Shown in pieces: positions 1 through 64,000 of a DNA stretch of 64,000 nucleotides (positions within the stretch are counted from its first letter, which is position 1; the number at the start of each line of letters is the position of its first letter). Source of the stretch: Parafannyhessea umbonata. GTDB taxonomy: Bacteria > Actinomycetota > Coriobacteriia > Coriobacteriales > Atopobiaceae. Made by a program: the position numbers and the translations under genes. The stretch spans positions 186,001-250,000 of the forward strand of contig NZ_JABAGR010000001.1 in assembly GCF_012844235.1 (NCBI RefSeq). The letters run 5' to 3'. The notes beneath the pieces were generated by a model. The model was not told the DNA's origin, did no database searches, and saw nothing but the letters and a program-made list of their open reading frames with translations.

Positions 1-363
1 GACGCGGACATCTACCAGCTGAACGTCTTTCTTGAGCCCGGCAAGACCGACGTGGTGAAGCGGGCGTGCAACTCCATCAAGATGACCCGGTGGACCCGCG
101 AGTTCGTGGACGTGTTCCCGCGCGGCGGCGGAAAGGACCGTGCCGTGCGCAAGGTGCTCGAGCTCTACGGCATCGCTCCGGAGGAGGCCATCGCCTTTGG
201 CGACGGCGGAAACGACCTCGGCATGTTCGGCGTGTGCGGCACCTCCGTCGCCATGGGCAACGGCAACCCCGAGGTGAGGGAGCAAGCGGACTTCGTTACC
301 GACGACGTCGACCGCGACGGCATCTACAACGCGTGCGTGCGGCTGGGCCTTATCGGCTGCTAG
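1..363 (+). CDS. Cof-type HAD-superfamily phosphatase (C-terminal part; start lies before the window)
   Basis: The reading frame is open from base 1, so the gene begins outside the window. The visible 120 residues hold the end of a HAD phosphatase of the Cof/YidA type. They include a GGGKDRAV stretch, equivalent to the motif III lysine region of Cof proteins, and FGDGGNDLGMF, the motif IV acidic loop (usual form GDxxND) that binds Mg2+. The tail AMGNGNPEVREQADFVTDD is the usual Cof ending. Such enzymes dephosphorylate small phosphorylated metabolites in the cytoplasm; the substrate cannot be read from the sequence. Its last 14 bases overlap the end of the convergent nitroreductase gene. A second, complete Cof-type gene lies at 37200-38024. 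Confidence 0.85.
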   Translation, partial: DADIYQLNVFLEPGKTDVVKRACNSIKMTRWTREFVDVFPRGGGKDRAVRKVLELYGIAPEEAIAFGDGGNDLGMFGVCGTSVAMGNGNPEVREQADFVTDDVDRDGIYNACVRLGLIGC

Positions 364-1060
364 CCAGACGGCTCGCGGCAGAGCCCTCCACGGCGTGCCC
401 GCTCGCAAGCTCGAAGTGGCACTCCGCGATGCCCAGGTCGACCTTGCTGAAGAAGCCGCCCGTCGACTGCGCACTCACGCGGGTGCGGTCGCGGTCCAGC
501 GTGAAGATGAAGTGCTGCTGGTTCAGGGCCGTGGGTGCGAGCGCCGCCGCCTGCATGCCATGCTGGAACCAGTCCGGCATCACGAGGCCGTGGGTATTGC
601 TGAGCTCGCCTATGCCCTTCGACCTGCGGGGACGTCCGTCGTCCACGCCAATGCCCAGCGCGACCACCAGCACGAGCCGCTCTCCCGCGCCAACGTTGCA
701 GCGGGTCCTCTTGCGGCTGAACGTGCCGCCCACCCAGCAGCTGCCAAGGCCAAGTCGCCGCGCAAGGAGCACGATCTTCTCGCCAAAGTAGCCGCACAGC
801 TCGTCCAGGTCCGGACCTTTTGGCCCCACCAGCGCAAGGTAGTTGCAGGCGTTCTGGAACTTGCCGTAGTGGGCGAGCATGGTCGCAAAGGCCTCGGGCT
901 CGTCCCAGGCCAGCTGCATGTGCAGGCCGGAGGCAGCGTTTGCCGAGGCGACGGCCTGCTCGAGCGTGGCTCGGGCGTCCGTAGGCACCGCCTCGCCCGT
1001 GAAGCGCCTGACGGAGTGGCGGTGCTCGATTGCCCAGATGTTGTCCCGTGCCTGGTCCAT
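350..1060 (-). CDS. Nitroreductase-family flavoprotein (TM1586-like)
   Basis: The 236-residue protein starts with an ATG preceded by AGGGA six bases upstream. RHSVRRF near residue 14 is the typical FMN-phosphate contact of nitroreductases. The pattern LEQAVASANAASGLHMQL and a central glycine-rich LGLGSCWVGG segment fit the family. The two-part layout resembles the TM1586-type nitroreductase domain, which looks like two fused half-domains, rather than the classic NfsB type. These enzymes use FMN and NAD(P)H to reduce nitro or quinone compounds; the substrate is unknown. The gene is convergent with, and overlaps by 14 bases, the upstream HAD gene. Confidence 0.75.
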   Translation of the reverse strand: MDQARDNIWAIEHRHSVRRFTGEAVPTDARATLEQAVASANAASGLHMQLAWDEPEAFATMLAHYGKFQNACNYLALVGPKGPDLDELCGYFGEKIVLLARRLGLGSCWVGGTFSRKRTRCNVGAGERLVLVVALGIGVDDGRPRRSKGIGELSNTHGLVMPDWFQHGMQAAALAPTALNQQHFIFTLDRDRTRVSAQSTGGFFSKVDLGIAECHFELASGHAVEGSAASRLASSR

Positions 1061-1098
1061 GTGTTCCCTATCCCTCTTCTGGCGGCGTGGTCGCGCCG

Positions 1099-2085
1099 CT
1101 ATGACACCGTGATCTCAGAGATGGTGGTGTCCTTGTACTTCGATCCCGGCGTCGCCGCCTCTATCGTGAACGTGATGGAGTTGCCGTCGACGGGCTCGGG
1201 CAGCTCGAAGCGGGTGATCGAGCCAAACTCGTTGTCGGGGAGGTCGGCGTCCATGACCTTCTTGCCATCCACGGAGACGCCCAGCTTAGTGGCGCGCGGG
1301 TTCTTGTAGTACAGGCTCTCGGACTTCTGGTAGCCGTTCGCGATGGAGAACGCCGAGAAGGTCTGGCGCCCGTTGCCGGAAAGCGTTACGGACTCCCCGA
1401 TGCCAAGGCCGCTCGCACCCTCCGCCCAGCCGGTCGTGACGTTGCCGTCGATCAGGTTCTGGGCACCGTAGTCCGCGTACTGGTCCGTCGGCAGCGTCGA
1501 GGACGCGCTGACACGGGTGATGCCCTTGAAGCCCGCGTGCTCCTCGCTGGAGCTGGAGTCCGCGTCGTCCTCGTCGGAGCCGCCCAGCGTGATCTTCTTT
1601 GTGCCGCCGGAGCTCGACGAGTCGTCGGTCCTCACGATGGAGGGCTCCCTGTGGTTTGCGCTGAGCATCGGCATCACGACCAGGATCACGCCCGTCACGG
1701 CCGCCGCGCAGAGCGCGAGCACGCCAAGCGCGATGAGGGCGACCTTGCGTCCGCCGCGCTCCGGGTCCGGGCGAAGCGAGCCCGCCTTCGGGCGAGCCGG
1801 CGTCTGCGGCACCTCTCTGGGCGCGACGGCTCCGCCGGCCATTGCCTGCCCAGGCTCCGCCCGTCGCTCGCCCTGGGCGGCCTGGGTGGGATCAGCGCTC
1901 GCAGCCTGCCTTGGCTCCCAGGAGGCGTGCGCGGGAGGCATGGGCTGCGTCAGGTCCTGCGCCTTGTCCGGGGCCTCGCCGGCGACCGGCCTCTTCGGGT
2001 CCGCCATGGCACAGAGGTCTGCTCCGCACTGCGGGCAGAAGCGCGTTCCCGGCTTGATTTTGGCGCCGCAGTTAGTGCAGAACAT
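1099..2085 (-). CDS. Zinc-ribbon membrane protein with extracytoplasmic discoidin-like domain
   Basis: The 328-residue protein has three parts. Residues 1-24 form a zinc ribbon with cysteines at 3, 6, 17 and 20. A Pro/Ala/Gln-rich linker follows, then one hydrophobic segment at about 114-139 preceded by RKGGR-like basic residues. An acidic Ser/Asp linker (about 155-183) leads to a C-terminal beta-rich domain (about 188-328). The C-terminal pattern SASSTLPTDQYADYGAQN..LIDGNVTTGW resembles the discoidin-like domain found at the ends of bacterial NADase-type glycan-binding proteins. The ribbon is expected in the cytoplasm and the C-terminal domain outside. Function is unknown; binding to envelope glycans is inference only. 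GGAGG precedes the ATG. The small gap to the nitroreductase suggests they could share a transcript. Confidence 0.7.
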   Translation of the reverse strand: MFCTNCGAKIKPGTRFCPQCGADLCAMADPKRPVAGEAPDKAQDLTQPMPPAHASWEPRQAASADPTQAAQGERRAEPGQAMAGGAVAPREVPQTPARPKAGSLRPDPERGGRKVALIALGVLALCAAAVTGVILVVMPMLSANHREPSIVRTDDSSSSGGTKKITLGGSDEDDADSSSSEEHAGFKGITRVSASSTLPTDQYADYGAQNLIDGNVTTGWAEGASGLGIGESVTLSGNGRQTFSAFSIANGYQKSESLYYKNPRATKLGVSVDGKKVMDADLPDNEFGSITRFELPEPVDGNSITFTIEAATPGSKYKDTTISEITVS

Positions 2086-2151
2086 CTTGCCTCCTCGTCT
2101 TGGCCTGGGTTCAAATGTAGCGCAAGACAGGTGCAGGCAACGGCCAGAATG

Positions 2152-2724
2152 CTACATGACGTGCGTCGAGAACACGGGGTCGTCCACCCAATCCACCACG
2201 TCGTTCGCACCACAGAGCGTTCCGTCCGCGTGTGCCCTCAGCGTTGCGGGCACGTCGATCAGGCGCTGGTTGGACGAGCCGCGGAAGCGCAGGGAGATGT
2301 CGTACAGATCCTGCACGAACGGACCGTCCACCAGCACGTCCAGGCACGCAAGCACGCGGTCCATGTCCGGCGAGGCGTGGTCCCCGTCTCCCGTCAGCTG
2401 CTCCCAGGTCCGCCCGGAGTACATCCAGATGTCCTTCTCGGGCAGCTCCTTCCGCACGCGCTCGAGGAAGGGCGCGAGCGCGGCGACGTTCTCCGGCTCC
2501 GTGGGCTCGCCGCCCAGCACGGAGAGGCCATTCACGTACGAGGGACGCAGGCTCTCCAGCACCTTGTCCTCCACCGCGCGGTCGAAGGGCTTTCCCGCCG
2601 AGAAGGACCAGGCCTCCGCGTTGAAGCAGCCCTTGCAGTGTAGGCGGCAGCCGGACACGAAGACCGTGGTGCGCACCCCGATGCCGTTGGCGATGTCGCA
2701 GTACTTGATGTTGGCGTAGTTCAT
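2152..2724 (-). CDS. nrdG: Anaerobic ribonucleotide reductase activase (radical SAM)
   Basis: This 190-residue protein has the radical SAM signature CRLHCKGC with cysteines at 26, 30 and 33, followed by FNAEAW, which is characteristic of NrdG. The LGGEP motif for SAM binding lies near residue 70. NrdG uses a 4Fe-4S cluster and S-adenosylmethionine to generate the glycyl radical on NrdD, making ribonucleotide reduction possible without oxygen. Its partner nrdD lies upstream on the same strand (3515-5737). Unlike the usual adjacent nrdD-nrdG pair, a toxin-antitoxin module sits between them. AAAGGATC precedes the ATG. Confidence 0.93.
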   Translation of the reverse strand: MNYANIKYCDIANGIGVRTTVFVSGCRLHCKGCFNAEAWSFSAGKPFDRAVEDKVLESLRPSYVNGLSVLGGEPTEPENVAALAPFLERVRKELPEKDIWMYSGRTWEQLTGDGDHASPDMDRVLACLDVLVDGPFVQDLYDISLRFRGSSNQRLIDVPATLRAHADGTLCGANDVVDWVDDPVFSTHVM

Positions 2725-2748
2725 CGGGTGGATCCTTTGGAAGTGGTT

Positions 2749-3018
2749 TTAGTGAACTGAGCGTTGTGGAATGAGACCGTGAATATACACCGTATCGGCT
2801 TCCCGGTCATAGGAGTAGACCAAATGGAATGGCTCGATATTGCAGACACGCGTTTCATCGCCATATTTGCTTGCAAGAAATTTGGATTTTATGCGTGTGC
2901 CGCTATCGGGAAAGGATTCTATCATGGATAGAACTGACCCCAGGCGCTTTTTGAGGCGGTGGGAATAGACCGTCTCGGCGTCATCGAGGAACGCGAGGGA
3001 GAACAGCACCCTAGCCAT
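2749..3018 (-). CDS. RelE/ParE-type toxin
   Basis: This 89-residue basic protein has the RelE/ParE fold pattern: an N-terminal beta strand (MARVLFSLAFLDDAE), a helical middle (YSHRLKKRLGSVLSMIESF) and terminal strands (HLVYSYDREADTVYIHGLI). I chose the ATG at 3018 rather than the upstream in-frame ATG at 3096. It overlaps the antitoxin stop by eight bases, the usual translational coupling of toxin-antitoxin pairs, and it gives the normal length. RelE toxins cleave mRNA on the ribosome, while ParE toxins poison gyrase; which applies here cannot be decided by eye. Confidence 0.8.
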   Translation of the reverse strand: MARVLFSLAFLDDAETVYSHRLKKRLGSVLSMIESFPDSGTRIKSKFLASKYGDETRVCNIEPFHLVYSYDREADTVYIHGLIPQRSVH

Positions 3019-3301
3019 GGGCAGCCATCCGTTCGTCGAGGGTTTTGAGGAAGGCGTCGGTACCCTCGATGTAATCTCCCCGGTCGAAACAATCATCCGA
3101 AGCCCTTATGCAGGCTCGCATACGCTCCGAAAGAGCGGCCTCTTCGGCGGCCTCGCGCAGGCGTTCCTCAAAGAGGTCTTCGCTCATGAACACGAAGGCG
3201 GCGTTTCCGTTTTCCGTGATGTGGACGACGTTTTTGCGGGCGATATCCTTTATTTCGCGCTGGCGTGTTTTGAGGGCGGCAGACGAGTAAATTGCAGCCA
3301 T
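3011..3301 (-). CDS. Antitoxin of type II module (Phd/RelB-like)
   Basis: The 96-residue protein begins MAAIYSSAALKTRQREI and contains HITENGNAAFVFMSEDLFEE. This is the pattern of the Phd/YefM or RelB DNA-binding fold, followed by a charged helical C-terminus that would wrap the toxin. AAAGGAGT precedes the ATG at a good distance. Its end overlaps the toxin start by eight bases. A 28-bp perfect palindrome just upstream is the likely autoregulatory operator. Gene and operator are more AT-rich than their neighbours, which suggests recent acquisition between nrdD and nrdG. Confidence 0.8.
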   Translation of the reverse strand: MAAIYSSAALKTRQREIKDIARKNVVHITENGNAAFVFMSEDLFEERLREAAEEAALSERMRACIRASDDCFDRGDYIEGTDAFLKTLDERMAAHG

Positions 3302-3321
3302 GGAGACTCCTTTGCCAGAAA

Positions 3322-3349
3322 AATTAGGTACTATATATAGTACCTAATT
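3322..3349. promoter_or_regulatory. 28-bp perfect palindrome, toxin-antitoxin operator
   Basis: AATTAGGTACTATA followed at once by its exact complement TATAGTACCTAATT. It ends 21 bases before the antitoxin start codon and sits in an AT-rich stretch that would hold the promoter. The position and symmetry fit autorepression by the antitoxin or the toxin-antitoxin complex. The assignment to this module is inferred from position. Confidence 0.75.
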
Positions 3350-3422
3350 AAGTACATAATATTAAGCACGAATCTCTCTGCACGAGGATTCGTCCGCTTG
3401 TATCTGGCATATCAAGAAGGGG

Positions 3423-3499
3423 CCACCCCCTCGTGGACGGCGGTTCGCGAAGCGAGCGAGCGCAACGCGCGAGCGCCGAACATGTCCACGAGGGGGTGG
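3423..3499. repeat. Large inverted repeat with 16-bp perfect arms downstream of nrdD
   Basis: CCACCCCCTCGTGGAC at 3423-3438 is matched exactly by GTCCACGAGGGGGTGG at 3484-3499. The 45-base loop is itself rich in GCGAGCG/CGCGAGC repeats and can fold. It starts 16 bases after the nrdD stop. It may end nrdD transcription, but no clear T-run follows on that strand, so a terminator role is not certain. Confidence 0.6.
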
Positions 3500-3514
3500 A
3501 CCCCATTTCATCGC

Positions 3515-5737
3515 TTACAGGTGAAGCACGCGGTCCCTGATCTCCTGCGTGCGGCCCTGGTTCCAGTACTGGGTGCCGATGTAGCCGCAGGTGCGACGTG
3601 CGACGTTCATCTTGGACTGGTCGCGGTTGCCGCAGTTGGGGCACTCCCATACGAGCTTGCCATCGTCCTCCACGATTCTGATCTCGCCGTCGTAGCCGCA
3701 GACCTGGCAGTAGTCGCTCTTGGTGTTGAGCTCGGCGTACATGATGTTGTCGTAGATGAACTGCATGACCTTCACGACCGCCTCGAGGTTGTCCTGCATG
3801 TTCGGGACCTCGACGTAGCTGATGGCGCCGCCGGGGGAGAGACGCTGGAACTTGGACTCGAAGGCGAGCTTGCTGAAGGCGTCGATGTGCTCGGTCACGT
3901 GCACGTGGTAGGAGTTCGTGATGTAGCCCTTGTCCGTGATGCCGGGGATGACGCCGAAGCGGCGCTGGAGGCACTTCGCGAACTTGTAGGTGGTGGACTC
4001 GAGGGGCGTGCCGTACAGGGAGTAGTCGATGTTCTCGGCGGCCTTCCACTCCGCGCACCTGTCGTTCATGTGCTGCATGATGGCAAGGCCGAGCTCCTCG
4101 CCCTCGGGGTCGGTGTGGCTGTGGCCCGTGAGCGCCTTCACGCACTCGTACAGCCCGGCGTAGCCAAGGCTGATGGTGGAGTAGCCGCCGTAGAGCAGGG
4201 AGTCGATCTTCTCGCCCTTGTCGAGGCGTGCGAGCGCGCCGTACTGCCACAGGATCGGCGCGGCGTCGGAAAGCGTGCCGCACAGGCGGTCGTGGCGGCA
4301 GCGCAGGGCCTTGTGGCACAGGTCGAGCCGCTCGTCGAAGATCTTCCAGAACTTGTCGACGTCACGGTCGGCGGACAGCGCGACGTCCGGCAGGTTGATG
4401 GTGACGACGCCCTGGTTGAAGCGACCGTAGTACTTCGGCTTGCCCGGCTCGTAGTTCTTGGCGCGGGCCACGTTGTCGTAGCCGTTGCCAGAGCGGTCCG
4501 GGGTGAGGAAGGAGCGGCAGCCCATGCAGGTGTACACGTCGCCGTTGCCCTCGGTCTCGCCCTTGGACAGCTTGTACTCGCGCATCTTCTTCTCGGAGAT
4601 GTAGTCGGGCACCATGCGCTTTGCCGTGCACTTCGCCGCAAGCTTCGTGAGGTAGAAGTACTCGTCGCCCTCGTGGACGTTGTCCTCCTCCAGCACGTAG
4701 ATGAGCTTGGGGAACGCAGGGGTGATCCAGACGCCGGCCTCGTTCTTCACGCCCTGGTAGCGCTGCTTCAGCATCTCCTCGATGCAGAGGGCGAGGTCGT
4801 GCTTCTCCTGCGGGTTCTGGGCCTCGTTGAGGTACATGAACACGGTGATGAACGGCGCCTGGCCGTTGGTGGTCATGAGGGTGACGACCTGGTACTGGAT
4901 GGTCTGGACGCCGCGTGCGATCTCGTCGTGCAGGCGCTTCTCGACGATCTGGTCGATCTTGTCGGTGCCGGGGTGCGCGTCGATGGCCTCCATCTCGGCG
5001 TAGACCTGGCGACGGATCTTCTTGCGCGACACGTCGACGAACTTGGCGAGGTGGTAGAGCGAGATGGACTGGCCACCGTACTGGCAGGACGCCACCTGGG
5101 CGATGATCTGCGTCGCGATGTTGCATGCGGTGCTGAAGCTGTGGGGCTTCTCGATCATGGTGCCGGAGATGACGGTGCCGTTCTGCAGCATGTCGTCGAG
5201 GTTCACGAGGTCGCAGTTGTGCATGTGCTGCGCGAAGTAGTCCGCGTCGTGGAAGTGGATGATGCCCTCCTCGTGGGCCTTCACCACGTCCTCGGGGAGC
5301 AGCTCGCGCATCGCGAGGTCCTTGGAGACCTCGCCGGCCATGTAGTCGCGCTGGACGGACACGACGGTGGGGTTCTTGTTGGAGTTCTCCTGCTTGACCT
5401 CCTCGTTGTTCGCCTCGATGAGGCTGAGGATCTTGTCGTCCGTCGTGTTCTTCTGGCGCTTCTGGTTCTGCACGTAGCGGTAGATGATGTACTTGCGGGC
5501 GACGGTGAAGCGGTCGAGGGCCATGAGCTGGTCCTCGACGAGGTCCTGGACCTCCTCGACGGTCACGGTGTGGCCTGCGTCCGCGCACTCGTCCTGCACG
5601 TTGTAGGACGCGAACTTGACCTCGCGGTCCGAGAGCTGCTCGTCGGCGGGGGCCTCGGCGTTCGCGGCCTTGATGGCGTTCACGATCTTCTGAACGTCAA
5701 ACTCGACCTCGGAACCGTTCCTCTTGATGATCTTCAT
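3515..5737 (-). CDS. nrdD: Anaerobic (class III) ribonucleoside-triphosphate reductase
   Basis: This 740-residue enzyme reduces ribonucleoside triphosphates to deoxyribonucleotides using a glycyl radical, in the cytoplasm, under anaerobic conditions. Residues 1 to about 95 form an ATP-cone allosteric domain (MKIIKRNGSEVEFDVQKI). The C-terminus has the glycyl radical loop RTCGYIG, with the radical glycine at about 718. Before it is the zinc site with cysteines at about 677, 680, 699 and 702. MGCRSFLTPDRS in the middle is a typical active-site cysteine loop. GAGAGG lies before the ATG. A NrdR-like box and a promoter lie about 395 bases upstream, implying a long leader. The activase nrdG is downstream beyond a toxin-antitoxin pair. 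One copy of the GGGCGAGAAGNNC word is in frame as KGEKI at 4208-4217. Confidence 0.97.
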   Translation of the reverse strand: MKIIKRNGSEVEFDVQKIVNAIKAANAEAPADEQLSDREVKFASYNVQDECADAGHTVTVEEVQDLVEDQLMALDRFTVARKYIIYRYVQNQKRQKNTTDDKILSLIEANNEEVKQENSNKNPTVVSVQRDYMAGEVSKDLAMRELLPEDVVKAHEEGIIHFHDADYFAQHMHNCDLVNLDDMLQNGTVISGTMIEKPHSFSTACNIATQIIAQVASCQYGGQSISLYHLAKFVDVSRKKIRRQVYAEMEAIDAHPGTDKIDQIVEKRLHDEIARGVQTIQYQVVTLMTTNGQAPFITVFMYLNEAQNPQEKHDLALCIEEMLKQRYQGVKNEAGVWITPAFPKLIYVLEEDNVHEGDEYFYLTKLAAKCTAKRMVPDYISEKKMREYKLSKGETEGNGDVYTCMGCRSFLTPDRSGNGYDNVARAKNYEPGKPKYYGRFNQGVVTINLPDVALSADRDVDKFWKIFDERLDLCHKALRCRHDRLCGTLSDAAPILWQYGALARLDKGEKIDSLLYGGYSTISLGYAGLYECVKALTGHSHTDPEGEELGLAIMQHMNDRCAEWKAAENIDYSLYGTPLESTTYKFAKCLQRRFGVIPGITDKGYITNSYHVHVTEHIDAFSKLAFESKFQRLSPGGAISYVEVPNMQDNLEAVVKVMQFIYDNIMYAELNTKSDYCQVCGYDGEIRIVEDDGKLVWECPNCGNRDQSKMNVARRTCGYIGTQYWNQGRTQEIRDRVLHL

Positions 5738-6131
5738 GCCGTCGCCTCTCGATCTTGTGTGTTCAACGGTGCGCCCATGCGCACCTTATTGTTGTAAACG
5801 GGCAGCTTGGAGCCAAAAAATGCGCGCCACACGACGCGCCGTCCACTGGCCGTTGCTGCTGCGTTTGGTGTGCAGAACTACTATGCCACAATTGGTGGTG
5901 GTGCGTTTGTGTTGAAAACACCAGATATGGTTTCCTATTGTGTCAATCATGCCGAAAGTCATGATGAAAACCCAAGTCGCTGCAGGTCAAAAAATTGCGC
6001 GATTCAATACGCATTGCGAAACTGCTTAAAAGAAATTTGTTTGATTCATTTTGCGGAACGCGGACAATCTCCACTTGACACGGATTTCCGGCCGTCGGCG
6101 GGGCCCATTTGGGGCAATTGTCATCACAATA

Positions 6132-6161
6132 CCACTATATATGGTGTAGTGATTTCCACAA
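6132..6161 (-). promoter_or_regulatory. NrdR-like box overlapping a minus-strand promoter (nrdD)
   Basis: CCACTATATATGGTGT at 6132-6147 matches the NrdR box pattern ACACWATATATWGTGT at 14 of 16 positions. On the minus strand, TTGTGG (6156-6161) and TATAGT (6134-6139) are spaced by 16 bases, so the box covers the -10 element. It is also the core of a wider imperfect palindrome flanked by ATCAC and GTGAT. NrdR represses ribonucleotide reductase genes, so nrdD is the natural target, although its start codon is about 395 bases away. The DNA between (5738-6131) is AT-rich and holds no credible gene. It contains only a small hairpin, GGTGCGC-CCAT-GCGCACC at 5768-5785, near the nrdD start. A second NrdR box was not seen. 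Confidence 0.55.
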
Positions 6162-6241
6162 GGTAATAGATGATGTGTTGCAGACGTTTCGGCGCGTGCA
6201 AGACGCGCGTGCCTGACGCGTGCTAGGCTGGCCGTATCCTA

Positions 6242-6260
6242 CCCGGGCGCCGCGCCCGGG
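6242..6260. repeat. GC-rich inverted repeat in the leader of the CinA-type gene
   Basis: CCCGGGCGC-C-GCGCCCGGG is a 19-base perfect inverted repeat ending about ten bases before the ribosome site of the downstream gene. It could be an operator or an mRNA hairpin; nothing decides between them. Confidence 0.5.
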
Positions 6261-6287
6261 CGTCGCATGCGAGAGGACGTGAACGCT

Positions 6288-6836
6288 ATGGCACAGGCGG
6301 AGGGCACCTACGATGAGGCGCTGGTTCGCGCGGAGTACGCGGATCTCACGCGCGAGCTCATTGCGCGCGGGCTTGAGGTGAGCACGATGGAGAGCGCCAC
6401 GAGCGGCCAGATAGCGTCGCTCATAACGGACACGGAGGGCGCGTCGGCCGTGCTGAGGGGCGCGTACGTTACGTACTGCAACGACGCGAAGGTCAAGTGC
6501 GGCGTGCCGGCCGAGGTCATCCGCGAGCACACCGTCTACTCCACCCAGACGGCCGAGGCCATGGCGCAGGCGTGCCGCAGGTCGTACGCCGCGAACATCG
6601 GCATCGGCGTGACGGGCACCATGGGAAACGTCGACCCCGCGAACCCCGCGGCCTCGACTCCCGGCGAGGTCTACTTCGCCATCTGCCTGGGCACGGGCAA
6701 GGACGCCCAGGGCGAGAAGAACCACAGCTACCACGTGCATCTCGCTCCGCAGCCGTCGCGGCTCATGTACAAGCTCGCGGTTGCGAAGGAGGTCCGGGAC
6801 AGGCTGGTGGTCCTTCTCGCCGAGGCGGGGGCGTAG
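6288..6836 (+). CDS. CinA C-terminal-domain protein, nicotinamide-nucleotide amidohydrolase family
   Basis: The 182-residue protein matches the CinA C-terminal (PncC) domain alone. STMESATSGQIASLITDTEGAS is the typical serine-containing start. GAYVTYCNDAKVKCGVP and GIGVTGTMGNVDP with PGEVYFAICL are the other family blocks. The enzyme deamidates nicotinamide mononucleotide in pyridine-nucleotide recycling. The ATG at 6288 is preferred over an in-frame ATG at 6267 because the ribosome site GAGAGG lies between them. The family name comes from competence/damage-inducible operons in other bacteria. A GGGCGAGAAGNNC word lies in frame as QGEKN at 6710-6719. Confidence 0.85.
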   Translation: MAQAEGTYDEALVRAEYADLTRELIARGLEVSTMESATSGQIASLITDTEGASAVLRGAYVTYCNDAKVKCGVPAEVIREHTVYSTQTAEAMAQACRRSYAANIGIGVTGTMGNVDPANPAASTPGEVYFAICLGTGKDAQGEKNHSYHVHLAPQPSRLMYKLAVAKEVRDRLVVLLAEAGA

Positions 6837-6847
6837 CCGCCGGGGGC

Positions 6848-8728
6848 TTAGTCTAGCTCGCGCTTGCCGGTGCAGAGCTGCCAGTACTCGCCGCGCTGGG
6901 CCAGCAGCTCCTCGTGCGTGCCGCGCTCCACGATGCGGCCGTGCTCCAGCACCATGATGGCGTTCGCGTTGCGCACGGTGGAGAGCCGGTGCGCGATCAC
7001 GAACACGGTGCGCCCGCGCATGAGGGCGTCCATGCCGCGCTCGATGAGGGCCTCGGTGCGCGTGTCGATGGAGGACGTCGCCTCGTCCAGAATGAGGACG
7101 GGCGGGTCTGACACCGCGGCGCGCGCGATGGCTATGAGCTGGCGCTGTCCCTGCGAGAGGTTGGCGCCGTCGGACGTGATCCTGGTGTCGTAGCCGTTGG
7201 GGAGCCTCTGTATGAACGAGTCCGCGTTTGCGATGCGCGCGGCGTGGCGCACCTCGTCATCCGTGGCGTCGAGCTTGCCGAAGCGGATGTTGTCCGCGAC
7301 GGTGCCGCTGAACAGGTGCGTGTCCTGCAGCACGATGCCCAGGGTGGAGCGCAGGTCGTCCTTGCGGATGTCCCTCACGTCGATGCCGTCGTAGGTGATG
7401 GAGCCGGAGCGCACGTCGTAGAAGCGGTTTATGAGGTTGGTGATCGTGGTCTTGCCCGCGCCTGTGGACCCCACGAACGCGATCTTCTGGCCGGGCTTCG
7501 CGTAGAGCGAAAGGTGCGAGAGCACCGTCTGCCCGTCCTCGTAGCCAAAGGTGACGTCGTCCAGGCGCACATCGCCCGCAAGGGGCACGGCCCCGCCGCC
7601 CGGGAGCACCCAGCGCCATCCGGCCGCGCCGGCCGCCATGCGACGGGGGAGGTCCTTCTCGCCCGGCGCGCCCTCGCCTCCAGCGAGTTCCGCGTCGTGT
7701 GCGTGCTGCACCACGACCTTGCCCTCGTCCACCTCGGGCGGAAGCTCCATCACGGAAAACACGCGCTCCGCGCCGGCAAGCGCCGTGAGCACGAAGTTGC
7801 CAAGCTGCGTGAGCTGGTTGAGGGGCATGGTGGCCTGGCGCACGAACACCAGGTACGAGGCGAGGCTGCCCACGTCGGTCTGGCCGGCGATTGCCATCAT
7901 CGCGCCGAGCACGGCGACGGCGGCGTAGTTGACGTAGCCGATCACGACGGTGCTGGGCACCATGGTGAGGGCGTAGGCCTGCGCGCTGGTCCCCGTGCGG
8001 CGCAGGTCCTGGTTGAGGCGGCGGAAGCCGGCGAGGTTCGCGCCCTCGTGGTTGAAGACCTTCACGACCTTCTGGCCGGACATCATCTCTTCCACGTAGC
8101 CGTCCAGCGCGCCGAGCGTGGTCTGCTGCGCGGCGAAGTAGCGCTTGGAGCGCCTGCCCGAGAAGCGCGTGTACAGCACCACGACCGCGTCGCACGCGAG
8201 CGTCACGAGGGTGAGCCGCCAGTTGAGCACCAGCAGCAGCACCAGGGTGCCCACCGTCTGCACCGCCGCCTGCATCATGTTGGCGAAGCTGTTGTTGAGC
8301 GCCTCGCTTATGGTGTCGACGTCGTTGGTGAAGTAGCTCATCACGTCGCCGTTGCGCGTGCGGTCGAAGAACGACACCGGCAGGCGCATGATGTGGCCAA
8401 ACAGGTCGCGGCGGATGTCGAACACGATGTGCTGCGCCGCGTGCACCATGACCTGCGTGTACGCGAGCGCCGCCGCCACGGCCACCGCGTAGATGGCCGC
8501 CGTCGCCGCGACGTCCGCCGTGAAGCCCGCCGCGTCGCCGGCGGCGATGCGGTTCACGACCGGCTTGATCATGTACGTTCCCGCGAGGTTGCCCGCGCCC
8601 GCGACCGTCACCAGCACGGCCACGGCGAGCATGTGGAACTTCGCATGTCCCATGTAGCCCACGAACGTCCTCATGGTGCGGCGCATGTCCTTGGGCCGCG
8701 CGCCGCCCGATGCCTTACTCTGCGCCAT
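6848..8728 (-). CDS. ABC exporter half-transporter, subunit 2 of a heterodimer
   Basis: The roughly 626-residue protein has a six-helix exporter membrane domain and a C-terminal nucleotide-binding domain. The latter shows Walker A GSTGAGKTT, signature LSQGQRQ, and Walker B ending VLILDEATSS with the catalytic glutamate. Its partner is the overlapping upstream ABC gene, and a MarR regulator heads the operon. The linker between membrane and ATPase domains carries an unusual Gly/Ala-rich insert of about 45 residues containing APGEKDLP, encoded by the GGGCGAGAAGNNC word at 7655-7664. The ATG at 8728 overlaps the partner's stop by 14 bases; other ATGs at 8734 and 8737 are possible. The likely role is drug, peptide or lipid efflux; the substrate is unknown. 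Confidence 0.92.
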   Translation of the reverse strand: MAQSKASGGARPKDMRRTMRTFVGYMGHAKFHMLAVAVLVTVAGAGNLAGTYMIKPVVNRIAAGDAAGFTADVAATAAIYAVAVAAALAYTQVMVHAAQHIVFDIRRDLFGHIMRLPVSFFDRTRNGDVMSYFTNDVDTISEALNNSFANMMQAAVQTVGTLVLLLVLNWRLTLVTLACDAVVVLYTRFSGRRSKRYFAAQQTTLGALDGYVEEMMSGQKVVKVFNHEGANLAGFRRLNQDLRRTGTSAQAYALTMVPSTVVIGYVNYAAVAVLGAMMAIAGQTDVGSLASYLVFVRQATMPLNQLTQLGNFVLTALAGAERVFSVMELPPEVDEGKVVVQHAHDAELAGGEGAPGEKDLPRRMAAGAAGWRWVLPGGGAVPLAGDVRLDDVTFGYEDGQTVLSHLSLYAKPGQKIAFVGSTGAGKTTITNLINRFYDVRSGSITYDGIDVRDIRKDDLRSTLGIVLQDTHLFSGTVADNIRFGKLDATDDEVRHAARIANADSFIQRLPNGYDTRITSDGANLSQGQRQLIAIARAAVSDPPVLILDEATSSIDTRTEALIERGMDALMRGRTVFVIAHRLSTVRNANAIMVLEHGRIVERGTHEELLAQRGEYWQLCTGKRELD

Positions 8729-10457
8729 CGCCATCATCCCCCGTGGTGTTCTGCGAGTAATAGAGTTCCTGGTAGATGGGGTCGCTCGCAAGCAGCTGCG
8801 CATGCGTCCCCGTTGCGTGCACGCGGCCGTCGTCCAGGATCACGATCTGGTCCGCGTCCATGACGGAGCTCACGCGTTGCGCGATGATCACCTTCGTCAC
8901 GCCGTGCAGGCGTGCGAGCCCCGCGCGTATGCGGGCGTCCGTCGCGGTGTCCACGGCGCTGGTGGAGTCGTCGAACACCATCACCTTGGGGTGCGCCAGC
9001 AGCGTGCGCGCGATGCACAGGCGCTGCTTCTGCCCGCCAGATACGTTGCCGCCGCCGTGGCCAAGGTCGGCGTCGAGCCCGCCTATGCGGTCCAGGAACT
9101 CGTCCACGCACGCGACGTGGCATGCCTGAAGTATCTCCTGGTCAGACGCCTTAGGGTTGCCCCAGCGCAGGTTGTCGCGTACGGTGCCCGAGAAGAGCAC
9201 GTTCTTCTGGAGCACCATCCCCACGCCCGCGCGCAGGGCGTGCACGTCGTAGTCGCGCACGTCGCGCCCGCCCACGTAAACGGCGCCCTCCGTCGCGTCG
9301 TACAGGCGCGGCAGCAGCTGTACCAGCGACGACTTTCCCGACCCCGTGCCGCCGAGGATGCCGACGGTGGAGCCTGGCTCAAAGCGAAGCGACACGTGCT
9401 CCAGCACGTTCCTGCGCGCGGAGGCGCTGTACTTGAACGAGACGTCGCGCAGCTCCACGGAGCCGTCCGACACCTCCTTCGCGCCCGTGGGGTTTGGGTC
9501 CATGGCCGGCTCTTCCCGCAGAACCTCGCACACGCGTCCCACGCTCGTTATCGCGCGCGCAAGCAGCAGGAACACGCTCGATATCATGTTGAGCGAGTTC
9601 ATGATCAGCAGCACGTAGCTCATGAAGCCGGTCAGCGTGCCCACGCCGATCTCGCCGGAGGCGACCATCTGTCCGCCAAACCACAGCAGCCCCACGTTCG
9701 CCACGGCCATGGCCGCCTGGAACACGGGCATGTTCAGGACGGCGCCGCCAAACGTGTGCGTCGCGGTGTCTGCAAGCGATGCGTTCACGTCCTCGAAGCG
9801 CTCCGCCACGTGGCCCTCGCGCACGTACGCCTTGATGGCGCGTATGGCCACCAGGTCCTCCTGCAGCGTCTCGTTCAGGCGGTCCATCACGCCCTGCAGC
9901 ACCGCGTACTGCGGCGCCACGTGGTGCACGATGAGCCCCAGCGCAACCGCAAGAAACGGCAGTATCACGAAGAACACCACCGCGAGCCGCGCGCTCATGG
10001 TGCACGCCAGCGCCAGGCCGGCCACCAGCATGACGGGGCTGCGCAGAAGCGGCCTCACGCCCATCACGAACGCGTTCTGGATGACGGTGATGTCGGTGGT
10101 CAGGCGCGTTACCAGCGAGGAAGACTCGAACTCGTCCAGGTTAGAGAACGCGTATCCCTGCAGGTGGGCGTACTCCGCCTCGCGCAGGTTGGCGCCAAAG
10201 CCCATGGCGGCCTTGGCCGAGAAGTGCGAGTACCCAAGGCCGCAGACGCCTGCCAGAAGCGCCACCGCCACCATCCGACGGCCCGTCGCAAGCACGAGCG
10301 CCAGGCTGCCCGACGCGATCCCCACGTCCACGATGCGCGCCATCAGGAAGGGGATCGCGAGCTCCGCGATGGTCTCGCCCACGATCAGGAGCGTCGCCGC
10401 CAGCATGCTAAGCCGGTATCCGCGCAGGTAGCGCGCCACATAGCGAAGGTCCTCCAT
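8715..10457 (-). CDS. ABC exporter half-transporter, subunit 1 of a heterodimer
   Basis: The 580-residue exporter subunit begins MEDLRYVARYLRGYR, sharing one base with the stop of the MarR gene (TGATG), which indicates translational coupling. The membrane domain is followed by an ATPase domain with Walker A GGTGSGKSS and signature VSGGQKQR. Walker B reads VMVFDDSTSAVD: the residue after the Walker B aspartate is Asp instead of the catalytic Glu. One such degenerate site is known in heterodimeric exporters (BmrCD, LmrCD, TM287/288), where the partner supplies the canonical site, as here. The operon order marR-ABC-ABC points to efflux induced by a ligand of the MarR protein. Confidence 0.93.
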   Translation of the reverse strand: MEDLRYVARYLRGYRLSMLAATLLIVGETIAELAIPFLMARIVDVGIASGSLALVLATGRRMVAVALLAGVCGLGYSHFSAKAAMGFGANLREAEYAHLQGYAFSNLDEFESSSLVTRLTTDITVIQNAFVMGVRPLLRSPVMLVAGLALACTMSARLAVVFFVILPFLAVALGLIVHHVAPQYAVLQGVMDRLNETLQEDLVAIRAIKAYVREGHVAERFEDVNASLADTATHTFGGAVLNMPVFQAAMAVANVGLLWFGGQMVASGEIGVGTLTGFMSYVLLIMNSLNMISSVFLLLARAITSVGRVCEVLREEPAMDPNPTGAKEVSDGSVELRDVSFKYSASARRNVLEHVSLRFEPGSTVGILGGTGSGKSSLVQLLPRLYDATEGAVYVGGRDVRDYDVHALRAGVGMVLQKNVLFSGTVRDNLRWGNPKASDQEILQACHVACVDEFLDRIGGLDADLGHGGGNVSGGQKQRLCIARTLLAHPKVMVFDDSTSAVDTATDARIRAGLARLHGVTKVIIAQRVSSVMDADQIVILDDGRVHATGTHAQLLASDPIYQELYYSQNTTGDDGDGAE

Positions 10458-10942
10458 CACAGCGCCTCCTTGTCGGGGGCGGTGCCGCGGTTCGCGCGCC
10501 GCAGGTTCGCGTGGATGCGGCCTAGGTAGTCCTGCAGCCGGGCCACCTCCTCGGGCGAGAAGCCCGCGAGCATGGTCGCGCCCTCCTCGTCGCAGCACCG
10601 GTCCCACTCGGCCAGGGCAGCCCTGCCCTCCCCGGTGACCTCCGCAAGCCTGGTGCGACGGTCTTCTCCCCGTGTCATGCGCACGAAGCCGCTCTGGCTG
10701 AGCGAGGCGAGCATGCGGCTGACGGCCGCGGGGTCAAGCTCGAAGTACTCCGCGAGCGCCCGCTGGCTGCACGGGCCGTTTACGCGCAGGTATCCCAGGA
10801 TCTTGGGCTGGCCCGGCCCCAGGCCGATCTTGGCCATTCGCGGCCGCAGGTAGTTTGTCTGCGCATGTAGCGCGCGGTAGAGCATCATGTGCGTGTCGCT
10901 GAGGGAGCGTCCCTCTGACGGCACGTCGGTCTGTTGCTGCAT
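10457..10942 (-). CDS. MarR-family transcriptional regulator of the ABC exporter operon
   Basis: The 161-residue protein has the MarR winged helix: ILGYLRVNGPCSQRALAEYFELDPAAVSRMLASLSQSGFV with the wing MTRGEDRRTRLAEVT. I placed the start at the ATG at 10942, preceded by AAGGAGAGG. The ATG at 10960 lies inside an operator palindrome and lacks a ribosome site. It is the first gene of a coupled operon with the two exporter subunits. Three TTGAC-type palindromes upstream suggest autorepression relieved by an exported compound. One GGGCGAGAAGNNC word (10553-10562) is read here on the opposite strand as Phe-Ser-Pro. Confidence 0.92.
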   Translation of the reverse strand: MQQQTDVPSEGRSLSDTHMMLYRALHAQTNYLRPRMAKIGLGPGQPKILGYLRVNGPCSQRALAEYFELDPAAVSRMLASLSQSGFVRMTRGEDRRTRLAEVTGEGRAALAEWDRCCDEEGATMLAGFSPEEVARLQDYLGRIHANLRRANRGTAPDKEAL

Positions 10943-10953
10943 AGTGCCTCTCC

Positions 10954-11023
10954 TTGACATGTCAACCTTTAGTCGGCAGCTAGCCTACTCTCATCGGTTG
11001 ACGTGTCAAGGTTGATATGTCAA
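10954..11023. promoter_or_regulatory. Three MarR-type operator palindromes
   Basis: TTGACATGTCAA at 10954-10965 is a perfect 12-bp palindrome. TTGACGTGTCAA at 10998-11009 and TTGATATGTCAA at 11012-11023 differ from it by one base each. All lie just upstream of the marR start. The last two are 14 bases apart start to start and the first is 44 bases from the second. The DNA between marR and the HD gene is otherwise empty. The arrangement fits cooperative autorepression; binding itself is inferred. Confidence 0.75.
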
Positions 11024-11072
11024 ACAAACACGAGCTTCACGCATCGGCGCTCCGGGGCGCCGCCGTGCGTCG

Positions 11073-11567
11073 CTACGCCGCAGGCGCAAACATGGCCGCA
11101 AACAGCGCAAGCCCGGTCTTCGTGCCAAAGAACGGAGCCGGTCCCGTGGGCGCGGGCCTGCCGTCGCGCACGGCCTCGGACGTGTTCACCAGCCAGTCCG
11201 CCTCCAGGATCACCTGGTGCACCGCGCCGTCCACCGGCTCGTACGTGTGGTGGTGCGACACGACCCACGCAATGCGCTCCACGGTCTCCTGGGGCTCGTC
11301 CGTTCCCGCGAAGAACTCCCTCACGAGCGGCGCGGATTCCTTCTCTTGCAGCTTGCCGGGCGCAGAACCGTACTTCTTGCGGCACAGTGGGCACGCAATG
11401 TCGTGCACCACAGCTGTCAGCTCTATCACGTGCAAGGTCCCCGCGTCGAGCCCCTCGCCCTCCGCAATGGCCTTTGCCAGGCCAAACACGTGCAGCAGGT
11501 GGTCAACGTCGTGCAGGTTTCCCGCCGAGAAGTCCACCATCTTGGCTATTGCCTCTCCCGTGAGCAT
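11073..11567 (-). CDS. HD-domain phosphohydrolase
   Basis: The 164-residue protein carries an HD metal-binding domain. HDVDHLLHVFGLAKAIAEGE gives the first histidines, ELTAVVHDIACP the HD pair, and VVSHHHTYEP further metal ligands. Proteins of this size and type act as small-molecule phosphohydrolases in the cytoplasm; the substrate is not readable. The ATG at 11567 with AAGGAGG six bases before it is clearly better than upstream in-frame starts. It is transcribed toward the MarR operon promoter region, with about 50 bases between the stop and the operators. Confidence 0.8.
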   Translation of the reverse strand: MLTGEAIAKMVDFSAGNLHDVDHLLHVFGLAKAIAEGEGLDAGTLHVIELTAVVHDIACPLCRKKYGSAPGKLQEKESAPLVREFFAGTDEPQETVERIAWVVSHHHTYEPVDGAVHQVILEADWLVNTSEAVRDGRPAPTGPAPFFGTKTGLALFAAMFAPAA

Positions 11568-11769
11568 GCGTCCTCCTTGCTTGTGGCGTCCGGTCGCGCC
11601 TTTGTGCGCCGGCCCGACGCGCCTTGCGTCCTTTCCCGCCAGTATGATGGCTTCGCCGCGCGCCCGCACGCGCGCGTAACCGTTGCGACACCTCGCCATT
11701 GCACCGCGGTCGGCACCGCGGTGCTACCATGTCCTGCGCAGACGCACCCGCGCAAGAGGGAGGTTCGCC

Positions 11770-12597
11770 ATGGCCCGGGGTTCGGAACACGCGCACACGC
11801 TGCTTGGGGTGACGGGGGAGCATGGGCCCTCCGCCCGACTGTTCGTGCGCGACGAGGTACCGGCACGGCCGGAAGGCCTTCCCCTGGTGCTGGTGCACGG
11901 CGCGGGCGTCGATTCCAGCTTTTACGACGGCCTCGCCACGTGCATGCCGGCGCGGCGCACCGTCCGCTATGACCGCCGCGGCTGTGGCAAAAGCACGGAC
12001 GCGCTGGACGGCGACTGGTCGCTCGACGCGCAGGCGCGCGACCTGGCATCCGTGATCCGCGCGGTGGGCGGCAGGGCAGACGTCGTCGCGCACAGCCTCG
12101 GCGCCGTTGTGGCGCTCCGGCTCCTCGAGCGCGAGCCGCGGCTCTTCCGCAGACTGGTGGCCCTGGAGCCTCCCATCTTCAGCGGCCTGGACCCAGACGA
12201 CGAGGTCTTCGGCAACATCGGTCGCGCCCGCAAGGCACTTGCAAGGCATCGCTCCAGCACGGCGCTCTACCTCACCACCCAGCGGGAGTCCATCGGCGAG
12301 GCCGTCGTGCCGTACTCCGCGCGCGAGCTCGAGCATCGCGAGCGCAACCTGCAGACGAGCTTCTCACGCGAGACCTGGGCGTTCGACTACGTGCCGGATT
12401 GCGATGCCATCCGCGGCTCCGGCGTGCCCGTCCTCTTGTGCATCGGCCGCCAGAGCGATGGCACCTACCACGCGCGCAACCTGGACTTCCTGTGCCAGGG
12501 TCTTGGCGCGACGCCCGTCGTCATGCCCGGTGGCCACAACGGAGTGCGCGACTACCCCGGCGAGGTCGCCGCCGCGATCCAGGACTGGCTTCGCTAG
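11770..12597 (+). CDS. Alpha/beta-hydrolase fold protein
   Basis: The 275-residue protein shows the fold's marks in order: LVLVHGAGVDSSFYDGL with the oxyanion HG, YDRRGCGKS after strand 4, the nucleophile elbow AHSLGA (serine at about 108), and the C-terminal catalytic histidine in MPGGHNG. The likely acid is in the segment VPVLLCIGRQSDG. It is a soluble cytoplasmic hydrolase with unknown ester, amide or related substrate. GGGAGG precedes the ATG at 11770; an in-frame ATG at 11683 has no ribosome site. It stands next to the lower-GC defence-like pair. Confidence 0.82.
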   Translation: MARGSEHAHTLLGVTGEHGPSARLFVRDEVPARPEGLPLVLVHGAGVDSSFYDGLATCMPARRTVRYDRRGCGKSTDALDGDWSLDAQARDLASVIRAVGGRADVVAHSLGAVVALRLLEREPRLFRRLVALEPPIFSGLDPDDEVFGNIGRARKALARHRSSTALYLTTQRESIGEAVVPYSARELEHRERNLQTSFSRETWAFDYVPDCDAIRGSGVPVLLCIGRQSDGTYHARNLDFLCQGLGATPVVMPGGHNGVRDYPGEVAAAIQDWLR

Positions 12598-12752
12598 ACG
12601 CCACGCGCCCCGCATCGCCGAATACGCCACCGCGCGCACGGCGAGAAGAGCGCGCATGCCTTGGCCGTTTGCCATCCGCTCTCAGTTTTTATTTGCACGC
12701 TGGAGGCTCGTGCGCGATCCTGGTGCAGATTGGCGCAAGGGATGGGGGCAGA

Positions 12753-15700
12753 ATGCTAGAGCCGGGTCTTTACGAGCAAACTATCAGCAGGGAACTGAAA
12801 GAGGAGCTCGAGTCAGAGAAGGACGCGCTCGTCTCCGACCTTCGCAAGATCGACGAGGCGGAAGCGCCAAAAATTCTTGCCGAGTACGTGGCCGAGGTCG
12901 CCGAGGCTGCCCTTGCAAGGATCAGCGAGTCTGGTAAGGATTCTCTCGAGAACCAGATTCAACTTGCAAATAAGATGATCGGCGCCCTGGATTCGTCAGG
13001 CGATCTCGTGGGCGATTCCCATCAGCTGCTCTCCCTTGTCCCAAAGGCGGTGCATGAGATTCGCGGGAGGAGCGAACGCGACATTCTTCGGCCGGAGACT
13101 CCAATGGCGCAGAGCTCCCTCTTCACCGGGGCTAGGCACGAGCCATCGATGGGATCCGAGCTCAAGAAGGAGATCGTCTCTGCGGATCGGATCGATATGC
13201 TGGTCTCGTTCATCAAGTGGCCGGGACTTCGCATCATTCTGCCAGAGCTGAGGCTGTTCTCCGAAAAAGGCGGCAAGCTCAGGGTCATCACGACGTCATA
13301 TATAGGTGCGACCGATGTGAAGGCTATCGACGAGCTTAGCGAGCTGCCCAACGCTGAGGTGAAGGTCTCATACGATACTAGGGGCACTCGCCTACACGCG
13401 AAGGCATATGTGTTCTATCGCAAGACGGGCTTTACGACTGCTTACGTGGGTTCGTCCAATCTTTCTAACCCAGCCATTACGAGCGGGCTCGAGTGGAACG
13501 TGAAGGTCGCACAGCGAGAGCTGCCTGACACGATGGCGAAGATACGTGCGACGTTCGAGTCATATTGGGAGTCAAACGATTTCGAGTCTTACGATAGGAG
13601 TCAGCACGATCGCTTCGTAGAGGCCGTAAAGCGAGAGCGTGGGGAGAAAACCTCTAGTGACCTTGTGTACTTCTTCGATCTGAGGCCGTATCCGTTCCAG
13701 CGCGAGATCCTCGATCGGCTTCGTGCAGAGCGCGAGGTTGGTGACCACTGGCGAAACCTTGTTATTGCCGCGACTGGCACGGGAAAGACGGTAATATCGG
13801 CGTTTGACTATAGGGAGTTCTGCGCTCGCTACAACGACGGCAGACGGGCGCGCATGCTGTTCGTGGCTCATCGCGAGGAGATCCTCAAGCAGGCTCTCGC
13901 GACCTACCGAAGTGTTCTTCGTGACGCGAACTTCGGGGACCTCCTTGTTGGATCCTACGTACCGGGGAGCCTAGACCATCTTTTCGCATCGGTGCAGTCT
14001 ATTAACTCAAGGGGGCTAACGGGGTCGCTTGATCCGTCCTACTACGACTACATTGTGGTGGACGAGTTTCATCATGCTCCCGCGCCATCGTACCAGCGTC
14101 TAATGGAGCACTTCTCGCCAATGGTGCTGCTGGGCCTCACGGGCACCCCAGAGCGAATGGACGGCAAGAGCGTTCTGCCGTGGTTTGATAACAGGATTGC
14201 CGCCGAGATTAGGCTGCCAGAGGCCATCGATCGGAAGTTGCTCTGCCCGTTCCAGTACTTTGGCGTTACGGACGAGGTCGACCTGAGTCGACTGAAGTGG
14301 TCGCGCGGCGGCTACGAGACCTCTCAGCTCGAGGACGTGTATGTGTACCAGGAGCATCAGGCGAAGCGACGTGCTGAGCATATAATTCGGTCGCTGGATA
14401 GGTATGTGACAGGCATCGAGTCCGTGCGAGGCATCGGATTCTGCGTCTCGGTCAAGCACGCCGACTTCATGGCAAGTCAGTTCAACGACCATGGGATAAA
14501 GTCCGTCTCTGTAACGGGGCAGACGCCAGAGGACAGGCGTAACGCGGCGAAGCGGCAACTCGCGGCAGGTGATATCAAGTTTGTCTTCACGGTGGACGTC
14601 TACAACGAGGGAGTTGATATCCCCGAGGTCAATACGGTGCTGTTCCTCCGCCCGACGGAATCTCTCACGGTTTTCCTGCAGCAACTCGGGCGAGGCCTCA
14701 GACTCTCTGAGGGCAAGGATTGCCTTACGGTCTTGGACTTCATTGGACAGCAGAACAAGCACTACGATTTCGAGTCCAAGTTCTCCGCCCTGCTTTCGAA
14801 TACGCACAAGCCGATGAGTAGGGAGATCAAAGAGGGCTTCTCGTCTGTGCCAAAGGGATGCTACATACATCTTGAGAAGGTTGCGGCGGAGTACGTCCTG
14901 AAGCACGTAAGCCAATCCTATGGTGTGAAGTCTGGCCTTGTGAGCCGAATCTCTACCTTCACTGAGGATACGGGGCTCGATCTCACGCTTTCCAACTTTC
15001 TTGCGTCAACGGGCGTCGACCCCAAGATGCTATTCGGCAAGTACTGCTTCTCACGCCTGTGTGTGGAGGCGGGCGTGAGAGACGACTTTCGCGATCCGGA
15101 CGAGGAGCTGTTAACAAAGGCCTTGGCGCACATCTGCTCCATCGACTCTCGTCGTTGGATTGCATTCCTGCTGCGAGCGCTGCCGCTGATTGCCGATGGA
15201 AAGAGCAACTTTAACGATCTGGAGATGAGCTGGCTGAGAATGCTCCAGATCACGCTTCTGCCGAATGCGACCGAGTCCGAGCTCCGAGATGAGACGATTG
15301 GGCATCTGAGGGGACTTCTGAGAAACGAGACCATGTTTGCGGAGATCACCGAGCTCCTGCGCTTCAACCTCGATCACATCGATTTCATCGACGAGCCGGT
15401 GAACCCTGGCTTTGACTGTCCCCTTGATCTCCACTGCCAATACTCACGCGACCAGATATTCGTCGGCCTTGATTATCTGAACCCGGGCGTCGTGAGGCAG
15501 GGTGTCAAATGGTTGCCCGAAAAACGCTGCGACGTCCTTATAAATACGTTGAACAAAGCGGAGAGGGATTACTCTCCGTCGACCATGTACGAGGACTATT
15601 CGATCAGCGAGAGTCTCTTCCACTGGCAGAGCCAAAGCACGACGAGTGATTCAAGCAAGACGGGACAGCGCTATATACATCATGAGGAGTATGGATCGAA

Positions 15701-15878
15701 GGTCCTTCTCTTCGTGAGGGAGTATAAGAAGGACGCTGCGGGTACGGCACCGTTCACGTTTCTGGGGATGGTTGACTACGTCTCGCACGAAGGCTCGAAG
15801 CCGATGAACATCGTCTGGCATCTCGAGAGGCCCATGCCAACGAAGTTCCTGAGGAAGACGAACAGGCTCGCAAGTTAG
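12753..15878 (+). CDS. PLD-nuclease/superfamily II helicase/DUF3427 defence-type protein
   Basis: This 1041-residue protein has four parts. Residues 1 to about 110 are helical (begins MLEPGLYEQTISRELKEEL). About 125-290 is a phospholipase D-type nuclease domain with LHAKAYVFYRKTGF...AYVGSSNLSNPA as its single HxK motif. About 310-700 is a superfamily II helicase with Walker A AATGTGKT near 339, DEFHHAP near 435, LLGLTGTPERMDG and QLGRGLRLSEG. The C-terminal DUF3427-like domain contains the FREYKKD/FTFLGMVDY pattern. Proteins of this build are common in bacterial defence islands and likely process foreign DNA; this role is inference. Lower GC and different codon use, with no copy of the perfect GGGCGAGAAGNNC word, suggest acquisition. 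The start has GGGATGGGGGCAGA before the ATG; a much longer in-frame extension upstream overlaps the hydrolase and is not credible. Confidence 0.85.
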   Translation: MLEPGLYEQTISRELKEELESEKDALVSDLRKIDEAEAPKILAEYVAEVAEAALARISESGKDSLENQIQLANKMIGALDSSGDLVGDSHQLLSLVPKAVHEIRGRSERDILRPETPMAQSSLFTGARHEPSMGSELKKEIVSADRIDMLVSFIKWPGLRIILPELRLFSEKGGKLRVITTSYIGATDVKAIDELSELPNAEVKVSYDTRGTRLHAKAYVFYRKTGFTTAYVGSSNLSNPAITSGLEWNVKVAQRELPDTMAKIRATFESYWESNDFESYDRSQHDRFVEAVKRERGEKTSSDLVYFFDLRPYPFQREILDRLRAEREVGDHWRNLVIAATGTGKTVISAFDYREFCARYNDGRRARMLFVAHREEILKQALATYRSVLRDANFGDLLVGSYVPGSLDHLFASVQSINSRGLTGSLDPSYYDYIVVDEFHHAPAPSYQRLMEHFSPMVLLGLTGTPERMDGKSVLPWFDNRIAAEIRLPEAIDRKLLCPFQYFGVTDEVDLSRLKWSRGGYETSQLEDVYVYQEHQAKRRAEHIIRSLDRYVTGIESVRGIGFCVSVKHADFMASQFNDHGIKSVSVTGQTPEDRRNAAKRQLAAGDIKFVFTVDVYNEGVDIPEVNTVLFLRPTESLTVFLQQLGRGLRLSEGKDCLTVLDFIGQQNKHYDFESKFSALLSNTHKPMSREIKEGFSSVPKGCYIHLEKVAAEYVLKHVSQSYGVKSGLVSRISTFTEDTGLDLTLSNFLASTGVDPKMLFGKYCFSRLCVEAGVRDDFRDPDEELLTKALAHICSIDSRRWIAFLLRALPLIADGKSNFNDLEMSWLRMLQITLLPNATESELRDETIGHLRGLLRNETMFAEITELLRFNLDHIDFIDEPVNPGFDCPLDLHCQYSRDQIFVGLDYLNPGVVRQGVKWLPEKRCDVLINTLNKAERDYSPSTMYEDYSISESLFHWQSQSTTSDSSKTGQRYIHHEEYGSKVLLFVREYKKDAAGTAPFTFLGMVDYVSHEGSKPMNIVWHLERPMPTKFLRKTNRLAS

Positions 15879-15887
15879 GCGTATTTG

Positions 15888-16934
15888 CTAGGAGACCAGG
15901 CGTTCGGCGACTTTGAAGTGTCTGAAGTGCATGTCGAGGAGCTCGTCATCCGGTGCTGCTTTGCCAGTGGGCATTATAAGCCGCATGTCTGCAAGGTCTT
16001 GGTACGGGGAACGGCGCAGGCGATCGGAGATTCGGAGGATATGGGTCTCTGGTTCGATGGATAGGAGGTTGTCGTCGTAGAGGCGGTGTATGTCGGCACG
16101 TAGAAGAATGCCATTGTTCACGACCTGTGAACGCGGGCCTCGGTATCGATCGATATGTGCCGCCTGCAGTGCCTCTGGCACATCTACGTGCGTGACAGGG
16201 CAGACTCCGCGATAGGCCTCGAACAGCTGCTTGCGGAACCTCTCTTGCTGTTGTCTCGCCACCGTGTTGACAATCTTCCGAACGCGCTCGTCTCTCTCGG
16301 CGGATATCTGCGCCTTGAGGTCCTTAAGCTCCTCCTTCTCCTTGGGGCTCAGATCGGCTTCCGTGATGAGATAGAACGTATGGGCGGCTTCCGTCTGGGC
16401 ATTCACGGGTCCATGTATCGTAAACGAGTCGGTCTCGGCATTGAACTGCTCGACGAAGGCGAGCCCCAGCACGTTGTATCCAGAGTCACTGCGGACCATG
16501 ACGCCAACGGGTACGCCGTCTTCCAAATTGTTCATGAGGAATTTCGTCGACTGGTCCGTCTCCCTTTTGCCAGGAGCGGCGCGGTGGGCTTTGTAGTCCA
16601 GAATCCATGTCCCATCAGGGCGGGTAATGACATTTTTATCGTCGTAATACGCTTGACCTTCTGAGTGGACCGACAGCGCGTACTTACGCTTACCTGCCCC
16701 GCCAGATGGCAGGGAGTCGTAGTTGGGAGAGTGAATGCCTCGCTGTGATGCAAGTTTTATATCGAGGCCACGTGCCATTTCCTCGCTTCCGCGCGGAAGA
16801 CGAGGGATCTGGCGCCCCTCGTAATCGATTAACCTCCGGTAAGCCGGAAGGAACTCTGGAGGGACGAGACCTCTTGCACGTTCGAGCGAAAGGGCGTTCA
16901 CGTCGCAGTCATATATGAGGGGCTCATCTATCAT
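15888..16934 (-). CDS. HNH endonuclease with N-terminal YDG/SRA-like domain (putative restriction enzyme)
   Basis: The 348-residue protein ends in an HNH nuclease: CPVTHVDVPEALQAAHIDRY starts at Cys 245, with His 260, then NNGILLRADIHRLYDDNLL carrying Asn 274 and His 283. The N-terminal 200 residues contain QRGIHSPNY followed by RKYALSVHSEGQAYYDD and TWILDYKAHR. This resembles modification-reading domains found before HNH nucleases in type IV restriction enzymes, but the likeness is weak by eye. A helical segment (about 195-240) joins the two. It is convergent with the helicase gene, ten bases apart. Together they form a two-gene, lower-GC island between genes of normal composition. Cleavage of modified foreign DNA is the best guess. 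Confidence 0.75.
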   Translation of the reverse strand: MIDEPLIYDCDVNALSLERARGLVPPEFLPAYRRLIDYEGRQIPRLPRGSEEMARGLDIKLASQRGIHSPNYDSLPSGGAGKRKYALSVHSEGQAYYDDKNVITRPDGTWILDYKAHRAAPGKRETDQSTKFLMNNLEDGVPVGVMVRSDSGYNVLGLAFVEQFNAETDSFTIHGPVNAQTEAAHTFYLITEADLSPKEKEELKDLKAQISAERDERVRKIVNTVARQQQERFRKQLFEAYRGVCPVTHVDVPEALQAAHIDRYRGPRSQVVNNGILLRADIHRLYDDNLLSIEPETHILRISDRLRRSPYQDLADMRLIMPTGKAAPDDELLDMHFRHFKVAERLVS

Positions 16935-17064
16935 GCGAACAGAGTACTACACCTGCGACCAAGGGGGCGGGCTCTTCTCGCCCGGGCGAGGCGCTTGGGA
17001 TGCGGTGATGAGGGCATAATCTTTCCTGGACGGCGCGGGTGCGCCGGGCTGGGAGGCTTGTGCT

Positions 17065-18900
17065 ATGTCGGACGTGCGATTTGGGACTGAGGCTGCGGGC
17101 GGCTTTGGCGGGGCAGGCGACCTTGGCGGGGCGGACGGCCCTGCCAGGGCGGTTGACGCAATCGAGGCGATACTGGCGAGGCCTCGCGACGAGGTGCTCG
17201 CGCAGTGCCGGCGCTATGTGGTGGGGCAGGAGGACGTGCTCCGCGAGGTGGTGGGACTGACGTACTCGTGCCTGCAGCGCATGGAGATGCGCGCCCGCGG
17301 CGTGGACGACCTGGACCTGCCCCGCGCGTGCGCGTTCATGCTTTCGGGCAGCACGGCGAGCGGCAAGAGCTTCGTGATGAAGGTGGTCGCGAAGGTCATG
17401 GGGCTTGAGCTGGTGAGCATAGACTGCTCTGGCATCACGGGCGCCGGATGGGTTGGCGACTCCGTGAGCAGCGAGCTGAGGCGCGTGGCCGGCGTGATGG
17501 AGAAGGACGACGGCCGCCCGGTGCTCGCGTTCTGGGACGAGGCCGACAAGCTGGTTCGCAAGACGCGCGAGGGCGGCCGGAGCTTTGACAGCCAGGGGAA
17601 CTTCCTGAAGCTTTTGGACGGCGGGACGCTGGAGCTGGCGCCGGAGGCCCAGGGCCAGCGCGAGGTGACCCTGGACGCGGGGCGCGTGCTGAACGTGTTT
17701 GCCGGCGCGTTCATGGGGATCGAGGGCATCGTGCGGAAGCGCCTGCTGAGCGGCGGGCTCGAGCTTGCGGGCGCGGGCTCTGTGGCGCCGGGGCTTCTGA
17801 CCACGGACCAGCTGCGGGCGCGCATGAACCTGCAGGACCTGGTGAGCTGGGGGTTCATGCCGGAGTTTGTGGGGCGCTTTGGCGCGGTGGTGTGCGTGCC
17901 GGCGCTGACGTGCGCAAACCTTCGGCAGATCGTGAAGGGTTCCGAGCGGAGCCTGGAGCGTCGCGTGAGCAACCTGCTGGGCGCCGGCCGCGCGTTCAGG
18001 ATCTCTGACGCGGCCGCGGACGCGATCGCCCGCGAGGCGCACGAGAGCGGCTTGGGCGCGCGCAGGATCGACCAGGTGGCAAACCACTTTGAGGCGGAGG
18101 CGACCGTGCGCCTGCACGCGGACGACTCCGTGAACGTGGCGACGCTGGACGTGGACGCGGACGGCGGCCTGTGCCTTGCGTTTGGCTTTGACGAGGACGT
18201 GGCGGAGGGCGCGGACGGCGCGCTGGGCGCGGGCGATGCCGCCGGCACGGCGGGTGCGGGCGAGAAGGACAACCCCGTGGCCGGCGACGTGGCCGTGGAG
18301 GCCGGCGCAAGCAGGTTCGAGCCGAACGAGCGGCTGATTGCGGCCGTGGACGGCGCGATGGCCGGCGCGCGCTGGGCGGACGCGGCCGCAACGGCGGAGG
18401 GGCGCGAGCTTCTGGCCAGGCGCCTGGCGCACTACCAGCGCTGGCGCGTGCGCGACGCAAGGTCCGTGGACGCGGCGGAGCTGCTGCTTGAGGCGGTGAG
18501 CGGCTACCTTGCCGTGAACCGCGACCCGGACATGAGGCAGACGCTGGGCTACGTGTGCGCACTGCTGCGCTTTGCGGACATTGGCATGCGCGACGGCTGG
18601 ACGTACTTGGACACGCTGTTCTTTGGGCGTGTGGAGGTGTGCGGGCTGCGCGGCCTTGAGGAGCGTGCGAGCTTTGACCCCGCGTACTGCAGCTGTGACG
18701 TGGTGCGTGCGCTGAGCTGCTATAGGCGCTACCTTGCGTTTCCGGATGCGGTGCGCAGGGAGGCCGTGGGCCTGGCACAGGCGCGTGCCACGGACGCCGC
18801 GACGTCTGCGCGGGAGGCGGCGTGGCTGCGCGCGGACGTGAACGGCGTGGCGGACGCCGTGGACAAGGAAGCCCCCGCGGGCATGACGCTCATGTTCTAG
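17065..18900 (+). CDS. ClpX-like AAA+ ATPase without zinc domain and with novel C-terminal extension
   Basis: The 611-residue protein follows ClpX in its AAA+ core: RYVVGQEDVLREVV, Walker A GSTASGKS near residue 95, Walker B VLAFWDEADK near 153, LNVFAGAFMGIEGIV and LVSWGFMPEFVGRF. The N-terminal zinc-binding domain of ClpX is absent, replaced by a short Gly/Ala-rich tail. After the AAA small domain a low-complexity linker (about 372-410, with AGAGEKDN encoded by the GGGCGAGAAGNNC word) leads to a helical domain of about 200 residues that I do not recognise. ClpX unfolds proteins for ClpP; whether this paralogue still docks on ClpP is unclear. GGGAGG precedes the ATG. A separate true clpX is presumably elsewhere. 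Confidence 0.8.
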   Translation: MSDVRFGTEAAGGFGGAGDLGGADGPARAVDAIEAILARPRDEVLAQCRRYVVGQEDVLREVVGLTYSCLQRMEMRARGVDDLDLPRACAFMLSGSTASGKSFVMKVVAKVMGLELVSIDCSGITGAGWVGDSVSSELRRVAGVMEKDDGRPVLAFWDEADKLVRKTREGGRSFDSQGNFLKLLDGGTLELAPEAQGQREVTLDAGRVLNVFAGAFMGIEGIVRKRLLSGGLELAGAGSVAPGLLTTDQLRARMNLQDLVSWGFMPEFVGRFGAVVCVPALTCANLRQIVKGSERSLERRVSNLLGAGRAFRISDAAADAIAREAHESGLGARRIDQVANHFEAEATVRLHADDSVNVATLDVDADGGLCLAFGFDEDVAEGADGALGAGDAAGTAGAGEKDNPVAGDVAVEAGASRFEPNERLIAAVDGAMAGARWADAAATAEGRELLARRLAHYQRWRVRDARSVDAAELLLEAVSGYLAVNRDPDMRQTLGYVCALLRFADIGMRDGWTYLDTLFFGRVEVCGLRGLEERASFDPAYCSCDVVRALSCYRRYLAFPDAVRREAVGLAQARATDAATSAREAAWLRADVNGVADAVDKEAPAGMTLMF

Positions 18901-19012
18901 CCGGGGCGCGCGGCTGTGCCGTTGACGTGGGGGTTTGCTGCCAAGGCGGTACGTTCTTCTCGCCCATGCGTATGCTATACAGAGATTGGATATCGCGGAC
19001 GGGAGGCATGCG

Positions 19013-19957
19013 GTGAACCTGAGGCAGCTGGAGTACTTTGTGGCCGTGGCGGAGGAGCGCAAGATCACCACGGCGGCGAAGCGCCTGAACATCACGCAGC
19101 CCCCGCTGAGCTACGAGGTGTCCGCGCTGGAGAAGGAGCTGGGCGTCAAGCTGTTTGTGCGCAGGCCGCGCGGTGTGGACCTGACGGACGCGGGGCGCGT
19201 GCTGTACGCCCGCGCGACCACGATCCTGGGGCTGACGGAATCCGCGGCGCGCGAGGTGGCGGACGTGGGCCTGGGGCGCGAGGGAACGCTCGCCATAGGG
19301 ATCATCAGCTCTTCGGGCGGGCAGGTGCCGAACGCACGGATGCGGGCCCTGGCGGAGGACTACCCGCGCGTGAGCCTGGTGCTGAACGAGGGCAACACGT
19401 ATGAGGTGCTCGAGATGCTGCGCCGTCGCGTGGTTGAGCTGGGCGTGGTGCGTACGCCGTTTGCGGAGCAGGGGCTGGAGTGCCGCTACGCCGACCCCGA
19501 GCCGATGGTGGCCGTGATCCCGCGCGGGATGTCGTGCGGCGAGCGCGCGGACGTGGTGGACCTGGAGGAGCTCTCGGCCGCGCCGCTCGTGATCTATCGC
19601 AGGTTCGAGAAGATCCTGGAGCGCCTGTTTGCGCAGGCGGGGCTGCCGGAGTTCGTGGCGTGCGTGAACGACGACGCCCGCACCACGTGCGCGTGGGCGT
19701 GCAAGGGGCTGGGCGTGGGCCTGGTGCCGGAGTCGTTTCTGGAGCTGATGAACCTTGAGGGCGCCACGGTGAAGCGCGTGGACGAGGACTCTTTGGTGAC
19801 GCGGATGGCCGTGGTGTGGCCTAAGGGAAGGGACCTGTCGCCCTTGGCGGAGCGCTTCGTGGGCATGTTCGAGGCGGCGTACGCGGGCGACGCCGCGGGC
19901 GATGCCGCCGAGGCCGACGCGGGCGCAGCGGCCGACGGCAGCGCCGTGGATGGGTAA
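19013..19957 (+). CDS. LysR-family transcriptional regulator
   Basis: The 314-residue protein begins at GTG with GGGAGG seven bases before it, giving the normal LysR N-terminus (V)NLRQLEYFVAVAEERKITTAAKRLNITQPPLSYEVSALE. The helix-turn-helix is followed by the effector-binding domain (from about residue 90). The C-terminal 20 residues are an Ala/Asp/Gly-rich tail with no clear role. Neighbouring genes on the same strand give no obvious target. A promoter-like TATGCTATAC stands upstream, beside a GGGCGAGAAGNNC word at 18956-18965. Confidence 0.9.
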   Translation: MNLRQLEYFVAVAEERKITTAAKRLNITQPPLSYEVSALEKELGVKLFVRRPRGVDLTDAGRVLYARATTILGLTESAAREVADVGLGREGTLAIGIISSSGGQVPNARMRALAEDYPRVSLVLNEGNTYEVLEMLRRRVVELGVVRTPFAEQGLECRYADPEPMVAVIPRGMSCGERADVVDLEELSAAPLVIYRRFEKILERLFAQAGLPEFVACVNDDARTTCAWACKGLGVGLVPESFLELMNLEGATVKRVDEDSLVTRMAVVWPKGRDLSPLAERFVGMFEAAYAGDAAGDAAEADAGAAADGSAVDG

Positions 19958-19963
19958 CGCATG

Positions 19964-19996
19964 GGGCCCGGCCTCGCGGATGCGAGAGCCGGGCCC
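19964..19996. terminator. Strong hairpin between convergent lysR and tatA-like genes
   Basis: GGGCCCGGC pairs with GCCGGGCCC, with an inner CTCGC/GCGAG stem. It begins seven bases after the LysR stop and lies between convergent genes, so it may end both transcripts. No T-run follows on either strand, so intrinsic termination is not assured. Confidence 0.55.
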
Positions 19997-20064
19997 GGTA
20001 AGAGGGGACCGCCCAACCCGGAGTCGTAGGGGGTCGAGCGGGTGGTGCCTGATGTTGGGGGGAG

Positions 20065-20361
20065 CTAGTCTAACTTGGCGCCGCAGTGCGAGCAGAATGC
20101 CGCGTCGGCGTCGACCTCGGCGCCGCAGCTCGGGCAGGCCTTGGTATGCGCGGAAGTGGCCTGGTTTTCCGAGGAGGCCTCCGAGACCTCGCTCCTGACC
20201 TTCTCGGCCGCCGCCGCGTCGCCCTCCTCCATGCCCTCGCGCACGCTCTTGACCGTCTGGCCAAGGGCGGAGCCGAGCTTCGGCAGGTTCTTGGGCCCAA
20301 AGATGACGAGCGTTACAAGCAGGATGACAAGAAGCTCGGGTGCGGCCATTCCAAGGATCAT
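20065..20361 (-). CDS. TatA/E-type protein fused to a C-terminal zinc ribbon
   Basis: The 98-residue protein has the TatA layout: short N-terminus MILGMAAPELLVILLVTLVIFGPKNLPKLG with one membrane helix ending in the FGPKNLP hinge, then the amphipathic helix GSALGQTVKSVREGM. After an acidic stretch it ends in a zinc ribbon, CPSCGAEVDADAAFCSHCGAKLD. TatA subunits form the protein-conducting element of twin-arginine translocation. A zinc ribbon tail is not part of standard TatA. The ATG at 20361 with GGGAGG eight bases upstream is chosen over a longer frame. No tatC is nearby. The tail could serve in regulation or binding; this is unknown. Confidence 0.85.
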   Translation of the reverse strand: MILGMAAPELLVILLVTLVIFGPKNLPKLGSALGQTVKSVREGMEEGDAAAAEKVRSEVSEASSENQATSAHTKACPSCGAEVDADAAFCSHCGAKLD

Positions 20362-20502
20362 GATGTGCCTCCCATGTTTGGGTAACTGTTGTGCGAACTC
20401 CACTGTAGGCGCCCGGAACCATAAGTAAAAATACAGGTATTCTTGCGAGTCATACAACAAATGTATGGATGGCTGTGCGACATTCGCGTCGCGGCGCCTT
20501 GC

Positions 20503-20508
20503 TATAGT
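20503..20508 (+). promoter_or_regulatory. Putative -10 element (TATAGT) for the small-protein/amidohydrolase pair
   Basis: GCTATAGTGG about 40 bases before the start codon gives a good -10 sequence with a preceding TTGC. No matching -35 element is clear. It would drive the overlapping genes 20548-20745 and 20729-21733. Confidence 0.4.
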
Positions 20509-20547
20509 GGTCGCATGCAGGCACAACCGCGACGGCAGGGTGGTTAC

Positions 20548-20745
20548 ATGGCAGACGACTTCTTCGACGACCAGGACCCGTTCTTCCTGGCAAGCGACCG
20601 ACTCGACGCGGGGGAGAGCCCCCGGAGCGTGTATCTGTGGGCAAAGGCCAGCCGCGCGAAGGTGCGCGACAAGGTCGCCCGCGAGCAGTGGGACGAGGTG
20701 CTCCGCTACATCGCGGAGGAATACCCCGATGCCAACCTGCGATAG
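20548..20745 (+). CDS. Small acidic protein of unknown function
   Basis: The 65-residue protein begins MADDFFDDQDPFFLASDRL and is acidic, with a helical second half (SRAKVRDKVAREQWDEVLRYIAEEY). I do not recognise the family. Its end overlaps the start of the amidohydrolase by 17 bases, which supports a real, co-translated gene. An upstream in-frame start at 20443 would run through the promoter. Codon use matches the neighbours. Confidence 0.6.
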   Translation: MADDFFDDQDPFFLASDRLDAGESPRSVYLWAKASRAKVRDKVAREQWDEVLRYIAEEYPDANLR

Positions 20746-21733
20746 CGGCCATGCGTGCGCGGCCGCGCACGAGCTCCCGCGGCTGTTCGACGTTCACCAG
20801 CACGTGCTGCCCCCGGCGTACCTGGCCGCGCTCGCCCGCGCGGGCATCGATCCCGCGCGCGAGGACGGCTTTCCCACGCCTTCGTGGGACGAGAAGGACG
20901 CGCGCGCCTTCGCTGCGGGCACAAACATTGGCTTCTCGCTCTTCTCGATATCATCGCCCCACGTCAACTGGGGTGACGACGCCGCTTCCGCAGAGCTTTG
21001 CCGAGCCCTGAACGACTACATGTCCGGTCTGTGCGCGGACCACGCCGCATGCCGCGGCTTTGCGGCGGTGCTGCCACTGCCCGATGTCGCGGCGTCCATC
21101 CGGGAGGCGCGCCGCGCGCTTGTGCTGCCTGGTGCGCTTGGCGTGAAGGTTCCCACAAACGCGTGCGGCACCTACCTTGGGGATCCCGCCCTCGACCCGC
21201 TCATGGCGTACCTGGACGCGCGACATGCCGTCGTGACGATCCATCCCACCAAGCCCGCGGCCGTGCCGGCGGGGCAGTTCGCGGCGCGCCATGCGCCCCT
21301 GTTCGAGTTTCTGGCGGACACCACGCGCGCCGTGCTCAACCTGGTGACCGAGGGCACGCTCGACCGCTATCCCAACGTGCGGTGGGTCGTTCCGCACTGT
21401 GGCGCGTTTGTGCCAGAGGTGGCGCATCGCATGGACGGCATCTCGCGCGTGCTCGTGCCGGCGGCCATGATGTCCAACGTGGATGTCCTTGGCGCCGTGC
21501 GCAGCCTGTACTTCGACCTTGCGGGAGACGCGGAGCCCGTCATGCTCGACGCGCTGCTCAAGGTGGCGGACCCCACCCACCTGCTGTACGGGAGCGACTG
21601 GCCGTACACTCCGGCGTCACTAGCGCTGCGCAAGGCGGAGGCACTGTTCTGTGGTCCGCACGCAAGGTCCATCGAGGGTGCGGCGTGGCAGAACGCGGCA
21701 AGCCTTTACGGGTTTACGCAGGTATCGCTTTAA
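20729..21733 (+). CDS. Amidohydrolase-2 family (ACMSD-like) metal-dependent hydrolase or decarboxylase
   Basis: The 334-residue protein has the HxH metal motif in FDVHQHVLP (about residues 23-25), VVPHCGAFVPE with another metal histidine and YGSDWPYTP with the terminal aspartate. These are the marks of the amidohydrolase_2 group, which includes aminocarboxymuconate-semialdehyde and gamma-resorcylate decarboxylases. The precise substrate is unknown. The ATG at 20729 follows GGAGGA and overlaps the small gene upstream by 17 bases, so the two are likely co-translated. Confidence 0.82.
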   Translation: MPTCDSGHACAAAHELPRLFDVHQHVLPPAYLAALARAGIDPAREDGFPTPSWDEKDARAFAAGTNIGFSLFSISSPHVNWGDDAASAELCRALNDYMSGLCADHAACRGFAAVLPLPDVAASIREARRALVLPGALGVKVPTNACGTYLGDPALDPLMAYLDARHAVVTIHPTKPAAVPAGQFAARHAPLFEFLADTTRAVLNLVTEGTLDRYPNVRWVVPHCGAFVPEVAHRMDGISRVLVPAAMMSNVDVLGAVRSLYFDLAGDAEPVMLDALLKVADPTHLLYGSDWPYTPASLALRKAEALFCGPHARSIEGAAWQNAASLYGFTQVSL

Positions 21734-21884
21734 ACTAGGTGTTCAATTTATCGTTTGGCGACAAAAACCAACCGTTTGCCCGTTTCTGCATTGCATACAT
21801 TTCGTTAACCGCATGTTACCGCTTGAAATATCTGGCCACCTACCGGCTTCCAGAGGGCCATCATGGGCGCCGTACCGCAAGGGA

Positions 21885-21903
21885 GGTGCGCATACGGCGC
21901 ACC
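21885..21903 (+). repeat. Small hairpin upstream of the leader peptide
   Basis: GGTGCGC-ATACG-GCGCACC, seven-base perfect arms, ending about 20 bases before the leader peptide start. Similar arms (GGTGCGC/GCGCACC) occur in the nrdD leader at 5768-5785. Role unknown. Confidence 0.4.
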
Positions 21904-21922
21904 CGGTATAGGAGATTCGAAC

Positions 21923-21964
21923 ATGGGCGTCAGCACGCTAGCAGAGGCAATCATTATTATCTAG
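21923..21964 (+). CDS. Leader peptide with four isoleucine codons (attenuator)
   Basis: A 13-residue open frame reads MGVSTLAEAIIII and stops with TAG. It is preceded by TAGGAG at about nine bases. The run ATC ATT ATT ATC just before the stop is what an amino-acid attenuator leader looks like. A hairpin follows the stop at once and a strong intrinsic terminator follows about 50 bases later, before the CstA-type gene. No other function fits so short a frame. That it senses charged isoleucine tRNA is inference from the codon run. Confidence 0.75.
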   Translation: MGVSTLAEAIIII

Positions 21965-22059
21965 CCGCGAGTCGGTGTAGCCGACCCGCGGTCATGCGGG
22001 CGGCTGGCGTCTTTCTGCGGGGCCGCTTGGAAACCACCAAGTGGCCCCGCTTTTTGTTT
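21965..22059 (+). terminator. Attenuator: leader hairpins and intrinsic terminator before cstA-type gene
   Basis: Hairpin 1 (21965-21991) is CCGCG-A-GTCGG / CCGAC-C-CGCGG directly after the leader stop. Its 3' arm can instead pair with GCGGGCGGC at 21996-22004, so two exclusive folds exist. At 22017-22050 a 14-bp stem, GCGGGGCCGCTTGG with CCAAGTGGCCCCGC, is followed by TTTTTGTTT, a textbook Rho-independent terminator lying 22 bases before the cstA start codon. How the alternative fold controls the terminator is not settled by inspection. Confidence 0.8.
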
Positions 22060-22080
22060 GAACCTCGGAGGGAGCTTCAC

Positions 22081-23982
22081 ATGAACGGAATGCTGGTAAT
22101 ACTGGTTGCAGCCGTGGCGCTCGTCTGCGGCTACGTCGTCTACGGTCGATGGCTGGCCAAGAGCTGGGGCGTCGATCCCCAGGCCATTACGCCCGCCCGC
22201 CGCATGGAGGATGGCCGGGACTTCTCTCCTGCCACGCGCTTCTCCGTGTTCGCGCACCAGTTCAGCTCGATCTGCGGCGCGGGCCCCGTCACCGGCACCA
22301 TCGTCGCGATGATGTTCGGCTGGCTGCCGGTCCTGCTGTGGGTCCTCGTCGGCGGCATCTTCTTCGGCGCCGTGCATGACTTCGGGGCGCTGTACGCCTC
22401 CGTCAAGAACAACGGCAAGTCGCTGGGCCAGCTCATCGAGAAGTACATTGGCAAGACGGGCCGCCGCCTCTTCCTGCTGTTCAGCTGGCTGTTCTGCACC
22501 ATCGTGATCGCCGCGTTCACCTCCATGGTCGCAGGCACCTTCAAGTTCACCCCCGCCGCCTCCGGCGCCGTCGACTTCACCAAGTCCTACGCCTCCGGCT
22601 GCGCCGGCACCATCTCCATCCTGTTCACCTTCGTCGCCATCGCCTTCGGCTGGCTGCGCAAGCGCTTCGACCTCAAGGGCTGGCAGGAGTTCGCCGTTGC
22701 CGTCGCGTCCATCGTCATCATGTTCGCCGTCGGCATGCAGTTCCCCCTGTACCTCGACATCAACGGCTGGATCGCCATCGTGATGGTCTACCTCGTCTTT
22801 GCGAGCGCCATGCCCATCCAGACCCTCAAGCAGCCGCGTGACTACCTCACTACCATCATGATGGTCACCATGATCGTCTGCGCCGTGTTCGGCATCTTCG
22901 CGCTGGCCGTCCAGGGCAAGGCAACCATGACCGCCCCCATGGTCGCGAGCAGCGCCACCATGGCAAAGCTCGCCGCCGGCGGCAGCTACCTGTTCCCGCT
23001 CATGTTCGTCTCCGTCGCCTGTGGCGCCCTCTCCGGCTTCCACAGCCTCGTCTCCTCCGGCACCTCCTCCAAGCAGGTCTCCAACGAGACCGATATGCTT
23101 CCCGTCGGCTTCGGCGCCATGGTGCTCGAGTCCTTCGTCGGCGTCATCGCCATCGTCACCGCCGGCATCATGTTCGGTGACATGAACACCGCCGGCACCG
23201 GTGCCCTCAACGCAGGCGTCGCCTCCACCCCGTTCCAGATCTTCGCGGCCGGCATCGCCCGCGGCATGGAGACCATCGGCGTCAACAACACCGTCGCGAC
23301 CGTCTTCATGACCATGAACGTCTCCGCCCTCGCCCTCACCTCGCTCGACGCGGTCGCCCGCATCGCCCGCAGCAGCTTCCAGGAGTTCTTCTTCAACTCC
23401 AACGACGCCGCCGCCCAGACCACCGAGAAGGTCACCGGCGTCCGCAAGGTCATGACGAACGTCTGGTTCTCCACCGCCGTCTCCCTGCTCGTCGGTCTTG
23501 TCCTCTGCTTCGGCGGCTACCTCAACATCTGGCCGCTCTTCGGCGCGTCCAACCAGCTGCTCGGCGGCATGACCATGATCACCCTCGCCGTGTTCTGCAA
23601 GGTCACTGGCCGCAAGGGCTGGATGCTGTACGTCCCCGTCGCCTTCCTGCTCTGCTGCACCTTCACCTCCCTTGTCATGAGCATCGCCAGCTGCTGGACC
23701 GCCGTGGCCACCTACGGCCTGTTCGGCACCATCCCCGCGACCGCGACCACCGCTGCCGCCCCGGTGCTCCTCACCAAGGGCCTGCAGCTCGTCGTCGCAG
23801 TCCTGCTCGTGGTCCTCGGCGTCATCGTCGCCTACAACTGCCTGAAGGAGTTCTTCACCGTCAAGGCCGGCTCCATGGCAGACGAGGAGCCCGAGTGGTC
23901 CGAGCTCGGCCGCAAGAACGTCGTGGCTGCCGAGTCCGAGTCCGCTGCCTCCGACGCGAAGGTCGCCCAGGCCCAGGCGTAG
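22081..23982 (+). CDS. CstA/BtsT-family carbon-starvation carrier
   Basis: The 633-residue integral membrane protein matches the CstA family: N-terminal helix MLVILVAAVALVCGYVVYG, then the conserved block FSPATRFSVFAHQFSSICGAGPVTG and GGIFFGAVHDFGALYAS, with many further helices. Family members carry pyruvate or peptides into the cell under starvation. The start ATG follows CGGAGGGAG. The leader has an Ile-rich peptide and a terminator, which suggests induction when isoleucine is short. That would be unusual for this family and hints that the substrate is linked to amino acids or peptides. A strong terminator follows at 24039-24080. Confidence 0.93.
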   Translation: MNGMLVILVAAVALVCGYVVYGRWLAKSWGVDPQAITPARRMEDGRDFSPATRFSVFAHQFSSICGAGPVTGTIVAMMFGWLPVLLWVLVGGIFFGAVHDFGALYASVKNNGKSLGQLIEKYIGKTGRRLFLLFSWLFCTIVIAAFTSMVAGTFKFTPAASGAVDFTKSYASGCAGTISILFTFVAIAFGWLRKRFDLKGWQEFAVAVASIVIMFAVGMQFPLYLDINGWIAIVMVYLVFASAMPIQTLKQPRDYLTTIMMVTMIVCAVFGIFALAVQGKATMTAPMVASSATMAKLAAGGSYLFPLMFVSVACGALSGFHSLVSSGTSSKQVSNETDMLPVGFGAMVLESFVGVIAIVTAGIMFGDMNTAGTGALNAGVASTPFQIFAAGIARGMETIGVNNTVATVFMTMNVSALALTSLDAVARIARSSFQEFFFNSNDAAAQTTEKVTGVRKVMTNVWFSTAVSLLVGLVLCFGGYLNIWPLFGASNQLLGGMTMITLAVFCKVTGRKGWMLYVPVAFLLCCTFTSLVMSIASCWTAVATYGLFGTIPATATTAAAPVLLTKGLQLVVAVLLVVLGVIVAYNCLKEFFTVKAGSMADEEPEWSELGRKNVVAAESESAASDAKVAQAQA

Positions 23983-24038
23983 CCTACATGCCACGCATCG
24001 TGCGCCCATCCCCGCGCGCACATATATATACGTAAGAC

Positions 24039-24080
24039 GAGAAGAGCCGACATCCAACCGGATGCCGGCTCTTCTCCTTT
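24039..24080. terminator. Rho-independent terminator after the cstA-type gene
   Basis: GAGAAGAGCCG pairs with CGGCTCTTCTC (11 bp), with a further CATCC/GGATG inner stem, followed by CTTT. It stands between convergent genes (cstA-type and ABC exporter). The hairpin is symmetrical and could serve both strands. Confidence 0.8.
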
Positions 24081-24143
24081 AGGCAACTCATTGTCGCGGC
24101 GCCGGCGCGGGCGTGCCCGCCGGGCGCCTGCGGGCCGCGGGCG

Positions 24144-25976
24144 CTACTCGCCCTCCAGGAAGCCGCCGGTCTGGCGGTCCCACAGGCGCTCGTACTCGCC
24201 GCCGGCGCGGCTGAGCTCCGCGTGCGTGCCGTCCTCCACGATCCTGCCGTTGGACAGCACCACGATGCGGTCGAGCGACGCCACGGTCGAGAGCCTGTGC
24301 GCCACGACGATGGACGTGCGCCCGTGCATCAGGCGCTCCAGGGCCTGCTGCACCAGCGCCTCGGACTCGGAGTCCAGCGCGGACGTCGCCTCGTCCAGCA
24401 CCAGGATCGGCGCGTCCGTCAGGATGGCGCGCGCGATCGCGATGCGCTGGCGCTGCCCGCCAGAGAGCTTCACGCCGCGCTCGCCCACCATGGTGTCCAT
24501 GCCCTGCGGCAGCCGGTCGATGAACTCCAGCGCGTTTGCCTGGCGCGCGGCCTCGCGAATCTGCCCCTCCGTGGCGTCCGGGCGCCCGTAGGCGATGTTC
24601 TCGCGGATGCTGCGGTGGAACAGCAGCGCCTCCTGCGGCACGTACGCGATCTGACGGCGCAGGCTCTGCTGGGTGCAGCGGCTTATGTCCTGCCCGTCCA
24701 CCAGCACGCGGCCGTCCTGCACGTCGTCCAGGCGCAGCAGGAGCTTCGTCAGCGTGGTCTTGCCCGATCCGGAGCGGCCTACCAGGCCAACGCGCTGCCC
24801 GGCGGGAATGTGCAGCGTCAGGTCGTCAAACACGCGGTCGTCCGCCGCGGCGTCGTGGTAGCGGAACCCCAGGTGCTCGAAGTCGATGGCGCCGTCCGTC
24901 ACGGAAAGCTCGCGCGCGTCCGGTGCGTCCTCCACCAGGCGCGGCTCGTCCAGGATCTGCGTCATCTGGGCCGCGTCGCCCAGGGCGCGGTTGATGCGCT
25001 GCATCATCGAGCTGGTGTAGTTAAGGCGCATCGTCAGGTTGTACGTGTAGGTGAACATCATGATGAGCGTGCTTGCGCTGATGCCAAACCACGCGTGCCC
25101 GCCCACCATGAACACGGACACCACGGCCATGATGAGCACGATGATGCCGGAGCTCGCGAAGTTGCGCCGCATGGTGGCGCGCATGCTCACGGTCTCGGCG
25201 CTGCGGGCGTCGCGGTCCGCCGCGTCAAACAGCTCGCGCTCGAAGTCCTCGCGCCCGCACGTCTTCACGGCCAGGATGTTGGTGACCGCATCTGAAAGCA
25301 CGCCGGAAAGGCGGTTCTGCGCCTGCGACGTCCGCTCGGAAAGCGGCAGGATCCTCTTGTACATCACCCACACGAACGCGATGTACACCACCATCATCGC
25401 GACGAGGATGAGCACGAACGTGGGCACCTGCCACGCCAGCGACAGGATGGTGGCCGCGATGGAGGTGACCATGGGAATGAGCGAGAAGACCACCACGTCC
25501 ACAAGCTGGCTGTACCCGCTCGTGAAGCGGCTGGTCTGGCTCACGAGCGCGCCGCCGAAGTTGCTGGTGTGGAACGTCATCGACTGGTTGGCCAGCGTGT
25601 CGAAGCACAGGCGCGACAGGTGGTAGTTGCCGTTGATCTCGAGCTTGTACACGGTGTAGTCCTGCAGCTTCGACAGCACCTGGCCCACGAGGTTCACGAG
25701 CACCAGCGCGAGCACGTACGGGCCGAACACGGAAAACACGCGGTCGGCGGGCACGGGGGAGGCCTGCACGCGGTCGACCACGAGGCCCATCACGTAGGTG
25801 TTCGCGAAGGTGAGCAGGAGCACGTAGCCGGCGCTCGCTATGACGGAGAGCGCCGCGATCCCGGGCTGCATGCGCGTGACGGCCCAGAACCTAGAGAGGG
25901 TCCGGCGCATCGTCGAGCGCTCGAGGCGGGCGGTGTTTCGTTGAGACAAGGTGGTTCCTTTCCGTTTGTTGCGCAT
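24144..25976 (-). CDS. ABC exporter (homodimer type), membrane and ATPase domains fused
   Basis: The roughly 610-residue exporter half-transporter has a membrane domain (about 35-330) and an ATPase domain with Walker A GRSGSGKTT, Q-loop VPQEAL, signature LSGGQRQR and Walker B ILVLDEATSALD with catalytic glutamate. With no partner ABC gene beside it, it probably works as a homodimer. The ATG at 25976 follows AGGGAAGA; the ATG at 25997 has no ribosome site. The substrate is unknown. It is monocistronic, bounded by a terminator on one side and the AAA ATPase gene upstream. Confidence 0.92.
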   Translation of the reverse strand: MRNKRKGTTLSQRNTARLERSTMRRTLSRFWAVTRMQPGIAALSVIASAGYVLLLTFANTYVMGLVVDRVQASPVPADRVFSVFGPYVLALVLVNLVGQVLSKLQDYTVYKLEINGNYHLSRLCFDTLANQSMTFHTSNFGGALVSQTSRFTSGYSQLVDVVVFSLIPMVTSIAATILSLAWQVPTFVLILVAMMVVYIAFVWVMYKRILPLSERTSQAQNRLSGVLSDAVTNILAVKTCGREDFERELFDAADRDARSAETVSMRATMRRNFASSGIIVLIMAVVSVFMVGGHAWFGISASTLIMMFTYTYNLTMRLNYTSSMMQRINRALGDAAQMTQILDEPRLVEDAPDARELSVTDGAIDFEHLGFRYHDAAADDRVFDDLTLHIPAGQRVGLVGRSGSGKTTLTKLLLRLDDVQDGRVLVDGQDISRCTQQSLRRQIAYVPQEALLFHRSIRENIAYGRPDATEGQIREAARQANALEFIDRLPQGMDTMVGERGVKLSGGQRQRIAIARAILTDAPILVLDEATSALDSESEALVQQALERLMHGRTSIVVAHRLSTVASLDRIVVLSNGRIVEDGTHAELSRAGGEYERLWDRQTGGFLEGE

Positions 25977-26050
25977 TCTTCCCTGACTCCGCCGCATGAG
26001 GCGGGGGGTGGCGAGAAACGCGTTTGATTATGGGGGCATGACTCGGTGCG

Positions 26051-27187
26051 CTAGGCTTCTCGACGCGTCTGCAGGTACTCTGCAAGGTGGGGCATGGAGA
26101 TGCGCACGTAACCCCTCCCTGCGGGCTCGATGAGGTTCGAGGCGATGAGGCTGGCGCGATACTTGCCTGCCCAGCTCATGGACTTGCGGCACCGTTCTGC
26201 GATGTGCGCCACCTGGGAGGGCTCGGGCAGATCCGGCACCATCGCAAGTATGAACTCGCGTTGGGCGACAGTAAGGGAGCGAACTGCCGGAGCGCACACG
26301 GAGTCTTGGAATGCGTTCGCCGCATCGGTGGCGCCGATGGAAACATGCTCTGCCGTGATGGCATCCGATCCGTTGACGTCGGCGGACTGCCACATGTAAT
26401 ACCCCACAAGCTGGATCATGAAGGGGAAGCCCGAAGAGGCCTCTGCTGCGGTCTGCGCGTCCTTCTCGGAAATCATCTTGCCAGAGTCGTTCACCGTGCT
26501 TATGTAGGCGTTCTTTACATCGGGGATTCTTACCTCGCCGAGGTCGTAGCGGACGCATCGCCGTAGGAAGGTGAGGACGTCGTCGTTCACGAGGTTATCA
26601 ATGGCTATGGGCAGGCCTGCGAACGCCAGCGCAATGCCATGCTTCTGCGTATCGGGTAAGTCGGTCATGTCCTCGTCGCGAATGACGTGTTGCACCGCAG
26701 TCGAAATGGCCACGAGGTCGTCCCTCGAGGCAGATTGCACCTCATCGATCGTGATTAGCACGCCCTTGCCCTTGGGAAGCCTGGCCAGCCTGTCCTCGAT
26801 TGCCGCGCGGATCGTGAGGGGTGCCTCCGGGCGAGACAGCTCGACCGATCCGAGCGAGAGGGAGGTACCCCCCAAGGACGCACTTGGCCCGATGCTTGCC
26901 CTCGTGACTCTTGGTGAGGTGCCACGAAGACTCTCGACAATCCTTTGCACCATTCCGCCCGAGGCGGTCTCGGAGATTACGTCCCAACCATCCTTTTTGG
27001 CCATGCGCCCAAGCTCGGTGAGGAGAACCGTCTTACCAGATCCGCGCTGACCCGTGATGAGCATGAGCCTCTCTGGCGCACCTGCCCCATTGGCAAGCCC
27101 CCTGTCGAAGGCGTCAATCACGCTTTCGCGTCCGATGAGGATGGGAGGCATCTTTCCCGCCGTAGGTTTGAAGGGGTTTGGTCCCAT
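26051..27187 (-). CDS. AAA ATPase of the Orc1/archaeal type with C-terminal winged helix
   Basis: The 378-residue protein has Walker A GQRGSGKT (46-53), Walker B GVLITIDEVQSA (near 150), and a sensor-like IALAFAGLPIAID. The C-terminal part (about 300-378) reads as a winged helix: REFILAMVPDLPEPSQVAHIAERC. Such ATPases occur on mobile elements and beside toxin or defence genes; no function can be assigned. The start ATG at 27187 follows AGGAG. Directly upstream lies an array of nine 10-bp direct repeats that may be its binding site. Codon use is less GC-rich than neighbours, which suggests acquisition. Confidence 0.8.
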   Translation of the reverse strand: MGPNPFKPTAGKMPPILIGRESVIDAFDRGLANGAGAPERLMLITGQRGSGKTVLLTELGRMAKKDGWDVISETASGGMVQRIVESLRGTSPRVTRASIGPSASLGGTSLSLGSVELSRPEAPLTIRAAIEDRLARLPKGKGVLITIDEVQSASRDDLVAISTAVQHVIRDEDMTDLPDTQKHGIALAFAGLPIAIDNLVNDDVLTFLRRCVRYDLGEVRIPDVKNAYISTVNDSGKMISEKDAQTAAEASSGFPFMIQLVGYYMWQSADVNGSDAITAEHVSIGATDAANAFQDSVCAPAVRSLTVAQREFILAMVPDLPEPSQVAHIAERCRKSMSWAGKYRASLIASNLIEPAGRGYVRISMPHLAEYLQTRREA

Positions 27188-27240
27188 GCATATCACTCCT
27201 GCTCGCCATGTTGGCACTGCGTCTCATCCGTACGTGTTGG

Positions 27241-27330
27241 TCTTATACCCTTTTACACGAACATATACTCTTTTATACCTTTCTACACGCTTCTACACGT
27301 TCTTGCACTCTTTTACACTCTCTTACACCG
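27241..27330. repeat. Nine tandem 10-bp direct repeats upstream of the AAA ATPase
   Basis: Nine copies in exact 10-base register, for example TTTTACACGA, TTTTATACCT, TTCTACACGC, TTCTACACGT, TTTTACACTC and TCTTACACCG. The consensus is TYTTAYACNC; A at position 7, C at 8 and T at 4 are invariant. The 10-base period puts each unit on the same face of the helix. The array is 54 bases upstream of the ATPase start and 60 bases beyond the OhrR stop. Confidence 0.85.
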
Positions 27331-27389
27331 TTGCATGCGCTTGGGTTACGGCCTTTGGCGACTCCAGCGGTCGCGGCAGCGGGTGGGCC

Positions 27390-27884
27390 CTAGCGCTCAC
27401 CGTCGCTCGAGAGCGAGTCGAGCAGCTTGAGCAGCAGTCGCTTGAGCTCCATGGCCTCTTCCAGGGGCATGTTCACGCAGCTGCCCATGCAGTGCGGCAC
27501 GTCGTGCGCGCGTTCGTGTAGCTCGCGTCCGGCGGGGGTCAGCGTCACGATCACGGCGCGCTCGTCCTTGGCGGACCGCGTGCGCGTGATGTAGCCGTGC
27601 ACCTCGAGGCGTTTCAGCAGCGGCGTCAGCGTGGCTGAGTTGAGGTACAGTCGGCTTCCCAGCTCCGTCACGGTTATGCCGTCCTTCTCCCACAGGACCA
27701 TCATGGTCACGTACTGCGTGTACGTCAGGCCCAGCGGGTCAAGAAATGGCTTGTACCTGCGGGTAAGCTCCTTGGAGGCCGCATATAGCGGGAAGCAGAG
27801 CTGGTTTTCCAGCGCAAGCGGGTCCGGGTTCGCGGGCGACTGCGAGGGCATCGCCTGACGTGCGGGCAAGGTGTTCTGTTGCAT
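27390..27884 (-). CDS. OhrR-type MarR-family peroxide sensor regulator
   Basis: The 164-residue protein has NQLCFPLYAASKELTRRYKPFLDPLGLTYTQYVTMMVLWE, the OhrR signature including the reactive cysteine in QLCF. The winged helix follows (TVTELGSRLYLNSATLTPLLKRLEVHGYITR with RSAKDERAVIV). OhrR represses the organic-hydroperoxide resistance gene ohr until its cysteine is oxidised. No ohr gene is beside it, which is uncommon. AAGGAGG precedes the ATG. The palindromic DNA upstream (27938-27981) may be its operator. Confidence 0.87.
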   Translation of the reverse strand: MQQNTLPARQAMPSQSPANPDPLALENQLCFPLYAASKELTRRYKPFLDPLGLTYTQYVTMMVLWEKDGITVTELGSRLYLNSATLTPLLKRLEVHGYITRTRSAKDERAVIVTLTPAGRELHERAHDVPHCMGSCVNMPLEEAMELKRLLLKLLDSLSSDGER

Positions 27885-27937
27885 GTAGCCTCCTTGCGAC
27901 CCAGCGACTGGTGAATCTGTGGCGGGTCAGCTTGATG

Positions 27938-27981
27938 CGCTATAGACAAGCGCAATATTATATAGCGTACGATTAATATCG
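27938..27981. promoter_or_regulatory. Palindromic AT-rich operator region between ohrR and the GNAT gene
   Basis: CGCTATA at 27938-27944 is mirrored by TATAGCG at 27961-27967. CGAT-TAAT-ATCG (27970-27981) is a second small palindrome. Both lie in the divergent intergenic region, about 55-100 bases upstream of the ohrR start. The assignment to OhrR is by position only. Confidence 0.45.
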
Positions 27982-28099
27982 ATGGTACCCGATTGCGCGC
28001 AAGAAAAATCGCCACATCGCGGTGTGGGGTGGAGTGCCGCCCGTCGTGCGACGCTATAGTCTTGCCGATGTTACGAGTGCCTTGCGAAGGGAGAAGAGC

Positions 28100-28639
28100 A
28101 TGGAACTGAGGACCAAGAGGCTCCTGCTGCGCCCATGGGCGTCTTCGGACGCGGAGGCGCTCTACCAGCTTGCACGCGATTCTGAGGTGGGGCCGGCCGC
28201 CGGTTGGCCGCCGCACGCGGACGTGGCGGAAAGCCTTCGCACCATCGAGGACGTGCTTTCGGCGCCAGAGACGTATGCCGTCGTGCGGTCGTGCGACGGT
28301 GCGCTCGTGGGGTGCGTCGCGCTCAGGTTTGGCGAGGACTCGTGCTCTGGTCTGGACGCGGAGCCCGAGCTTGGCTTTTGGGTGGGACGTCCGTACTGGG
28401 GTTGCGGCTACGTCACGGAGGCGGCTTCGTGCCTGGTCGCCCGCGCGTTTGCGGACCTTGGCTGCGACGCCGTGTGGTGCTGCCACTACGATGGCAACGC
28501 GCGCTCGGCCCGCGTGCAGCATAAGCTGGGGTTTGAGTTTGTGCGGACTGATCCCCACGGCGACACGCGCCTGGGCTACACGCTTCCGGAGGTCGAAAAC
28601 GTGCTGCGTCGCGAACGGTGGGGGCGCATGCGCGCATGA
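28100..28639 (+). CDS. GNAT-family N-acetyltransferase (RimJ/RimL-like)
   Basis: The 179-residue protein begins MELRTKRLLLRPWASSDAEAL, the typical RimJ/L opening. It has the acetyl-CoA binding region PELGFWVGRPYWGCGYVTEAA and the C-terminal NARSARVQHKLGFEFV. These enzymes acetylate protein N-termini or small amines with acetyl-CoA; the target is unknown. GGGAGAAG lies before the ATG at 28100. An upstream in-frame start at 28022 has no ribosome site. It is divergent from ohrR. Confidence 0.88.
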   Translation: MELRTKRLLLRPWASSDAEALYQLARDSEVGPAAGWPPHADVAESLRTIEDVLSAPETYAVVRSCDGALVGCVALRFGEDSCSGLDAEPELGFWVGRPYWGCGYVTEAASCLVARAFADLGCDAVWCCHYDGNARSARVQHKLGFEFVRTDPHGDTRLGYTLPEVENVLRRERWGRMRA

Positions 28640-28843
28640 TATCGGCCCGCGGGTGCGGGCACGATGGCGCGCCGCAGGGGCACGGGGAGCTACCGTCCAC
28701 GCATGCGCCCGCGGGGAAAGGGTCTTGTTCTTCTCGCCCGCCGTATACTTCTAGGTGCGGTTTCTTGACGGCTTGGCAAGGCGGGCCGGCGGGGCGGCGT
28801 CGCGCGGACGCGCTTTCGGCCCGACGACTGACCTGGAGGTCAC

Positions 28844-30265
28844 ATGGGCGCATTCTTTGGTGCGGTTTCGCGCCGCGACGTCATCCTGGACGTGTTCTTT
28901 GGCGTCGACTACCACTCCCACCTGGGCACGCGTCGCGCGGGCATGGTGTCGTGCCTGCCGGAGGGCGGCTTCAAGAAGGAGATCCACTCCATCGAGAACA
29001 CGCCGTTCCGCACGCGCTTCGACCACGACCTGCCGGGATTTCGCGGCACCTGCGCCATGGGCTGCATCAGCGACATGGACCCGCAGCCGCTGCTTGTGCG
29101 CTCGCACCTGGGCGTGTATGCAATATCCGTGGTGGGTAACATCACGAACTTCGACGCGCTGGTAGATGAGCTCACGGGCGCCGGTGCGCAGTTCATGGCT
29201 ATGAGCTCTGGAAACGTCAACATGTGCGAGCTTGTGGCCGCGCTAGTGAACTCGCAGGACAACCTGGTCGATGGTATCCGCTATGCGCAAGAGAAGATCG
29301 AGGGCTCGCTCACGCTGCTCGTCATGACCGAGGACGGCCACCTTGTTGCGGCGCGCGACCGCATGGGGCGCCTGCCCGTGCTGGTGGGAAGGGACGACGA
29401 CGGCTACTGCGTCTCGTTCGAGAGCTTCGCGTACGGCAAGCTGGGCTATGCGGACGAGCACGAGCTTGGTCCCGGCGAGATCGTGCGCATTGGCCCGGAC
29501 GGCTACGAGGTGCTGGCCAGGCCGTGCGACCGCATGCGGATCTGCGCGTTCCTGTGGGTGTACTACGGATACCCCAACTCAAACTACGAGGGCGTGAACG
29601 TCGAGGTCATGCGCTATCGCAACGGCCGCATCATGGCGCGTCGCGAGGAGGTTGAGGGCACGCTGCCCGAGGTGGACTACGTGGCGGGCGTGCCGGACTC
29701 CGGCCTGCCGCACGCCCTGGGCTTCGCCATGCAGACGGGCCAGACGTTCGCGCGCCCGTTCGTGAAGTACACACCAACGTGGCCGCGCTCGTTCATGCCC
29801 ACCAACCAGGCCATTCGCAACCGCGTCGCGAAGATGAAGCAGATTCCCGTGCCAGAGCTGATAGCCGGCAAGCGCCTGCTTCTGGTGGACGACTCCATCG
29901 TACGCGGCACGCAACTGCGCGAGACCGTCGACTTCCTGTACGACACGGGCGCCCGCGAGGTGCACATGCGCTCCGCGTGCCCGCCCATCATGTACGGTTG
30001 CAAGTACCTTTCGTTCTCGCGCTCGAACTCCGACTACGAGCTCATCGCGCGCCGCAAGATAAGGGAGCTCGAGCCCGACGGCGGCGAGGAACACATCGCG
30101 GAGTACGCGGACGACGCCACGGAGCGCGGCCGCTGCCTGCTGAAATCCATCTGCGAGGAGATGGGCTTCGACTCGCTGCGCTACCAGTCGCTCGACGGCC
30201 TGCTCGAGGCGATCGGCCTCGACCGCGACAAGGTCTGCACGTACTGCTGGGACGGTCGCGAGTAG
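28844..30265 (+). CDS. PurF-like amidophosphoribosyltransferase paralogue lacking the nucleophilic cysteine
   Basis: The 473-residue protein follows the PurF order: N-terminal Ntn-type glutaminase-like domain, then a PRPP-binding domain with LLLVDDSIVRGTQLRETV near residue 345-362. PurF normally exposes Cys after Met removal (CGVxG). Here the start reads MGAFFGAVS, with Gly at that place and no cysteine until residue 37. HRGQES of PurF is replaced by HLGTRRAG. The glutaminase half therefore cannot work in the usual way; ammonia use or a changed function is possible. GGAGG precedes the ATG. Normal PurF makes phosphoribosylamine, the first step of purine synthesis. Confidence 0.8.
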   Translation: MGAFFGAVSRRDVILDVFFGVDYHSHLGTRRAGMVSCLPEGGFKKEIHSIENTPFRTRFDHDLPGFRGTCAMGCISDMDPQPLLVRSHLGVYAISVVGNITNFDALVDELTGAGAQFMAMSSGNVNMCELVAALVNSQDNLVDGIRYAQEKIEGSLTLLVMTEDGHLVAARDRMGRLPVLVGRDDDGYCVSFESFAYGKLGYADEHELGPGEIVRIGPDGYEVLARPCDRMRICAFLWVYYGYPNSNYEGVNVEVMRYRNGRIMARREEVEGTLPEVDYVAGVPDSGLPHALGFAMQTGQTFARPFVKYTPTWPRSFMPTNQAIRNRVAKMKQIPVPELIAGKRLLLVDDSIVRGTQLRETVDFLYDTGAREVHMRSACPPIMYGCKYLSFSRSNSDYELIARRKIRELEPDGGEEHIAEYADDATERGRCLLKSICEEMGFDSLRYQSLDGLLEAIGLDRDKVCTYCWDGRE

Positions 30266-30425
30266 GCTCACGCCGGGTGGCCGCCGTCTGACGTGGCGTG
30301 TGCGATGGCGGTCTGTCGATTTTGGTTGACTACCGATTGTTGGTCCACTTTGTGGAGAAGAGCGTTACGATAGAGCCGCAACAATAACAAACTGGAAAGC
30401 AGGTTTCGGACAGAAAGGGCTAGCC

Positions 30426-31115
30426 ATGAAGTTCTTCATCGATACCGCGGACCTCGACGAGATCAAGCAGGCCTCCGACTGGGGCATCCTCGCCGGCGTC
30501 ACCACCAACCCGTCGCTCTACGCGAAGACAGGCGGAAAGCTTGCCGACTTCGAGGACCACATGGTCAAGATCTGCAAGATCGTGGGCGAGGGCGTGCCGG
30601 TGTCTGCCGAGTCCACGGCCGAGACGACCGAGGGCATGATCGCCGAGGGCGAGCACCTCGCGTCGCTCGCGCCAAACATCGTGGTCAAGCTGCCGATCTG
30701 CGAGGAGTCGCTGCCCGCGACCCACAAGCTCGCGGCCGAGGGGATTCGTGTCAACATGACGCTCGTCTTCTCCGCACCGCAGGCTCTTCTCGCCGCCCGT
30801 GCCGGCGCACGCTACATCAGCCCGTTCGTCGGTCGCTTCGACGACATTGGTGATGACGGCATCGAGCAGCTCTCCACGGTAGTCGAGTGCGTGAAGAACT
30901 ACGACTACGGCTACTGGGACGAGGAGGGCGGCCCGGAGATCATCACTGCCTCCGTCCGCACACCCAACCACGTGACGCAGGCGGCGCTTCTGGGCGCGGA
31001 CATCGCGACCGTGCCGTTTGGCGCGCTGAAGAAGTGCGTGCACCATCCGCTGACGACCGAGGGCCTCGCGAAGTTCGCGGCCGACTGGGCGAAGGTCACG
31101 GGAGAGGCCAAGTAG
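30426..31115 (+). CDS. Small transaldolase family protein (TalC/fructose-6-phosphate aldolase type)
   Basis: The 229-residue length and MKFFIDTADLDEIKQASDWGILAGVTTNPSL are those of the short TalC/FSA subfamily. NIVVKLP carries the Schiff-base lysine, followed by GIRVNMTLVFSAPQALLAARAGARYISPFVGR. It transfers or cleaves C3 units of sugar phosphates in the pentose phosphate pathway. Whether it is a transaldolase or an aldolase cannot be told by eye. The gene has its own 160-base upstream region with TACGAT at 30366 as a possible -10. A terminator follows at 31154-31190, so it is monocistronic. Confidence 0.9.
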   Translation: MKFFIDTADLDEIKQASDWGILAGVTTNPSLYAKTGGKLADFEDHMVKICKIVGEGVPVSAESTAETTEGMIAEGEHLASLAPNIVVKLPICEESLPATHKLAAEGIRVNMTLVFSAPQALLAARAGARYISPFVGRFDDIGDDGIEQLSTVVECVKNYDYGYWDEEGGPEIITASVRTPNHVTQAALLGADIATVPFGALKKCVHHPLTTEGLAKFAADWAKVTGEAK

Positions 31116-31153
31116 CCAGGACCTGGGCTCCGCGAACGACGCTGAAAACTATG

Positions 31154-31190
31154 GACCCGCCTCGGAGTGCTTTCCGTGGCGGGTCTCTTT
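31154..31190 (+). terminator. Intrinsic terminator after the transaldolase gene
   Basis: GACCCGCC (31154-31161) pairs with GGCGGGTC (31178-31185), followed by TCTTTGT. The 16-base loop is longer than usual, but position and T-rich tail fit. Confidence 0.7.
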
Positions 31191-31249
31191 GTACTTGGTG
31201 AGCTATGACAGAACCGCATGAGTATAAAACAAGTGTTGATTGCCAATAG

Positions 31250-31298
31250 TTACTAGTAGGAACCTACAGTACTATAAAGTGCCTACTACCATTAGTAG
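31250..31298 (+). promoter_or_regulatory. Promoter with palindromic operators for the NAD(P)-binding gene
   Basis: TTACTA (31250-31255) and TATAAA (31273-31278) are spaced by exactly 17 bases. Inside the spacer GTAGGAACCTAC (31256-31267) is a perfect palindrome, and CTACTA-CCAT-TAGTAG (31283-31298) lies just after the -10. Both share the GTAG/CTAC core. This is the look of a promoter blocked by a dimeric repressor. HxlR-type redox or quinone sensors use similar sites, but none is encoded next to the gene. Confidence 0.7.
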
Positions 31299-31380
31299 TC
31301 CTACCTCCGTATAGTTCTTGCTGTCAGACGAAAGACGTTGGCGCGGCTCCTTGCCGCGGCTGAGCTAGAAGGAGAGAGAC

Positions 31381-32022
31381 ATGACCGACACCAGGAAGAT
31401 CGCCGTCGTCGCATCCAACGGCCGCAACGGCCGGCTCATCGTTAGGGAGGCCGTCGCCCGCGGCTTTGACGTGACCGGCTTCGCCCGCAGCGAGAACAAG
31501 TCCGAGGCACAACACTTCGTGCAGAAGGGCATCATGGACATCACGGCCGACGACCTCGCGGGCTTCGAGGCGGTAGTCGACGCCTTTGGTGCATGGACGC
31601 CCGAGACCCTGCCCCTGCACACCACCACCTCTCAGCACCTTGCGGACGTGCTCTCTGGCACTCAGACCCGCCTACTCATCGTTGGCGGTGCGGGTTCGCT
31701 CTACGTAGACCCCGAGCACAAGACGCAGCTGTACAAGACGCCGGACTTCCCCAAGGAGTATGTCCCGACGGCTTCCGCCCAGGCAGACGAGCTCGCCGAG
31801 CTTCGCAAGCGCGACGACGTGAAGTGGACGTTCGTCTCTCCTGCGGGCGACTTCCAGGCGGACGGCGAGCGCACCGGCTCTTACATTCTCGCGGGGGAGG
31901 AGCTCACCCTGAACGAGCGTGGCGAGTCCGTCATCAGCTACGCCGACTTTGCGATTGCCATGGTGGACGAGGTCGAGAGCGGAAACCACGTGGGGCAGCG
32001 CATCTCCGTGGTCCGCAGGTAG
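31381..32022 (+). CDS. NAD(P)-binding Rossmann-fold protein (NmrA/YwnB-like)
   Basis: The 213-residue protein starts with a Rossmann strand-loop KIAVVASNGRNGRLIVREAVARGFDVTGFAR, where SNGRNG stands for the usual GATGxxG. LLIVGGAGSLYVDPEH and TFVSPAGDFQADGERTGSY match the atypical short-chain dehydrogenase group that binds NAD(P) and often acts as a redox sensor or reductase. GAAGGAGAGAG precedes the ATG. Its strongly palindromic promoter suggests induction by a stress such as quinones; the regulator gene is not adjacent. Confidence 0.83.
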   Translation: MTDTRKIAVVASNGRNGRLIVREAVARGFDVTGFARSENKSEAQHFVQKGIMDITADDLAGFEAVVDAFGAWTPETLPLHTTTSQHLADVLSGTQTRLLIVGGAGSLYVDPEHKTQLYKTPDFPKEYVPTASAQADELAELRKRDDVKWTFVSPAGDFQADGERTGSYILAGEELTLNERGESVISYADFAIAMVDEVESGNHVGQRISVVRR

Positions 32023-32046
32023 CAAGATCCTGAACGCACAGGCCTG

Positions 32047-32084
32047 GGGCGCCCCGCGACGTTTGCCGCGAGGCGCCCATTTTG
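32047..32084 (+). terminator. Intrinsic terminator after the NAD(P)-binding gene
   Basis: GGGCGCC-C-CGCG pairs with CGCG-A-GGCGCCC, followed by ATTTTG. It begins 25 bases after the stop codon. Confidence 0.75.
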
Positions 32085-32108
32085 GGTCGTGCGCTTGCGT
32101 GGCGGGTG

Positions 32109-32195
32109 CGAACGTAGAACATTTTTCCTACACATTTCGCCCAACTGGGAAAACGCGACCCAAACGTCAACCTTGGAATCAATGTTCTACGTTCG
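32109..32195. repeat. 87-bp element with 15-bp perfect terminal inverted repeats (MITE-like)
   Basis: CGAACGTAGAACATT at 32109-32123 is repeated exactly inverted as AATGTTCTACGTTCG at 32181-32195. The 57 bases between are AT-richer than the surroundings and hold no gene. No obvious target-site duplication is seen. It sits between a terminator and the end of the second toxin gene. It could be a miniature transposable element or a structured RNA. Confidence 0.6.
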
Positions 32196-32226
32196 TGCAG
32201 CCGCCCATGGCTGGAGATGTCGTGAC

Positions 32227-32565
32227 TCAATTATATAAATCGATTCCATCCGACGAGTCTAGCAAAACCCTAAGGAAGTCGCTCTTGCTGCTGAGGATGC
32301 GATCCACATACAGACGAGTTCGACCAACCCTAAAAAACGCCATATAGCCACGGGCGCTGACGAATCGCCAGCTCGAGTGTATCTGGCAAACCGTGTCCAG
32401 TGGAGGGGCAGAGTTCGGGAAGGTTGCGACGTCGTCGATACGGTCAAGTATTGCGTCAATCGTACTTGAGGCTGAGGCAGGTTCCTCGTTCTCGACGGCA
32501 ATCCATTCCCATATCTTGTCGAGGTCGGCTAGCGCGTCAGGGGAGTAAACGACCTCATGCCCCAT
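32227..32565 (-). CDS. ParE/RelE-type toxin (second module)
   Basis: The 112-residue protein begins MGHEVVYSPDALADLDKIWEWIA, the typical ParE/RelE opening, and ends with FRVGRTRLYVDRILSSKSDFLRVLL. The ATG at 32565 overlaps the antitoxin end by 11 bases. An in-frame ATG at 32598 would extend the protein by 11 residues without family likeness. The target, gyrase or mRNA, is undecided. The base composition is more AT-rich than its neighbours. Confidence 0.82.
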   Translation of the reverse strand: MGHEVVYSPDALADLDKIWEWIAVENEEPASASSTIDAILDRIDDVATFPNSAPPLDTVCQIHSSWRFVSARGYMAFFRVGRTRLYVDRILSSKSDFLRVLLDSSDGIDLYN

Positions 32566-32818
32566 TGCCGTGTCTATTCTCGAAGTGAGATCGAACATCT
32601 TCAGATGTTATCCAGCCATGGTTCTCACCCGACATCCTGCCATGTTCAAGTTCAGAGAAGAGTGATTGCGCGGCTATAAGACGGTCGTAGTCTGCCATAT
32701 CGAGAATCGCGTAACGACCATGGCCATTTTTCGTAAGAAACACAGGTGAGCCAGGGCAGACCCCATCAAGCACCTCGCTGTAATTCCTCAGATTGGAAAT
32801 GGGTTTAATCGTTGGCAT
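32555..32818 (-). CDS. Phd/YefM-family antitoxin (second module)
   Basis: The 87-residue protein reads MPTIKPISNLRNYSEVLDGV, then PVFLTKNGHGRYAILDMADYDRL, the hallmark of Phd/YefM antitoxins. The N-terminal half binds DNA and the C-terminal half neutralises the toxin. An AT-rich near-palindrome upstream is the likely operator. It belongs to a different antitoxin lineage from the first module at 3011-3301. Confidence 0.88.
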   Translation of the reverse strand: MPTIKPISNLRNYSEVLDGVCPGSPVFLTKNGHGRYAILDMADYDRLIAAQSLFSELEHGRMSGENHGWITSEDVRSHFENRHGNGA

Positions 32819-32841
32819 GAGTTGAGTCCAATCATACGTAA

Positions 32842-32859
32842 AATAATACGTAGTATATT
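32842..32859. promoter_or_regulatory. Operator-like palindrome of the second toxin-antitoxin module
   Basis: AATAATACGTAGTATATT is an 18-base imperfect palindrome centred on TACGTA, 24 bases before the antitoxin start. Autorepression is inferred from position. Confidence 0.5.
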
Positions 32860-32911
32860 ACAGCAATCCAGGTCGACAAGGATGATTTGCTTGTCGTGCG
32901 CCGATATAGCG

Positions 32912-32960
32912 TTGGGACAGATGTACATATAAATGCGGGCTAACTGAGCAATCTGTCCAA
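32912..32960. promoter_or_regulatory. Inverted repeat upstream of the OYE-type reductase gene
   Basis: TTGGGACAGAT and ATCTGTCCAA form an interrupted inverted repeat (GGACAGAT at 32915-32922 and ATCTGTCC at 32951-32958, 28 bases apart). It stands about 110 bases before the reductase start and could be a regulator site or an RNA hairpin. The rest of the 250-base gap shows no gene. Confidence 0.4.
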
Positions 32961-33069
32961 CTCCCTGGCATCACACGTGTGTCGGTATGGTGTGGATTGC
33001 TTTGCGCTCACGTATCATATGCGCGTGACTTCTTGCCGCGAGACGCGGCCCGAATGGACGGGAGAGCAA

Positions 33070-35022
33070 ATGCAGCGCAAGTACCCCAACCTCTGCAAGC
33101 CCATCACCCTTGGGAGGACCACGTTCAGGAACCGCATGTTCAGCGCGCCCATGGGTGGCACGGACATCACTAACGATGGCTGCATCGGTCCCAAGTCGAC
33201 GGCGTTCTACGAGCTGAGGGGCAAGGGCGGCGCCGGCGCGGTCACCGTGTCCGAGTGCATGGTGCACCCGCAGACGGACGGCAGCCACGCCTACCACCTG
33301 GACGAGTCCATCCTCAACTCCCTGGCGTGCGCCACGTACACCGCGGACGCCATCCGCCGCCACGGCGCCATCCCGTCGCTGGAGCTTTCGCACTCCGGAA
33401 TGTTCGCCGGCACGTACATGACGGACAAGACCCGCCAGCACGGGCTCAACCAGTGGGGCCCCTCGGATACCGTCCGCGCCGACGGCGTTGCCGTGCGCGC
33501 CCTGTCGCAGGAGCAGATCGCGGACATCGTCCGCGCCTACGGCTACGTGGCGGGGCTCGCAAAGCGCGCGGGCTTCGAGATGCTCATGATCCACGGTGGC
33601 CACGGATGGCTCATCAACCAGTTCCTCTCGCCCCTGTTCAACCACAGGACGGACGAGTACGGCGGCTCGCTCCAGAACCGCTGCCGCCTTGCCGTCGAGG
33701 TGCTCAAGTCCGTGCGCGAGGCCGTGGGACCCTTCTTCCCGATCGAGTTCCGCATGAGCGGCGCGGAGTTCTGCGAGGGAGGCTACGACCTGGAGGAGGG
33801 CGTGCGCATAGCCCAGGCCATCGAGCCCTACGTCGACCTCATCCACGTCTCGGCCGGCACGTACCAGAAGACGTTCGGCATCACCCACCCCTCCATGTTC
33901 GAGGCGCACGGTCGCAACGTCTACCTTGCCGCAGAGGTCAAGCGCCACGTGAGCAAGCCCGTCGCGACCATTGGCGGCCTGAACGACCCGGAGCAGATGG
34001 AGAAGATCGTGGCCTCGGGGCAGGCGGACGTCGTGTACATGGCGCGCGCCCTTCTCGCCGACCCCTTCCTTCCGCGCAAGGTGACCGAGGGGCGCGACGA
34101 CGAGATCGTGCGCTGCCTGCGCTGCTTCACGTGCATGGCGGAGCGCGCGGCGACGTCCACGCGCCGCTGCACCGTGAACCCGCTCATCGGGCGCGAGTCC
34201 GAGAGCGACGAGGTCGTGCCCGTGCCGGAGTCCCGCCGCAAGAGGGTGCTTGTGGCGGGCGGCGGCCCCGGCGGCCTGTACGCGGCGTACACCGCGGCGC
34301 GCCGCGGCCACGACGTGCTGCTGTGCGAGAAGGAGGGCGAGCTTGGGGGAATCCTCAAGAGCGAGCGCGCCCTGCCGTTCAAGTACGAGATGTACGAGCT
34401 CACGGGCACCTACGAGCGGCTGGCGCGCAGGGCCGGCGTGCAGATCCGCCTGAACTGCGAGGTTACGCCCGAGCTGGTCGAGGCGGAGGGCGCGGACGCG
34501 CTCATCGTCGCGGTTGGCTCCTCGCCGCTCGTGCCGCCCATCCCCGGGCTCGACGGCGACAACGTTGTCGTGGTGAACGACTACTACAAGAACGTCGACC
34601 GCGTGAGCGACGACGTCGTGGTGTTTGGCGGCGGCCTCGCGGGATGCGAGTGCGCCATTCACCTGGGGCAGGAGGGCAAGCGGGTCCACCTTGTCGAGAT
34701 GCGCGACGAGCTGGCGCCGGACGCGAACGTGCGGCACCGCCCGCTGCTGCTTCGCGAGGTCGAGAAGTACGTGACCGTCCACACCGGCTACAAGGGTCTG
34801 CGCGTGACCGCCGACGGCGTCGTGTGCGCGGACGCGAGCGGCGCCGAGCACCTGGTGCCGGGCACGACGGTCATCTGCGCGCTTGGCCAGCGCTCCAGGA
34901 CGGGCGTGGCCGATGCCCTGCGGGACAGCGCTCCCTTCGTTCGCGTGATTGGCGACGCGGCGCGCGTGTCGACCATCACGAACGCCGTGTACTGGGGCTA
35001 CCACGCGGCGCTCGACATCTAG
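33070..35022 (+). CDS. Old Yellow Enzyme-type FMN/Fe-S/FAD oxidoreductase (BaiCD/2,4-dienoyl-CoA reductase family)
   Basis: The 650-residue protein has a TIM-barrel FMN domain (about 1-350): FSAPMGGTDITNDG, then MLMIHGGHGWLINQFLSPLFNHRTDEYGGS with the catalytic HGGHG region. An Fe-S cluster site follows (CLRCFTCMAERAAT...RRC). The C-terminal half binds FAD/NAD: VLVAGGGPGGLYAAYTAARRG and VVVFGGGLAGCECAIHLG. This build is shared with BaiCD/BaiH bile-acid reductases, NADH oxidases and dienoyl-CoA reductases of gut anaerobes. The substrate is an activated alkene, not identifiable here. GGGAGAG precedes the ATG. A LysR gene is convergent with it. Confidence 0.92.
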   Translation: MQRKYPNLCKPITLGRTTFRNRMFSAPMGGTDITNDGCIGPKSTAFYELRGKGGAGAVTVSECMVHPQTDGSHAYHLDESILNSLACATYTADAIRRHGAIPSLELSHSGMFAGTYMTDKTRQHGLNQWGPSDTVRADGVAVRALSQEQIADIVRAYGYVAGLAKRAGFEMLMIHGGHGWLINQFLSPLFNHRTDEYGGSLQNRCRLAVEVLKSVREAVGPFFPIEFRMSGAEFCEGGYDLEEGVRIAQAIEPYVDLIHVSAGTYQKTFGITHPSMFEAHGRNVYLAAEVKRHVSKPVATIGGLNDPEQMEKIVASGQADVVYMARALLADPFLPRKVTEGRDDEIVRCLRCFTCMAERAATSTRRCTVNPLIGRESESDEVVPVPESRRKRVLVAGGGPGGLYAAYTAARRGHDVLLCEKEGELGGILKSERALPFKYEMYELTGTYERLARRAGVQIRLNCEVTPELVEAEGADALIVAVGSSPLVPPIPGLDGDNVVVVNDYYKNVDRVSDDVVVFGGGLAGCECAIHLGQEGKRVHLVEMRDELAPDANVRHRPLLLREVEKYVTVHTGYKGLRVTADGVVCADASGAEHLVPGTTVICALGQRSRTGVADALRDSAPFVRVIGDAARVSTITNAVYWGYHAALDI

Positions 35023-35095
35023 GCGTCACGTACCGCGCGCGGCCGGGCGAGGGCGGTCGCGCGCGTCGGCGTCGGGCCCGGTCCGCGCCCGGCCG

Positions 35096-36019
35096 CTAGC
35101 TGTGGTCGCCCTGTCGGTACGCGTCGACGTAGCCGCGCAGAAGCTCCAGGTAGCGGCTTGCGATGGGCGAGGGCGGCCGGTCGTGCCGCCGCACGTAGCC
35201 CAGCTCCATGCGCTCGTCGCTCTCGAGCGGCACGGCCACGATCTGGCTGCCGTTCAGCGCCTCGGAGAGGATGCCGGAGGATATGGTGTAGCCACCCAGC
35301 CCTATGAGCAGGTTGAACAGCGTGGCACGGTCGGTCACGACGATGCTCTTCTCGGCAGGCTCCGTGATGTGGAGCTCCTCCGCGAAGTACGGCGAGTTGT
35401 GGATGCCCTGGTCGTAGCTCAGGCGCGGGTAGGGGCGCAGGTCGGCGAGCGTGACGGACGCGCGGTCCGCCAGGGGGTTGTCGCGGCTCACGAAGACGTG
35501 CGGCGTCGCCGTGAACAGCGGCTCGAACGCGAGCCCGGCCGCGCGCACCGCGTTAGATATCACGTCGCGGTTGAAGTGGCTGCGGTACAGGATCCCCAGC
35601 TCGCTGCGCTGCACGCGCACGTCGTCCAGGATGCCGGCCGTCGTGGACTCGCGCAGCGAGAACTCGTAGCTGCTGGCGCCGTGCTCGCGCACCAGCCGCA
35701 CGAACGCGTTCACCACGAACGCGTAGTGCTGCGCGGACACGCCAAACACGCGGCGCACGCGGGTGCCGCCCTTGTACTCCGCCTCCAGGAGGTCCGCCTG
35801 CTCAACCACCTGTCGCGCGTACGAGAGGAAGCGCGTGCCCTCCTCTGTCAGCTCAACGCCCGTGCGCGACCGCGTGAAGATCGTGACGCCCATCTCGCGC
35901 TCCAGCTCCGCGACGGCCTTCGACAGGCTGGGCTGCGCAACGAACAGCCGCTCGGCCGCCGCCGTGAGCGAGCCCGACTCCGCCACCTGGATCACGTATC
36001 GCAGTTGCTGCAGCTTCAT
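35096..36019 (-). CDS. LysR-family transcriptional regulator next to the OYE-type reductase
   Basis: The 307-residue protein begins MKLQQLRYVIQVAESGSLTAAAERLFVAQPSLSKAVAELE, the LysR winged helix, followed by a full effector domain. CGGAGG lies before the ATG at 36019, and longer in-frame starts upstream lack a ribosome site. Its stop faces the stop of the reductase gene, 73 bases away. It may control that gene, but LysR targets are usually divergent, so this is only a suggestion. Confidence 0.92.
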   Translation of the reverse strand: MKLQQLRYVIQVAESGSLTAAAERLFVAQPSLSKAVAELEREMGVTIFTRSRTGVELTEEGTRFLSYARQVVEQADLLEAEYKGGTRVRRVFGVSAQHYAFVVNAFVRLVREHGASSYEFSLRESTTAGILDDVRVQRSELGILYRSHFNRDVISNAVRAAGLAFEPLFTATPHVFVSRDNPLADRASVTLADLRPYPRLSYDQGIHNSPYFAEELHITEPAEKSIVVTDRATLFNLLIGLGGYTISSGILSEALNGSQIVAVPLESDERMELGYVRRHDRPPSPIASRYLELLRGYVDAYRQGDHS

Positions 36020-36198
36020 GCGCCACCTCCGTCCGCTCCATTCTGACACAACCGTCTGCCGCTCCGTCGGCCCCACGACCGCCACAAAGGCGGAACATGG
36101 TAGGAGGCATGCCGCGCCCGCGCGCCGCGGACGTGCCACAAGACAAGACACCCGTGCCGCACCCGCGCACGCGGCCGACGCCAGAAGGGACCATCCAT

Positions 36199-37161
36199 AT
36201 GAGAAGAGCAACCACCGCGCTCGCGAGGACCACCGCGGTCGCATGCGCAGGCGCCGTCGCGACCGCCGCCCTGGTGTCGCCGCGCAAGAACGACTCGTAC
36301 GTGGACGCCCGCTGGGGCAAGATCCGCCAGCACCGCTTTGCCCACCGCGGCCTGCACGACCGCGACCTAGGCATCCCAGAAAACTCGCTCTCGGCGTTCC
36401 GGCGCGCCCGCGACCTGGGCTTTGGCGTGGAGCTCGACGTCCACCTCACCGCGGACGGCCAGCTTGCGGTCATTCACGACGCCAGCACGCGGCGCATGTG
36501 CGGACGCGCCCTCACGGTCGAGAAGAGCACCCTGCAGGACCTGCGCGAGCTTTGCCTGGACGGCACGGACGAGCGCATCCCCACCTTCGACGAGGCGCTT
36601 TCCGTGTTCGATGCGGACTGCGAGGGCGACGCGGACCCGCTGCCGCTCATCGTGGAGGTGAAGACCGAGGGCGCCGCGTGGCCGCGCGTGGCGGAGCTCT
36701 GCCACAAGACCATGGACGAGCTCGATTGCCACTGCGTCAGCTACTGCGTGGAGAGTTTCGACCCGCGCGTGCTGGTGTGGCTGCGCCGCCACCGCCCAGA
36801 GGTCGTCCGCGGCCAGCTGAGCAAGGACTACCTCGCAGCAACGTCCGCAAAGTCCGCGGCGTCCGCCCGCACGGGCGAGAAGAGCGCGCCCGCGCACCGG
36901 CAGGCCCTGGCCTCCGTCTGCACCGCCGCGCGCGACGCGGCTGCGACGTCCATGGTCGCAAACTCCCTTGCGCGGCCGGATTTCGTTGCGTACAAGTTCG
37001 CGGACCGCGCGACACCCGCGTTCAGGCTGGTTCAGGCCCTGGGCGCGAAGCCCGTGTTCTGGACCATAAAGAACCCGCAGGACCTTGCCGCCGCCGAGAC
37101 TGAGGGTGGCGTCGCCATATTCGAGGGCTTCGTGCCGGATTCCACCCACGCCCAGGTGTAG
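36199..37161 (+). CDS. Glycerophosphodiester phosphodiesterase-family protein with N-terminal membrane anchor
   Basis: The 320-residue protein has an N-terminal hydrophobic stretch (ALARTTAVACAGAVATAALVS) that can be an anchor or signal. The GDPD domain follows: HRFAHRGLHDRD, PENSLSAFRRA, GVELDVHLTADGQLAVIHD and VEVKTEG. It hydrolyses glycerophosphodiesters to glycerol-3-phosphate and an alcohol. An Ala/Ser-rich insert near residues 215-240 contains ARTGEKSAPA, encoded by the GGGCGAGAAGNNC word at 36873-36882. The start follows AGAAGGGA. Confidence 0.88.
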   Translation: MRRATTALARTTAVACAGAVATAALVSPRKNDSYVDARWGKIRQHRFAHRGLHDRDLGIPENSLSAFRRARDLGFGVELDVHLTADGQLAVIHDASTRRMCGRALTVEKSTLQDLRELCLDGTDERIPTFDEALSVFDADCEGDADPLPLIVEVKTEGAAWPRVAELCHKTMDELDCHCVSYCVESFDPRVLVWLRRHRPEVVRGQLSKDYLAATSAKSAASARTGEKSAPAHRQALASVCTAARDAAATSMVANSLARPDFVAYKFADRATPAFRLVQALGAKPVFWTIKNPQDLAAAETEGGVAIFEGFVPDSTHAQV

Positions 37162-37199
37162 GGCCCGCCCCCAGCAGCCGGCCCGCACCCAGCACCCGC

Positions 37200-38024
37200 C
37201 TACAGGAAGTAGCGCTCGATCGTCTCGGCCACGCCGTCGTGGTCGCAGTCGGCCGTGGTGCAGACGTCCGCGGCCGCGAGCGCCTGCGGCGTGGCGTTTG
37301 CCATCGCGACGCCCAGGCCGGCGCTGCGCAGCATGTCCAGGTCGTTGTCGCCGTCGCCCACGGCCACGACCTGCGACATCGTGATGCCTAGCTCGTCGCA
37401 CAGGTGGGCGATGCCGCTGTCCTTGCGCACGCCGGGCGCCGTTATCTCCACCGATGCGCCCTCCGCAAACGCGACCTGTACGTCCGCGCCCGCAAGCTGA
37501 GCGCGCGTGCGCTCGCGCGCCTCCTGCGTAAAGTGGTACAGGTTGATCTTGACGGCCTTGTTGGGGTGAGTGCGCAGGAACTCGATGGGGTCGTCCATCT
37601 GCTCGTTCACCTGCGCCCACAGGCCCTTGTACTGGCCAAGCCCCAGCTCGTCCGCGCGCTCGACGTCCGCAAGGTTCAGGTATGCGCCGGTCTGCGTCAG
37701 CACGTTCACCAGGCAGCCGTTCGAAAGACCCGCGCGCACCGCCTGGATCGCGCCGTGGTTGGGGATGGTGGTCACGCTCACGCTGCGGCGCTCCCACAGG
37801 TCCATCACCACGGCGCCGTTTGCGCACACGGCGTAGCGCACGGGCGCGAGGTCGTGCCTCAGCGGCTCGAGCTCGCGGTACGCGCGGCCCGTGGCGATGG
37901 TCGCGAACGCGCCGGAGTCGGCAAGCCGACGCAGCGCCGCAGACGTAGCGGGCGACACCCTCTTGCCCGTGGTCAGGAGGGTGCCGTCCATGTCAAGCGC
38001 TATCAGGCGGTATGTGCCGGCCAC
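37200..38024 (-). CDS. Cof-type HAD-superfamily phosphatase
   Basis: The 274-residue protein has all HAD motifs: LIALDMDGTLL (nucleophile Asp), ATGRAY, KDSGIAHLCDELGI and VGDGDNDLDMLRSAG. The cap domain is of the Cof/C2 type. It dephosphorylates a sugar phosphate or a cofactor intermediate. The start is GTG at 38024, directly after the icd stop with no gap, so the two genes are co-transcribed and probably coupled. Confidence 0.92.
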   Translation of the reverse strand: MAGTYRLIALDMDGTLLTTGKRVSPATSAALRRLADSGAFATIATGRAYRELEPLRHDLAPVRYAVCANGAVVMDLWERRSVSVTTIPNHGAIQAVRAGLSNGCLVNVLTQTGAYLNLADVERADELGLGQYKGLWAQVNEQMDDPIEFLRTHPNKAVKINLYHFTQEARERTRAQLAGADVQVAFAEGASVEITAPGVRKDSGIAHLCDELGITMSQVVAVGDGDNDLDMLRSAGLGVAMANATPQALAAADVCTTADCDHDGVAETIERYFL

Positions 38025-39239
38025 CTACGCAAGCTCCTTCTGAAGGCGGTCCGCGATCGCGAGGATGAACTCCTCCGTGTCAAGCTGCCGCGGGTTCGGC
38101 AGCGTGGTGATGCGCGCCAGGTCGCCCGTCATCTTGCCGTCCTCGATGGTGCCGATGGTCGCCCTCTCGAGCGCGTCGGCAAAGCGCACCAGGTCGGGCG
38201 TGCCGTCCAGCTCGCCGCGCTTGCGCAGGGCGCCGGACCACGCGAAGATGGTCGCGACGGAGTTCGTCGAGGTCCTCTCGCCCCTCAGGTGCTTGTAGTA
38301 GTGGCGCTGCACCGTGCCGTGCGCCGCTTCGTACTCCCAGTAGCCGTGGGGGCTCACCAGCACGGACGTCATCATGGCCAGGCTGCCGAATGCGGTCGAT
38401 ACCATGTCGCTCATCACGTCGCCGTCGTAGTTCTTGCACGCCCAGATGAAGCCGCCCTCTGAGCGCATCACGCGGGCCACGGCGTCGTCTATCAGGGTAT
38501 AGAAGTACTCGATGTCCGCAGCCTCGAACTTCTCCCTGTACTCCGTCTCGTACAGGTCCGCGAACACGTCCTTGAAGCGGTGGTCGTACGTCTTGCTGAT
38601 GGTGTCCTTCGTGGCAAACCACAGGTCTTGCCTGGTCTCGAGCGCATAGCTAAAGCACGCGTGCGCAAAGCCGGTTATGGACTCGTCCAGGTTGTGCATG
38701 CCCTCCACCACGCCGGGGCCCGCGAACTCGTGCACGCAGACGGACTGCGGATCGCCGCCGTCGGCCGGCGTGTACGTCAGGTCGACCCTTCCGGGGCCGG
38801 GAACGCGCATCTCCACGTCGCGGTACACGTCGCCGTACGCGTGACGCGCGATGGTGATGGGCGCCTTCCACGTGCGCACGTACGGCTCGATGCCCTTCAC
38901 CAGGATGGGCGCGCGAAACACGGTGCCGTCCAGCATGGCGCGGATGGTGCCGTTGGGGCTCTTCCACATCTTCTTGAGGTCGTATTCCTCCATGCGGGCC
39001 GCGTTCGGCGTGATGGTGGCGCACTTCACGGCCACGCCCAGGCGCTTCGTGGCGTTGGCGGAGTCGATCGTGACCTGGTCGTCGGTGGCGTTGCGGTTCT
39101 CGAGCCCCAGGTCGAAGTACTCGGTCCTCAGGTCGACGAACGGGACGATGAGGTCGTCCTTGATCATCTTCCACATGATGCGCGTCATCTCGTCCCCGTC
39201 CATCTCGACGAGGGGGGTCTTCATCAAAATCTTGGCCAT
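38025..39239 (-). CDS. icd: NADP-dependent isocitrate dehydrogenase
   Basis: The 404-residue protein matches the homodimeric eukaryote-like NADP-IDH group: [53 protein letters not shown] and [14 protein letters not shown]. It oxidises isocitrate to 2-oxoglutarate, giving NADPH and a glutamate precursor. GGAGG precedes the ATG at 39239. It heads an operon with the Cof-type phosphatase. It is divergent from the LacI gene; their shared 300-base region holds a facing pair of GGGCGAGAAGNNC words. Confidence 0.96.
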
Positions 39240-39342
39240 CAAAACCTCCGAACGAGCGTCCGGGCGCCCCGGGCCGGCGGCCGCGGGCGCCAACCAGCGT
39301 TGAGCCTCACATCCGTGCGCGCGGCAGCCGCGGGCGCACGTA

Positions 39343-39408
39343 CTTCTCGCCCACATGCCGCATGCGCCCCTAGTCTAGCGGCTTTCCTGCGCCCGTCTGG
39401 GCGAGAAG
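39343..39408. repeat. Facing pair of GGGCGAGAAG words in the icd/lacI divergent region
   Basis: ACTTCTCGCCCA (39342-39353) and TGGGCGAGAAGT (39398-39409) are perfect 12-base inverted copies, 44 bases apart. The pair could form a hairpin in either transcript. The rest of the 39240-39540 gap holds only the LacI-type operator listed next. Confidence 0.8.
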
Positions 39409-39437
39409 TGCCGCGCCACGTCGTTTTGTAGCGCAGA

Positions 39438-39449
39438 TTAAACGTTTGC
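39438..39449. promoter_or_regulatory. LacI-type operator upstream of lacI-family gene (autoregulation)
   Basis: TTAAACGTTTGC matches the deoC operator GTAAACGTTTAC at 10 of 12 positions. It lies about 90 bases before the regulator's start codon. Confidence 0.55.
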
Positions 39450-39540
39450 CTTCCGCTGGGGCGCGCCGCGGGGTCGAAGCGCGGCGCTTGCCCTACCATG
39501 AGGGGGGCGCGGCGCGGTGCCGCGCGGGAGGGGAGGACGC

Positions 39541-40566
39541 ATGGCAGGCTCGCGCGTGACGGTGAGGGAGGTGGCCCGTGCCGCGGGCGTATCCGTTGCG
39601 ACGGTGTCGCGCGTGATCAACCACAACGGCCGGTTCTCCGCCCAGACGGAGGCGCGCGTGCGCGAGGCGATCGAGCGCCTGCACTACCAGCCCAACCAGC
39701 TGGCGCGCGGCCTTCGCCAGCAGCGCGCGGACGCCGTGGGCGTGATCGTGCCCAACATCAGCAACGAGTTCTTCTCACGCATGATCGTGACGCTGCAGGC
39801 GGGGCTGTTTGCGGCCGGGCTCTCAATCGTGATCTACAACACCAACCACGACCCTGACATGGAGCGCCAATGCCACGCGTCGCTTGCGGCGCAGCGCGTG
39901 TCGGGCATCGTGAGCGCAAACAGCCTGGAGGACGTGCGCGCGGCCGTGCGCCGCGACGTGCCCACGCTTTACATCGACCGCGAGGTGCCCGAGGGCGACC
40001 TTGGCCCCAACGTCAGCTCCGTGATGAGCGACAACGTGGCCAGCGGGCGGCTTGCCGCGCAGGAGCTTGCGCGCTGCGGCTGTACGCGCCCGATGGTGCT
40101 TACGGCGACGGCCGGCTTTCCCGTGACGGAGGTGCGCACGCGCAGCTTTGCGCAGGAGCTTGCGCGCCTGGGCGTGCCCCTGGACGGAAGGCGCGTGATC
40201 CACCCGCCCGCGACGGACTTTCCCTCTGGCCACGACGCCGTGGCGGCGGCCCTGGACGCGGGGCTCGAGTTCGACGGCGTGTTTGCCCAGACGGACCGTC
40301 TGGCCATGGGTGCGCTGGAGGCGCTGCGCGAGCGCGGCGTGCGCGTGCCGCAGGACGTTGCCGTGGTGGGTCACGACGACATCCTGCTGGCGCGGTTTGG
40401 CCGCCCGCCGCTGACGACCATCGCGCAGGACCCGGAGCGCATAGGCAGCCTGGCCGCGCAGATCATGCTGCAGATGATAGCGGGGGAGCTTGGGCAGGGC
40501 CGCCACGAGCTGGTGCCCGTGCGCCTGGTGCGACGCGAGTCCACCATGCGCGGGCGAAACGTGTGA
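39541..40566 (+). CDS. LacI-family transcriptional regulator, likely controlling deoC
   Basis: The 341-residue protein has the LacI helix-turn-helix VTVREVARAAGVSVATVSRVINHNGRFS with hinge YQPNQLARGLR, then a periplasmic-binding-protein-like effector domain ending in QDPERIGSLAAQIMLQM. GGGGAGG precedes the ATG at 39541. Two strong palindromes of LacI type (GTAAACGTTTAC and GTAAACGATTAC) lie before deoC downstream, and one weaker copy lies before this gene. A deoxyribose-related or nucleoside-derived effector is inferred from the deoC link. Confidence 0.93.
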   Translation: MAGSRVTVREVARAAGVSVATVSRVINHNGRFSAQTEARVREAIERLHYQPNQLARGLRQQRADAVGVIVPNISNEFFSRMIVTLQAGLFAAGLSIVIYNTNHDPDMERQCHASLAAQRVSGIVSANSLEDVRAAVRRDVPTLYIDREVPEGDLGPNVSSVMSDNVASGRLAAQELARCGCTRPMVLTATAGFPVTEVRTRSFAQELARLGVPLDGRRVIHPPATDFPSGHDAVAAALDAGLEFDGVFAQTDRLAMGALEALRERGVRVPQDVAVVGHDDILLARFGRPPLTTIAQDPERIGSLAAQIMLQMIAGELGQGRHELVPVRLVRRESTMRGRNV

Positions 40567-40668
40567 TGGTGCGGGGCGCGTGCCGGAAGGACGGGAGGCC
40601 GCTGACCGGGAGCGCGCTGGGCGAGAAGTGCGCTAGGCGAGAAGTGCGCGGCCTTTGGGCCAGGCATG

Positions 40669-40727
40669 TTGACACGGGATGAGTAAACGTTTACGCTGAC
40701 AGGCGACAAATGTGAGTAAACGATTAC
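40669..40727 (+). promoter_or_regulatory. deoC promoter with two LacI-type operators
   Basis: TTGACA (40669-40674) and TACGCT (40692-40697) are spaced by 17 bases. The perfect palindrome GTAAACGTTTAC (40683-40694) covers the spacer and the -10, and GTAAACGATTAC (40716-40727) lies downstream, 33 bases centre to centre. This is a clear repressible promoter. The adjacent lacI-type gene is the obvious regulator. Confidence 0.85.
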
Positions 40728-40762
40728 CCACAGGAGCGAACGCGACGGAAGGGAAGCGCAGG

Positions 40763-41404
40763 ATGGAGCTCAACCAGTACATGGACCACACGCTGCTGAA
40801 GCAGAACGCCACGCAGGAGCAGCTGGGGAAGCTGTGCGACGAGGCACGCGAGTACCACTTCAAGACCGTGTCCATCAACGGCACGTGGACGGCATTTGCG
40901 GCGGAGCGACTGAAGGGCTCCGGCGTGGGCATCACCACGTGCATCAGCTTTCCGCTGGGCGCATGCAGCACCGCCGGAAAGGTGGCGGAAGCCAGGCAGG
41001 CTGTGGAGGACGGCACCACGGAGATTGACATGGTGCTGAACGTGGGCAGGCTGCTGAGCGGCGACGACGAGTACTGCACGAAGGACATCGCCGCCGTGGT
41101 GGAGGCGGCGCAGGGACACCCCGTGAAGGTGATCCTGGAGTGCTGCCTGCTGGACGACGACCAGATCGTGCGCGCGTGCAAGTGCGCCGAGGCCGCCGGG
41201 GCAGCGTTCGTGAAGACCTCGACCGGCTTCAGCACCGGTGGTGCTACCGTGCACGACGTGGAGCTCATGAAGCGCACGGTGGGAGACCGCCTGAAGATCA
41301 AGGCCGCGGGCGGCATCCACACGCGCGAGGACGCCCTTGCCATGATCGCCGCCGGCGCGGACCGCATTGGCGCGAGCGCGTCCGTCGCGATCTGCACGGA
41401 GTAG
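40763..41404 (+). CDS. deoC: Deoxyribose-phosphate aldolase
   Basis: The 213-residue protein begins MELNQYMDHTLLKQNATQEQ and has CISFPLGACSTAGKVAEA, TEIDMVLNVGRLLSGD, VILECCLLDD and AAFVKTSTGFSTGGAT with the Schiff-base lysine. KAAGGIHTREDALAMIAAGADRIGAS closes the barrel. It cleaves 2-deoxyribose-5-phosphate to glyceraldehyde-3-phosphate and acetaldehyde in deoxynucleoside breakdown. The ATG at 40763 follows GAAGGGA. A longer frame from 40712 begins within the operator and is not likely. A hairpin follows the stop. Confidence 0.96.
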   Translation: MELNQYMDHTLLKQNATQEQLGKLCDEAREYHFKTVSINGTWTAFAAERLKGSGVGITTCISFPLGACSTAGKVAEARQAVEDGTTEIDMVLNVGRLLSGDDEYCTKDIAAVVEAAQGHPVKVILECCLLDDDQIVRACKCAEAAGAAFVKTSTGFSTGGATVHDVELMKRTVGDRLKIKAAGGIHTREDALAMIAAGADRIGASASVAICTE

Positions 41405-41426
41405 TCGGGCATCACAAAGCCAAAAG

Positions 41427-41468
41427 GCAGGGGGCCGTCCATCGCGGGCGGCCCCCTGCGTCTGTCTT
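41427..41468. terminator. GC-rich hairpin between convergent deoC and DUF3825 genes
   Basis: GCAGGGGGCCG (41427-41437) pairs with CGGCCCCCTGC (41449-41459), 11 bp, followed by GTCTGTCTT. It starts 22 bases after the deoC stop and lies between convergent genes. Confidence 0.7.
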
Positions 41469-41496
41469 GCCCGACGCCTCTTGCGGGCGTCGCGTG

Positions 41497-43794
41497 CTAC
41501 TGTTGCGCGGCAGCGCGTCCAAGCCACGCCGGCTGCTCCGCGCTGATGATGCGGGCGCACACGCGGGCGCGGTCCAGGCTCATGATGGTGACGCCCTGGT
41601 AGTTGCCAGAGGGCTGCGGCGCAAGCACGAGCGCGCAGTCCGCCTGCGAGTCGCTTACCAGGCACAGCGGCAGCAGCAGCCTGACGGAGTCCGTCGTGGG
41701 GTCGAACGCGGGCGCCGCGATCCGATAGCTCGCGCGAACGCGGCACAGCGTGAGGGCGAGCGCCTCGTCCAGCGCGCGGCCAAGCCTGCGATACAGGCCG
41801 GGATCGGACTTGATGGCGCGCGCAAGTAGGGCCAGGTCCTTCTCGCCCGCGGGGGTGCCCTCCTGCGCCACGGCCTTTGCCAGCAGGTCGCGCGCCGTTG
41901 GCGACGCCTGCAGCTCGTCCTCCAGGAACGCGCGGGGCAGCACGCCCAGGCGGTGCGTGAGGATGGCGTCCGTGTCCAGCACGGCCAGGCGGCTGGTATC
42001 CGGCGTAACGTCGCCCAGGTCGCGCAGGTAGCTTACGGGTCGGGGCAGGGGGTCGAGCTTCGCCACGAGCTCGCCGCCCAGCTCGCCGGAGCCCGCGACG
42101 CAGAACCCGGCGGACTTCCAGCGGATGTCGCCCCTGTTGGGCGTGAAGCACGCGTAGATGTCCTGGCCGAACGGGGTGAAGAGCCCGGTGTCGAACGCGG
42201 CGAGCGAGCCGTCGGCCGCCTGTGCCACCAGGCCCTGCGCCATGGCGCGGTGGAACGTGACGCACAGGTACTCGCGCAGGATGCCGTAGCGGCTGGGCCT
42301 GCCGACGCCCTCGCCGGGGAAGTCCCAGTGCTCCGGCGCCGCCATGGTAGCGAGTGCGCCGAGGTAGGACTCCCACGAGCCCACCATCGCAAAGCGCGCG
42401 AGCTCGCGGATGGGGCTCGTGGCGGTGGTGCCGCGCGCCGGGCCGGAAAGCTCGCTCCACGCGCCCTCGTCCACCGTGGGCAGGCCCTCGATTCCCACGG
42501 GCTCGTGCATGGCGCCCGTGCCGTCGTCGCCGTCGATGCAGCTGATGCTCCAGCGCTTGCCGGCGCTGGCCTTGGCGGAGCGCTTCAGCGTGATGGTGAC
42601 GGGCGTGCCGTCGTCCTCGTGCAGGTAGCGCAGGGGGAAGGTCACGCGGCTGCGCGTGCCGGTCAGAAGCGCCGTCGAGCGGGCGACGCTCCAGTCCTCG
42701 TCCAGCACGCCCATGACGTCCACGTCAAGTGGCAGCATCTGGTACAGCGCGCGCAGGAACTCGTCCTTGCAGTGGACGTCGAGCGATATGGTCTGCGGCA
42801 GGTCTGACTGGGCGCTGAGGGCGGGGCCCTCCGGCTGCGTCGCGACGTCGCGCGCCTGCGGTACGGGGCGCGCGGGCACGGCGGGACGCTGGTCCTCGAA
42901 CGAGAAGCTTCCCTCCGCGGGCAGCGACCCCTCGGGCACGGGCTCCTCGTCCTGCGTCGGGTCGTAGGTGATGGTGAGCGAGATGGACGGGGCGTCCTCG
43001 ACCACGGGCGCGGCCTTGGGCTCAGGCGCGGCCTCGGCCGCGGCGTCCGGGCTCTTCTCGCCCGCGGGCGGCTGCGCGGCGGGGGCGGGCTGCGGCTCGG
43101 GCTCCGCCTGCGGCGCGGCTTCCGGCTTGGGCTCTGGCATGGGCTCCGCCTGCGGCGTTGCAGCGGCTGCGTCCGCCTCGGTCGTGGGGTCGTACGTGAT
43201 CGTGAGCCTGATGCCCTCGTGGTCCGGCGCGGCGGTCGCGGGCGTCGCCTTGGAGGGCGTCGCCTCCGTCGGAGAGGCCTCCGCGGGCGTCGCCTCGCCC
43301 TTGGCAGCGGGTGCGTGCTGCGGCAGCGGCGCCTCGTCCTTCTCGCCCGTCGGGCTTGCCGGCTCCTCCGCGTGCTGCGCGGCAGCCTTCGCCACGGGCT
43401 CCGGCTCTGCCTTTGGCGCCTGCCTCGGCTTCTTGTGGCGGGGCTTTGCGGGCTTTGCCACCTTTGCCGACTTCTTGCGCTTCCAGGACTTGCCGTTCTG
43501 CACGGCCTTCTTCTGCGCGGAGGGGGCCTCGGCCGCGGCAAGCGCGGCGTCCAGCTCCGGGCTCGCCAGCAGCGTCGCGTACGTGCGGCCCTTCTTGAAC
43601 ACGGTCAGCTTCACCATGTCGTCCAGGGCGCCCAGCAGCTCCGTCACGTCCTTGCAGTCAAGGTCGTCCGGGGCTATGTCGTCTGCTGCCAGCACCTCCT
43701 CGAAGCGCTGTATGCGCTCCTGCCTTCCGGTCCCGATCTGGTTCTTGAAGAGGCGGTACAGGTACAGGCGGTTGCCTGCGGTGATTCTGGACAT
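41497..43794 (-). CDS. DUF3825-domain protein with long low-complexity linker
   Basis: The 765-residue protein has a helical N-terminal domain (1 to about 80, MSRITAGNRLYLYRLFKNQIG), a basic Lys/Pro segment, then a long Ala/Pro/Glu linker (about 110-380). The linker holds a repeated short motif, IRLTITYDPTTE, ISLTITYDPTQDE and ISLDVHCKDE. The C-terminal half resembles DUF3825: AAPEHWDFPGEG, YGILREYLCVTFHRAMAQG, FDTGLFTPFGQDIYACFTPN. DUF3825 proteins are of unknown function. Three GGGCGAGAAGNNC words fall in frame, two in the linker (PAGEKSP, PTGEKDE) and one near 650 (PAGEKDL). AGGAAGG precedes the ATG. Confidence 0.7.
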   Translation of the reverse strand: MSRITAGNRLYLYRLFKNQIGTGRQERIQRFEEVLAADDIAPDDLDCKDVTELLGALDDMVKLTVFKKGRTYATLLASPELDAALAAAEAPSAQKKAVQNGKSWKRKKSAKVAKPAKPRHKKPRQAPKAEPEPVAKAAAQHAEEPASPTGEKDEAPLPQHAPAAKGEATPAEASPTEATPSKATPATAAPDHEGIRLTITYDPTTEADAAAATPQAEPMPEPKPEAAPQAEPEPQPAPAAQPPAGEKSPDAAAEAAPEPKAAPVVEDAPSISLTITYDPTQDEEPVPEGSLPAEGSFSFEDQRPAVPARPVPQARDVATQPEGPALSAQSDLPQTISLDVHCKDEFLRALYQMLPLDVDVMGVLDEDWSVARSTALLTGTRSRVTFPLRYLHEDDGTPVTITLKRSAKASAGKRWSISCIDGDDGTGAMHEPVGIEGLPTVDEGAWSELSGPARGTTATSPIRELARFAMVGSWESYLGALATMAAPEHWDFPGEGVGRPSRYGILREYLCVTFHRAMAQGLVAQAADGSLAAFDTGLFTPFGQDIYACFTPNRGDIRWKSAGFCVAGSGELGGELVAKLDPLPRPVSYLRDLGDVTPDTSRLAVLDTDAILTHRLGVLPRAFLEDELQASPTARDLLAKAVAQEGTPAGEKDLALLARAIKSDPGLYRRLGRALDEALALTLCRVRASYRIAAPAFDPTTDSVRLLLPLCLVSDSQADCALVLAPQPSGNYQGVTIMSLDRARVCARIISAEQPAWLGRAAAQQ

Positions 43795-43997
43795 GGTGGC
43801 GGACCTTCCTATGGTTTTCGCGGGGGGAGCGGGTCCCGGCGCGGTTGGTGTGTTTGAGCGGTGCGGTGGTTCGTTTGTGCTGGGGCGTCGCATGCGGGCG
43901 CGTGCGGCCGGCGGGCGGCCACGGCGCCGTGCGCGCCATCCCGTGCCGCACGAAACCGCGCCGCCGGTGCGAGCGACGGCAGCGTGCGGCATTGTGC

Positions 43998-44022
43998 GGG
44001 CCGGCACGTCGCGTGCCGGCCC
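43998..44022. repeat. Perfect GC-rich hairpin after the esterase gene
   Basis: GGGCCGGCACG-TCG-CGTGCCGGCCC has 11-base perfect arms and a 3-base loop. It lies seven bases after the esterase stop (minus strand). No T-run follows. The remaining spacer to 43795 shows no gene. Confidence 0.65.
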
Positions 44023-44028
44023 CGGTGC

Positions 44029-45039
44029 CTAGTTCACCTTGCGCAGGACGCACTCCGCAATGCGCCTGCGGGCCTTGCGTGCCTCCGGTATGGGCAGCAG
44101 CGGCCAGTCGTGGTTCATGCCCTGGCCGATCACCATGTCGGACCGCACGCCCGCGGTGATCAGCTTCTGGGCGAGCTCCGCGCAGTCGGGATAGTAGATC
44201 TCGCGCGTGCCGGCAAGCAGCAGCACGTTGCGCAGGGCGCTCACGTCGCCGTTTATGGGGCTCAGGCGGAAGTTCTCTATCTCGTCCCCGTCGGCCCACA
44301 GGTCGCCCATCTGGGCCATGCCCCACGGGGCAAGCACCGGGTCCGCGTCAAAGTAGTCGCGGATCTTGGGATTGCGCATCGACAGGTCGAGCTCCGGGCT
44401 AATGAGCACCAGGTTCGCGGGCTGCTCAAGGTTGTACTGCGGCAGGCTCTCCGCCAGGCCCAGCGCAAGGCCGCCGCCGGCGGAGTCGCCCATCAGCGTG
44501 ATGGCGTCCGTGCCGTAGCGCTTGCACAGGTTCTTGTACACGGTGGTGAGCTGGGTGTACGACTCGTCGTAGTCGTGCTCCGGCGCCAGCGGATAGATCG
44601 GCACCACGATCTCCGCGCCCGTCTCCTGGCACAGCTTGTCCACAAAGCGCCAGTGCGCGGGCGTGATCTGGCTCACGTACCCGCCGCCGTGCAGGTACAG
44701 GACGGCGTGCTCGTTCTTGCCGGTCGTCCCCACGTGGTAGACCTTCATGCCGTGGGACGTCTCGTCAAACACCAGCGACCTCAGGCGCAGCCACGACGGA
44801 ATGTGGTACTCCTGCTCGTTGGCAATGCGGCTCTTCTCGATGAAGTCGTCGTAGCGTCCAAGGTCCTGGCCAAGCACGACGTTGCGAAAGCCCGTGGCGC
44901 GCAGCGCGCCCTCCATCGCGGTCGCGACGCCCGAGCGCCCAAACTTCGAGCGGGACCACAGCTCGAAGCCGCCCGCTGCGGCAGCGGCACCCGCGATGGC
45001 CCCGGTGACGGAGAGTATGGTCTTGGTGGTCTTCTTCAT
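44029..45039 (-). CDS. Membrane-anchored HSL-family esterase/lipase (alpha/beta hydrolase)
   Basis: The 336-residue protein starts with a signal-anchor-like stretch (TILSVTGAIAGAAAAAGGFELW). It has the hormone-sensitive-lipase motifs: AVLYLHGGGYVSQ (oxyanion HGGG), YPLAPEHDYDESY, nucleophile GDSAGGGLALGLA and the C-terminal GMNHDWPL histidine. It hydrolyses short acyl esters, probably at the membrane. The ATG at 45039 is the only reasonable start. It is divergent from recQ. Confidence 0.87.
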   Translation of the reverse strand: MKKTTKTILSVTGAIAGAAAAAGGFELWSRSKFGRSGVATAMEGALRATGFRNVVLGQDLGRYDDFIEKSRIANEQEYHIPSWLRLRSLVFDETSHGMKVYHVGTTGKNEHAVLYLHGGGYVSQITPAHWRFVDKLCQETGAEIVVPIYPLAPEHDYDESYTQLTTVYKNLCKRYGTDAITLMGDSAGGGLALGLAESLPQYNLEQPANLVLISPELDLSMRNPKIRDYFDADPVLAPWGMAQMGDLWADGDEIENFRLSPINGDVSALRNVLLLAGTREIYYPDCAELAQKLITAGVRSDMVIGQGMNHDWPLLPIPEARKARRRIAECVLRKVN

Positions 45040-45223
45040 GCGGGCTCCAATCTTCTATACATGCTCTCTAGTCTACCCCACGCGCCGCGGCCGCAGTCGG
45101 CGCATCCGGCGGCCAGCGCGCCAGCGCGCGTGCGCCTAGCTGCGCATTGCCAACACGCCCTTGCGTCTGCCGTGCTAACGTGGTGTGTCGGCAAATTCCG
45201 CAAGCGGTCGGGGGGAGAAGCAC

Positions 45224-46876
45224 ATGGCATCACGTCAGGATCCGCCTCCCAAGTTCGACGCGCCCACCATGGCGGACGCGGAGGCGGCGCTCGCGCGCCA
45301 CTTTGGCTACGCCAGCTTCAGGCCGGGCCAGGCCGAGGTCATCCGCGCCGTGCTCGCGGGGAGGGACGCGCTCGCCGTCATGCCCACGGGCGCGGGCAAG
45401 AGCGTCTGCTACCAGGTGCCGGCCGCACTCATGCGCGGGCTCACCATCGTGGTGTCCCCGCTCATCTCGCTCATGGGAGACCAGGTCCGCGGCCTGCGCG
45501 AGGCGGGCATCCGCGGCAGCTACCTCAACTCAAGCCTCACGCCGCGCCAGCAGGTCATCGTCATGGCCCGCGCGCTCGACGGCTGGTACGACCTCATGTA
45601 CGTTGCGCCGGAGCGCCTGGCAGACCCTTCGTTCCGCGCGTTTGCCGCACGCGTGCGCGTGCCGCTCCTCGCCGTGGACGAGGCCCACTGCGTCAGCCAG
45701 TGGGGACAGGACTTCCGCCTCGCATACACCGGCATCGCGGACTTCGTGGCGGGCCTCCCCGCGCGCCCGCCCGTCGTGGCGCTCACCGCAACGGCGACGG
45801 AGCGCGTGCGTCGCGACGTGGTGTCGCTTATCGGCCTCGAAGACCCGCAGGTCACGGTCACCGGCTTCGACCGACCCAACCTCAGCTTTGCAAGCTTCGA
45901 GCTCAAGCCAAAGGAGCGCGTGCGCTGGGTGTGCGCCTACGCCGCCGCGCATCCGGACGAGTCCGGCATCGTGTATGCCACCACGCGCAAGAGGGTGGAC
46001 GAGCTCGCCCAGGCGCTGCGCGAATCCGGCGTGGCCGCCGTGTCCTACCACGCCGGCTACGAGGCGGACGCCCGCGAGGAGGCCCAGCGCCGCTTCGTGA
46101 TGGACGACGCGCGCGTGATGGTCGCCACGAACGCCTTCGGCATGGGGATCGACAAGTCCAACGTGCGCTTCGTCGTGAACTGCGGCTTGCCGCTCTCGCT
46201 GGAGGAGTACTACCAGGAGGCGGGTCGCGCCGGCCGCGACGGCGAGCCCGCGGAGTGCTACCTGCTGTGGAGCCGTGGCGACATCCGCACGTGCCGATTC
46301 CTCATCGACCGCGACGACCTCCCGGATTCCACGCCCGCCGCAGAGCGGCAGCGCCTCGAGCGCTCGCGCCGCGCCCTTCTCAACCACATGATCGACTACG
46401 CCCAGAGTACCACGTGCCTGCGCCGGCGCATCCTCTCGTACTTTGGGCAGGACGTGTCCGCGCTGCCGCAAAGCTGCGGCTCGTGCTCCGTCTGCACGGG
46501 CGCCTCGCCAGATCGCTACCTCGCGCCCGCCGCGACGTCGCACGCGTTTGGCCACGCCGCCTACGACGGCGAGGGCGGCGCCCTCGACGGCGCGCGCACC
46601 CGCTCCCGCCACCGCGCCTCCGCGCGCGAGGAGGCGCTCGACTACGTTGCCGCGGACGGCGACGAGGAGCTGTTCCAGCGTCTGCGCGCCCTGCGCAAGC
46701 GCCTTGCGGGCGAGAGGGGCGTGCCCCCGTACCTGATATTCAACGACGCGACGTTGAGGGCCATGGTCCGGCGGAAGCCCCGCGACCGGGAGGCGCTGCT
46801 CCAGGTGCCGGGCGTCGGCACCACGAAGCTCGAGCGCTACGGCGATGCGTTCCTGGAGGTGATCGCCCGCTCCTAG
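45224..46876 (+). CDS. recQ: ATP-dependent DNA helicase RecQ
   Basis: The 550-residue protein has RecQ motifs: YASFRPGQAEVIRAVL, Walker A MPTGAGKSVCYQVPA, DEAHCVSQWGQDFR, LTATAT, NAFGMGIDKSNVRFVV and YYQEAGRAGRDG. The zinc-binding region follows (CLRRRILSYFG...CGSCSVC). The C-terminus carries an HRDC domain (FQRLRALRKRLAGERGVPPYLIFNDATLRAM). It unwinds recombination intermediates. The winged-helix RQC part appears short or diverged. The ATG at 45224 follows GGGGGAG; a GTG at 45185 is possible but has no ribosome site. Confidence 0.93.
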   Translation: MASRQDPPPKFDAPTMADAEAALARHFGYASFRPGQAEVIRAVLAGRDALAVMPTGAGKSVCYQVPAALMRGLTIVVSPLISLMGDQVRGLREAGIRGSYLNSSLTPRQQVIVMARALDGWYDLMYVAPERLADPSFRAFAARVRVPLLAVDEAHCVSQWGQDFRLAYTGIADFVAGLPARPPVVALTATATERVRRDVVSLIGLEDPQVTVTGFDRPNLSFASFELKPKERVRWVCAYAAAHPDESGIVYATTRKRVDELAQALRESGVAAVSYHAGYEADAREEAQRRFVMDDARVMVATNAFGMGIDKSNVRFVVNCGLPLSLEEYYQEAGRAGRDGEPAECYLLWSRGDIRTCRFLIDRDDLPDSTPAAERQRLERSRRALLNHMIDYAQSTTCLRRRILSYFGQDVSALPQSCGSCSVCTGASPDRYLAPAATSHAFGHAAYDGEGGALDGARTRSRHRASAREEALDYVAADGDEELFQRLRALRKRLAGERGVPPYLIFNDATLRAMVRRKPRDREALLQVPGVGTTKLERYGDAFLEVIARS

Positions 46877-46912
46877 CGCGCGTCCGCCCCGGTCAACCCC
46901 GCGGCGCCTGCG

Positions 46913-47767
46913 CTACAGATGCCGGTCGAAGTGCCCCTTGCGGGCAAGGTTTCTCAGGTTGATGACGGTGCCCTGCATGCCATGGGGAATGTAGTCCATG
47001 TGCTCCAGGTCGTCCGGAAGGTAGTCCACAAGGCTCAGCGGCATGGTCTGGCGCACGTGGCCGTCCGCGTCCAGGTCGGGCTCGCGCGCGGGGTCCGGCG
47101 TCGCCTCAATGGCCAGGACCTTCGCCCCCTGCGCGCACAGCCGGCGCTCGTACCAGCTCATGGGGTCGTCGGGCCGCTCCGAGCGCGCGTCCGTGGATTC
47201 CCACAGCGTGCGGAAGCCGGCAAGCGCCAGCTGCCCGCGCGTGAACTCCCACAGCGGGGAGCTGTCCGTCTTCAGCGTCACCACGCCGCCCGGGGCCAGC
47301 AGGCGCCGGTAGCGCACCAGGTTGTCCGCGTGCGTCAGGCGCTGCCACGCCTCCTTCTTGCGCGGGAACGGCGTGGGGAAGTTCAGGATCACCTGGCTCA
47401 GCTCGCCGGGCGAGAAGTACTGCTCCAGCTTGCTGGCCACGCCGGGCGCAAACACCGCGTTCGCCGCCCCGGCCTCCTGCGCCCGCTGAGCCGCGTACGC
47501 AATGCAGATCGGCTCCAGGTCCACGCCCACAAACAGCGTGCCCGGCTCGCGCTTGGCCGTCTCCACGGTCGAGGCTCCCTTGCCGCAGCCCATGTCCAGC
47601 ACCACGCGGTCGTAGCGCGCGTGCGGCGTCGCCGCGTCAAGCGGGTGGCAGGCCTCCGCCCAGCGTCCCGCGTAGGAGGCGGGGCTCGCCTCTATGGAGT
47701 CCGCGTAGCGCTCGAGCCGCTCCTCGAGGACGAAGTTCTTCGGTAGCCTTGCGTGAAGGGCGTGCAT
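46913..47767 (-). CDS. trmB: tRNA (guanine-N7)-methyltransferase
   Basis: The 284-residue protein has the TrmB motifs: VVLDMGCGKGASTVETAKREP binding SAM, FVGVDLEPICIAYAAQ, and VILNFPTPFPRKKEAWQRLTH, the family's NFPDPWPKK block. VTLKTDSSPLWEFT and SWYERRL complete it. It methylates guanine-46 in tRNA. The C-terminal 60 residues extend beyond the usual length. It lies 23 bases after the ABC exporter and is probably co-transcribed. A GGGCGAGAAGNNC word (47408-47417) reads here on the opposite strand as Phe-Ser-Pro. Confidence 0.92.
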   Translation of the reverse strand: MHALHARLPKNFVLEERLERYADSIEASPASYAGRWAEACHPLDAATPHARYDRVVLDMGCGKGASTVETAKREPGTLFVGVDLEPICIAYAAQRAQEAGAANAVFAPGVASKLEQYFSPGELSQVILNFPTPFPRKKEAWQRLTHADNLVRYRRLLAPGGVVTLKTDSSPLWEFTRGQLALAGFRTLWESTDARSERPDDPMSWYERRLCAQGAKVLAIEATPDPAREPDLDADGHVRQTMPLSLVDYLPDDLEHMDYIPHGMQGTVINLRNLARKGHFDRHL

Positions 47768-47790
47768 GGGGTTGCCTTCCTGTCGTTCCG

Positions 47791-49602
47791 TCAGTCCTGC
47801 GCGTGCCCGTCGCCAAACTGCATGCGATAGTAGCGGGCGTACGTCCCGCCGCGTGCCAGCAGCTCGTCGTGCGTGCCCTTCTCGGCCACGCGACCGTGGT
47901 CGATGGTCACGATCTCGTCCGCGCCCTTGATGGTCGAGAGCCTGTGCGCGATCACGATGGTCGTGCGTCCGTGCGAGAGCCGCGCCAGCGAGCGCTGCAC
48001 CGCCCGCTCGCTCTCGTTGTCAAGCGCGGAGGTCGCCTCGTCCAGAATGAGCACCTGCGGGTCCTTCAGGAACACGCGCGCGATGGCGATGCGCTGCTTC
48101 TGCCCGCCGGAAAGGCGCGCGCCGCGCTCGCCCACCATGGTCTCGAACCCGTCGGGAAGCGACTCCACGAACTCCTCGATGTTCGCCTTGCGCGCCGCCT
48201 CGCGGATCTCGCCCGCGGTGGCGTCCGGCCGGCCGTACGCGATGTTCTCCGCGATCGTGCCGTCAAACAGGTACACGTCCTGCTGCACGATGCCTATGGC
48301 CTGGCGCAGGCTGCGCACGGTGACGTCGCGCACGTCCTGCCCGTCGATCAAGACGGACCCCGCCTGCACGTCATAGAAGCGGGGGAGAAGGGCGCAGATG
48401 GTGGACTTGCCGCCGCCGGACGGGCCCACGAGCGCCACCGTGCTCCCGGGCCTTACGGTGAGGTCGAGCCCGTGCAGGACCTCGGGGCCCTCGTCGTACG
48501 AGAAGTGCACGCCCCGGTAGCTGATGGCGCCACGGGTGACGGCAAGCGGCCGTGCCCCCGGCGCGTCCTTGACGTCCGGCTCCGCCACCAGCATCTCCTC
48601 GAAGCGGCGGAATCCCGCGATGGCCTTCTGGAACGTCTCCGTGAAGTTAAGGATGTTGTCGATCGGGGTGGTGAACAGCGTGATGTACAGCGCAAACGTC
48701 GCAAGGTCCTGCGGCTGCATCTGGCCCCTTGCGATGAGCCAGCCGCCCAGGCACACGATCACGGTGTACAGCGCGCCCATGAGCGCGGCGATGCCGGCCT
48801 GGTACGTGCCCATGGCGCGGTACATCCGCACCTTGGAGTCCAGGTACGCGTCGTTGCTGGTGCGGAACTTGTCCTTCTCAACGTCCTCCGCGGCAAAGCC
48901 CTTCACCACGCGGATGCCGGCGAGGCTGTCCTCCACGCGCGAGTTCACGCCGGATATGCGCACGCGGTTCTCGCGGAAGATCGCCTTCATGCGCAGGTTC
49001 GCGCGGAGGTTGTACGCGGTCAGCACCGCGAGCACCGCCGCGAGCACCAGCGTGAGCGGCACGTTCACGAACCCCAGGATCACGAACGAGCCCACGATCT
49101 CAACCGCGCCGATGAGCAGGAACTCCGGGCCGTGGTGGGCGGTCTCGCTGATGTCAAACAGGTCGCTCACCAGGCGGCTCATGAGGTCGCCGGACTTGTT
49201 GCGGTCGAAGAACGAGAAGCTCATGCGCTGGTAGGCGTCAAACAGGTCCTCGCGCATGCGGCTCTCCATGCGGGCGCCCATCACGTGTCCCCAGTACGCC
49301 ACGAAGTAGCGGCACGCAAAGCGCACGGCGTACAGCGCCACGAGGCCGGCCGCCAGGTACCCCAGCGCGCCGAGGATGGCGCTCGCCCCCTGGGTGAACA
49401 GGCCGCCCGTGAGCGTGCGCAGGATCTGCGGGAACGCGAGGTCGATGCCCGCGACCACGACGGCGCACGCGATGTCGCCCACGAACAGGTGCATCTGCCC
49501 CTGGTAGTAGCCCAAAAAGCGCCTCATGAGGGCGGCGGTGGAGAGCCTGGCCGCGCCCTTCCGCTCTTGTGCGTCTTGTCTGGCCGTGCGGGTGTCCTGC
49601 AT
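47791..49602 (-). CDS. ABC exporter (homodimer type), upstream of trmB
   Basis: The 603-residue exporter half-transporter has a six-helix membrane domain and an ATPase domain with Walker A GPSGGGKST, Q-loop VQQDVYLF, signature LSGGQKQR and Walker B VLILDEATSALD with catalytic glutamate. It likely acts as a homodimer; the substrate is unknown. TTGGAGGAAGC precedes the ATG. It is followed closely by trmB. The 280-base upstream gap holds a terminator for the next operon and a GGGCGAGAAGNNC copy. Confidence 0.93.
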   Translation of the reverse strand: MQDTRTARQDAQERKGAARLSTAALMRRFLGYYQGQMHLFVGDIACAVVVAGIDLAFPQILRTLTGGLFTQGASAILGALGYLAAGLVALYAVRFACRYFVAYWGHVMGARMESRMREDLFDAYQRMSFSFFDRNKSGDLMSRLVSDLFDISETAHHGPEFLLIGAVEIVGSFVILGFVNVPLTLVLAAVLAVLTAYNLRANLRMKAIFRENRVRISGVNSRVEDSLAGIRVVKGFAAEDVEKDKFRTSNDAYLDSKVRMYRAMGTYQAGIAALMGALYTVIVCLGGWLIARGQMQPQDLATFALYITLFTTPIDNILNFTETFQKAIAGFRRFEEMLVAEPDVKDAPGARPLAVTRGAISYRGVHFSYDEGPEVLHGLDLTVRPGSTVALVGPSGGGKSTICALLPRFYDVQAGSVLIDGQDVRDVTVRSLRQAIGIVQQDVYLFDGTIAENIAYGRPDATAGEIREAARKANIEEFVESLPDGFETMVGERGARLSGGQKQRIAIARVFLKDPQVLILDEATSALDNESERAVQRSLARLSHGRTTIVIAHRLSTIKGADEIVTIDHGRVAEKGTHDELLARGGTYARYYRMQFGDGHAQD

Positions 49603-49770
49603 GCTTCCTCCAAGCCACGGTGCGTGGCCGCCTAGGTGTGACGGGTGTGGGGCCGCCAGGCGGCGGCCGGTGAACCATCATAGCCCACGCCCGCGGAGTC
49701 GCAGGTACGCATACGAATAACCCATCAGGGCACAAGGGCGCGGCGCACGGGAGGGCGCGGCGCAAAAGGG

Positions 49771-49803
49771 ACCCGGCGTCCGCAGCATCTGCGGGCGCCG
49801 GGT
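49771..49803 (-). terminator. Rho-independent terminator of the radical SAM gene
   Basis: Read on the minus strand, ACCCGGCG-C-CCGCA and TGCGG-A-CGCCGGGT form a two-part stem around GATGC, followed by CCCTTTTGCG. It lies about 80 bases after the radical SAM stop. Between them is a perfect 16-base palindrome, CTCGCCCGCGGGCGAG (49854-49869), containing part of a GGGCGAGAAGNNC word. Confidence 0.75.
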
Positions 49804-49884
49804 GCGTGAAATTGGTGCATGGTGGAGGGGGCGGTGCGGCCAACGCCGCCAGCCTCGCCCGCGGGCGAGAAGGACGCGCGGACC

Positions 49885-51357
49885 TTAGTCGTCGAGCGTG
49901 ACGGTGAAGCCCTTCTCGTCTTCCTCCTCGAGGATCTTGCCCTTCTGGTCGACGGGCATCATGGAGATGTCGTCCTCGTAGACCTTCTTGCCGGTGGGGT
50001 GCTCCTCCAGCCAGATCCTGTCACCCACGGGCGCCCAGGCCTTCGCGTACTCCGCGGTGCGGGCGCACAGGTGGTCGACGCTCTCCGGCGTGACGTACTC
50101 CGTGGACTTCGCGTTCGCGGCGTGGACCATCTTCGGCAGCACTTCGGGGTTCTCGAGCATGGGGCACGGGCGCAGCATGTTGTCGTTCCACGGCCAGTTG
50201 GCGCGGTACTGCTGGAACAGCGGCTGCTTCAGGCACTCCAGCAGGCTCTGCTCCTTGATGTTCGCGTTGGAGTAGTGGATGAAGACGCACGGCTCCACGT
50301 CGCCGCGGGCCGTGATGTGGCAGAACACGCGGCCGCCGGCGATGCAGCCGCCCACGAACTCGCCGTCGTTCTGGAAGTCCATCACCATGATGGGCTTGCC
50401 GCCGTCGTAGGCGCGCACGTCGCGGATGCGCTTGATCATGTACTGGCGCTGCTCCAGCGTGGGCATGAGGTCGGCGTTCGCGCCCTCGCCCACGGGCATG
50501 TAGTGGAAGTACCAGGCCCAGAGCGCGCCCTTCTCGATGAGCATGTCGTAGTACTCGTCAGAGGTGACGGCCTCGACGTTGGCGCGGGTGTACGCCGTGG
50601 AGACGCCAAACGGGATGCCGTTGGCCTTCATGAGGTCGAACGCGGCCATGACCTTGTCGTAGTCGCCCTCGCCGCGGCGGCCGTCGTTCGCCTCCTTCGA
50701 GCCCTCGAGCGACACGGAGAACAGCACGTTGCCCAGGCGCTTGCAGTCGTCGCAGACCTGCTGGTTGATGAGGGTGCCGTTGGTGTAGAGGCTGAAGAGC
50801 GAGTCGTTGTGCTTCTCGGCCAGCTTCACGATGTCCTTCCAGCGCACCATGGGCTCGCCGCCGGTCATGAAGAACCAGTGGCAGCCAAGGTCGTTGGCCT
50901 GCTTCACGAGGGAGTCCATCTCGTCGTACGTGAGGTTGAGCGACTTCGAGTAGTCGGCGGCCCAGCAGCCCACGCAGTGCATGTTGCACGCGCTCGTGGG
51001 GTCGAAGATGATGATCCAGGGCACGTTGCACTGGTTCTTCTGGGCAGAGATCGTGGTCTCGCGCAGGCCGCGGAACGCCGCCTCGTACGCGCCGTTCAGA
51101 AGCGCCGTGTGCAGGATGTTGGGGTCGATCCTGCGCGCCATGTCGATGACCATGTTCTCCCACTTGGAGCCGGGGTAGAACGCCTCGCGCAGCGACTTCG
51201 CCATGTCGGGCGCGGTGCCAGAGAGCATCTTCTGTCCCATGTCCAGGAACTTCTCGATCGCCTCCTCGGGATGGTCGCCGCGGACGGCGTCGATCGCCTT
51301 GTCCAGCACGACGGAGAACGCCTTGCGCTCCGCCGCGTGCGCCAGCTTGTTCTGCAT
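49885..51357 (-). CDS. Radical SAM protein with SPASM-like C-terminus, function unknown
   Basis: The 490-residue protein has a helical N-terminal segment (about 1-115), then the radical SAM core IFDPTSACNMHCVGCWAADY with the CxxxCxxC cluster site, and MTGGEPMVRW for SAM binding. The C-terminal part has further cysteines in CIAGGRVFCHITARGDVEPC and LRPCPM, as in SPASM domains that hold extra Fe-S clusters. SPASM proteins often modify peptides or enzymes; no substrate peptide gene is visible nearby. The ATG at 51357 lies after GGTGG. Codon use is normal for the genome. Confidence 0.85.
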   Translation of the reverse strand: MQNKLAHAAERKAFSVVLDKAIDAVRGDHPEEAIEKFLDMGQKMLSGTAPDMAKSLREAFYPGSKWENMVIDMARRIDPNILHTALLNGAYEAAFRGLRETTISAQKNQCNVPWIIIFDPTSACNMHCVGCWAADYSKSLNLTYDEMDSLVKQANDLGCHWFFMTGGEPMVRWKDIVKLAEKHNDSLFSLYTNGTLINQQVCDDCKRLGNVLFSVSLEGSKEANDGRRGEGDYDKVMAAFDLMKANGIPFGVSTAYTRANVEAVTSDEYYDMLIEKGALWAWYFHYMPVGEGANADLMPTLEQRQYMIKRIRDVRAYDGGKPIMVMDFQNDGEFVGGCIAGGRVFCHITARGDVEPCVFIHYSNANIKEQSLLECLKQPLFQQYRANWPWNDNMLRPCPMLENPEVLPKMVHAANAKSTEYVTPESVDHLCARTAEYAKAWAPVGDRIWLEEHPTGKKVYEDDISMMPVDQKGKILEEEDEKGFTVTLDD

Positions 51358-51634
51358 GAGAATCCACCAACCTCTCTGGCCGTGGCGCGGGCGAGATTGC
51401 ATGTACGTCGTCCTGGCGCCGCGGCTGCCTCGAGCGGGGCGCGTATGCGCCCCAATCTTCCCATTGGTGGGATTCTAGCCTTTTGGGGAAGGTAGTCCCA
51501 TTCTTTTTTAAAACGGGGTCAAAATTGAACTGACGCGGCCACATTCGTTCAAAACAAGACAGATTAGAGCAAATCTGTACAATAACGCACGAATTGGCTC
51601 GCACCCGCTTGGTGGCCCTTCTCGCCCGAGGCGC

Positions 51635-52264
51635 CTATAGCAGCTCGTCGAGGGTCTTGCCAAAAGGCGGAAGGAACTGCTCCACGAAGTCCGCCACCTC
51701 GGGATGGTCCGCAGCCATGGCGTCTACCGACGCCTGCGTCGTCGCCTGCGCGCTCCTGAACTCGGCGTTGCCCGCATGGGTCTCGTCCAGGCACTTTATC
51801 AGGGCGGACAGCTTGTCTGCCGCCTTCACGAGACCGCGCAGGTACGCCTCGTCCCCGTCTGCGGCGTCGCTGGCCGCGGGGCAGAGGATCTGACGGTACG
51901 CGGGGGCGAGGTCCTGTGGCAGCTCGTCCAGAAGGCGTTGCTCCGCGTTGGCCTCCACGTCCTTGTACGCGTCGCGGATCTGCCCGTTCGCGTACTTGAC
52001 GGGTGTGGGCATGTCGCCGGTGATGATCTCCGACGCGTCGTGGAACATCCCCATGAGAGCCGCCCTACCCGCGTCGAGCGAACGCCCGTAGCGCACGTTC
52101 GCGATGGTCGCGAGCGCGTGGGCGATCACCGCGACCTCGAGCGAGTGCTCCGAGAGGTTCTCCGGGCGGGTGCTCCTCATGAGTGCCCAGCGCTCTATGT
52201 ACTTCATCCTCGATACGAGTGCGAAGAAGCTCGACTCCTCGAGCGTGGCGTCGCCTGCCTCCAT
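51635..52264 (-). CDS. HD-domain 5'-deoxynucleotidase (YfbR-like)
   Basis: The 209-residue protein matches YfbR: SSFFALVSRMKYIERWALMRST, PENLSEHSLEVAVIAHALA with the first metal histidine, and MGMFHDASEIITGDMPTPVKY with the HD pair. It removes phosphate from deoxynucleoside 5'-monophosphates. GGGAGG precedes the ATG at 52264. The gene stands alone between the radical SAM promoter region and ppaC. The 277-base gap to the radical SAM start holds one GGGCGAGAAGNNC word and AT-rich promoter-like DNA (CTGTACAATAACG). Confidence 0.9.
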   Translation of the reverse strand: MEAGDATLEESSFFALVSRMKYIERWALMRSTRPENLSEHSLEVAVIAHALATIANVRYGRSLDAGRAALMGMFHDASEIITGDMPTPVKYANGQIRDAYKDVEANAEQRLLDELPQDLAPAYRQILCPAASDAADGDEAYLRGLVKAADKLSALIKCLDETHAGNAEFRSAQATTQASVDAMAADHPEVADFVEQFLPPFGKTLDELL

Positions 52265-52329
52265 GTGACCTCCCGCGAGTCGTGTCCGACGAACTTGCAC
52301 AAGTCTAGCGCGGGTCATGGACACAAAGA

Positions 52330-52365
52330 GCCGACCGGACGGTCGATCAGACCTATCCGGCCGGC
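52330..52365 (-). terminator. Terminator downstream of ppaC (minus strand)
   Basis: On the minus strand GCCGGCCGGA pairs with TCCGGTCGGC, followed by TCTTTGTG. It lies about 78 bases past the ppaC stop. Confidence 0.65.
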
Positions 52366-52442
52366 TGGGTGCGTGGCCATGCGATGCGTCGCGCCTACCT
52401 TACAGGGCCGCGCTGCCTTTGTCTGGCCTGGGCTGGCGGGCG

Positions 52443-54110
52443 CTACTCGTCTTCCTCGTCCATGTCCTGGAGCGTCGTCATCAGGGGCGGGATGACCTGC
52501 TTCTTGCGGCTCACGACGCCGGGCAGCGTCGCGATGCCGTCGACCGGGGTCACGCCAAACGTGCGCGCAACAATCTGGTCGGTGTTGGCGCCCCAGTACA
52601 GCATCTCGGTCGTCTGGGTCTTCACGTCCGTGAACATGTAGAACACCATCGGGATGTCGTTCGCCGCTGCGCCCTCCTTCAGGTACGGGCCCACGAGCGC
52701 CTCGGCCGCCTTGCGGCTGGACTCCGTCATGAAGCTGCCCTGGCCCACGCCAAAGCGTGCGTGCCCGCGCGAGAAGACCTTGAAGTCAGAGTTGAAGACC
52801 TCCTCGGCGGTGCGGCCCGTCAGGTCCGCGCCGGCGTCGAACATGGCGTCCGCGTACTCGTCGATGTCGACCCCCGCGATCTTCGCGAGCTCGCGACCGG
52901 CGTACTTGTCGCGCTCCGTGCAGGTGGGGGAGCGGAACGCCAGCGTGTCAGACAGGATGGCGGAAAGCATGAGGCCCGCGATGTTCTGCGGGATCTCGAC
53001 GCCCTTCTCCTGGAAGATGCTGAAGAGGATGGTGTTGGTGCAGCCAACGGGCTCGTTGCGGAAGTACGCGGGGGAGCTCGTCTCGATCGTGCCGATGCGG
53101 TGGTGGTCGATGATCTCCATGATCTCGGCGCGCTCCAGGCCGCTCACCGCCTGGCTGCGCTCGTTGTGGTCCACCAGGATCACGTGCTTCTTGTTCACGT
53201 TGATCATGTTGGGCGAGCTCACGACGCCCACGTACTGGCCGTCCTCGTCCATCACGGGGAAGAAGCGGTGCTGCGAGTTCGCCATGACCTTCAGGGCGTC
53301 ATCCACGGAGGTGTTGACCGAGAAGCGCAGGACCTTGTCCTCGGGAAGCATCTCGGCGGAGACCGGCGTCGCCATCGGGATGAGGCGCGCGGCGGAGTAT
53401 GTGTCGTACGGGGTGGTGAGCACGGTGCAGCCGTTTGCCTTCGCGGCCTCGATCACCACTTCGGACACGGAGGCGCCGTTGCAGACCACCAGGCAGCTCG
53501 CGCCGGCCTCGACCGCGTAGCGCTGGGTCTCGTAGCGGTTGGTCACCAGGACGATGTCGCCCTTCTCGATGTTGCCCTCCATCATCTCGGGCGTGGTGCC
53601 GATGCGGATGTTGCCCTGGCAGATGCGGTCTGCGGGGTCGCCCAGCACCATGGTGCCCTTCAGCGTGTCGAGCACGTTGGAGTACAGCGTCTTGGCGTTG
53701 GACAGCATGGCGGTGTCGAAGATGTCCATGTTGGCGCTCGCGATGTCCTTCACCGCGATCAGGCCAAGGAGGTCGTTCTTCTCGTCCGTGATGCACAGGG
53801 TGCTGGTCTTGAGGTCGCGCATGAGGTTCCATGCCGAGAAGAGCGAGGTGTCCGCCTCGATGCTGCGCTGCTTGGAGATCTGCGTGTCCTTGATCTGCGG
53901 GGCGACGCTCGTGATGAGCTCGGGCTCCTCGAAGCCGAAGGTCTTGAGCGCGAACGCGGTCTCGCGGTTGATGGCACCGGCGCGACGGGGCTCGTACTCG
54001 ATGTCGCTGATCTGGTTCTTGAGGTACGCATACGCGATGGCAGAGCAGATGCTGTCTGTGTCGGGATGCAGGTGACCGATGACGTTGACCTTGCGGATGG
54101 CCTCGGGCAT
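52443..54110 (-). CDS. ppaC: Manganese-dependent inorganic pyrophosphatase with CBS and DRTGG domains
   Basis: The roughly 555-residue protein starts VNVIGHLHPDTDSICSAIAYAYL with the DHH-type metal motif. Inserted after about residue 70 are two CBS domains flanking a DRTGG domain (STLCITDEKNDLLGLIAVKDI and FFPVMDEDGQYVGVVS). Then the core resumes with ILVDHNERSQAV and IIDHHRIG (DHH). It hydrolyses pyrophosphate in the cytoplasm; CBS pairs let adenine nucleotides regulate it, as known for clostridial and actinobacterial members. The start ATG follows AAGGAG. A nine-base inverted repeat lies just upstream. Confidence 0.95.
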   Translation of the reverse strand: MPEAIRKVNVIGHLHPDTDSICSAIAYAYLKNQISDIEYEPRRAGAINRETAFALKTFGFEEPELITSVAPQIKDTQISKQRSIEADTSLFSAWNLMRDLKTSTLCITDEKNDLLGLIAVKDIASANMDIFDTAMLSNAKTLYSNVLDTLKGTMVLGDPADRICQGNIRIGTTPEMMEGNIEKGDIVLVTNRYETQRYAVEAGASCLVVCNGASVSEVVIEAAKANGCTVLTTPYDTYSAARLIPMATPVSAEMLPEDKVLRFSVNTSVDDALKVMANSQHRFFPVMDEDGQYVGVVSSPNMINVNKKHVILVDHNERSQAVSGLERAEIMEIIDHHRIGTIETSSPAYFRNEPVGCTNTILFSIFQEKGVEIPQNIAGLMLSAILSDTLAFRSPTCTERDKYAGRELAKIAGVDIDEYADAMFDAGADLTGRTAEEVFNSDFKVFSRGHARFGVGQGSFMTESSRKAAEALVGPYLKEGAAANDIPMVFYMFTDVKTQTTEMLYWGANTDQIVARTFGVTPVDGIATLPGVVSRKKQVIPPLMTTLQDMDEEDE

Positions 54111-54129
54111 TGTTTGACTCCTTAACGTC

Positions 54130-54155
54130 AAATGAACATCAAACCGTGTTCATTT
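54130..54155. promoter_or_regulatory. Inverted repeat upstream of ppaC
   Basis: AAATGAACA (54130-54138) and TGTTCATTT (54147-54155) are perfect nine-base arms around TCAAACCG, 20 bases before the ppaC start codon. It may be a repressor site or an mRNA hairpin. The DNA beyond, to 54302, is a GC-rich GGCGGN-type low-complexity stretch without a gene. Confidence 0.55.
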
Positions 54156-54302
54156 CCTACTGCGTGACTCATCATGATGGCACAAGTTCCCTGCGTGGGC
54201 GGGAAGATCGGCCACGGGACACCAACTGCATATAGACGGCGCCGTGCGCGGGGCCGGCGGCGCGGGCGGCGCCGCCGGTGCGGGCGGAGCGCGGGCGGGA
54301 AG

Positions 54303-55307
54303 CTACGGCTCCGCGCGGTCGTGGTTCACGGGCCGCACGAAGAGCTCGCGCACCCGGTCCGGGTCCTTGGACTGCCCCAGCGCCCACATGGTCTTGGCGA
54401 CGAGCGCCTCCGTGGACATGTCCGCCCCCTTCAGGATGCCGGGGTGGTTGGAGTACGCGCGGCCCACCTCGTACACGCCCAGGTCGAGCCCCTCTTCCGG
54501 CACCTGCGTCGTCAGCACCAGCGTGCGGCCGGAGTCCACCCAGTCGAAGATCGCGCGCCTGAACGCCCCGTCGTCGTAGTCCGGGATGCCGCCGATGCCG
54601 AAGGTCTCCAGGATGATGGCGTCGTAGTCGTCTTTCAGAAGAGAGAAGATCTGCGGCCTGAACTCCGGGGTCAGCCTCAGCACGATGACGCGGTCGTCCA
54701 TGGCCCGGAAGCGACGCCATGGGACGTTCTTTTCCCTTGGCGGGCGCCCGCCGCTCCAGAGCACGCGGTCGCCCCTGACGTAGGCCAGGGTGGGGAAGTT
54801 CATGCTCACGAACGCGTTGTAGCTCATGGTGCGCTGCTTGTGGGCGCGCGTGCCCGCGATGACCTTGCCGCCGAACACGACGCACACGTCGCACGCGGCA
54901 TCGTCGGTGGCGACGAGCAGGCTCTGGTACAGGTTGAGCCTCGCGTCCGTGAACGGCGCGGCCATGGGCTGCTGGGAGCCCGTGAGCACGATGGGCTTGG
55001 AGCCTCCCTGCAGCAGGTAGCTGAGGGCGGCCGCCGTGTACGCCATGGTGTCCGTGCCGTGGAGCACCACGAAGCCGTCGTAGTCGTCGTAGCTTTCGGC
55101 AAGGCCGTCCGCGATGCGCATCCAGTCGCGCGGGCGCATGTTGGTGCTGTCTATGTTCATGGGTTGCACCACGTCGATGTGACAGAGCTGGTCTATGAGC
55201 GGCACGCGCTCCACCAGCTCCTCGCCCGTGAGGCCGGGAGCGAGGCCGTCTTCCTGGGGCAGCGACGCGATGGTGCCTCCCGTGGCCATGACAAGTATGT
55301 TCTTCAA
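54303..55307 (-). CDS. Type I (cytoplasmic) L-asparaginase
   Basis: The 334-residue protein has NILVMATGGTIASLPQEDG with the first catalytic threonine, and VVLHGTDTMAYTAAAL with the second threonine-aspartate pair. PIVLTGSQQPMAAPFTDARLNL and VVFGGKVIAGTRAHK complete the family pattern. It hydrolyses asparagine to aspartate and ammonia. No signal peptide is present. The start is taken as TTG at 55307, just before KNILVMATGG, because the ATG further downstream would cut into the first strand. The long upstream frame overlaps the two-component promoter region and is not credible. Confidence 0.9.
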   Translation of the reverse strand: MKNILVMATGGTIASLPQEDGLAPGLTGEELVERVPLIDQLCHIDVVQPMNIDSTNMRPRDWMRIADGLAESYDDYDGFVVLHGTDTMAYTAAALSYLLQGGSKPIVLTGSQQPMAAPFTDARLNLYQSLLVATDDAACDVCVVFGGKVIAGTRAHKQRTMSYNAFVSMNFPTLAYVRGDRVLWSGGRPPREKNVPWRRFRAMDDRVIVLRLTPEFRPQIFSLLKDDYDAIILETFGIGGIPDYDDGAFRRAIFDWVDSGRTLVLTTQVPEEGLDLGVYEVGRAYSNHPGILKGADMSTEALVAKTMWALGQSKDPDRVRELFVRPVNHDRAEP

Positions 55308-55411
55308 GGGCGTCCCGCCTTTCGTCCGTTGGCCGTGCGAGGCCGTGCGACAACCCATGATGGTACACTGATTCGACCCGTTGGCGACGCTCTTGGAGGG
55401 GGTGTCTGGCA

Positions 55412-56092
55412 GTGCAGGTGCACAACAGGCTGCTTGTGGTGGAGGACGACCCCAAGCTGAGGGAGGAGCTCGTGGCGCTTTTGGGCAACAACGGCTACCA
55501 GCCACGCGCCGTCGAGGCGTTCGACGACGTGGTGGGGCAGGTGCTTGCCGCCGGGGCCGACCTGGTGCTTCTGGACCTGAACCTGCCGGGCGTGGACGGG
55601 CAGTACGTGTGCCGCGAGGTGCGCCGCGAGTCCGACGTGCCCATCATCGTGGTCACGAGCCGCGACGGGCAGATGGACGAGCTGCTGAGCATGAGCTTTG
55701 GCGCGGACGACTTCGTGGCGAAGCCGTACAACGCGCCCGTGCTGCTTGCGCGCATAGCGCGGCTGCTGCAGCGCACGTACGGGAGCGCCGACCGCTCTGC
55801 CGTGCTGGAGCGCGACGGCGTGCGCCTTGACTGCGACCGCTGCGTGGCGGAGAGGGACGGGCGCTCCGTGGAGCTCACGAAGAACGAGCTCAGGATCCTC
55901 TCGCTCTTGATGCGCAACGCCGGCAAGGTGGTGAGCCGCCAGCGGATCCAGGAGGAGCTGTGGCAGACGGACGAGTTCGTGGATGACAACACGCTGACCG
56001 TGAACGTGAGCCACCTGCGCCAGACGCTTGGCTCCATAGGCGCGCGCGACTTTGTGCAGACGCGCCGCGGGCTGGGCTACCTCGTCTTGTAG
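55412..56092 (+). CDS. OmpR/BceR-type response regulator
   Basis: The 226-residue protein begins at GTG and has a receiver domain (acidic pair EDD at 11-13, phospho-acceptor D55 in LVLLDLNLPG, lysine in VAKPYNAP). The OmpR-type winged helix follows (RSVELTKNELRILSLLMRNAGKVVSRQRIQEELW, TVNVSHLRQTLGSIG and TRRGLGYLVL). It is paired with the downstream BceS-like kinase. The probable target is the operator at 60327-60348 before the BceAB-type transporter 4 kb away. Confidence 0.92.
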   Translation: MQVHNRLLVVEDDPKLREELVALLGNNGYQPRAVEAFDDVVGQVLAAGADLVLLDLNLPGVDGQYVCREVRRESDVPIIVVTSRDGQMDELLSMSFGADDFVAKPYNAPVLLARIARLLQRTYGSADRSAVLERDGVRLDCDRCVAERDGRSVELTKNELRILSLLMRNAGKVVSRQRIQEELWQTDEFVDDNTLTVNVSHLRQTLGSIGARDFVQTRRGLGYLVL

Positions 56093-56177
56093 CGCCGGCG
56101 CGAGGTGCGACCGCGAGCTGCGGGCGCGGGACGTTTGGCGTGGGCGGTGGACGTGGCAAGGAGGGGGCGCAAGACGC

Positions 56178-57215
56178 ATGGGCTTCTGGTCGTATCTTGT
56201 CGACAGGTTCGCGATAGTGCTGTGCCTGGCGGCCGGGGTGCTGCTATCGGGGCTGGCCCTTCTCGCCCACGGCGTGGACGTGCGGGCGTTTGGCGAGGTA
56301 GCGTGCATAGTGGGCGCGTGCGCCCTCGTGGGGCTGCTGCTTGACTGGCTGCGGCGCCGGGAGTTTTTCTGCCGGCTGCGCGAGGCGCTGGACGCGCTTG
56401 ACAGCAAGTACCTGGCCAGCGAGCTGGTGGGAAGGCCGACCACCCTGGAGGGGCGGCTTATGTATGACGCGCTCGCACGCGAGTCGAAGGCTATGACGGA
56501 CGAGGTGGAGGCCGCGCGCTTGGCGCAGCGCGAGTACCGCGACTACGTGGAGACGTGGATTCACGAGGTGAAGACCCCCATAGCGGCGGCGCGCCTTGTG
56601 GCGCAGAACCATCCCGACGACGCGACGGCCGCCATGGACCGCGAGCTTGTGCGCATAGAGGGATATGCGGAGCAGGCGCTGTATTATGCGCGGAGCACCT
56701 CGGTCGACCGCGACTTCGCCATCCGCAGAGTGGACCTGGGCGAGCTGGTGCGCGGCGCCCTGAGGGCGAACGCTCGGACGCTGATTGACGCGCACATGGC
56801 CCCTGAGCTGGGAGACCTTGACTTTGAGGTCCGCTGCGACCCGAAGTGGCTGACGTTCGTGCTTGGGCAGGTCCTTGTGAACGCCGCGAAGTACCGCAAG
56901 CCCGCGGGGCCGGACGGCGTGCTCGAGCCGGCGCGTCTGCGCATTGTGGCGGAGCGTAGGCTGAGCGACGCGGACGCGCGCGTCACGGTGCTGAGCGTTG
57001 CCGACGAGGGGATCGGCATCCCCGCGGAGGACGTGGACCGCGTGTTTGACAGGGGCTTTACCGGCCAGAACGGCCGCCGCTTTGCAAAGTCGACCGGCAT
57101 AGGCCTCTACCTGGTGCGGAGCCTGTGCCAGAAGATGGGGCTTCGCGTGACGCTTGCGTCGCGGGTCGGCCGCGGCACCACCGTGAGCATCGAGTTTCCG
57201 GACTCGGGCAGGTAG
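56178..57215 (+). CDS. BceS/VirS-type intramembrane-sensing histidine kinase
   Basis: The 345-residue kinase has two closely spaced N-terminal membrane helices (about 11-30 and 37-56) with almost no external loop. That is the hallmark of Bce-type kinases, which sense through a partner ABC transporter. YVETWIHEVKTPIAAARL carries the phospho-histidine near 128, and VNAAKYRKPAG, SVADEGIGIP and STGIGLYLVRSL form the ATPase domain. The ATG at 56178 is chosen; no strong ribosome site is evident. A GGGCGAGAAGNNC word (56259-56268) lies in TM1. The transporter is not adjacent but about 3.2 kb downstream. Confidence 0.92.
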   Translation: MGFWSYLVDRFAIVLCLAAGVLLSGLALLAHGVDVRAFGEVACIVGACALVGLLLDWLRRREFFCRLREALDALDSKYLASELVGRPTTLEGRLMYDALARESKAMTDEVEAARLAQREYRDYVETWIHEVKTPIAAARLVAQNHPDDATAAMDRELVRIEGYAEQALYYARSTSVDRDFAIRRVDLGELVRGALRANARTLIDAHMAPELGDLDFEVRCDPKWLTFVLGQVLVNAAKYRKPAGPDGVLEPARLRIVAERRLSDADARVTVLSVADEGIGIPAEDVDRVFDRGFTGQNGRRFAKSTGIGLYLVRSLCQKMGLRVTLASRVGRGTTVSIEFPDSGR

Positions 57216-57272
57216 CGCGGCGGGCTGACGCTGGGCTGACGTCCGCGGTGCATGCCGGCGCCGCCGGCCGCC

Positions 57273-57796
57273 GGTACACATGAGCCCCGAGTTGACACGC
57301 CCGTACACGTCGAGGCCGAGTTTCACGGGTCCGTGCAAGCTCGCGGCAGACGTGTACCGGGCCGGGTACACTTCGCGGCCCAGTTTGCAGGGGCCCTGCA
57401 AGCTCGCGGCAGAGGTGTACCGGACCGGTACACATGGGCGCATTTTTGACAGGAATCCGCAAACTCGGGCCAGACGAGTACCATCGAAAGTCGAACCATG
57501 TCGGGAACTGCGAGACGTGTACCGGGTAGTTCGTTAAGACTTTGATCGCGCAGGTCATCTACCTCATGCTATGTGGAATTAGACTAATTCCTCATGGTAC
57601 ACGTCTGACCCGAGTTTGCATTTTCCGGTACACATCGGCTGGTTCCTGCCATGGTTAGAACATTTATGGTACACGTCGGCCGCGAGTTTGCGGGATCCCG
57701 TACGTTTCTGCCCCACGTGTACCGGCACGCAGCACCGACCGTACTCGTCTGGCCCGAGTTTACGCCGGCCCTGCAAACTCGCGGCAGAAGTGTACC
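57273..57796. repeat. Array of five 56-57 bp palindromes plus single half-sites
   Basis: Full palindromes lie at 57302-57358, 57365-57421, 57427-57482, 57668-57723 and 57740-57796. Single halves start near 57273, 57596 and 57627, and one ends near 57523. A half-site reads roughly GGTACACGTCNGNCCCGAG then TTTGCAGGG, and its partner is the complement ending GGCAGACGTGTACC. Spacing between full units is 5-16 bases except for the middle gap. The array fills most of the 817-base gap between the histidine kinase and the convergent MFS gene. No gene is credible in it; similar peptides on both strands are a by-product of the palindromes. Confidence 0.85.
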
Positions 57797-58032
57797 GGGG
57801 GCGTTCGACAAGGTTCGCGACGTTGCCAGCTCCCTCCCCACGGCACGCGAAGGCGCAGCTCGCCAGGCTCAAAGGCACGTGTGAACACTCGGGTCAGATG
57901 ATCCTGGCAAGCCGCGGGAAGGTGCCCGGGAGCGCATCTTGGCCTGGGCACCGCTGCACGCGCCCGGCCTGACCCTGCTGGTCCACGCAAGCGAGGGGCG
58001 AGTGCATGGCCCCTAGCGGCCCGCCCAGACCC

Positions 58033-59244
58033 CTAGCGGCCCGCCTGCTCGCCGACCGCCGCCTTCGCGCCAACACCTCCCGCGCGGCGGTCGCAGACCT
58101 CAAGGCATACCGTCATCGCCGCAAGCAGCGCAGCGGCCACAACCGGCAGCAGAAGCGGGGACACCCTCTCTACCACGAGGCCCATGAGCGGCGGAAACGC
58201 CATCGAGCCCACGTACGCGCACGCCATCTGCATGCCCATGAGCGACTGCGTTCCGTCCGTGCCAAAGCGCACGGGCGTAAGCTGGATCATCTGCGGGTAG
58301 ATCGGAGCGCAGCCCAGCCCCAGCAGCGCGAGCCCCGCGCCCAACGCAAGCTCGCCTGGTGCAAGCAGCAGCGTCGCAAGGCCCAGCGCCATGATGACCT
58401 CGCCCAGCCTCAGCAGCTGCCTTCCGTCCAGCCTCAGCGTGAGCACGCCAGAAAGAAGCCTGCCCACCGTGATCCCCGCATAGAAGAGCGAGGCGAGAAG
58501 GGCAGCGGTCTGGGCGGGAACCCCGTGCCCAAGCACGAGGAGCGTCGAGGCCCAGAGCCCGCACGACGACTCGAGCGCGCAGTAGCATAGGAAGCCCACC
58601 ATCGCCTGGGGCACGCCCGGGCGTCGGAGCAGCTCCCGCCGCGTCGCCGGCACGCCGTCTCTGCCATGCCCCTCGTCGGACGCGTCGGCGCCGGCCGCGC
58701 GGTCGTGCCACAGCGGCAGGCTCAGCGCGATCGCGGCCACAAGCGCCACCTGCACCACGCCCACCACGCGGTAGCCTCCCGGCCAGCCGGCGGGACCCGC
58801 CATCTGCCAGGACATCACCGTCGGTCCCATGGCCGCGCCGATGCCCCAGCAGCAGTGCAGCCAGTTCATGTGGCGCGCCGCGTAGTGCGTCGCCACAAAC
58901 GCGTTCAGCGCCGCGTCGACGGCGCCGGCGCCCAGGCCGTACGGGATGGCCCACAGCACCAGCTGCCACAGCGCCGTGCACGTCGAGAACCCAAACAGCG
59001 CCACGGCCGTCATGGCCACGGACGCGGCGGTGAGCCTGCCCGTCCCCAGGCGCCGCACGAGCCTGTCGGTCATGAGGCTCGACACTATGGTCCCCAGGCA
59101 GATGACGACCGATATCGCGCCCGCAAGAGAAACGGCGGCCCCCAGGTCGGAGTGCATGGCGGGCCAGGCGGCGCCCAGCAGGCCGTCGGGAAGCCCAAGG
59201 CTCACGAACGAAAGGTAGATTATGGCCAGCAGTGCAGGTGTCAT
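58033..59244 (-). CDS. Major facilitator superfamily transporter
   Basis: The 403-residue protein has about 12 hydrophobic helices. MTPALLAIIYLSFVSLGLPDGLLGAAWPAMHSDLG is the first helix and loop, and TDRLVRRLGTGRL is the cytoplasmic loop 2-3 motif. The layout resembles the fucose/sugar-type or Bmr-like MFS group; the substrate is unknown. It is divergent from an AraC regulator that begins 115 bases away, a typical inducible uptake or efflux pair. The ATG at 59244 is chosen; ATGs at 59280 and 59286 are possible. Confidence 0.87.
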   Translation of the reverse strand: MTPALLAIIYLSFVSLGLPDGLLGAAWPAMHSDLGAAVSLAGAISVVICLGTIVSSLMTDRLVRRLGTGRLTAASVAMTAVALFGFSTCTALWQLVLWAIPYGLGAGAVDAALNAFVATHYAARHMNWLHCCWGIGAAMGPTVMSWQMAGPAGWPGGYRVVGVVQVALVAAIALSLPLWHDRAAGADASDEGHGRDGVPATRRELLRRPGVPQAMVGFLCYCALESSCGLWASTLLVLGHGVPAQTAALLASLFYAGITVGRLLSGVLTLRLDGRQLLRLGEVIMALGLATLLLAPGELALGAGLALLGLGCAPIYPQMIQLTPVRFGTDGTQSLMGMQMACAYVGSMAFPPLMGLVVERVSPLLLPVVAAALLAAMTVCLEVCDRRAGGVGAKAAVGEQAGR

Positions 59245-59359
59245 GGGGTGCGGGCCTTTCTCTAACGTGATTTCTTCCATAGCCATGGTAGGCGCGATAC
59301 GGACAGCCATGTACAATGGATGCGCCAAGAACTATCGCAAATCGGACATTTAGGGCGCC

Positions 59360-60277
59360 ATGATCTATACAAGGTGCAACCTCGTGCTTGGGAGCGACGA
59401 CCACGAGGACGTGAAGGTCGCATCGCCGGACTTCCCGGCTGAGGGCTACGACGAGCTCTTGAGCCAGAACCCCGGCTGCGACGTCCCGTGGCACTGGCAC
59501 GAGGAGCTCGAGGCCATCGTCGTGAGCGAGGGCTCCATGCGGCTCCTCGTCCCCGGCAGGTCGGTGGTGATTCCCGCGGGCAGCGGCGCGTTCGTCAACC
59601 GCAACGTGCTCCACTCCTGCGAGGGCGCGCCCACGTGCCGCATACGCTCGGTCACCTTCGCGGCGGACCTCGTGGGCGGTGGCCAGGCGCTCGCCATAAC
59701 GCGCAGGTACCTTGCCCCGCTCGTGGGAAACGACGCCCATCCCGCCGTCGTCCTTCCCGTGGGGACGCCCGTCGGCCAGCGTGCGTGCGCCCGCATAGAG
59801 GAGGCGGTCGCCGCGTTCGAGGCGGGCGGCATCGGCTTCGAGATAGACGTGCGCTCCGCGCTCTCGCACCTCGTCCTCGACGTGCTGGAGCTTGCGGGGG
59901 AGGACGCCGCCGGCGGCCACGAGAGGGCTGCCGTCGCTCGCGTGCGCGAGATGTGCCGCTACATAGACGGGCACCTCGGCGAGGACATCGGTGTGACCGA
60001 TATCGCGCGCGCGGCGAGCATCGGCGAGCGCGAGGCGCTCAGGTGCTTCAGGGAGGAGCTCTCCACCACGCCCTCCGCATATCTCATGGGGCAGCGCCTC
60101 GAGCATGCCGCGCGCATCCTCGCGGAAAGCCCGGACGAGCCGATTGCGCAGGTGGCTGGTCGCGTGGGCATGCGGTCCGCGTCGAACTTCTCCCTGCGCT
60201 TCCGCGGACGCTTTGGCTGCACCCCGCGCGAGTGGCGCCGGCGGGTGGCGTCCGCACACCCCGCCACGCGGGCGTGA
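59360..60277 (+). CDS. AraC-family transcriptional regulator
   Basis: The 305-residue protein has an N-terminal cupin-like sensor (VPWHWHEELEAIVVSEGSMRLLVPGRSVVIPAGSGAFVNRNVLHSC). The C-terminal double helix-turn-helix reads ICRAASIGEREALRCF-like, then PIAQVAGRVGMRSASNFSLRFRGRFG with the usual PREWRR ending. It is divergent from the MFS gene and presumably controls it. TACAAT at 59312-59317 is a likely -10 on its strand. Confidence 0.92.
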   Translation: MIYTRCNLVLGSDDHEDVKVASPDFPAEGYDELLSQNPGCDVPWHWHEELEAIVVSEGSMRLLVPGRSVVIPAGSGAFVNRNVLHSCEGAPTCRIRSVTFAADLVGGGQALAITRRYLAPLVGNDAHPAVVLPVGTPVGQRACARIEEAVAAFEAGGIGFEIDVRSALSHLVLDVLELAGEDAAGGHERAAVARVREMCRYIDGHLGEDIGVTDIARAASIGEREALRCFREELSTTPSAYLMGQRLEHAARILAESPDEPIAQVAGRVGMRSASNFSLRFRGRFGCTPREWRRRVASAHPATRA

Positions 60278-60326
60278 CGCACGCCCCGGACAGCCCTGTC
60301 CGCAACCTTCGTCCCGGCCTTCGCCC

Positions 60327-60348
60327 AACCTTACAAGACCGTAAGGTT
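60327..60348. promoter_or_regulatory. BceR-type operator before the BceAB-type transporter
   Basis: AACCTTAC-AAGACC-GTAAGGTT is an inverted repeat with eight-base perfect arms. Its TTAC-N6-GTAA core resembles known BceR binding boxes. It lies about 118 bases before the ATPase start. It links the BceRS-like pair at 55.4-57.2 kb with this transporter; binding is inferred. Confidence 0.65.
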
Positions 60349-60465
60349 TCCGTCACCTTGGCCTATGGCTGCCCGGCGCGCGGCATGACACCATGAGCAT
60401 GCAAACCGACGGCATGTCATGCCCAAAGACGCAACGCCGGACCCGTCCGGCAAAAGGAGAAGAAC

Positions 60466-61245
60466 ATGGAAACCGTCCTTCAGGTACACAACGTGCAGAA
60501 GTACTACGGCTCGAAGGGCCGCGGCATGGGGACCGCCATGACGAAGGCGCTCGACGGCGTGAGCTTCGACGTGCGCACCGGCGAGTTCATCGCGATCATG
60601 GGCACGTCCGGCTCCGGCAAGTCCACGCTGCTCAACTGCATCTCCACCATCGACCGCCCCACGTCCGGCCAGATCGTGGTCGACGGCCGCGACGTCACCG
60701 GCATGAGGCAGAAGGACCTCTCGCGCTTCCGCCGCGAGCGCCTCGGCTTCGTGTTCCAGGACTCCAACCTGCTCGATACCCTCACGGGCGAGGAAAACAT
60801 CGCCCTCGCGCTCACGATCAACCGCGTGAGCCCGAAGGAGATCCCCGGCCGCGTGGAGCAGGTCGCTGCGATGCTGGACGTGGCGGACGTGCTGAAGAAG
60901 TACCCGTACCAGATGTCCGGTGGCCAGCGCCAGCGCATCGCGTGCGCGCGTGCCATCGTCACCAGGCCGGCCATCGTACTTGCGGACGAGCCCACTGGCG
61001 CGCTCGACTCCAAGAACTCGCGCCTCCTGCTCGGCAGCCTCGCGGACCTCAACCGCCAGGGCGCCACCATCCTCATGGTCACGCACGACTCGTACGCCGC
61101 CAGCTGGTCCGGCCGCGTGCTCTTCATAAAGGACGGCCGCATCTTCAACGAGCTCTCGCGCGGCGACGAGTCCCGCCAGCAGTTCTTCCAGAAGATCATG
61201 GACGTCGTGAGCTTCATGGGTGGGGAGGCGGCAGATGTACGCTAG
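60466..61245 (+). CDS. BceA-type ABC transporter ATPase
   Basis: The 259-residue ATPase has Walker A GTSGSGKST, Q-loop VFQDSNLLDTLTGEENIALAL (typical of the MacB/BceA group), signature MSGGQRQR and Walker B IVLADEPTGALDS. AAAAGGAGAAG precedes the ATG. Together with the overlapping permease it forms a Bce-type module that removes or detaches cell-wall antibiotics such as bacitracin or lantibiotics and signals to the kinase. Confidence 0.95.
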   Translation: METVLQVHNVQKYYGSKGRGMGTAMTKALDGVSFDVRTGEFIAIMGTSGSGKSTLLNCISTIDRPTSGQIVVDGRDVTGMRQKDLSRFRRERLGFVFQDSNLLDTLTGEENIALALTINRVSPKEIPGRVEQVAAMLDVADVLKKYPYQMSGGQRQRIACARAIVTRPAIVLADEPTGALDSKNSRLLLGSLADLNRQGATILMVTHDSYAASWSGRVLFIKDGRIFNELSRGDESRQQFFQKIMDVVSFMGGEAADVR

Positions 61246-63301
61246 GATCGCCCTCGGCAACGTCCGTCGCTCCATCAAGGACTTCGGCATCTACTTCCTC
61301 ACGCTCGTGCTCGGCGTCGCCGTGTACTACGCGTTCAACTCCGTCACGCAGCAGAGCGCGGTGCTCAGCCTCTCGGGCAGCATGAGCACCATCGTGCGGG
61401 AGCTCGGCGCGATCATCAGGGCCGTCTCCGTCTTCGTGGCCGTGCTCCTTACGTTCCTCGTCCTGTTCGGCAACCGCTTCCTCATCCGTCGCCGCAAGCG
61501 CGAGTTCGCCATCTACCTCACGCTCGGCATGGACCGCCGCCACGTGTCCGGCATCGTCGCGATGGAGTCGCTCGTCGTCGGCGCGGGCGCGCTCGTCGTC
61601 GGCCTCGCCGTGGGCGTGCTGCTGTCACAGGCGCTGCTCTACGCTACGGCGCGCCTGTTCAACACCCACGTCACGGGCTTCGGCCTCATGTTCAGCAGCC
61701 AGGCCTGCGTCTACACCGTCGTGAGCTTCGCCATCATCTTCCTCGTCGTCGGCGTCCTCAACGTGCTCGAGGTCTCGCGTTTCAAGCTCATCGACCTCAT
61801 GAACGCGGACCGCAAGGGCGAGAAGAGCCTCGTCCGCAACCTGCCGCTTTCCGTCGCGCTGTTCGTCGTCTCGCTCGTGCTCATCGGCGTCGCGTACCAC
61901 GAGCTGCGCGTGAACGGAATGTACGTGATCGACTGGCGTTTCAACCTCGCGACCGCCCTCGTCACCGTGGGTACGTTTCTGCTGTTCTTTAGTGTCTCGG
62001 GCTTCCTGCTGCGCCTGGGGCAGTCCGCACGCGGCTTCTACCTGCACGGTCTCAACATGTTCACGCTGCGACAGCTCTCCAGCCGCGTCAATAGCGTCTG
62101 GGTCTCCATCTCCATCGTGTGCGCGGCGCTCTTCCTTGCCATCACGTCCACGTGCGGCGGCTTTGCCCTCGTCAGCTCCATCAACCAGAGCGTGAGCGCC
62201 ATCACCCACTACGACGTGAGCGTCGCCATGTATCCCCAGGCCACCGATGACGCCTCCGCCTCGGTCGAGACAACCCAAGGCGCCAGTGGCAGCGAGATGG
62301 AAAAGCTCCTCAAAGCATCCGTGCCAGACTGGGACTCCCTCGTCGCGGACTCCGCCCGCATCGACCTCTACACGGACTCCAGCATGCGCCTGAGCCTGGC
62401 CGCGCTGCGCGGGGACACCGACGTCGAGGTTCCTGACAGCTTTACCAAGTATACAAACTCCCTCGGCAAGGTCCCCATCCACGTCACCTCGCTCTCGCAG
62501 TACAACGCGATCCTCGCCCTGCGCGGAGAGAAGCCGGTCGTCCTCAAGGCCAACGAGGCCCTCGTGACCACGGACATGACCAACATGGTCGGCTTCTGGC
62601 AGCGCGTCGCCGTCAAGAGTGACGGCTTCGACTTCCTCGGCACCACCATGCGCCTGCGTGCGCGCCGCACCACGATGGAGTACTCGAACGCCGTCAACAC
62701 CAGCGTCGGTACGATCGTTGTGCCAGACGGCGTCCTCGAGTCCAAGCGTGCCCAGCTCGAGTCTTTCTCCAATTACCTCAACGTGAAGGCCAGGGACTCC
62801 CGCGCAGAGGCCCGCCTGTACAAGGAGGTCGCGAGGGCGCACCAGCCGGGGCTGCTGTTCGAGGCGCAGTCCAAGTCCTCCGCAAAGGAGGAGGCCGTCG
62901 GCCTCACCGCCATCATCGGCTACCTTGCGCTCTACATCGGCTTCGTCCTGTTCGTCAGCTGCGCGGCGATCCTCGCCATCCAGCAGCTCAGCGACGTGGC
63001 GGAAAGCGCACCGCGCTACCGGGTGCTCTTCGACCTCGGTGCCGAGCGCGGCATGGTCAACCACGCCATCCTCATGCAGATCGCCACGTACTTCCTGTTC
63101 CCGCTCGTCGTGGCGCTCGCGCACTCCTACGTGGCGCTCGGCGTCCTCGGCAGCGTCATCAAGACCCTGGGCGTGCTCGACTTTTTGCGCCCCCTTGGCA
63201 TCACCATGGCCATCGTCCTCGTGCTGTATGGAGGCTACTTCCTCCTCACGTACGGCATGGCGCGCGGCGTCCTGGGCGAGAAGGCCCGGCGCCGCGAGTA
63301 G
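61235..63301 (+). CDS. BceB-type permease (FtsX-like domains)
   Basis: The 688-residue permease has ten predicted helices with two FtsX-type domains, RRSIKDFGIYFLTLVLGVAVYY at the start and a long extracytoplasmic region (about 330-545) between helices 7 and 8. That large loop is the marker of BceB and is used to sense antibiotics. The ATG at 61235 follows GGGGAGG and overlaps the ATPase stop by 11 bases. Two GGGCGAGAAGNNC words lie in frame as GEK (61816 and 63274). Size and domain order match the family. Confidence 0.95.
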   Translation: MYARIALGNVRRSIKDFGIYFLTLVLGVAVYYAFNSVTQQSAVLSLSGSMSTIVRELGAIIRAVSVFVAVLLTFLVLFGNRFLIRRRKREFAIYLTLGMDRRHVSGIVAMESLVVGAGALVVGLAVGVLLSQALLYATARLFNTHVTGFGLMFSSQACVYTVVSFAIIFLVVGVLNVLEVSRFKLIDLMNADRKGEKSLVRNLPLSVALFVVSLVLIGVAYHELRVNGMYVIDWRFNLATALVTVGTFLLFFSVSGFLLRLGQSARGFYLHGLNMFTLRQLSSRVNSVWVSISIVCAALFLAITSTCGGFALVSSINQSVSAITHYDVSVAMYPQATDDASASVETTQGASGSEMEKLLKASVPDWDSLVADSARIDLYTDSSMRLSLAALRGDTDVEVPDSFTKYTNSLGKVPIHVTSLSQYNAILALRGEKPVVLKANEALVTTDMTNMVGFWQRVAVKSDGFDFLGTTMRLRARRTTMEYSNAVNTSVGTIVVPDGVLESKRAQLESFSNYLNVKARDSRAEARLYKEVARAHQPGLLFEAQSKSSAKEEAVGLTAIIGYLALYIGFVLFVSCAAILAIQQLSDVAESAPRYRVLFDLGAERGMVNHAILMQIATYFLFPLVVALAHSYVALGVLGSVIKTLGVLDFLRPLGITMAIVLVLYGGYFLLTYGMARGVLGEKARRRE

Positions 63302-63410
63302 CCGCCCTCCCATAGGCCCCGCGCATCCGCGGTCGGAGCGTCCCGTGCGCGCCGGCCGCGGATTGCTGTAGCATTCCTTAGGAACATGCAATCTGGGAAA
63401 GGCGGTCGGC

Positions 63411-63740
63411 ATGCCTGGTGGCAGGAGCTTCGTGTGGCAGGGCAAGCGTCTGATGGGCGAGGTCACGCGCCTGGACGACGACGGTACCGAGTACGTGGTC
63501 ACGAGCGGCGGGCGCATCTTCACCGGCAACCCGCGGATAGGGTACGTGCCTATGGAGGAGGAAGAGGACCCGAAGTCCGTGGCGGAGGGCCTCGGCGACG
63601 TCGCGAACGGCATGACGGACCTCTCCGGCGTCCAGGACAACATGCGCCGCTTCGGCACCAAGGGCTACCTCATGCGCGTCGCCCTCGTCCTTCTCGTCAT
63701 CATGGTCGTGCTGCTCGTGCTGCGCCTCGTCATGGGATAG
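63411..63740 (+). CDS. Small protein with C-terminal membrane helix, function unknown
   Basis: The 109-residue protein has an N-terminal beta-rich part (FVWQGKRLMGEVTRLDDDGTEYVVTSGGRIFTGNPRIGYVP), an acidic middle (MEEEEDPKSVAEGL) and one C-terminal membrane helix (VALVLLVIMVVLLVLRLVM). I do not recognise the family. Tail-anchored topology is inferred. AAAGGCGG lies before the ATG. A terminator follows, so it forms its own transcription unit. Confidence 0.7.
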   Translation: MPGGRSFVWQGKRLMGEVTRLDDDGTEYVVTSGGRIFTGNPRIGYVPMEEEEDPKSVAEGLGDVANGMTDLSGVQDNMRRFGTKGYLMRVALVLLVIMVVLLVLRLVMG

Positions 63741-63771
63741 CGCCCGCGCGGCGACGGAAAGAAGAATTGGT

Positions 63772-63808
63772 GGTCGCGCCGCGGTGCCGTGGCGCGACCC
63801 CTTTCTTG
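63772..63808 (+). terminator. Intrinsic terminator before ettA
   Basis: GGTCGCGCC-G-CGG pairs with CCG-T-GGCGCGACC, followed by CCTTTCTTG. It begins 32 bases after the stop of the small membrane protein. Confidence 0.75.
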
Positions 63809-63879
63809 TGCGTGGGGCGTATGGGATACTGGCAGGACTCACCCCGCAGGCGCTCTCGCGCCAGATAGGAGCAAGACAG

Positions 63880-64000
63880 ATGGCAGAGTTCATCTACCAG
63901 ATGGAGAAGGTCCGCAAGGCGTTCGACGGCAAGGTCATCCTGGACGACGTGACCATGGGCTTCTTCCCTGGCGCGAAGATCGGCGTCGTGGGCCCCAACG
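63880..64000 (+). CDS. ettA: EttA, ABC-F translation factor (start only)
   Basis: Only the first 40 residues are in the window: MAEFIYQMEKVRKAFDGKVI, then LDDVTMGFFPGAKIGVVGPN. This matches the N-terminus of EttA (MAQFVYSM...FFPGAKIGVLGLNG) up to the first half of Walker A. EttA is a ribosome-bound ATPase that gates the first elongation step according to energy state. AGGAG precedes the ATG at 63880. Confidence 0.9.
   Translation, partial: MAEFIYQMEKVRKAFDGKVILDDVTMGFFPGAKIGVVGPN

Follow-up and report, generated by a model that had tools for sequence, protein, structure and literature searches.

GGGCGAGAAGNNC, a word dispersed through an Atopobiaceae genome, is probably a DNA uptake word in its local dialect

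The window analyzed here, a stretch of 64,000 nucleotides from the genome designated G000 (2.316 Mb in 27 contigs), carries 21 exact copies of GGGCGAGAAG, 10 on the forward and 11 on the reverse strand, distributed over genes and intergenic spacers (Table 1). Every copy is followed by NNC, that is, all 21 read GGGCGAGAAGNNC. An earlier note on this DNA had reported the same number of copies, the same strand split and span, and the invariant NNC, all of which an exact recount reproduces. It had also estimated about 0.3 copies by chance, far below 21, and the mean over 100 dinucleotide shuffles of the window is similarly low (0.22; maximum, 2). Its eight intergenic copies agree with independent gene calls, which place 8 of the 21 outside genes. 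The inverted pair at 39340 and 39399 has a counterpart with the same 59-bp spacing in an aligned stretch (L059) of the sister genome G001.

Table 1. The 21 copies of the word GGGCGAGAAGNNC in the window and their placement relative to genes called by a home-made gene finder
Feature	Positions	Strand	Placement
word GGGCGAGAAGNNC	4205..4217	-	in gene 3515-5737(-), sense
word GGGCGAGAAGNNC	6710..6722	+	in gene 6288-6836(+), sense
word GGGCGAGAAGNNC	7652..7664	-	in gene 6848-8737(-), sense
word GGGCGAGAAGNNC	10553..10565	+	in gene 10457-10837(-), antisense
word GGGCGAGAAGNNC	16971..16983	-	intergenic by gene calls
word GGGCGAGAAGNNC	18258..18270	+	in gene 17065-18900(+), sense
word GGGCGAGAAGNNC	18953..18965	-	intergenic by gene calls
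word GGGCGAGAAGNNC	28727..28739	-	intergenic by gene calls
word GGGCGAGAAGNNC	36873..36885	+	in gene 36274-37161(+), sense
word GGGCGAGAAGNNC	39340..39352	-	intergenic; left arm of inverted pair with 39399
word GGGCGAGAAGNNC	39399..39411	+	intergenic; right arm of inverted pair with 39340
word GGGCGAGAAGNNC	40619..40631	+	intergenic; one-mismatch copy next, at 40635
word GGGCGAGAAGNNC	41836..41848	-	in gene 41497-43794(-), sense
word GGGCGAGAAGNNC	43051..43063	-	in gene 41497-43794(-), sense
word GGGCGAGAAGNNC	43336..43348	-	in gene 41497-43794(-), sense
word GGGCGAGAAGNNC	47408..47420	+	in gene 46913-47767(-), antisense
word GGGCGAGAAGNNC	49863..49875	+	intergenic by gene calls
word GGGCGAGAAGNNC	51615..51627	-	intergenic by gene calls
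word GGGCGAGAAGNNC	56256..56268	-	in gene 56178-57215(+), antisense
word GGGCGAGAAGNNC	61816..61828	+	in gene 61235-63301(+), sense
word GGGCGAGAAGNNC	63274..63286	+	in gene 61235-63301(+), sense

Genome-wide, GGGCGAGAAGNNC occurs 565 times in G000, or about once per 4 kb, compared with 15 occurrences of its reversed-reading pattern. The other two of the three genomes in the window's genus (g1) carry 555 (G001) and 782 (G002) copies. We drew a statistical sample of 464 kb from G000, made up of the window together with twenty 20-kb stretches, in which GGGCGAGAAG is found 145 times, whereas an order-4 Markov model predicts 10.4 copies and an order-1 model 2.0; among 10-mers seen at least 20 times in this sample it has the highest order-4 z-score, and 143 of its 145 copies are followed by NNC. 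Copies are present in every one of the 21 sampled 20-kb stretches of G000 (2 to 10 each), with no regional focus, and words are spaced no more regularly than random placement would give in G000 and G001. Setting 10-mer counts against Markov, dinucleotide and codon models had been proposed as a check, and the word exceeds all of these expectations across the 464-kb sample, the window and the shuffles; the over-represented word is confirmed as real.

The wider motif consists of the core GGCGAGAAG-RR-C preceded by G, with C or T favored ahead of that G and G favored one and three bases 3′ of the motif, and these preferences hold for intergenic copies alone (n = 89, G000 and G001 combined). One-mismatch versions in the 464-kb sample are most frequent at the first three bases (maximum of 33, at the third base); elsewhere they number at most 15 (A to G at the ninth base), falling to 0 or 1 at the final C.

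Most copies (65% in G001 and 72% in G000) lie inside genes. Intergenic copies nevertheless make up 40 of 143 in the G000 sample, where 12.5% of the DNA is non-coding, and 34 of 97 in G001, where 15.1% is non-coding; a long-ORF rescue moved 3 of 43 intergenic copies in G000 and 0 of 34 in G001, and since the gene finder missed most of the Tad genes of locus L185 (9.2 to 15.9 kb), some copies called intergenic may be genic. With small training samples the gene finder misread some genomes (G019, G023), and we therefore argue from gene-based numbers for G000, G001, G018 and G016 only, leaving G005 out of account. In G018 (genus g17, 340 kb), 71 of 187 cores in the looser form GGCGAGAANNNC are intergenic, in 12.1% non-coding DNA; the share is only mildly raised in G016 (genus g15, 340 kb), where the non-coding 13.8% of the DNA holds 22 of 111 cores.

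Of the 100 genic copies in the G000 sample, 74 are read as GGC-GAG-AAG-NNC, the most frequent frame, and 24 are antisense. The word has left an imprint on the proteome: the tripeptide GEK occurs 105 times against 25.7 expected (GKE, 10), and the tetrapeptide GEKD 32 times against 1.7 expected. That codon and amino acid usage in a GC-rich genome produces the word incidentally, with Gly-Glu-Lys-X written in preferred codons, would fit the dominant frame but is scarcely credible, and as the main cause it is refuted by synonymous-codon shuffling within genes (mean, 33.0; maximum, 41 in 20 shuffles; 100 real copies in G000), by the intergenic copies, and by the codon-permuted control GGGCAAGGAGNNC, which has 19 copies in G000 compared with 565 for GGGCGAGAAGNNC, while several relatives of similar GC content lack the word. 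The same shuffling in the sister genome G001 yields a mean of 18.9 and a maximum of 23 against 63 real copies, so that the genic excess over synonymous shuffles is three-fold. The control GGGCAAGGAGNNC stays between 18 and 25 copies in the three genomes of genus g1 and between 0 and 28 in each of 140 family genomes. Because many copies are intergenic or antisense and the genic ones stand three-fold above shuffles, neither codon use nor dispersed repeats explain the word.

Copies are retained between genomes beyond the background. In a 90-kb alignment of G000 and G001 (93% identity), 23 of 26 words from G000 and 23 of 29 from G001 are intact in the other genome (binomial tests, 0.0006 and 0.01). 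Judged on the same 11 positions, ungapped 13-mers as a whole (n = 29,496) are kept at a rate of 57%, and permuted decoy words in 44 of 81 and 44 of 78 cases. Two of the 20 sampled G001 stretches are without any word. One of them (L051) is a prophage, with a portal gene, a weak terminase match, a resolvase and a phage C-terminal domain; the other (L045), which holds an AbiEii-type toxin gene, an ABC-type ATPase and unrecognized genes, is probably an island. Binned by GC content in 5-kb segments, word density is 0.16 per kb below 65%, 0.33 per kb from 65 to 71% and 0.26 per kb above 71% (7 bins). In this small sample of two stretches and the GC bins, the word is scarce in recently acquired DNA.

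Neighboring words less than 200 bp apart are mostly inverted with respect to each other: this holds for 10 of 11 pairs in G000, for 6 of 8 in G001 and thus for 16 of 19 overall. Head-to-head pairs of cores at most 45 bp apart number seven in the two genomes. Six of these are located where convergent genes meet, and among the six, L021 and L046 probably represent one orthologous site. Convergent spacers are a small part of spacer sequence, 7.4 of 55.8 kb in G000 and 9.3 of 58.4 kb in G001. Tail-to-tail pairs number five, four of them inside genes. Among cores within 60 bp of each other, 17 of 19 pairs are inverted in G018 (looser core, 340 kb) and 0 of 3 in G016 (340 kb). The hairpin form was also found in four stretches of a viral collection, from which records of near relatives may be missing, and the DNA of these four stretches holds no core beyond the hairpin pair.

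The inverted pairs between convergent genes would suit a word that began as an intrinsic-terminator stem or a short mobile repeat and then spread. We regard such an origin as very remote, and for the bulk of copies it is disfavored by their placement, most being single and inside genes. Nor do copies share homology beyond the word, as a dispersed mobile repeat would: the 21 copies in the window have flanks that bear no relation to each other, and the flank columns of 144 sampled copies show mild preferences only.

Chi and KOPS are likewise over-represented chromosomal oligonucleotides, but they are skewed with replication. The earlier note had suggested mapping strand against replichores, and no leading-strand bias emerged: the leading strand carries 51 of 97 copies in G001, a single contig from which 20 sampled stretches were split by GC skew. 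Because the 27 contigs of G000 are unoriented, polarity was tested in this sister genome only. A Chi-like recombination hotspot or a polar guide of the FtsK/KOPS type could draw on the density of the word, since that of Chi in Escherichia coli is similar, and on the uneven strand counts in G000 (316 forward, 249 reverse). We consider it quite improbable, as the word is unskewed in G001 and, in G000, is found on both strands past 259 kb of contig C1. Its eleven fixed bases, moreover, exceed the length of any Chi or KOPS known to us, and either role would leave the inverted pairs unexplained.

We compared the word among relatives and found dialects with a constant core. The core GGCGAGAAGNNC is abundant in several genera, and the base that precedes it varies, being G in g1, T in g15, C in g17 and mixed elsewhere. 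Cores preceded by G, T and C number 565/55/80 in G000, 555/64/68 in G001 and 782/44/52 in G002, compared with 81/209/97 in G016 (g15) and 120/186/351 and 101/80/316 in the two g17 genomes, the first of which is G018. T is the commonest of the three forms in all five g15 genomes. Genus g4 is mixed, with a C-leaning genome (G005, 419/265/606) and a G-leaning one (G123, 555/163/199), and the forms are about even in G013 and in genus g50, which amounts to a weak dialect. In the G018 sample, the base before the core is C in 63 cases, T in 42, A in 28 and G in 9. Restricted to intergenic cores, G precedes 3% of 71 in G018 (looser core) compared with 82% of 89 in G000 and G001. The G form reaches at least 100 copies in 48 of 140 family genomes, including 3 of 3 in g1, 30 of 31 in g4 and 8 of 8 in g50.

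We also counted the core at comEC loci, using a ComEC-alignment scan of the best 80 of 355 relatives (78 loci counted; 2 under 5 kb were skipped). The top-ranking named loci among these 80 belong to Olsenella, Thermophilibacter, Atopobium and uncultured Atopobiaceae or Coriobacteriaceae, which puts G000 in the family Atopobiaceae. Within this set the core is densest, at 9 to 17 copies per 22 kb, in Olsenella sp. An290 and An270, Thermophilibacter mediterraneus, Atopobium sp. (UBA1382) and two uncultured Atopobiaceae, and it has 5 or 6 copies in five other loci. It is missing from the loci of Olsenella profusa F0195 and Atopobium sp. oral taxon 810, occurs 0 to 1 times in those of Collinsella, and 0 to 2 times in each counted locus from L137 on, these last mostly from outside the class. 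In 100 kb each of the word-poor genomes G014, G019 and G023, no 8- to 10-mer has a comparable excess and density. The words of G004 (up to 22 per 100 kb) are parts of repeats, each about 33 bp long, that cluster at a small number of sites, in contrast to a dispersed single word.

The earlier note had named competence genes as a further check, and G000 encodes ComEA, ComEC, DprA and a Tad locus. The comEC frame is open (C12:340734) and has Competence and metallo-beta-lactamase domains; comEA, with SLBB and HHH domains, lies directly ahead of it, and dprA is at C23:138147. The Tad locus on contig C24 contains SAF/RcpC-like, TadZ-like ATPase, TadA-type ATPase, TadB/TadC-type, Flp pilin-like and TadE-like genes, of which the RcpC and Flp matches are below Pfam cutoffs, and several genes of the locus match nothing. 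A T2SSF search returned two matches per genome in all three genomes of genus g1. In G000 these fall in two separate frames, as expected for TadB plus TadC, and the match coordinates of this search reveal no two-domain GspF/PilC. In Micrococcus luteus, transformation is described as Tad dependent, with ComEA and ComEC, and is thought likely in other Actinobacteria; the species apparently has no other type IV pilus or type II secretion genes and needs two tad loci (PMC4322843). ComEA, ComEC and a Tad locus are thus common to M. luteus and G000, whereas one TadB/TadC pair was found in G000 against the two tad loci of M. luteus.

Known uptake words, DUS and USS, are short and present in hundreds to thousands of copies (PMC2346458). 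The USS of Pasteurellaceae is linked to natural competence (PMC2346458, PMC7811141), and the DUS of Neisseriaceae is described as having permissive intergenic placement, terminator-linked inverted pairs and a fixed core with dialects, with five genomes of the family reported to be without obvious DUS (PMC3630211). Those hallmarks of DUS and USS that are visible in sequence are present in genus g1. Genus g17 has the core, the dialect, the intergenic share and the inverted pairs, and genus g15 has the core and the dialect without inverted pairs. We infer from these features that Atopobiaceae (Coriobacteriia, Actinomycetota) probably have a DNA uptake word, with GGGCGAGAAGNNC as its local dialect. 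With DUS, whose receptor is ComP, the word has in common its copy number, intergenic placement, inverted pairs, core with dialects and the existence of family members without a word. It differs from DUS in its unrelated sequence, in the two loose bases before its fixed C and in its occurrence in Actinomycetota, and the T2SSF search of G000 gives only two separate Tad-type genes. It resembles USS in being short and present in hundreds of copies, while sequence and phylum are unrelated, and the AT-rich flank that characterizes USS is not seen here.

Under the uptake reading, a surface receptor, which might be a Tad pilin, a minor pilin or ComEA, would prefer duplex DNA that carries the word; ComEA and ComEC would bring one strand inside, and DprA and RecA would recombine it. 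Word-bearing alleles would then be imported more often than wordless ones, so that copies would accumulate across the genome. Should the preference of the receptor drift, the copies would track it, giving rise to dialects, and paired copies could be reused as terminator-like hairpins. On balance we lean slightly toward a further independent origin of self-recognizing DNA uptake with genus-level dialects, in Actinomycetota and with a Tad pilus taking the place of the classical type IV pilus.

The chief rival to uptake is that the word is the site of an abundant chromosomal DNA-binding protein, such as a nucleoid organizer or regulator, whose specificity has drifted between genera. Any sequence-specific protein could yield a fixed core with drift, and retention above that of other 13-mers and some intergenic enrichment would also fit. 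Such a protein is an unlikely explanation, however, for a word that lies mainly in genes, has altered the proteome there (the GEK peptides), and recurs in every sampled 20-kb stretch of G000 without focus; known chromosomal DNA-binding-protein systems have tens of sites. Neither the inverted pairs between convergent genes nor the absence from the prophage stretch would be expected of it.

Neisseriaceae and Pasteurellaceae are, to our knowledge, the only families with established uptake words, so that why such words evolve is argued from few cases, and we know of no reported transformation in Atopobiaceae. If the uptake reading is correct, an example from a different phylum, probably one that relies on a different pilus, would make the coevolution of receptor and word testable. 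It would also predict natural transformation in many uncultured Atopobiaceae, within the limits of their dialects, and adding the word suggests itself as a practical handle for Atopobiaceae genetics. The families named as having uptake words in PMC7811141 are the same two, and the phrase "uptake sequence" is absent from the main text of the M. luteus paper (PMC4322843). Among the open-access literature matches listed, titles and the starts of abstracts mention no uptake word for Coriobacteriia or any Gram-positive bacterium.

The earlier note had read the word as an uptake-type tag. That reading stood up to the codon, dinucleotide and Markov expectations and to the strand analysis of G001; the note had also held that absence from relatives with competence genes would count against it, and this is in part what we see, with comEC in 38 of 40 relatives, word-rich or not, many of them lacking the word. 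We do not take these relatives as refuting uptake, because Neisseriaceae also include genomes without obvious DUS, as reported in PMC3630211. Word density does not track the machinery tested. The comEC frame is open in all 16 genomes checked, word-poor and word-rich, making its integrity uninformative as a predictor, and the Tad locus is conserved in both kinds of genome. Since word density does not follow comEC, specificity would be an added feature of a shared machinery, open to gain or loss, as in Neisseriaceae. No word-specific receptor emerged from gene content beside the Tad locus, where one candidate, a DUF2207 gene (F07), was tested for association. This gene adjoins the locus in all 6 word-rich genomes compared and in 1 of the 5 word-poor ones; it was rejected as the receptor, as its matches across the family extend to 100 of 140 genomes, including word-poor ones, but cover only 8 of 31 in the word-rich genus g4. 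One genome, G103, has few words although it belongs to a word-rich genus, and its comEC frame is open.

The uptake word, the over-represented G-form word (core preceded by G) that is a candidate DNA uptake sequence of Atopobiaceae, is missing from two 20-kb stretches sampled from G001, the single-contig sister of the window's genome: there are 0 copies in the prophage stretch and 0 copies in the island-like stretch. Within the window itself, the word is also absent from a 6.4-kb stretch that scores low under our home-made gene model and contains an HNH endonuclease gene next to the gene for a large helicase-type protein that carries PLD, ResIII, and DUF3427 domains; this helicase-type and HNH region is probably a defense-type island.

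At the level of whole genomes, one member of the word-rich Atopobiaceae genus g4, G103, carries only 84 G-form copies, compared with 188 to 555 in the other 30 genomes of the genus. The frame of the competence gene comEC is open in G103 despite this low count, and we regard the genome as a candidate for recent loss of either specificity or competence. Several Atopobiaceae genomes have the gene for a DUF2207 membrane protein at the end of their Tad pilus locus, and others have it at another position.

Other repeated words were found in the window and in relatives of its genome. In the window, GTGTACCGG occurs eight times, on both strands, in ∼530 bp of intergenic DNA, 26-fold above the window's Markov expectation; together, these copies look like a cluster of operator or iteron-like binding sites. 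The G004 sample contains a ∼33-bp repeat, with a unit that includes CGTGGACAAACGGCTC and CCGAAGCGTCCA, clustered at several sites in both orientations. In G016 (genus g15), AGTTGTGATA reaches 19 copies versus an expected 0.4 in the 340-kb sample, as part of a repeated element in apparently near-identical blocks. The G018 (genus g17) sample holds a CAAATTGGGGACGTGTTC-bearing repeat with inverted pairs ∼100 bp apart at several sites. Finally, inverted CTGTCAGAT repeats are clustered at one site in G001, which accounts for 8 of the 13 copies in the sample from that genome.

Coordinates of word-free stretches, repeats, and the DUF2207 gene (L numbers, DNA stretches)
Feature	Genome	Position	Remarks
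Prophage	G001	L051 1-20000 (G001:C1:720001-740000)	portal, weak terminase match, resolvase, phage C-terminal domain
Island-like stretch	G001	L045 1-20000 (G001:C1:1-20000)	61% GC, AbiEii-type toxin gene
Helicase-type and HNH genes	G000	window 12399-16934	
DUF2207 membrane protein gene		L187 14493-16403	plus orthologues
GTGTACCGG cluster	G000	window 57271-57798	
∼33-bp repeat clusters	G004	L081 3220-3345, 6574-6730, 12421-12640; L084 14256-14350	examples
AGTTGTGATA element	G016	L075 1393-1481, 7135-7223; L076 17924-18012	examples
CAAATTGGGGACGTGTTC repeat	G018	L088 3350-3457; L221 1862-1998; L222 2208-2318	examples
CTGTCAGAT cluster	G001	L046 19156-19545
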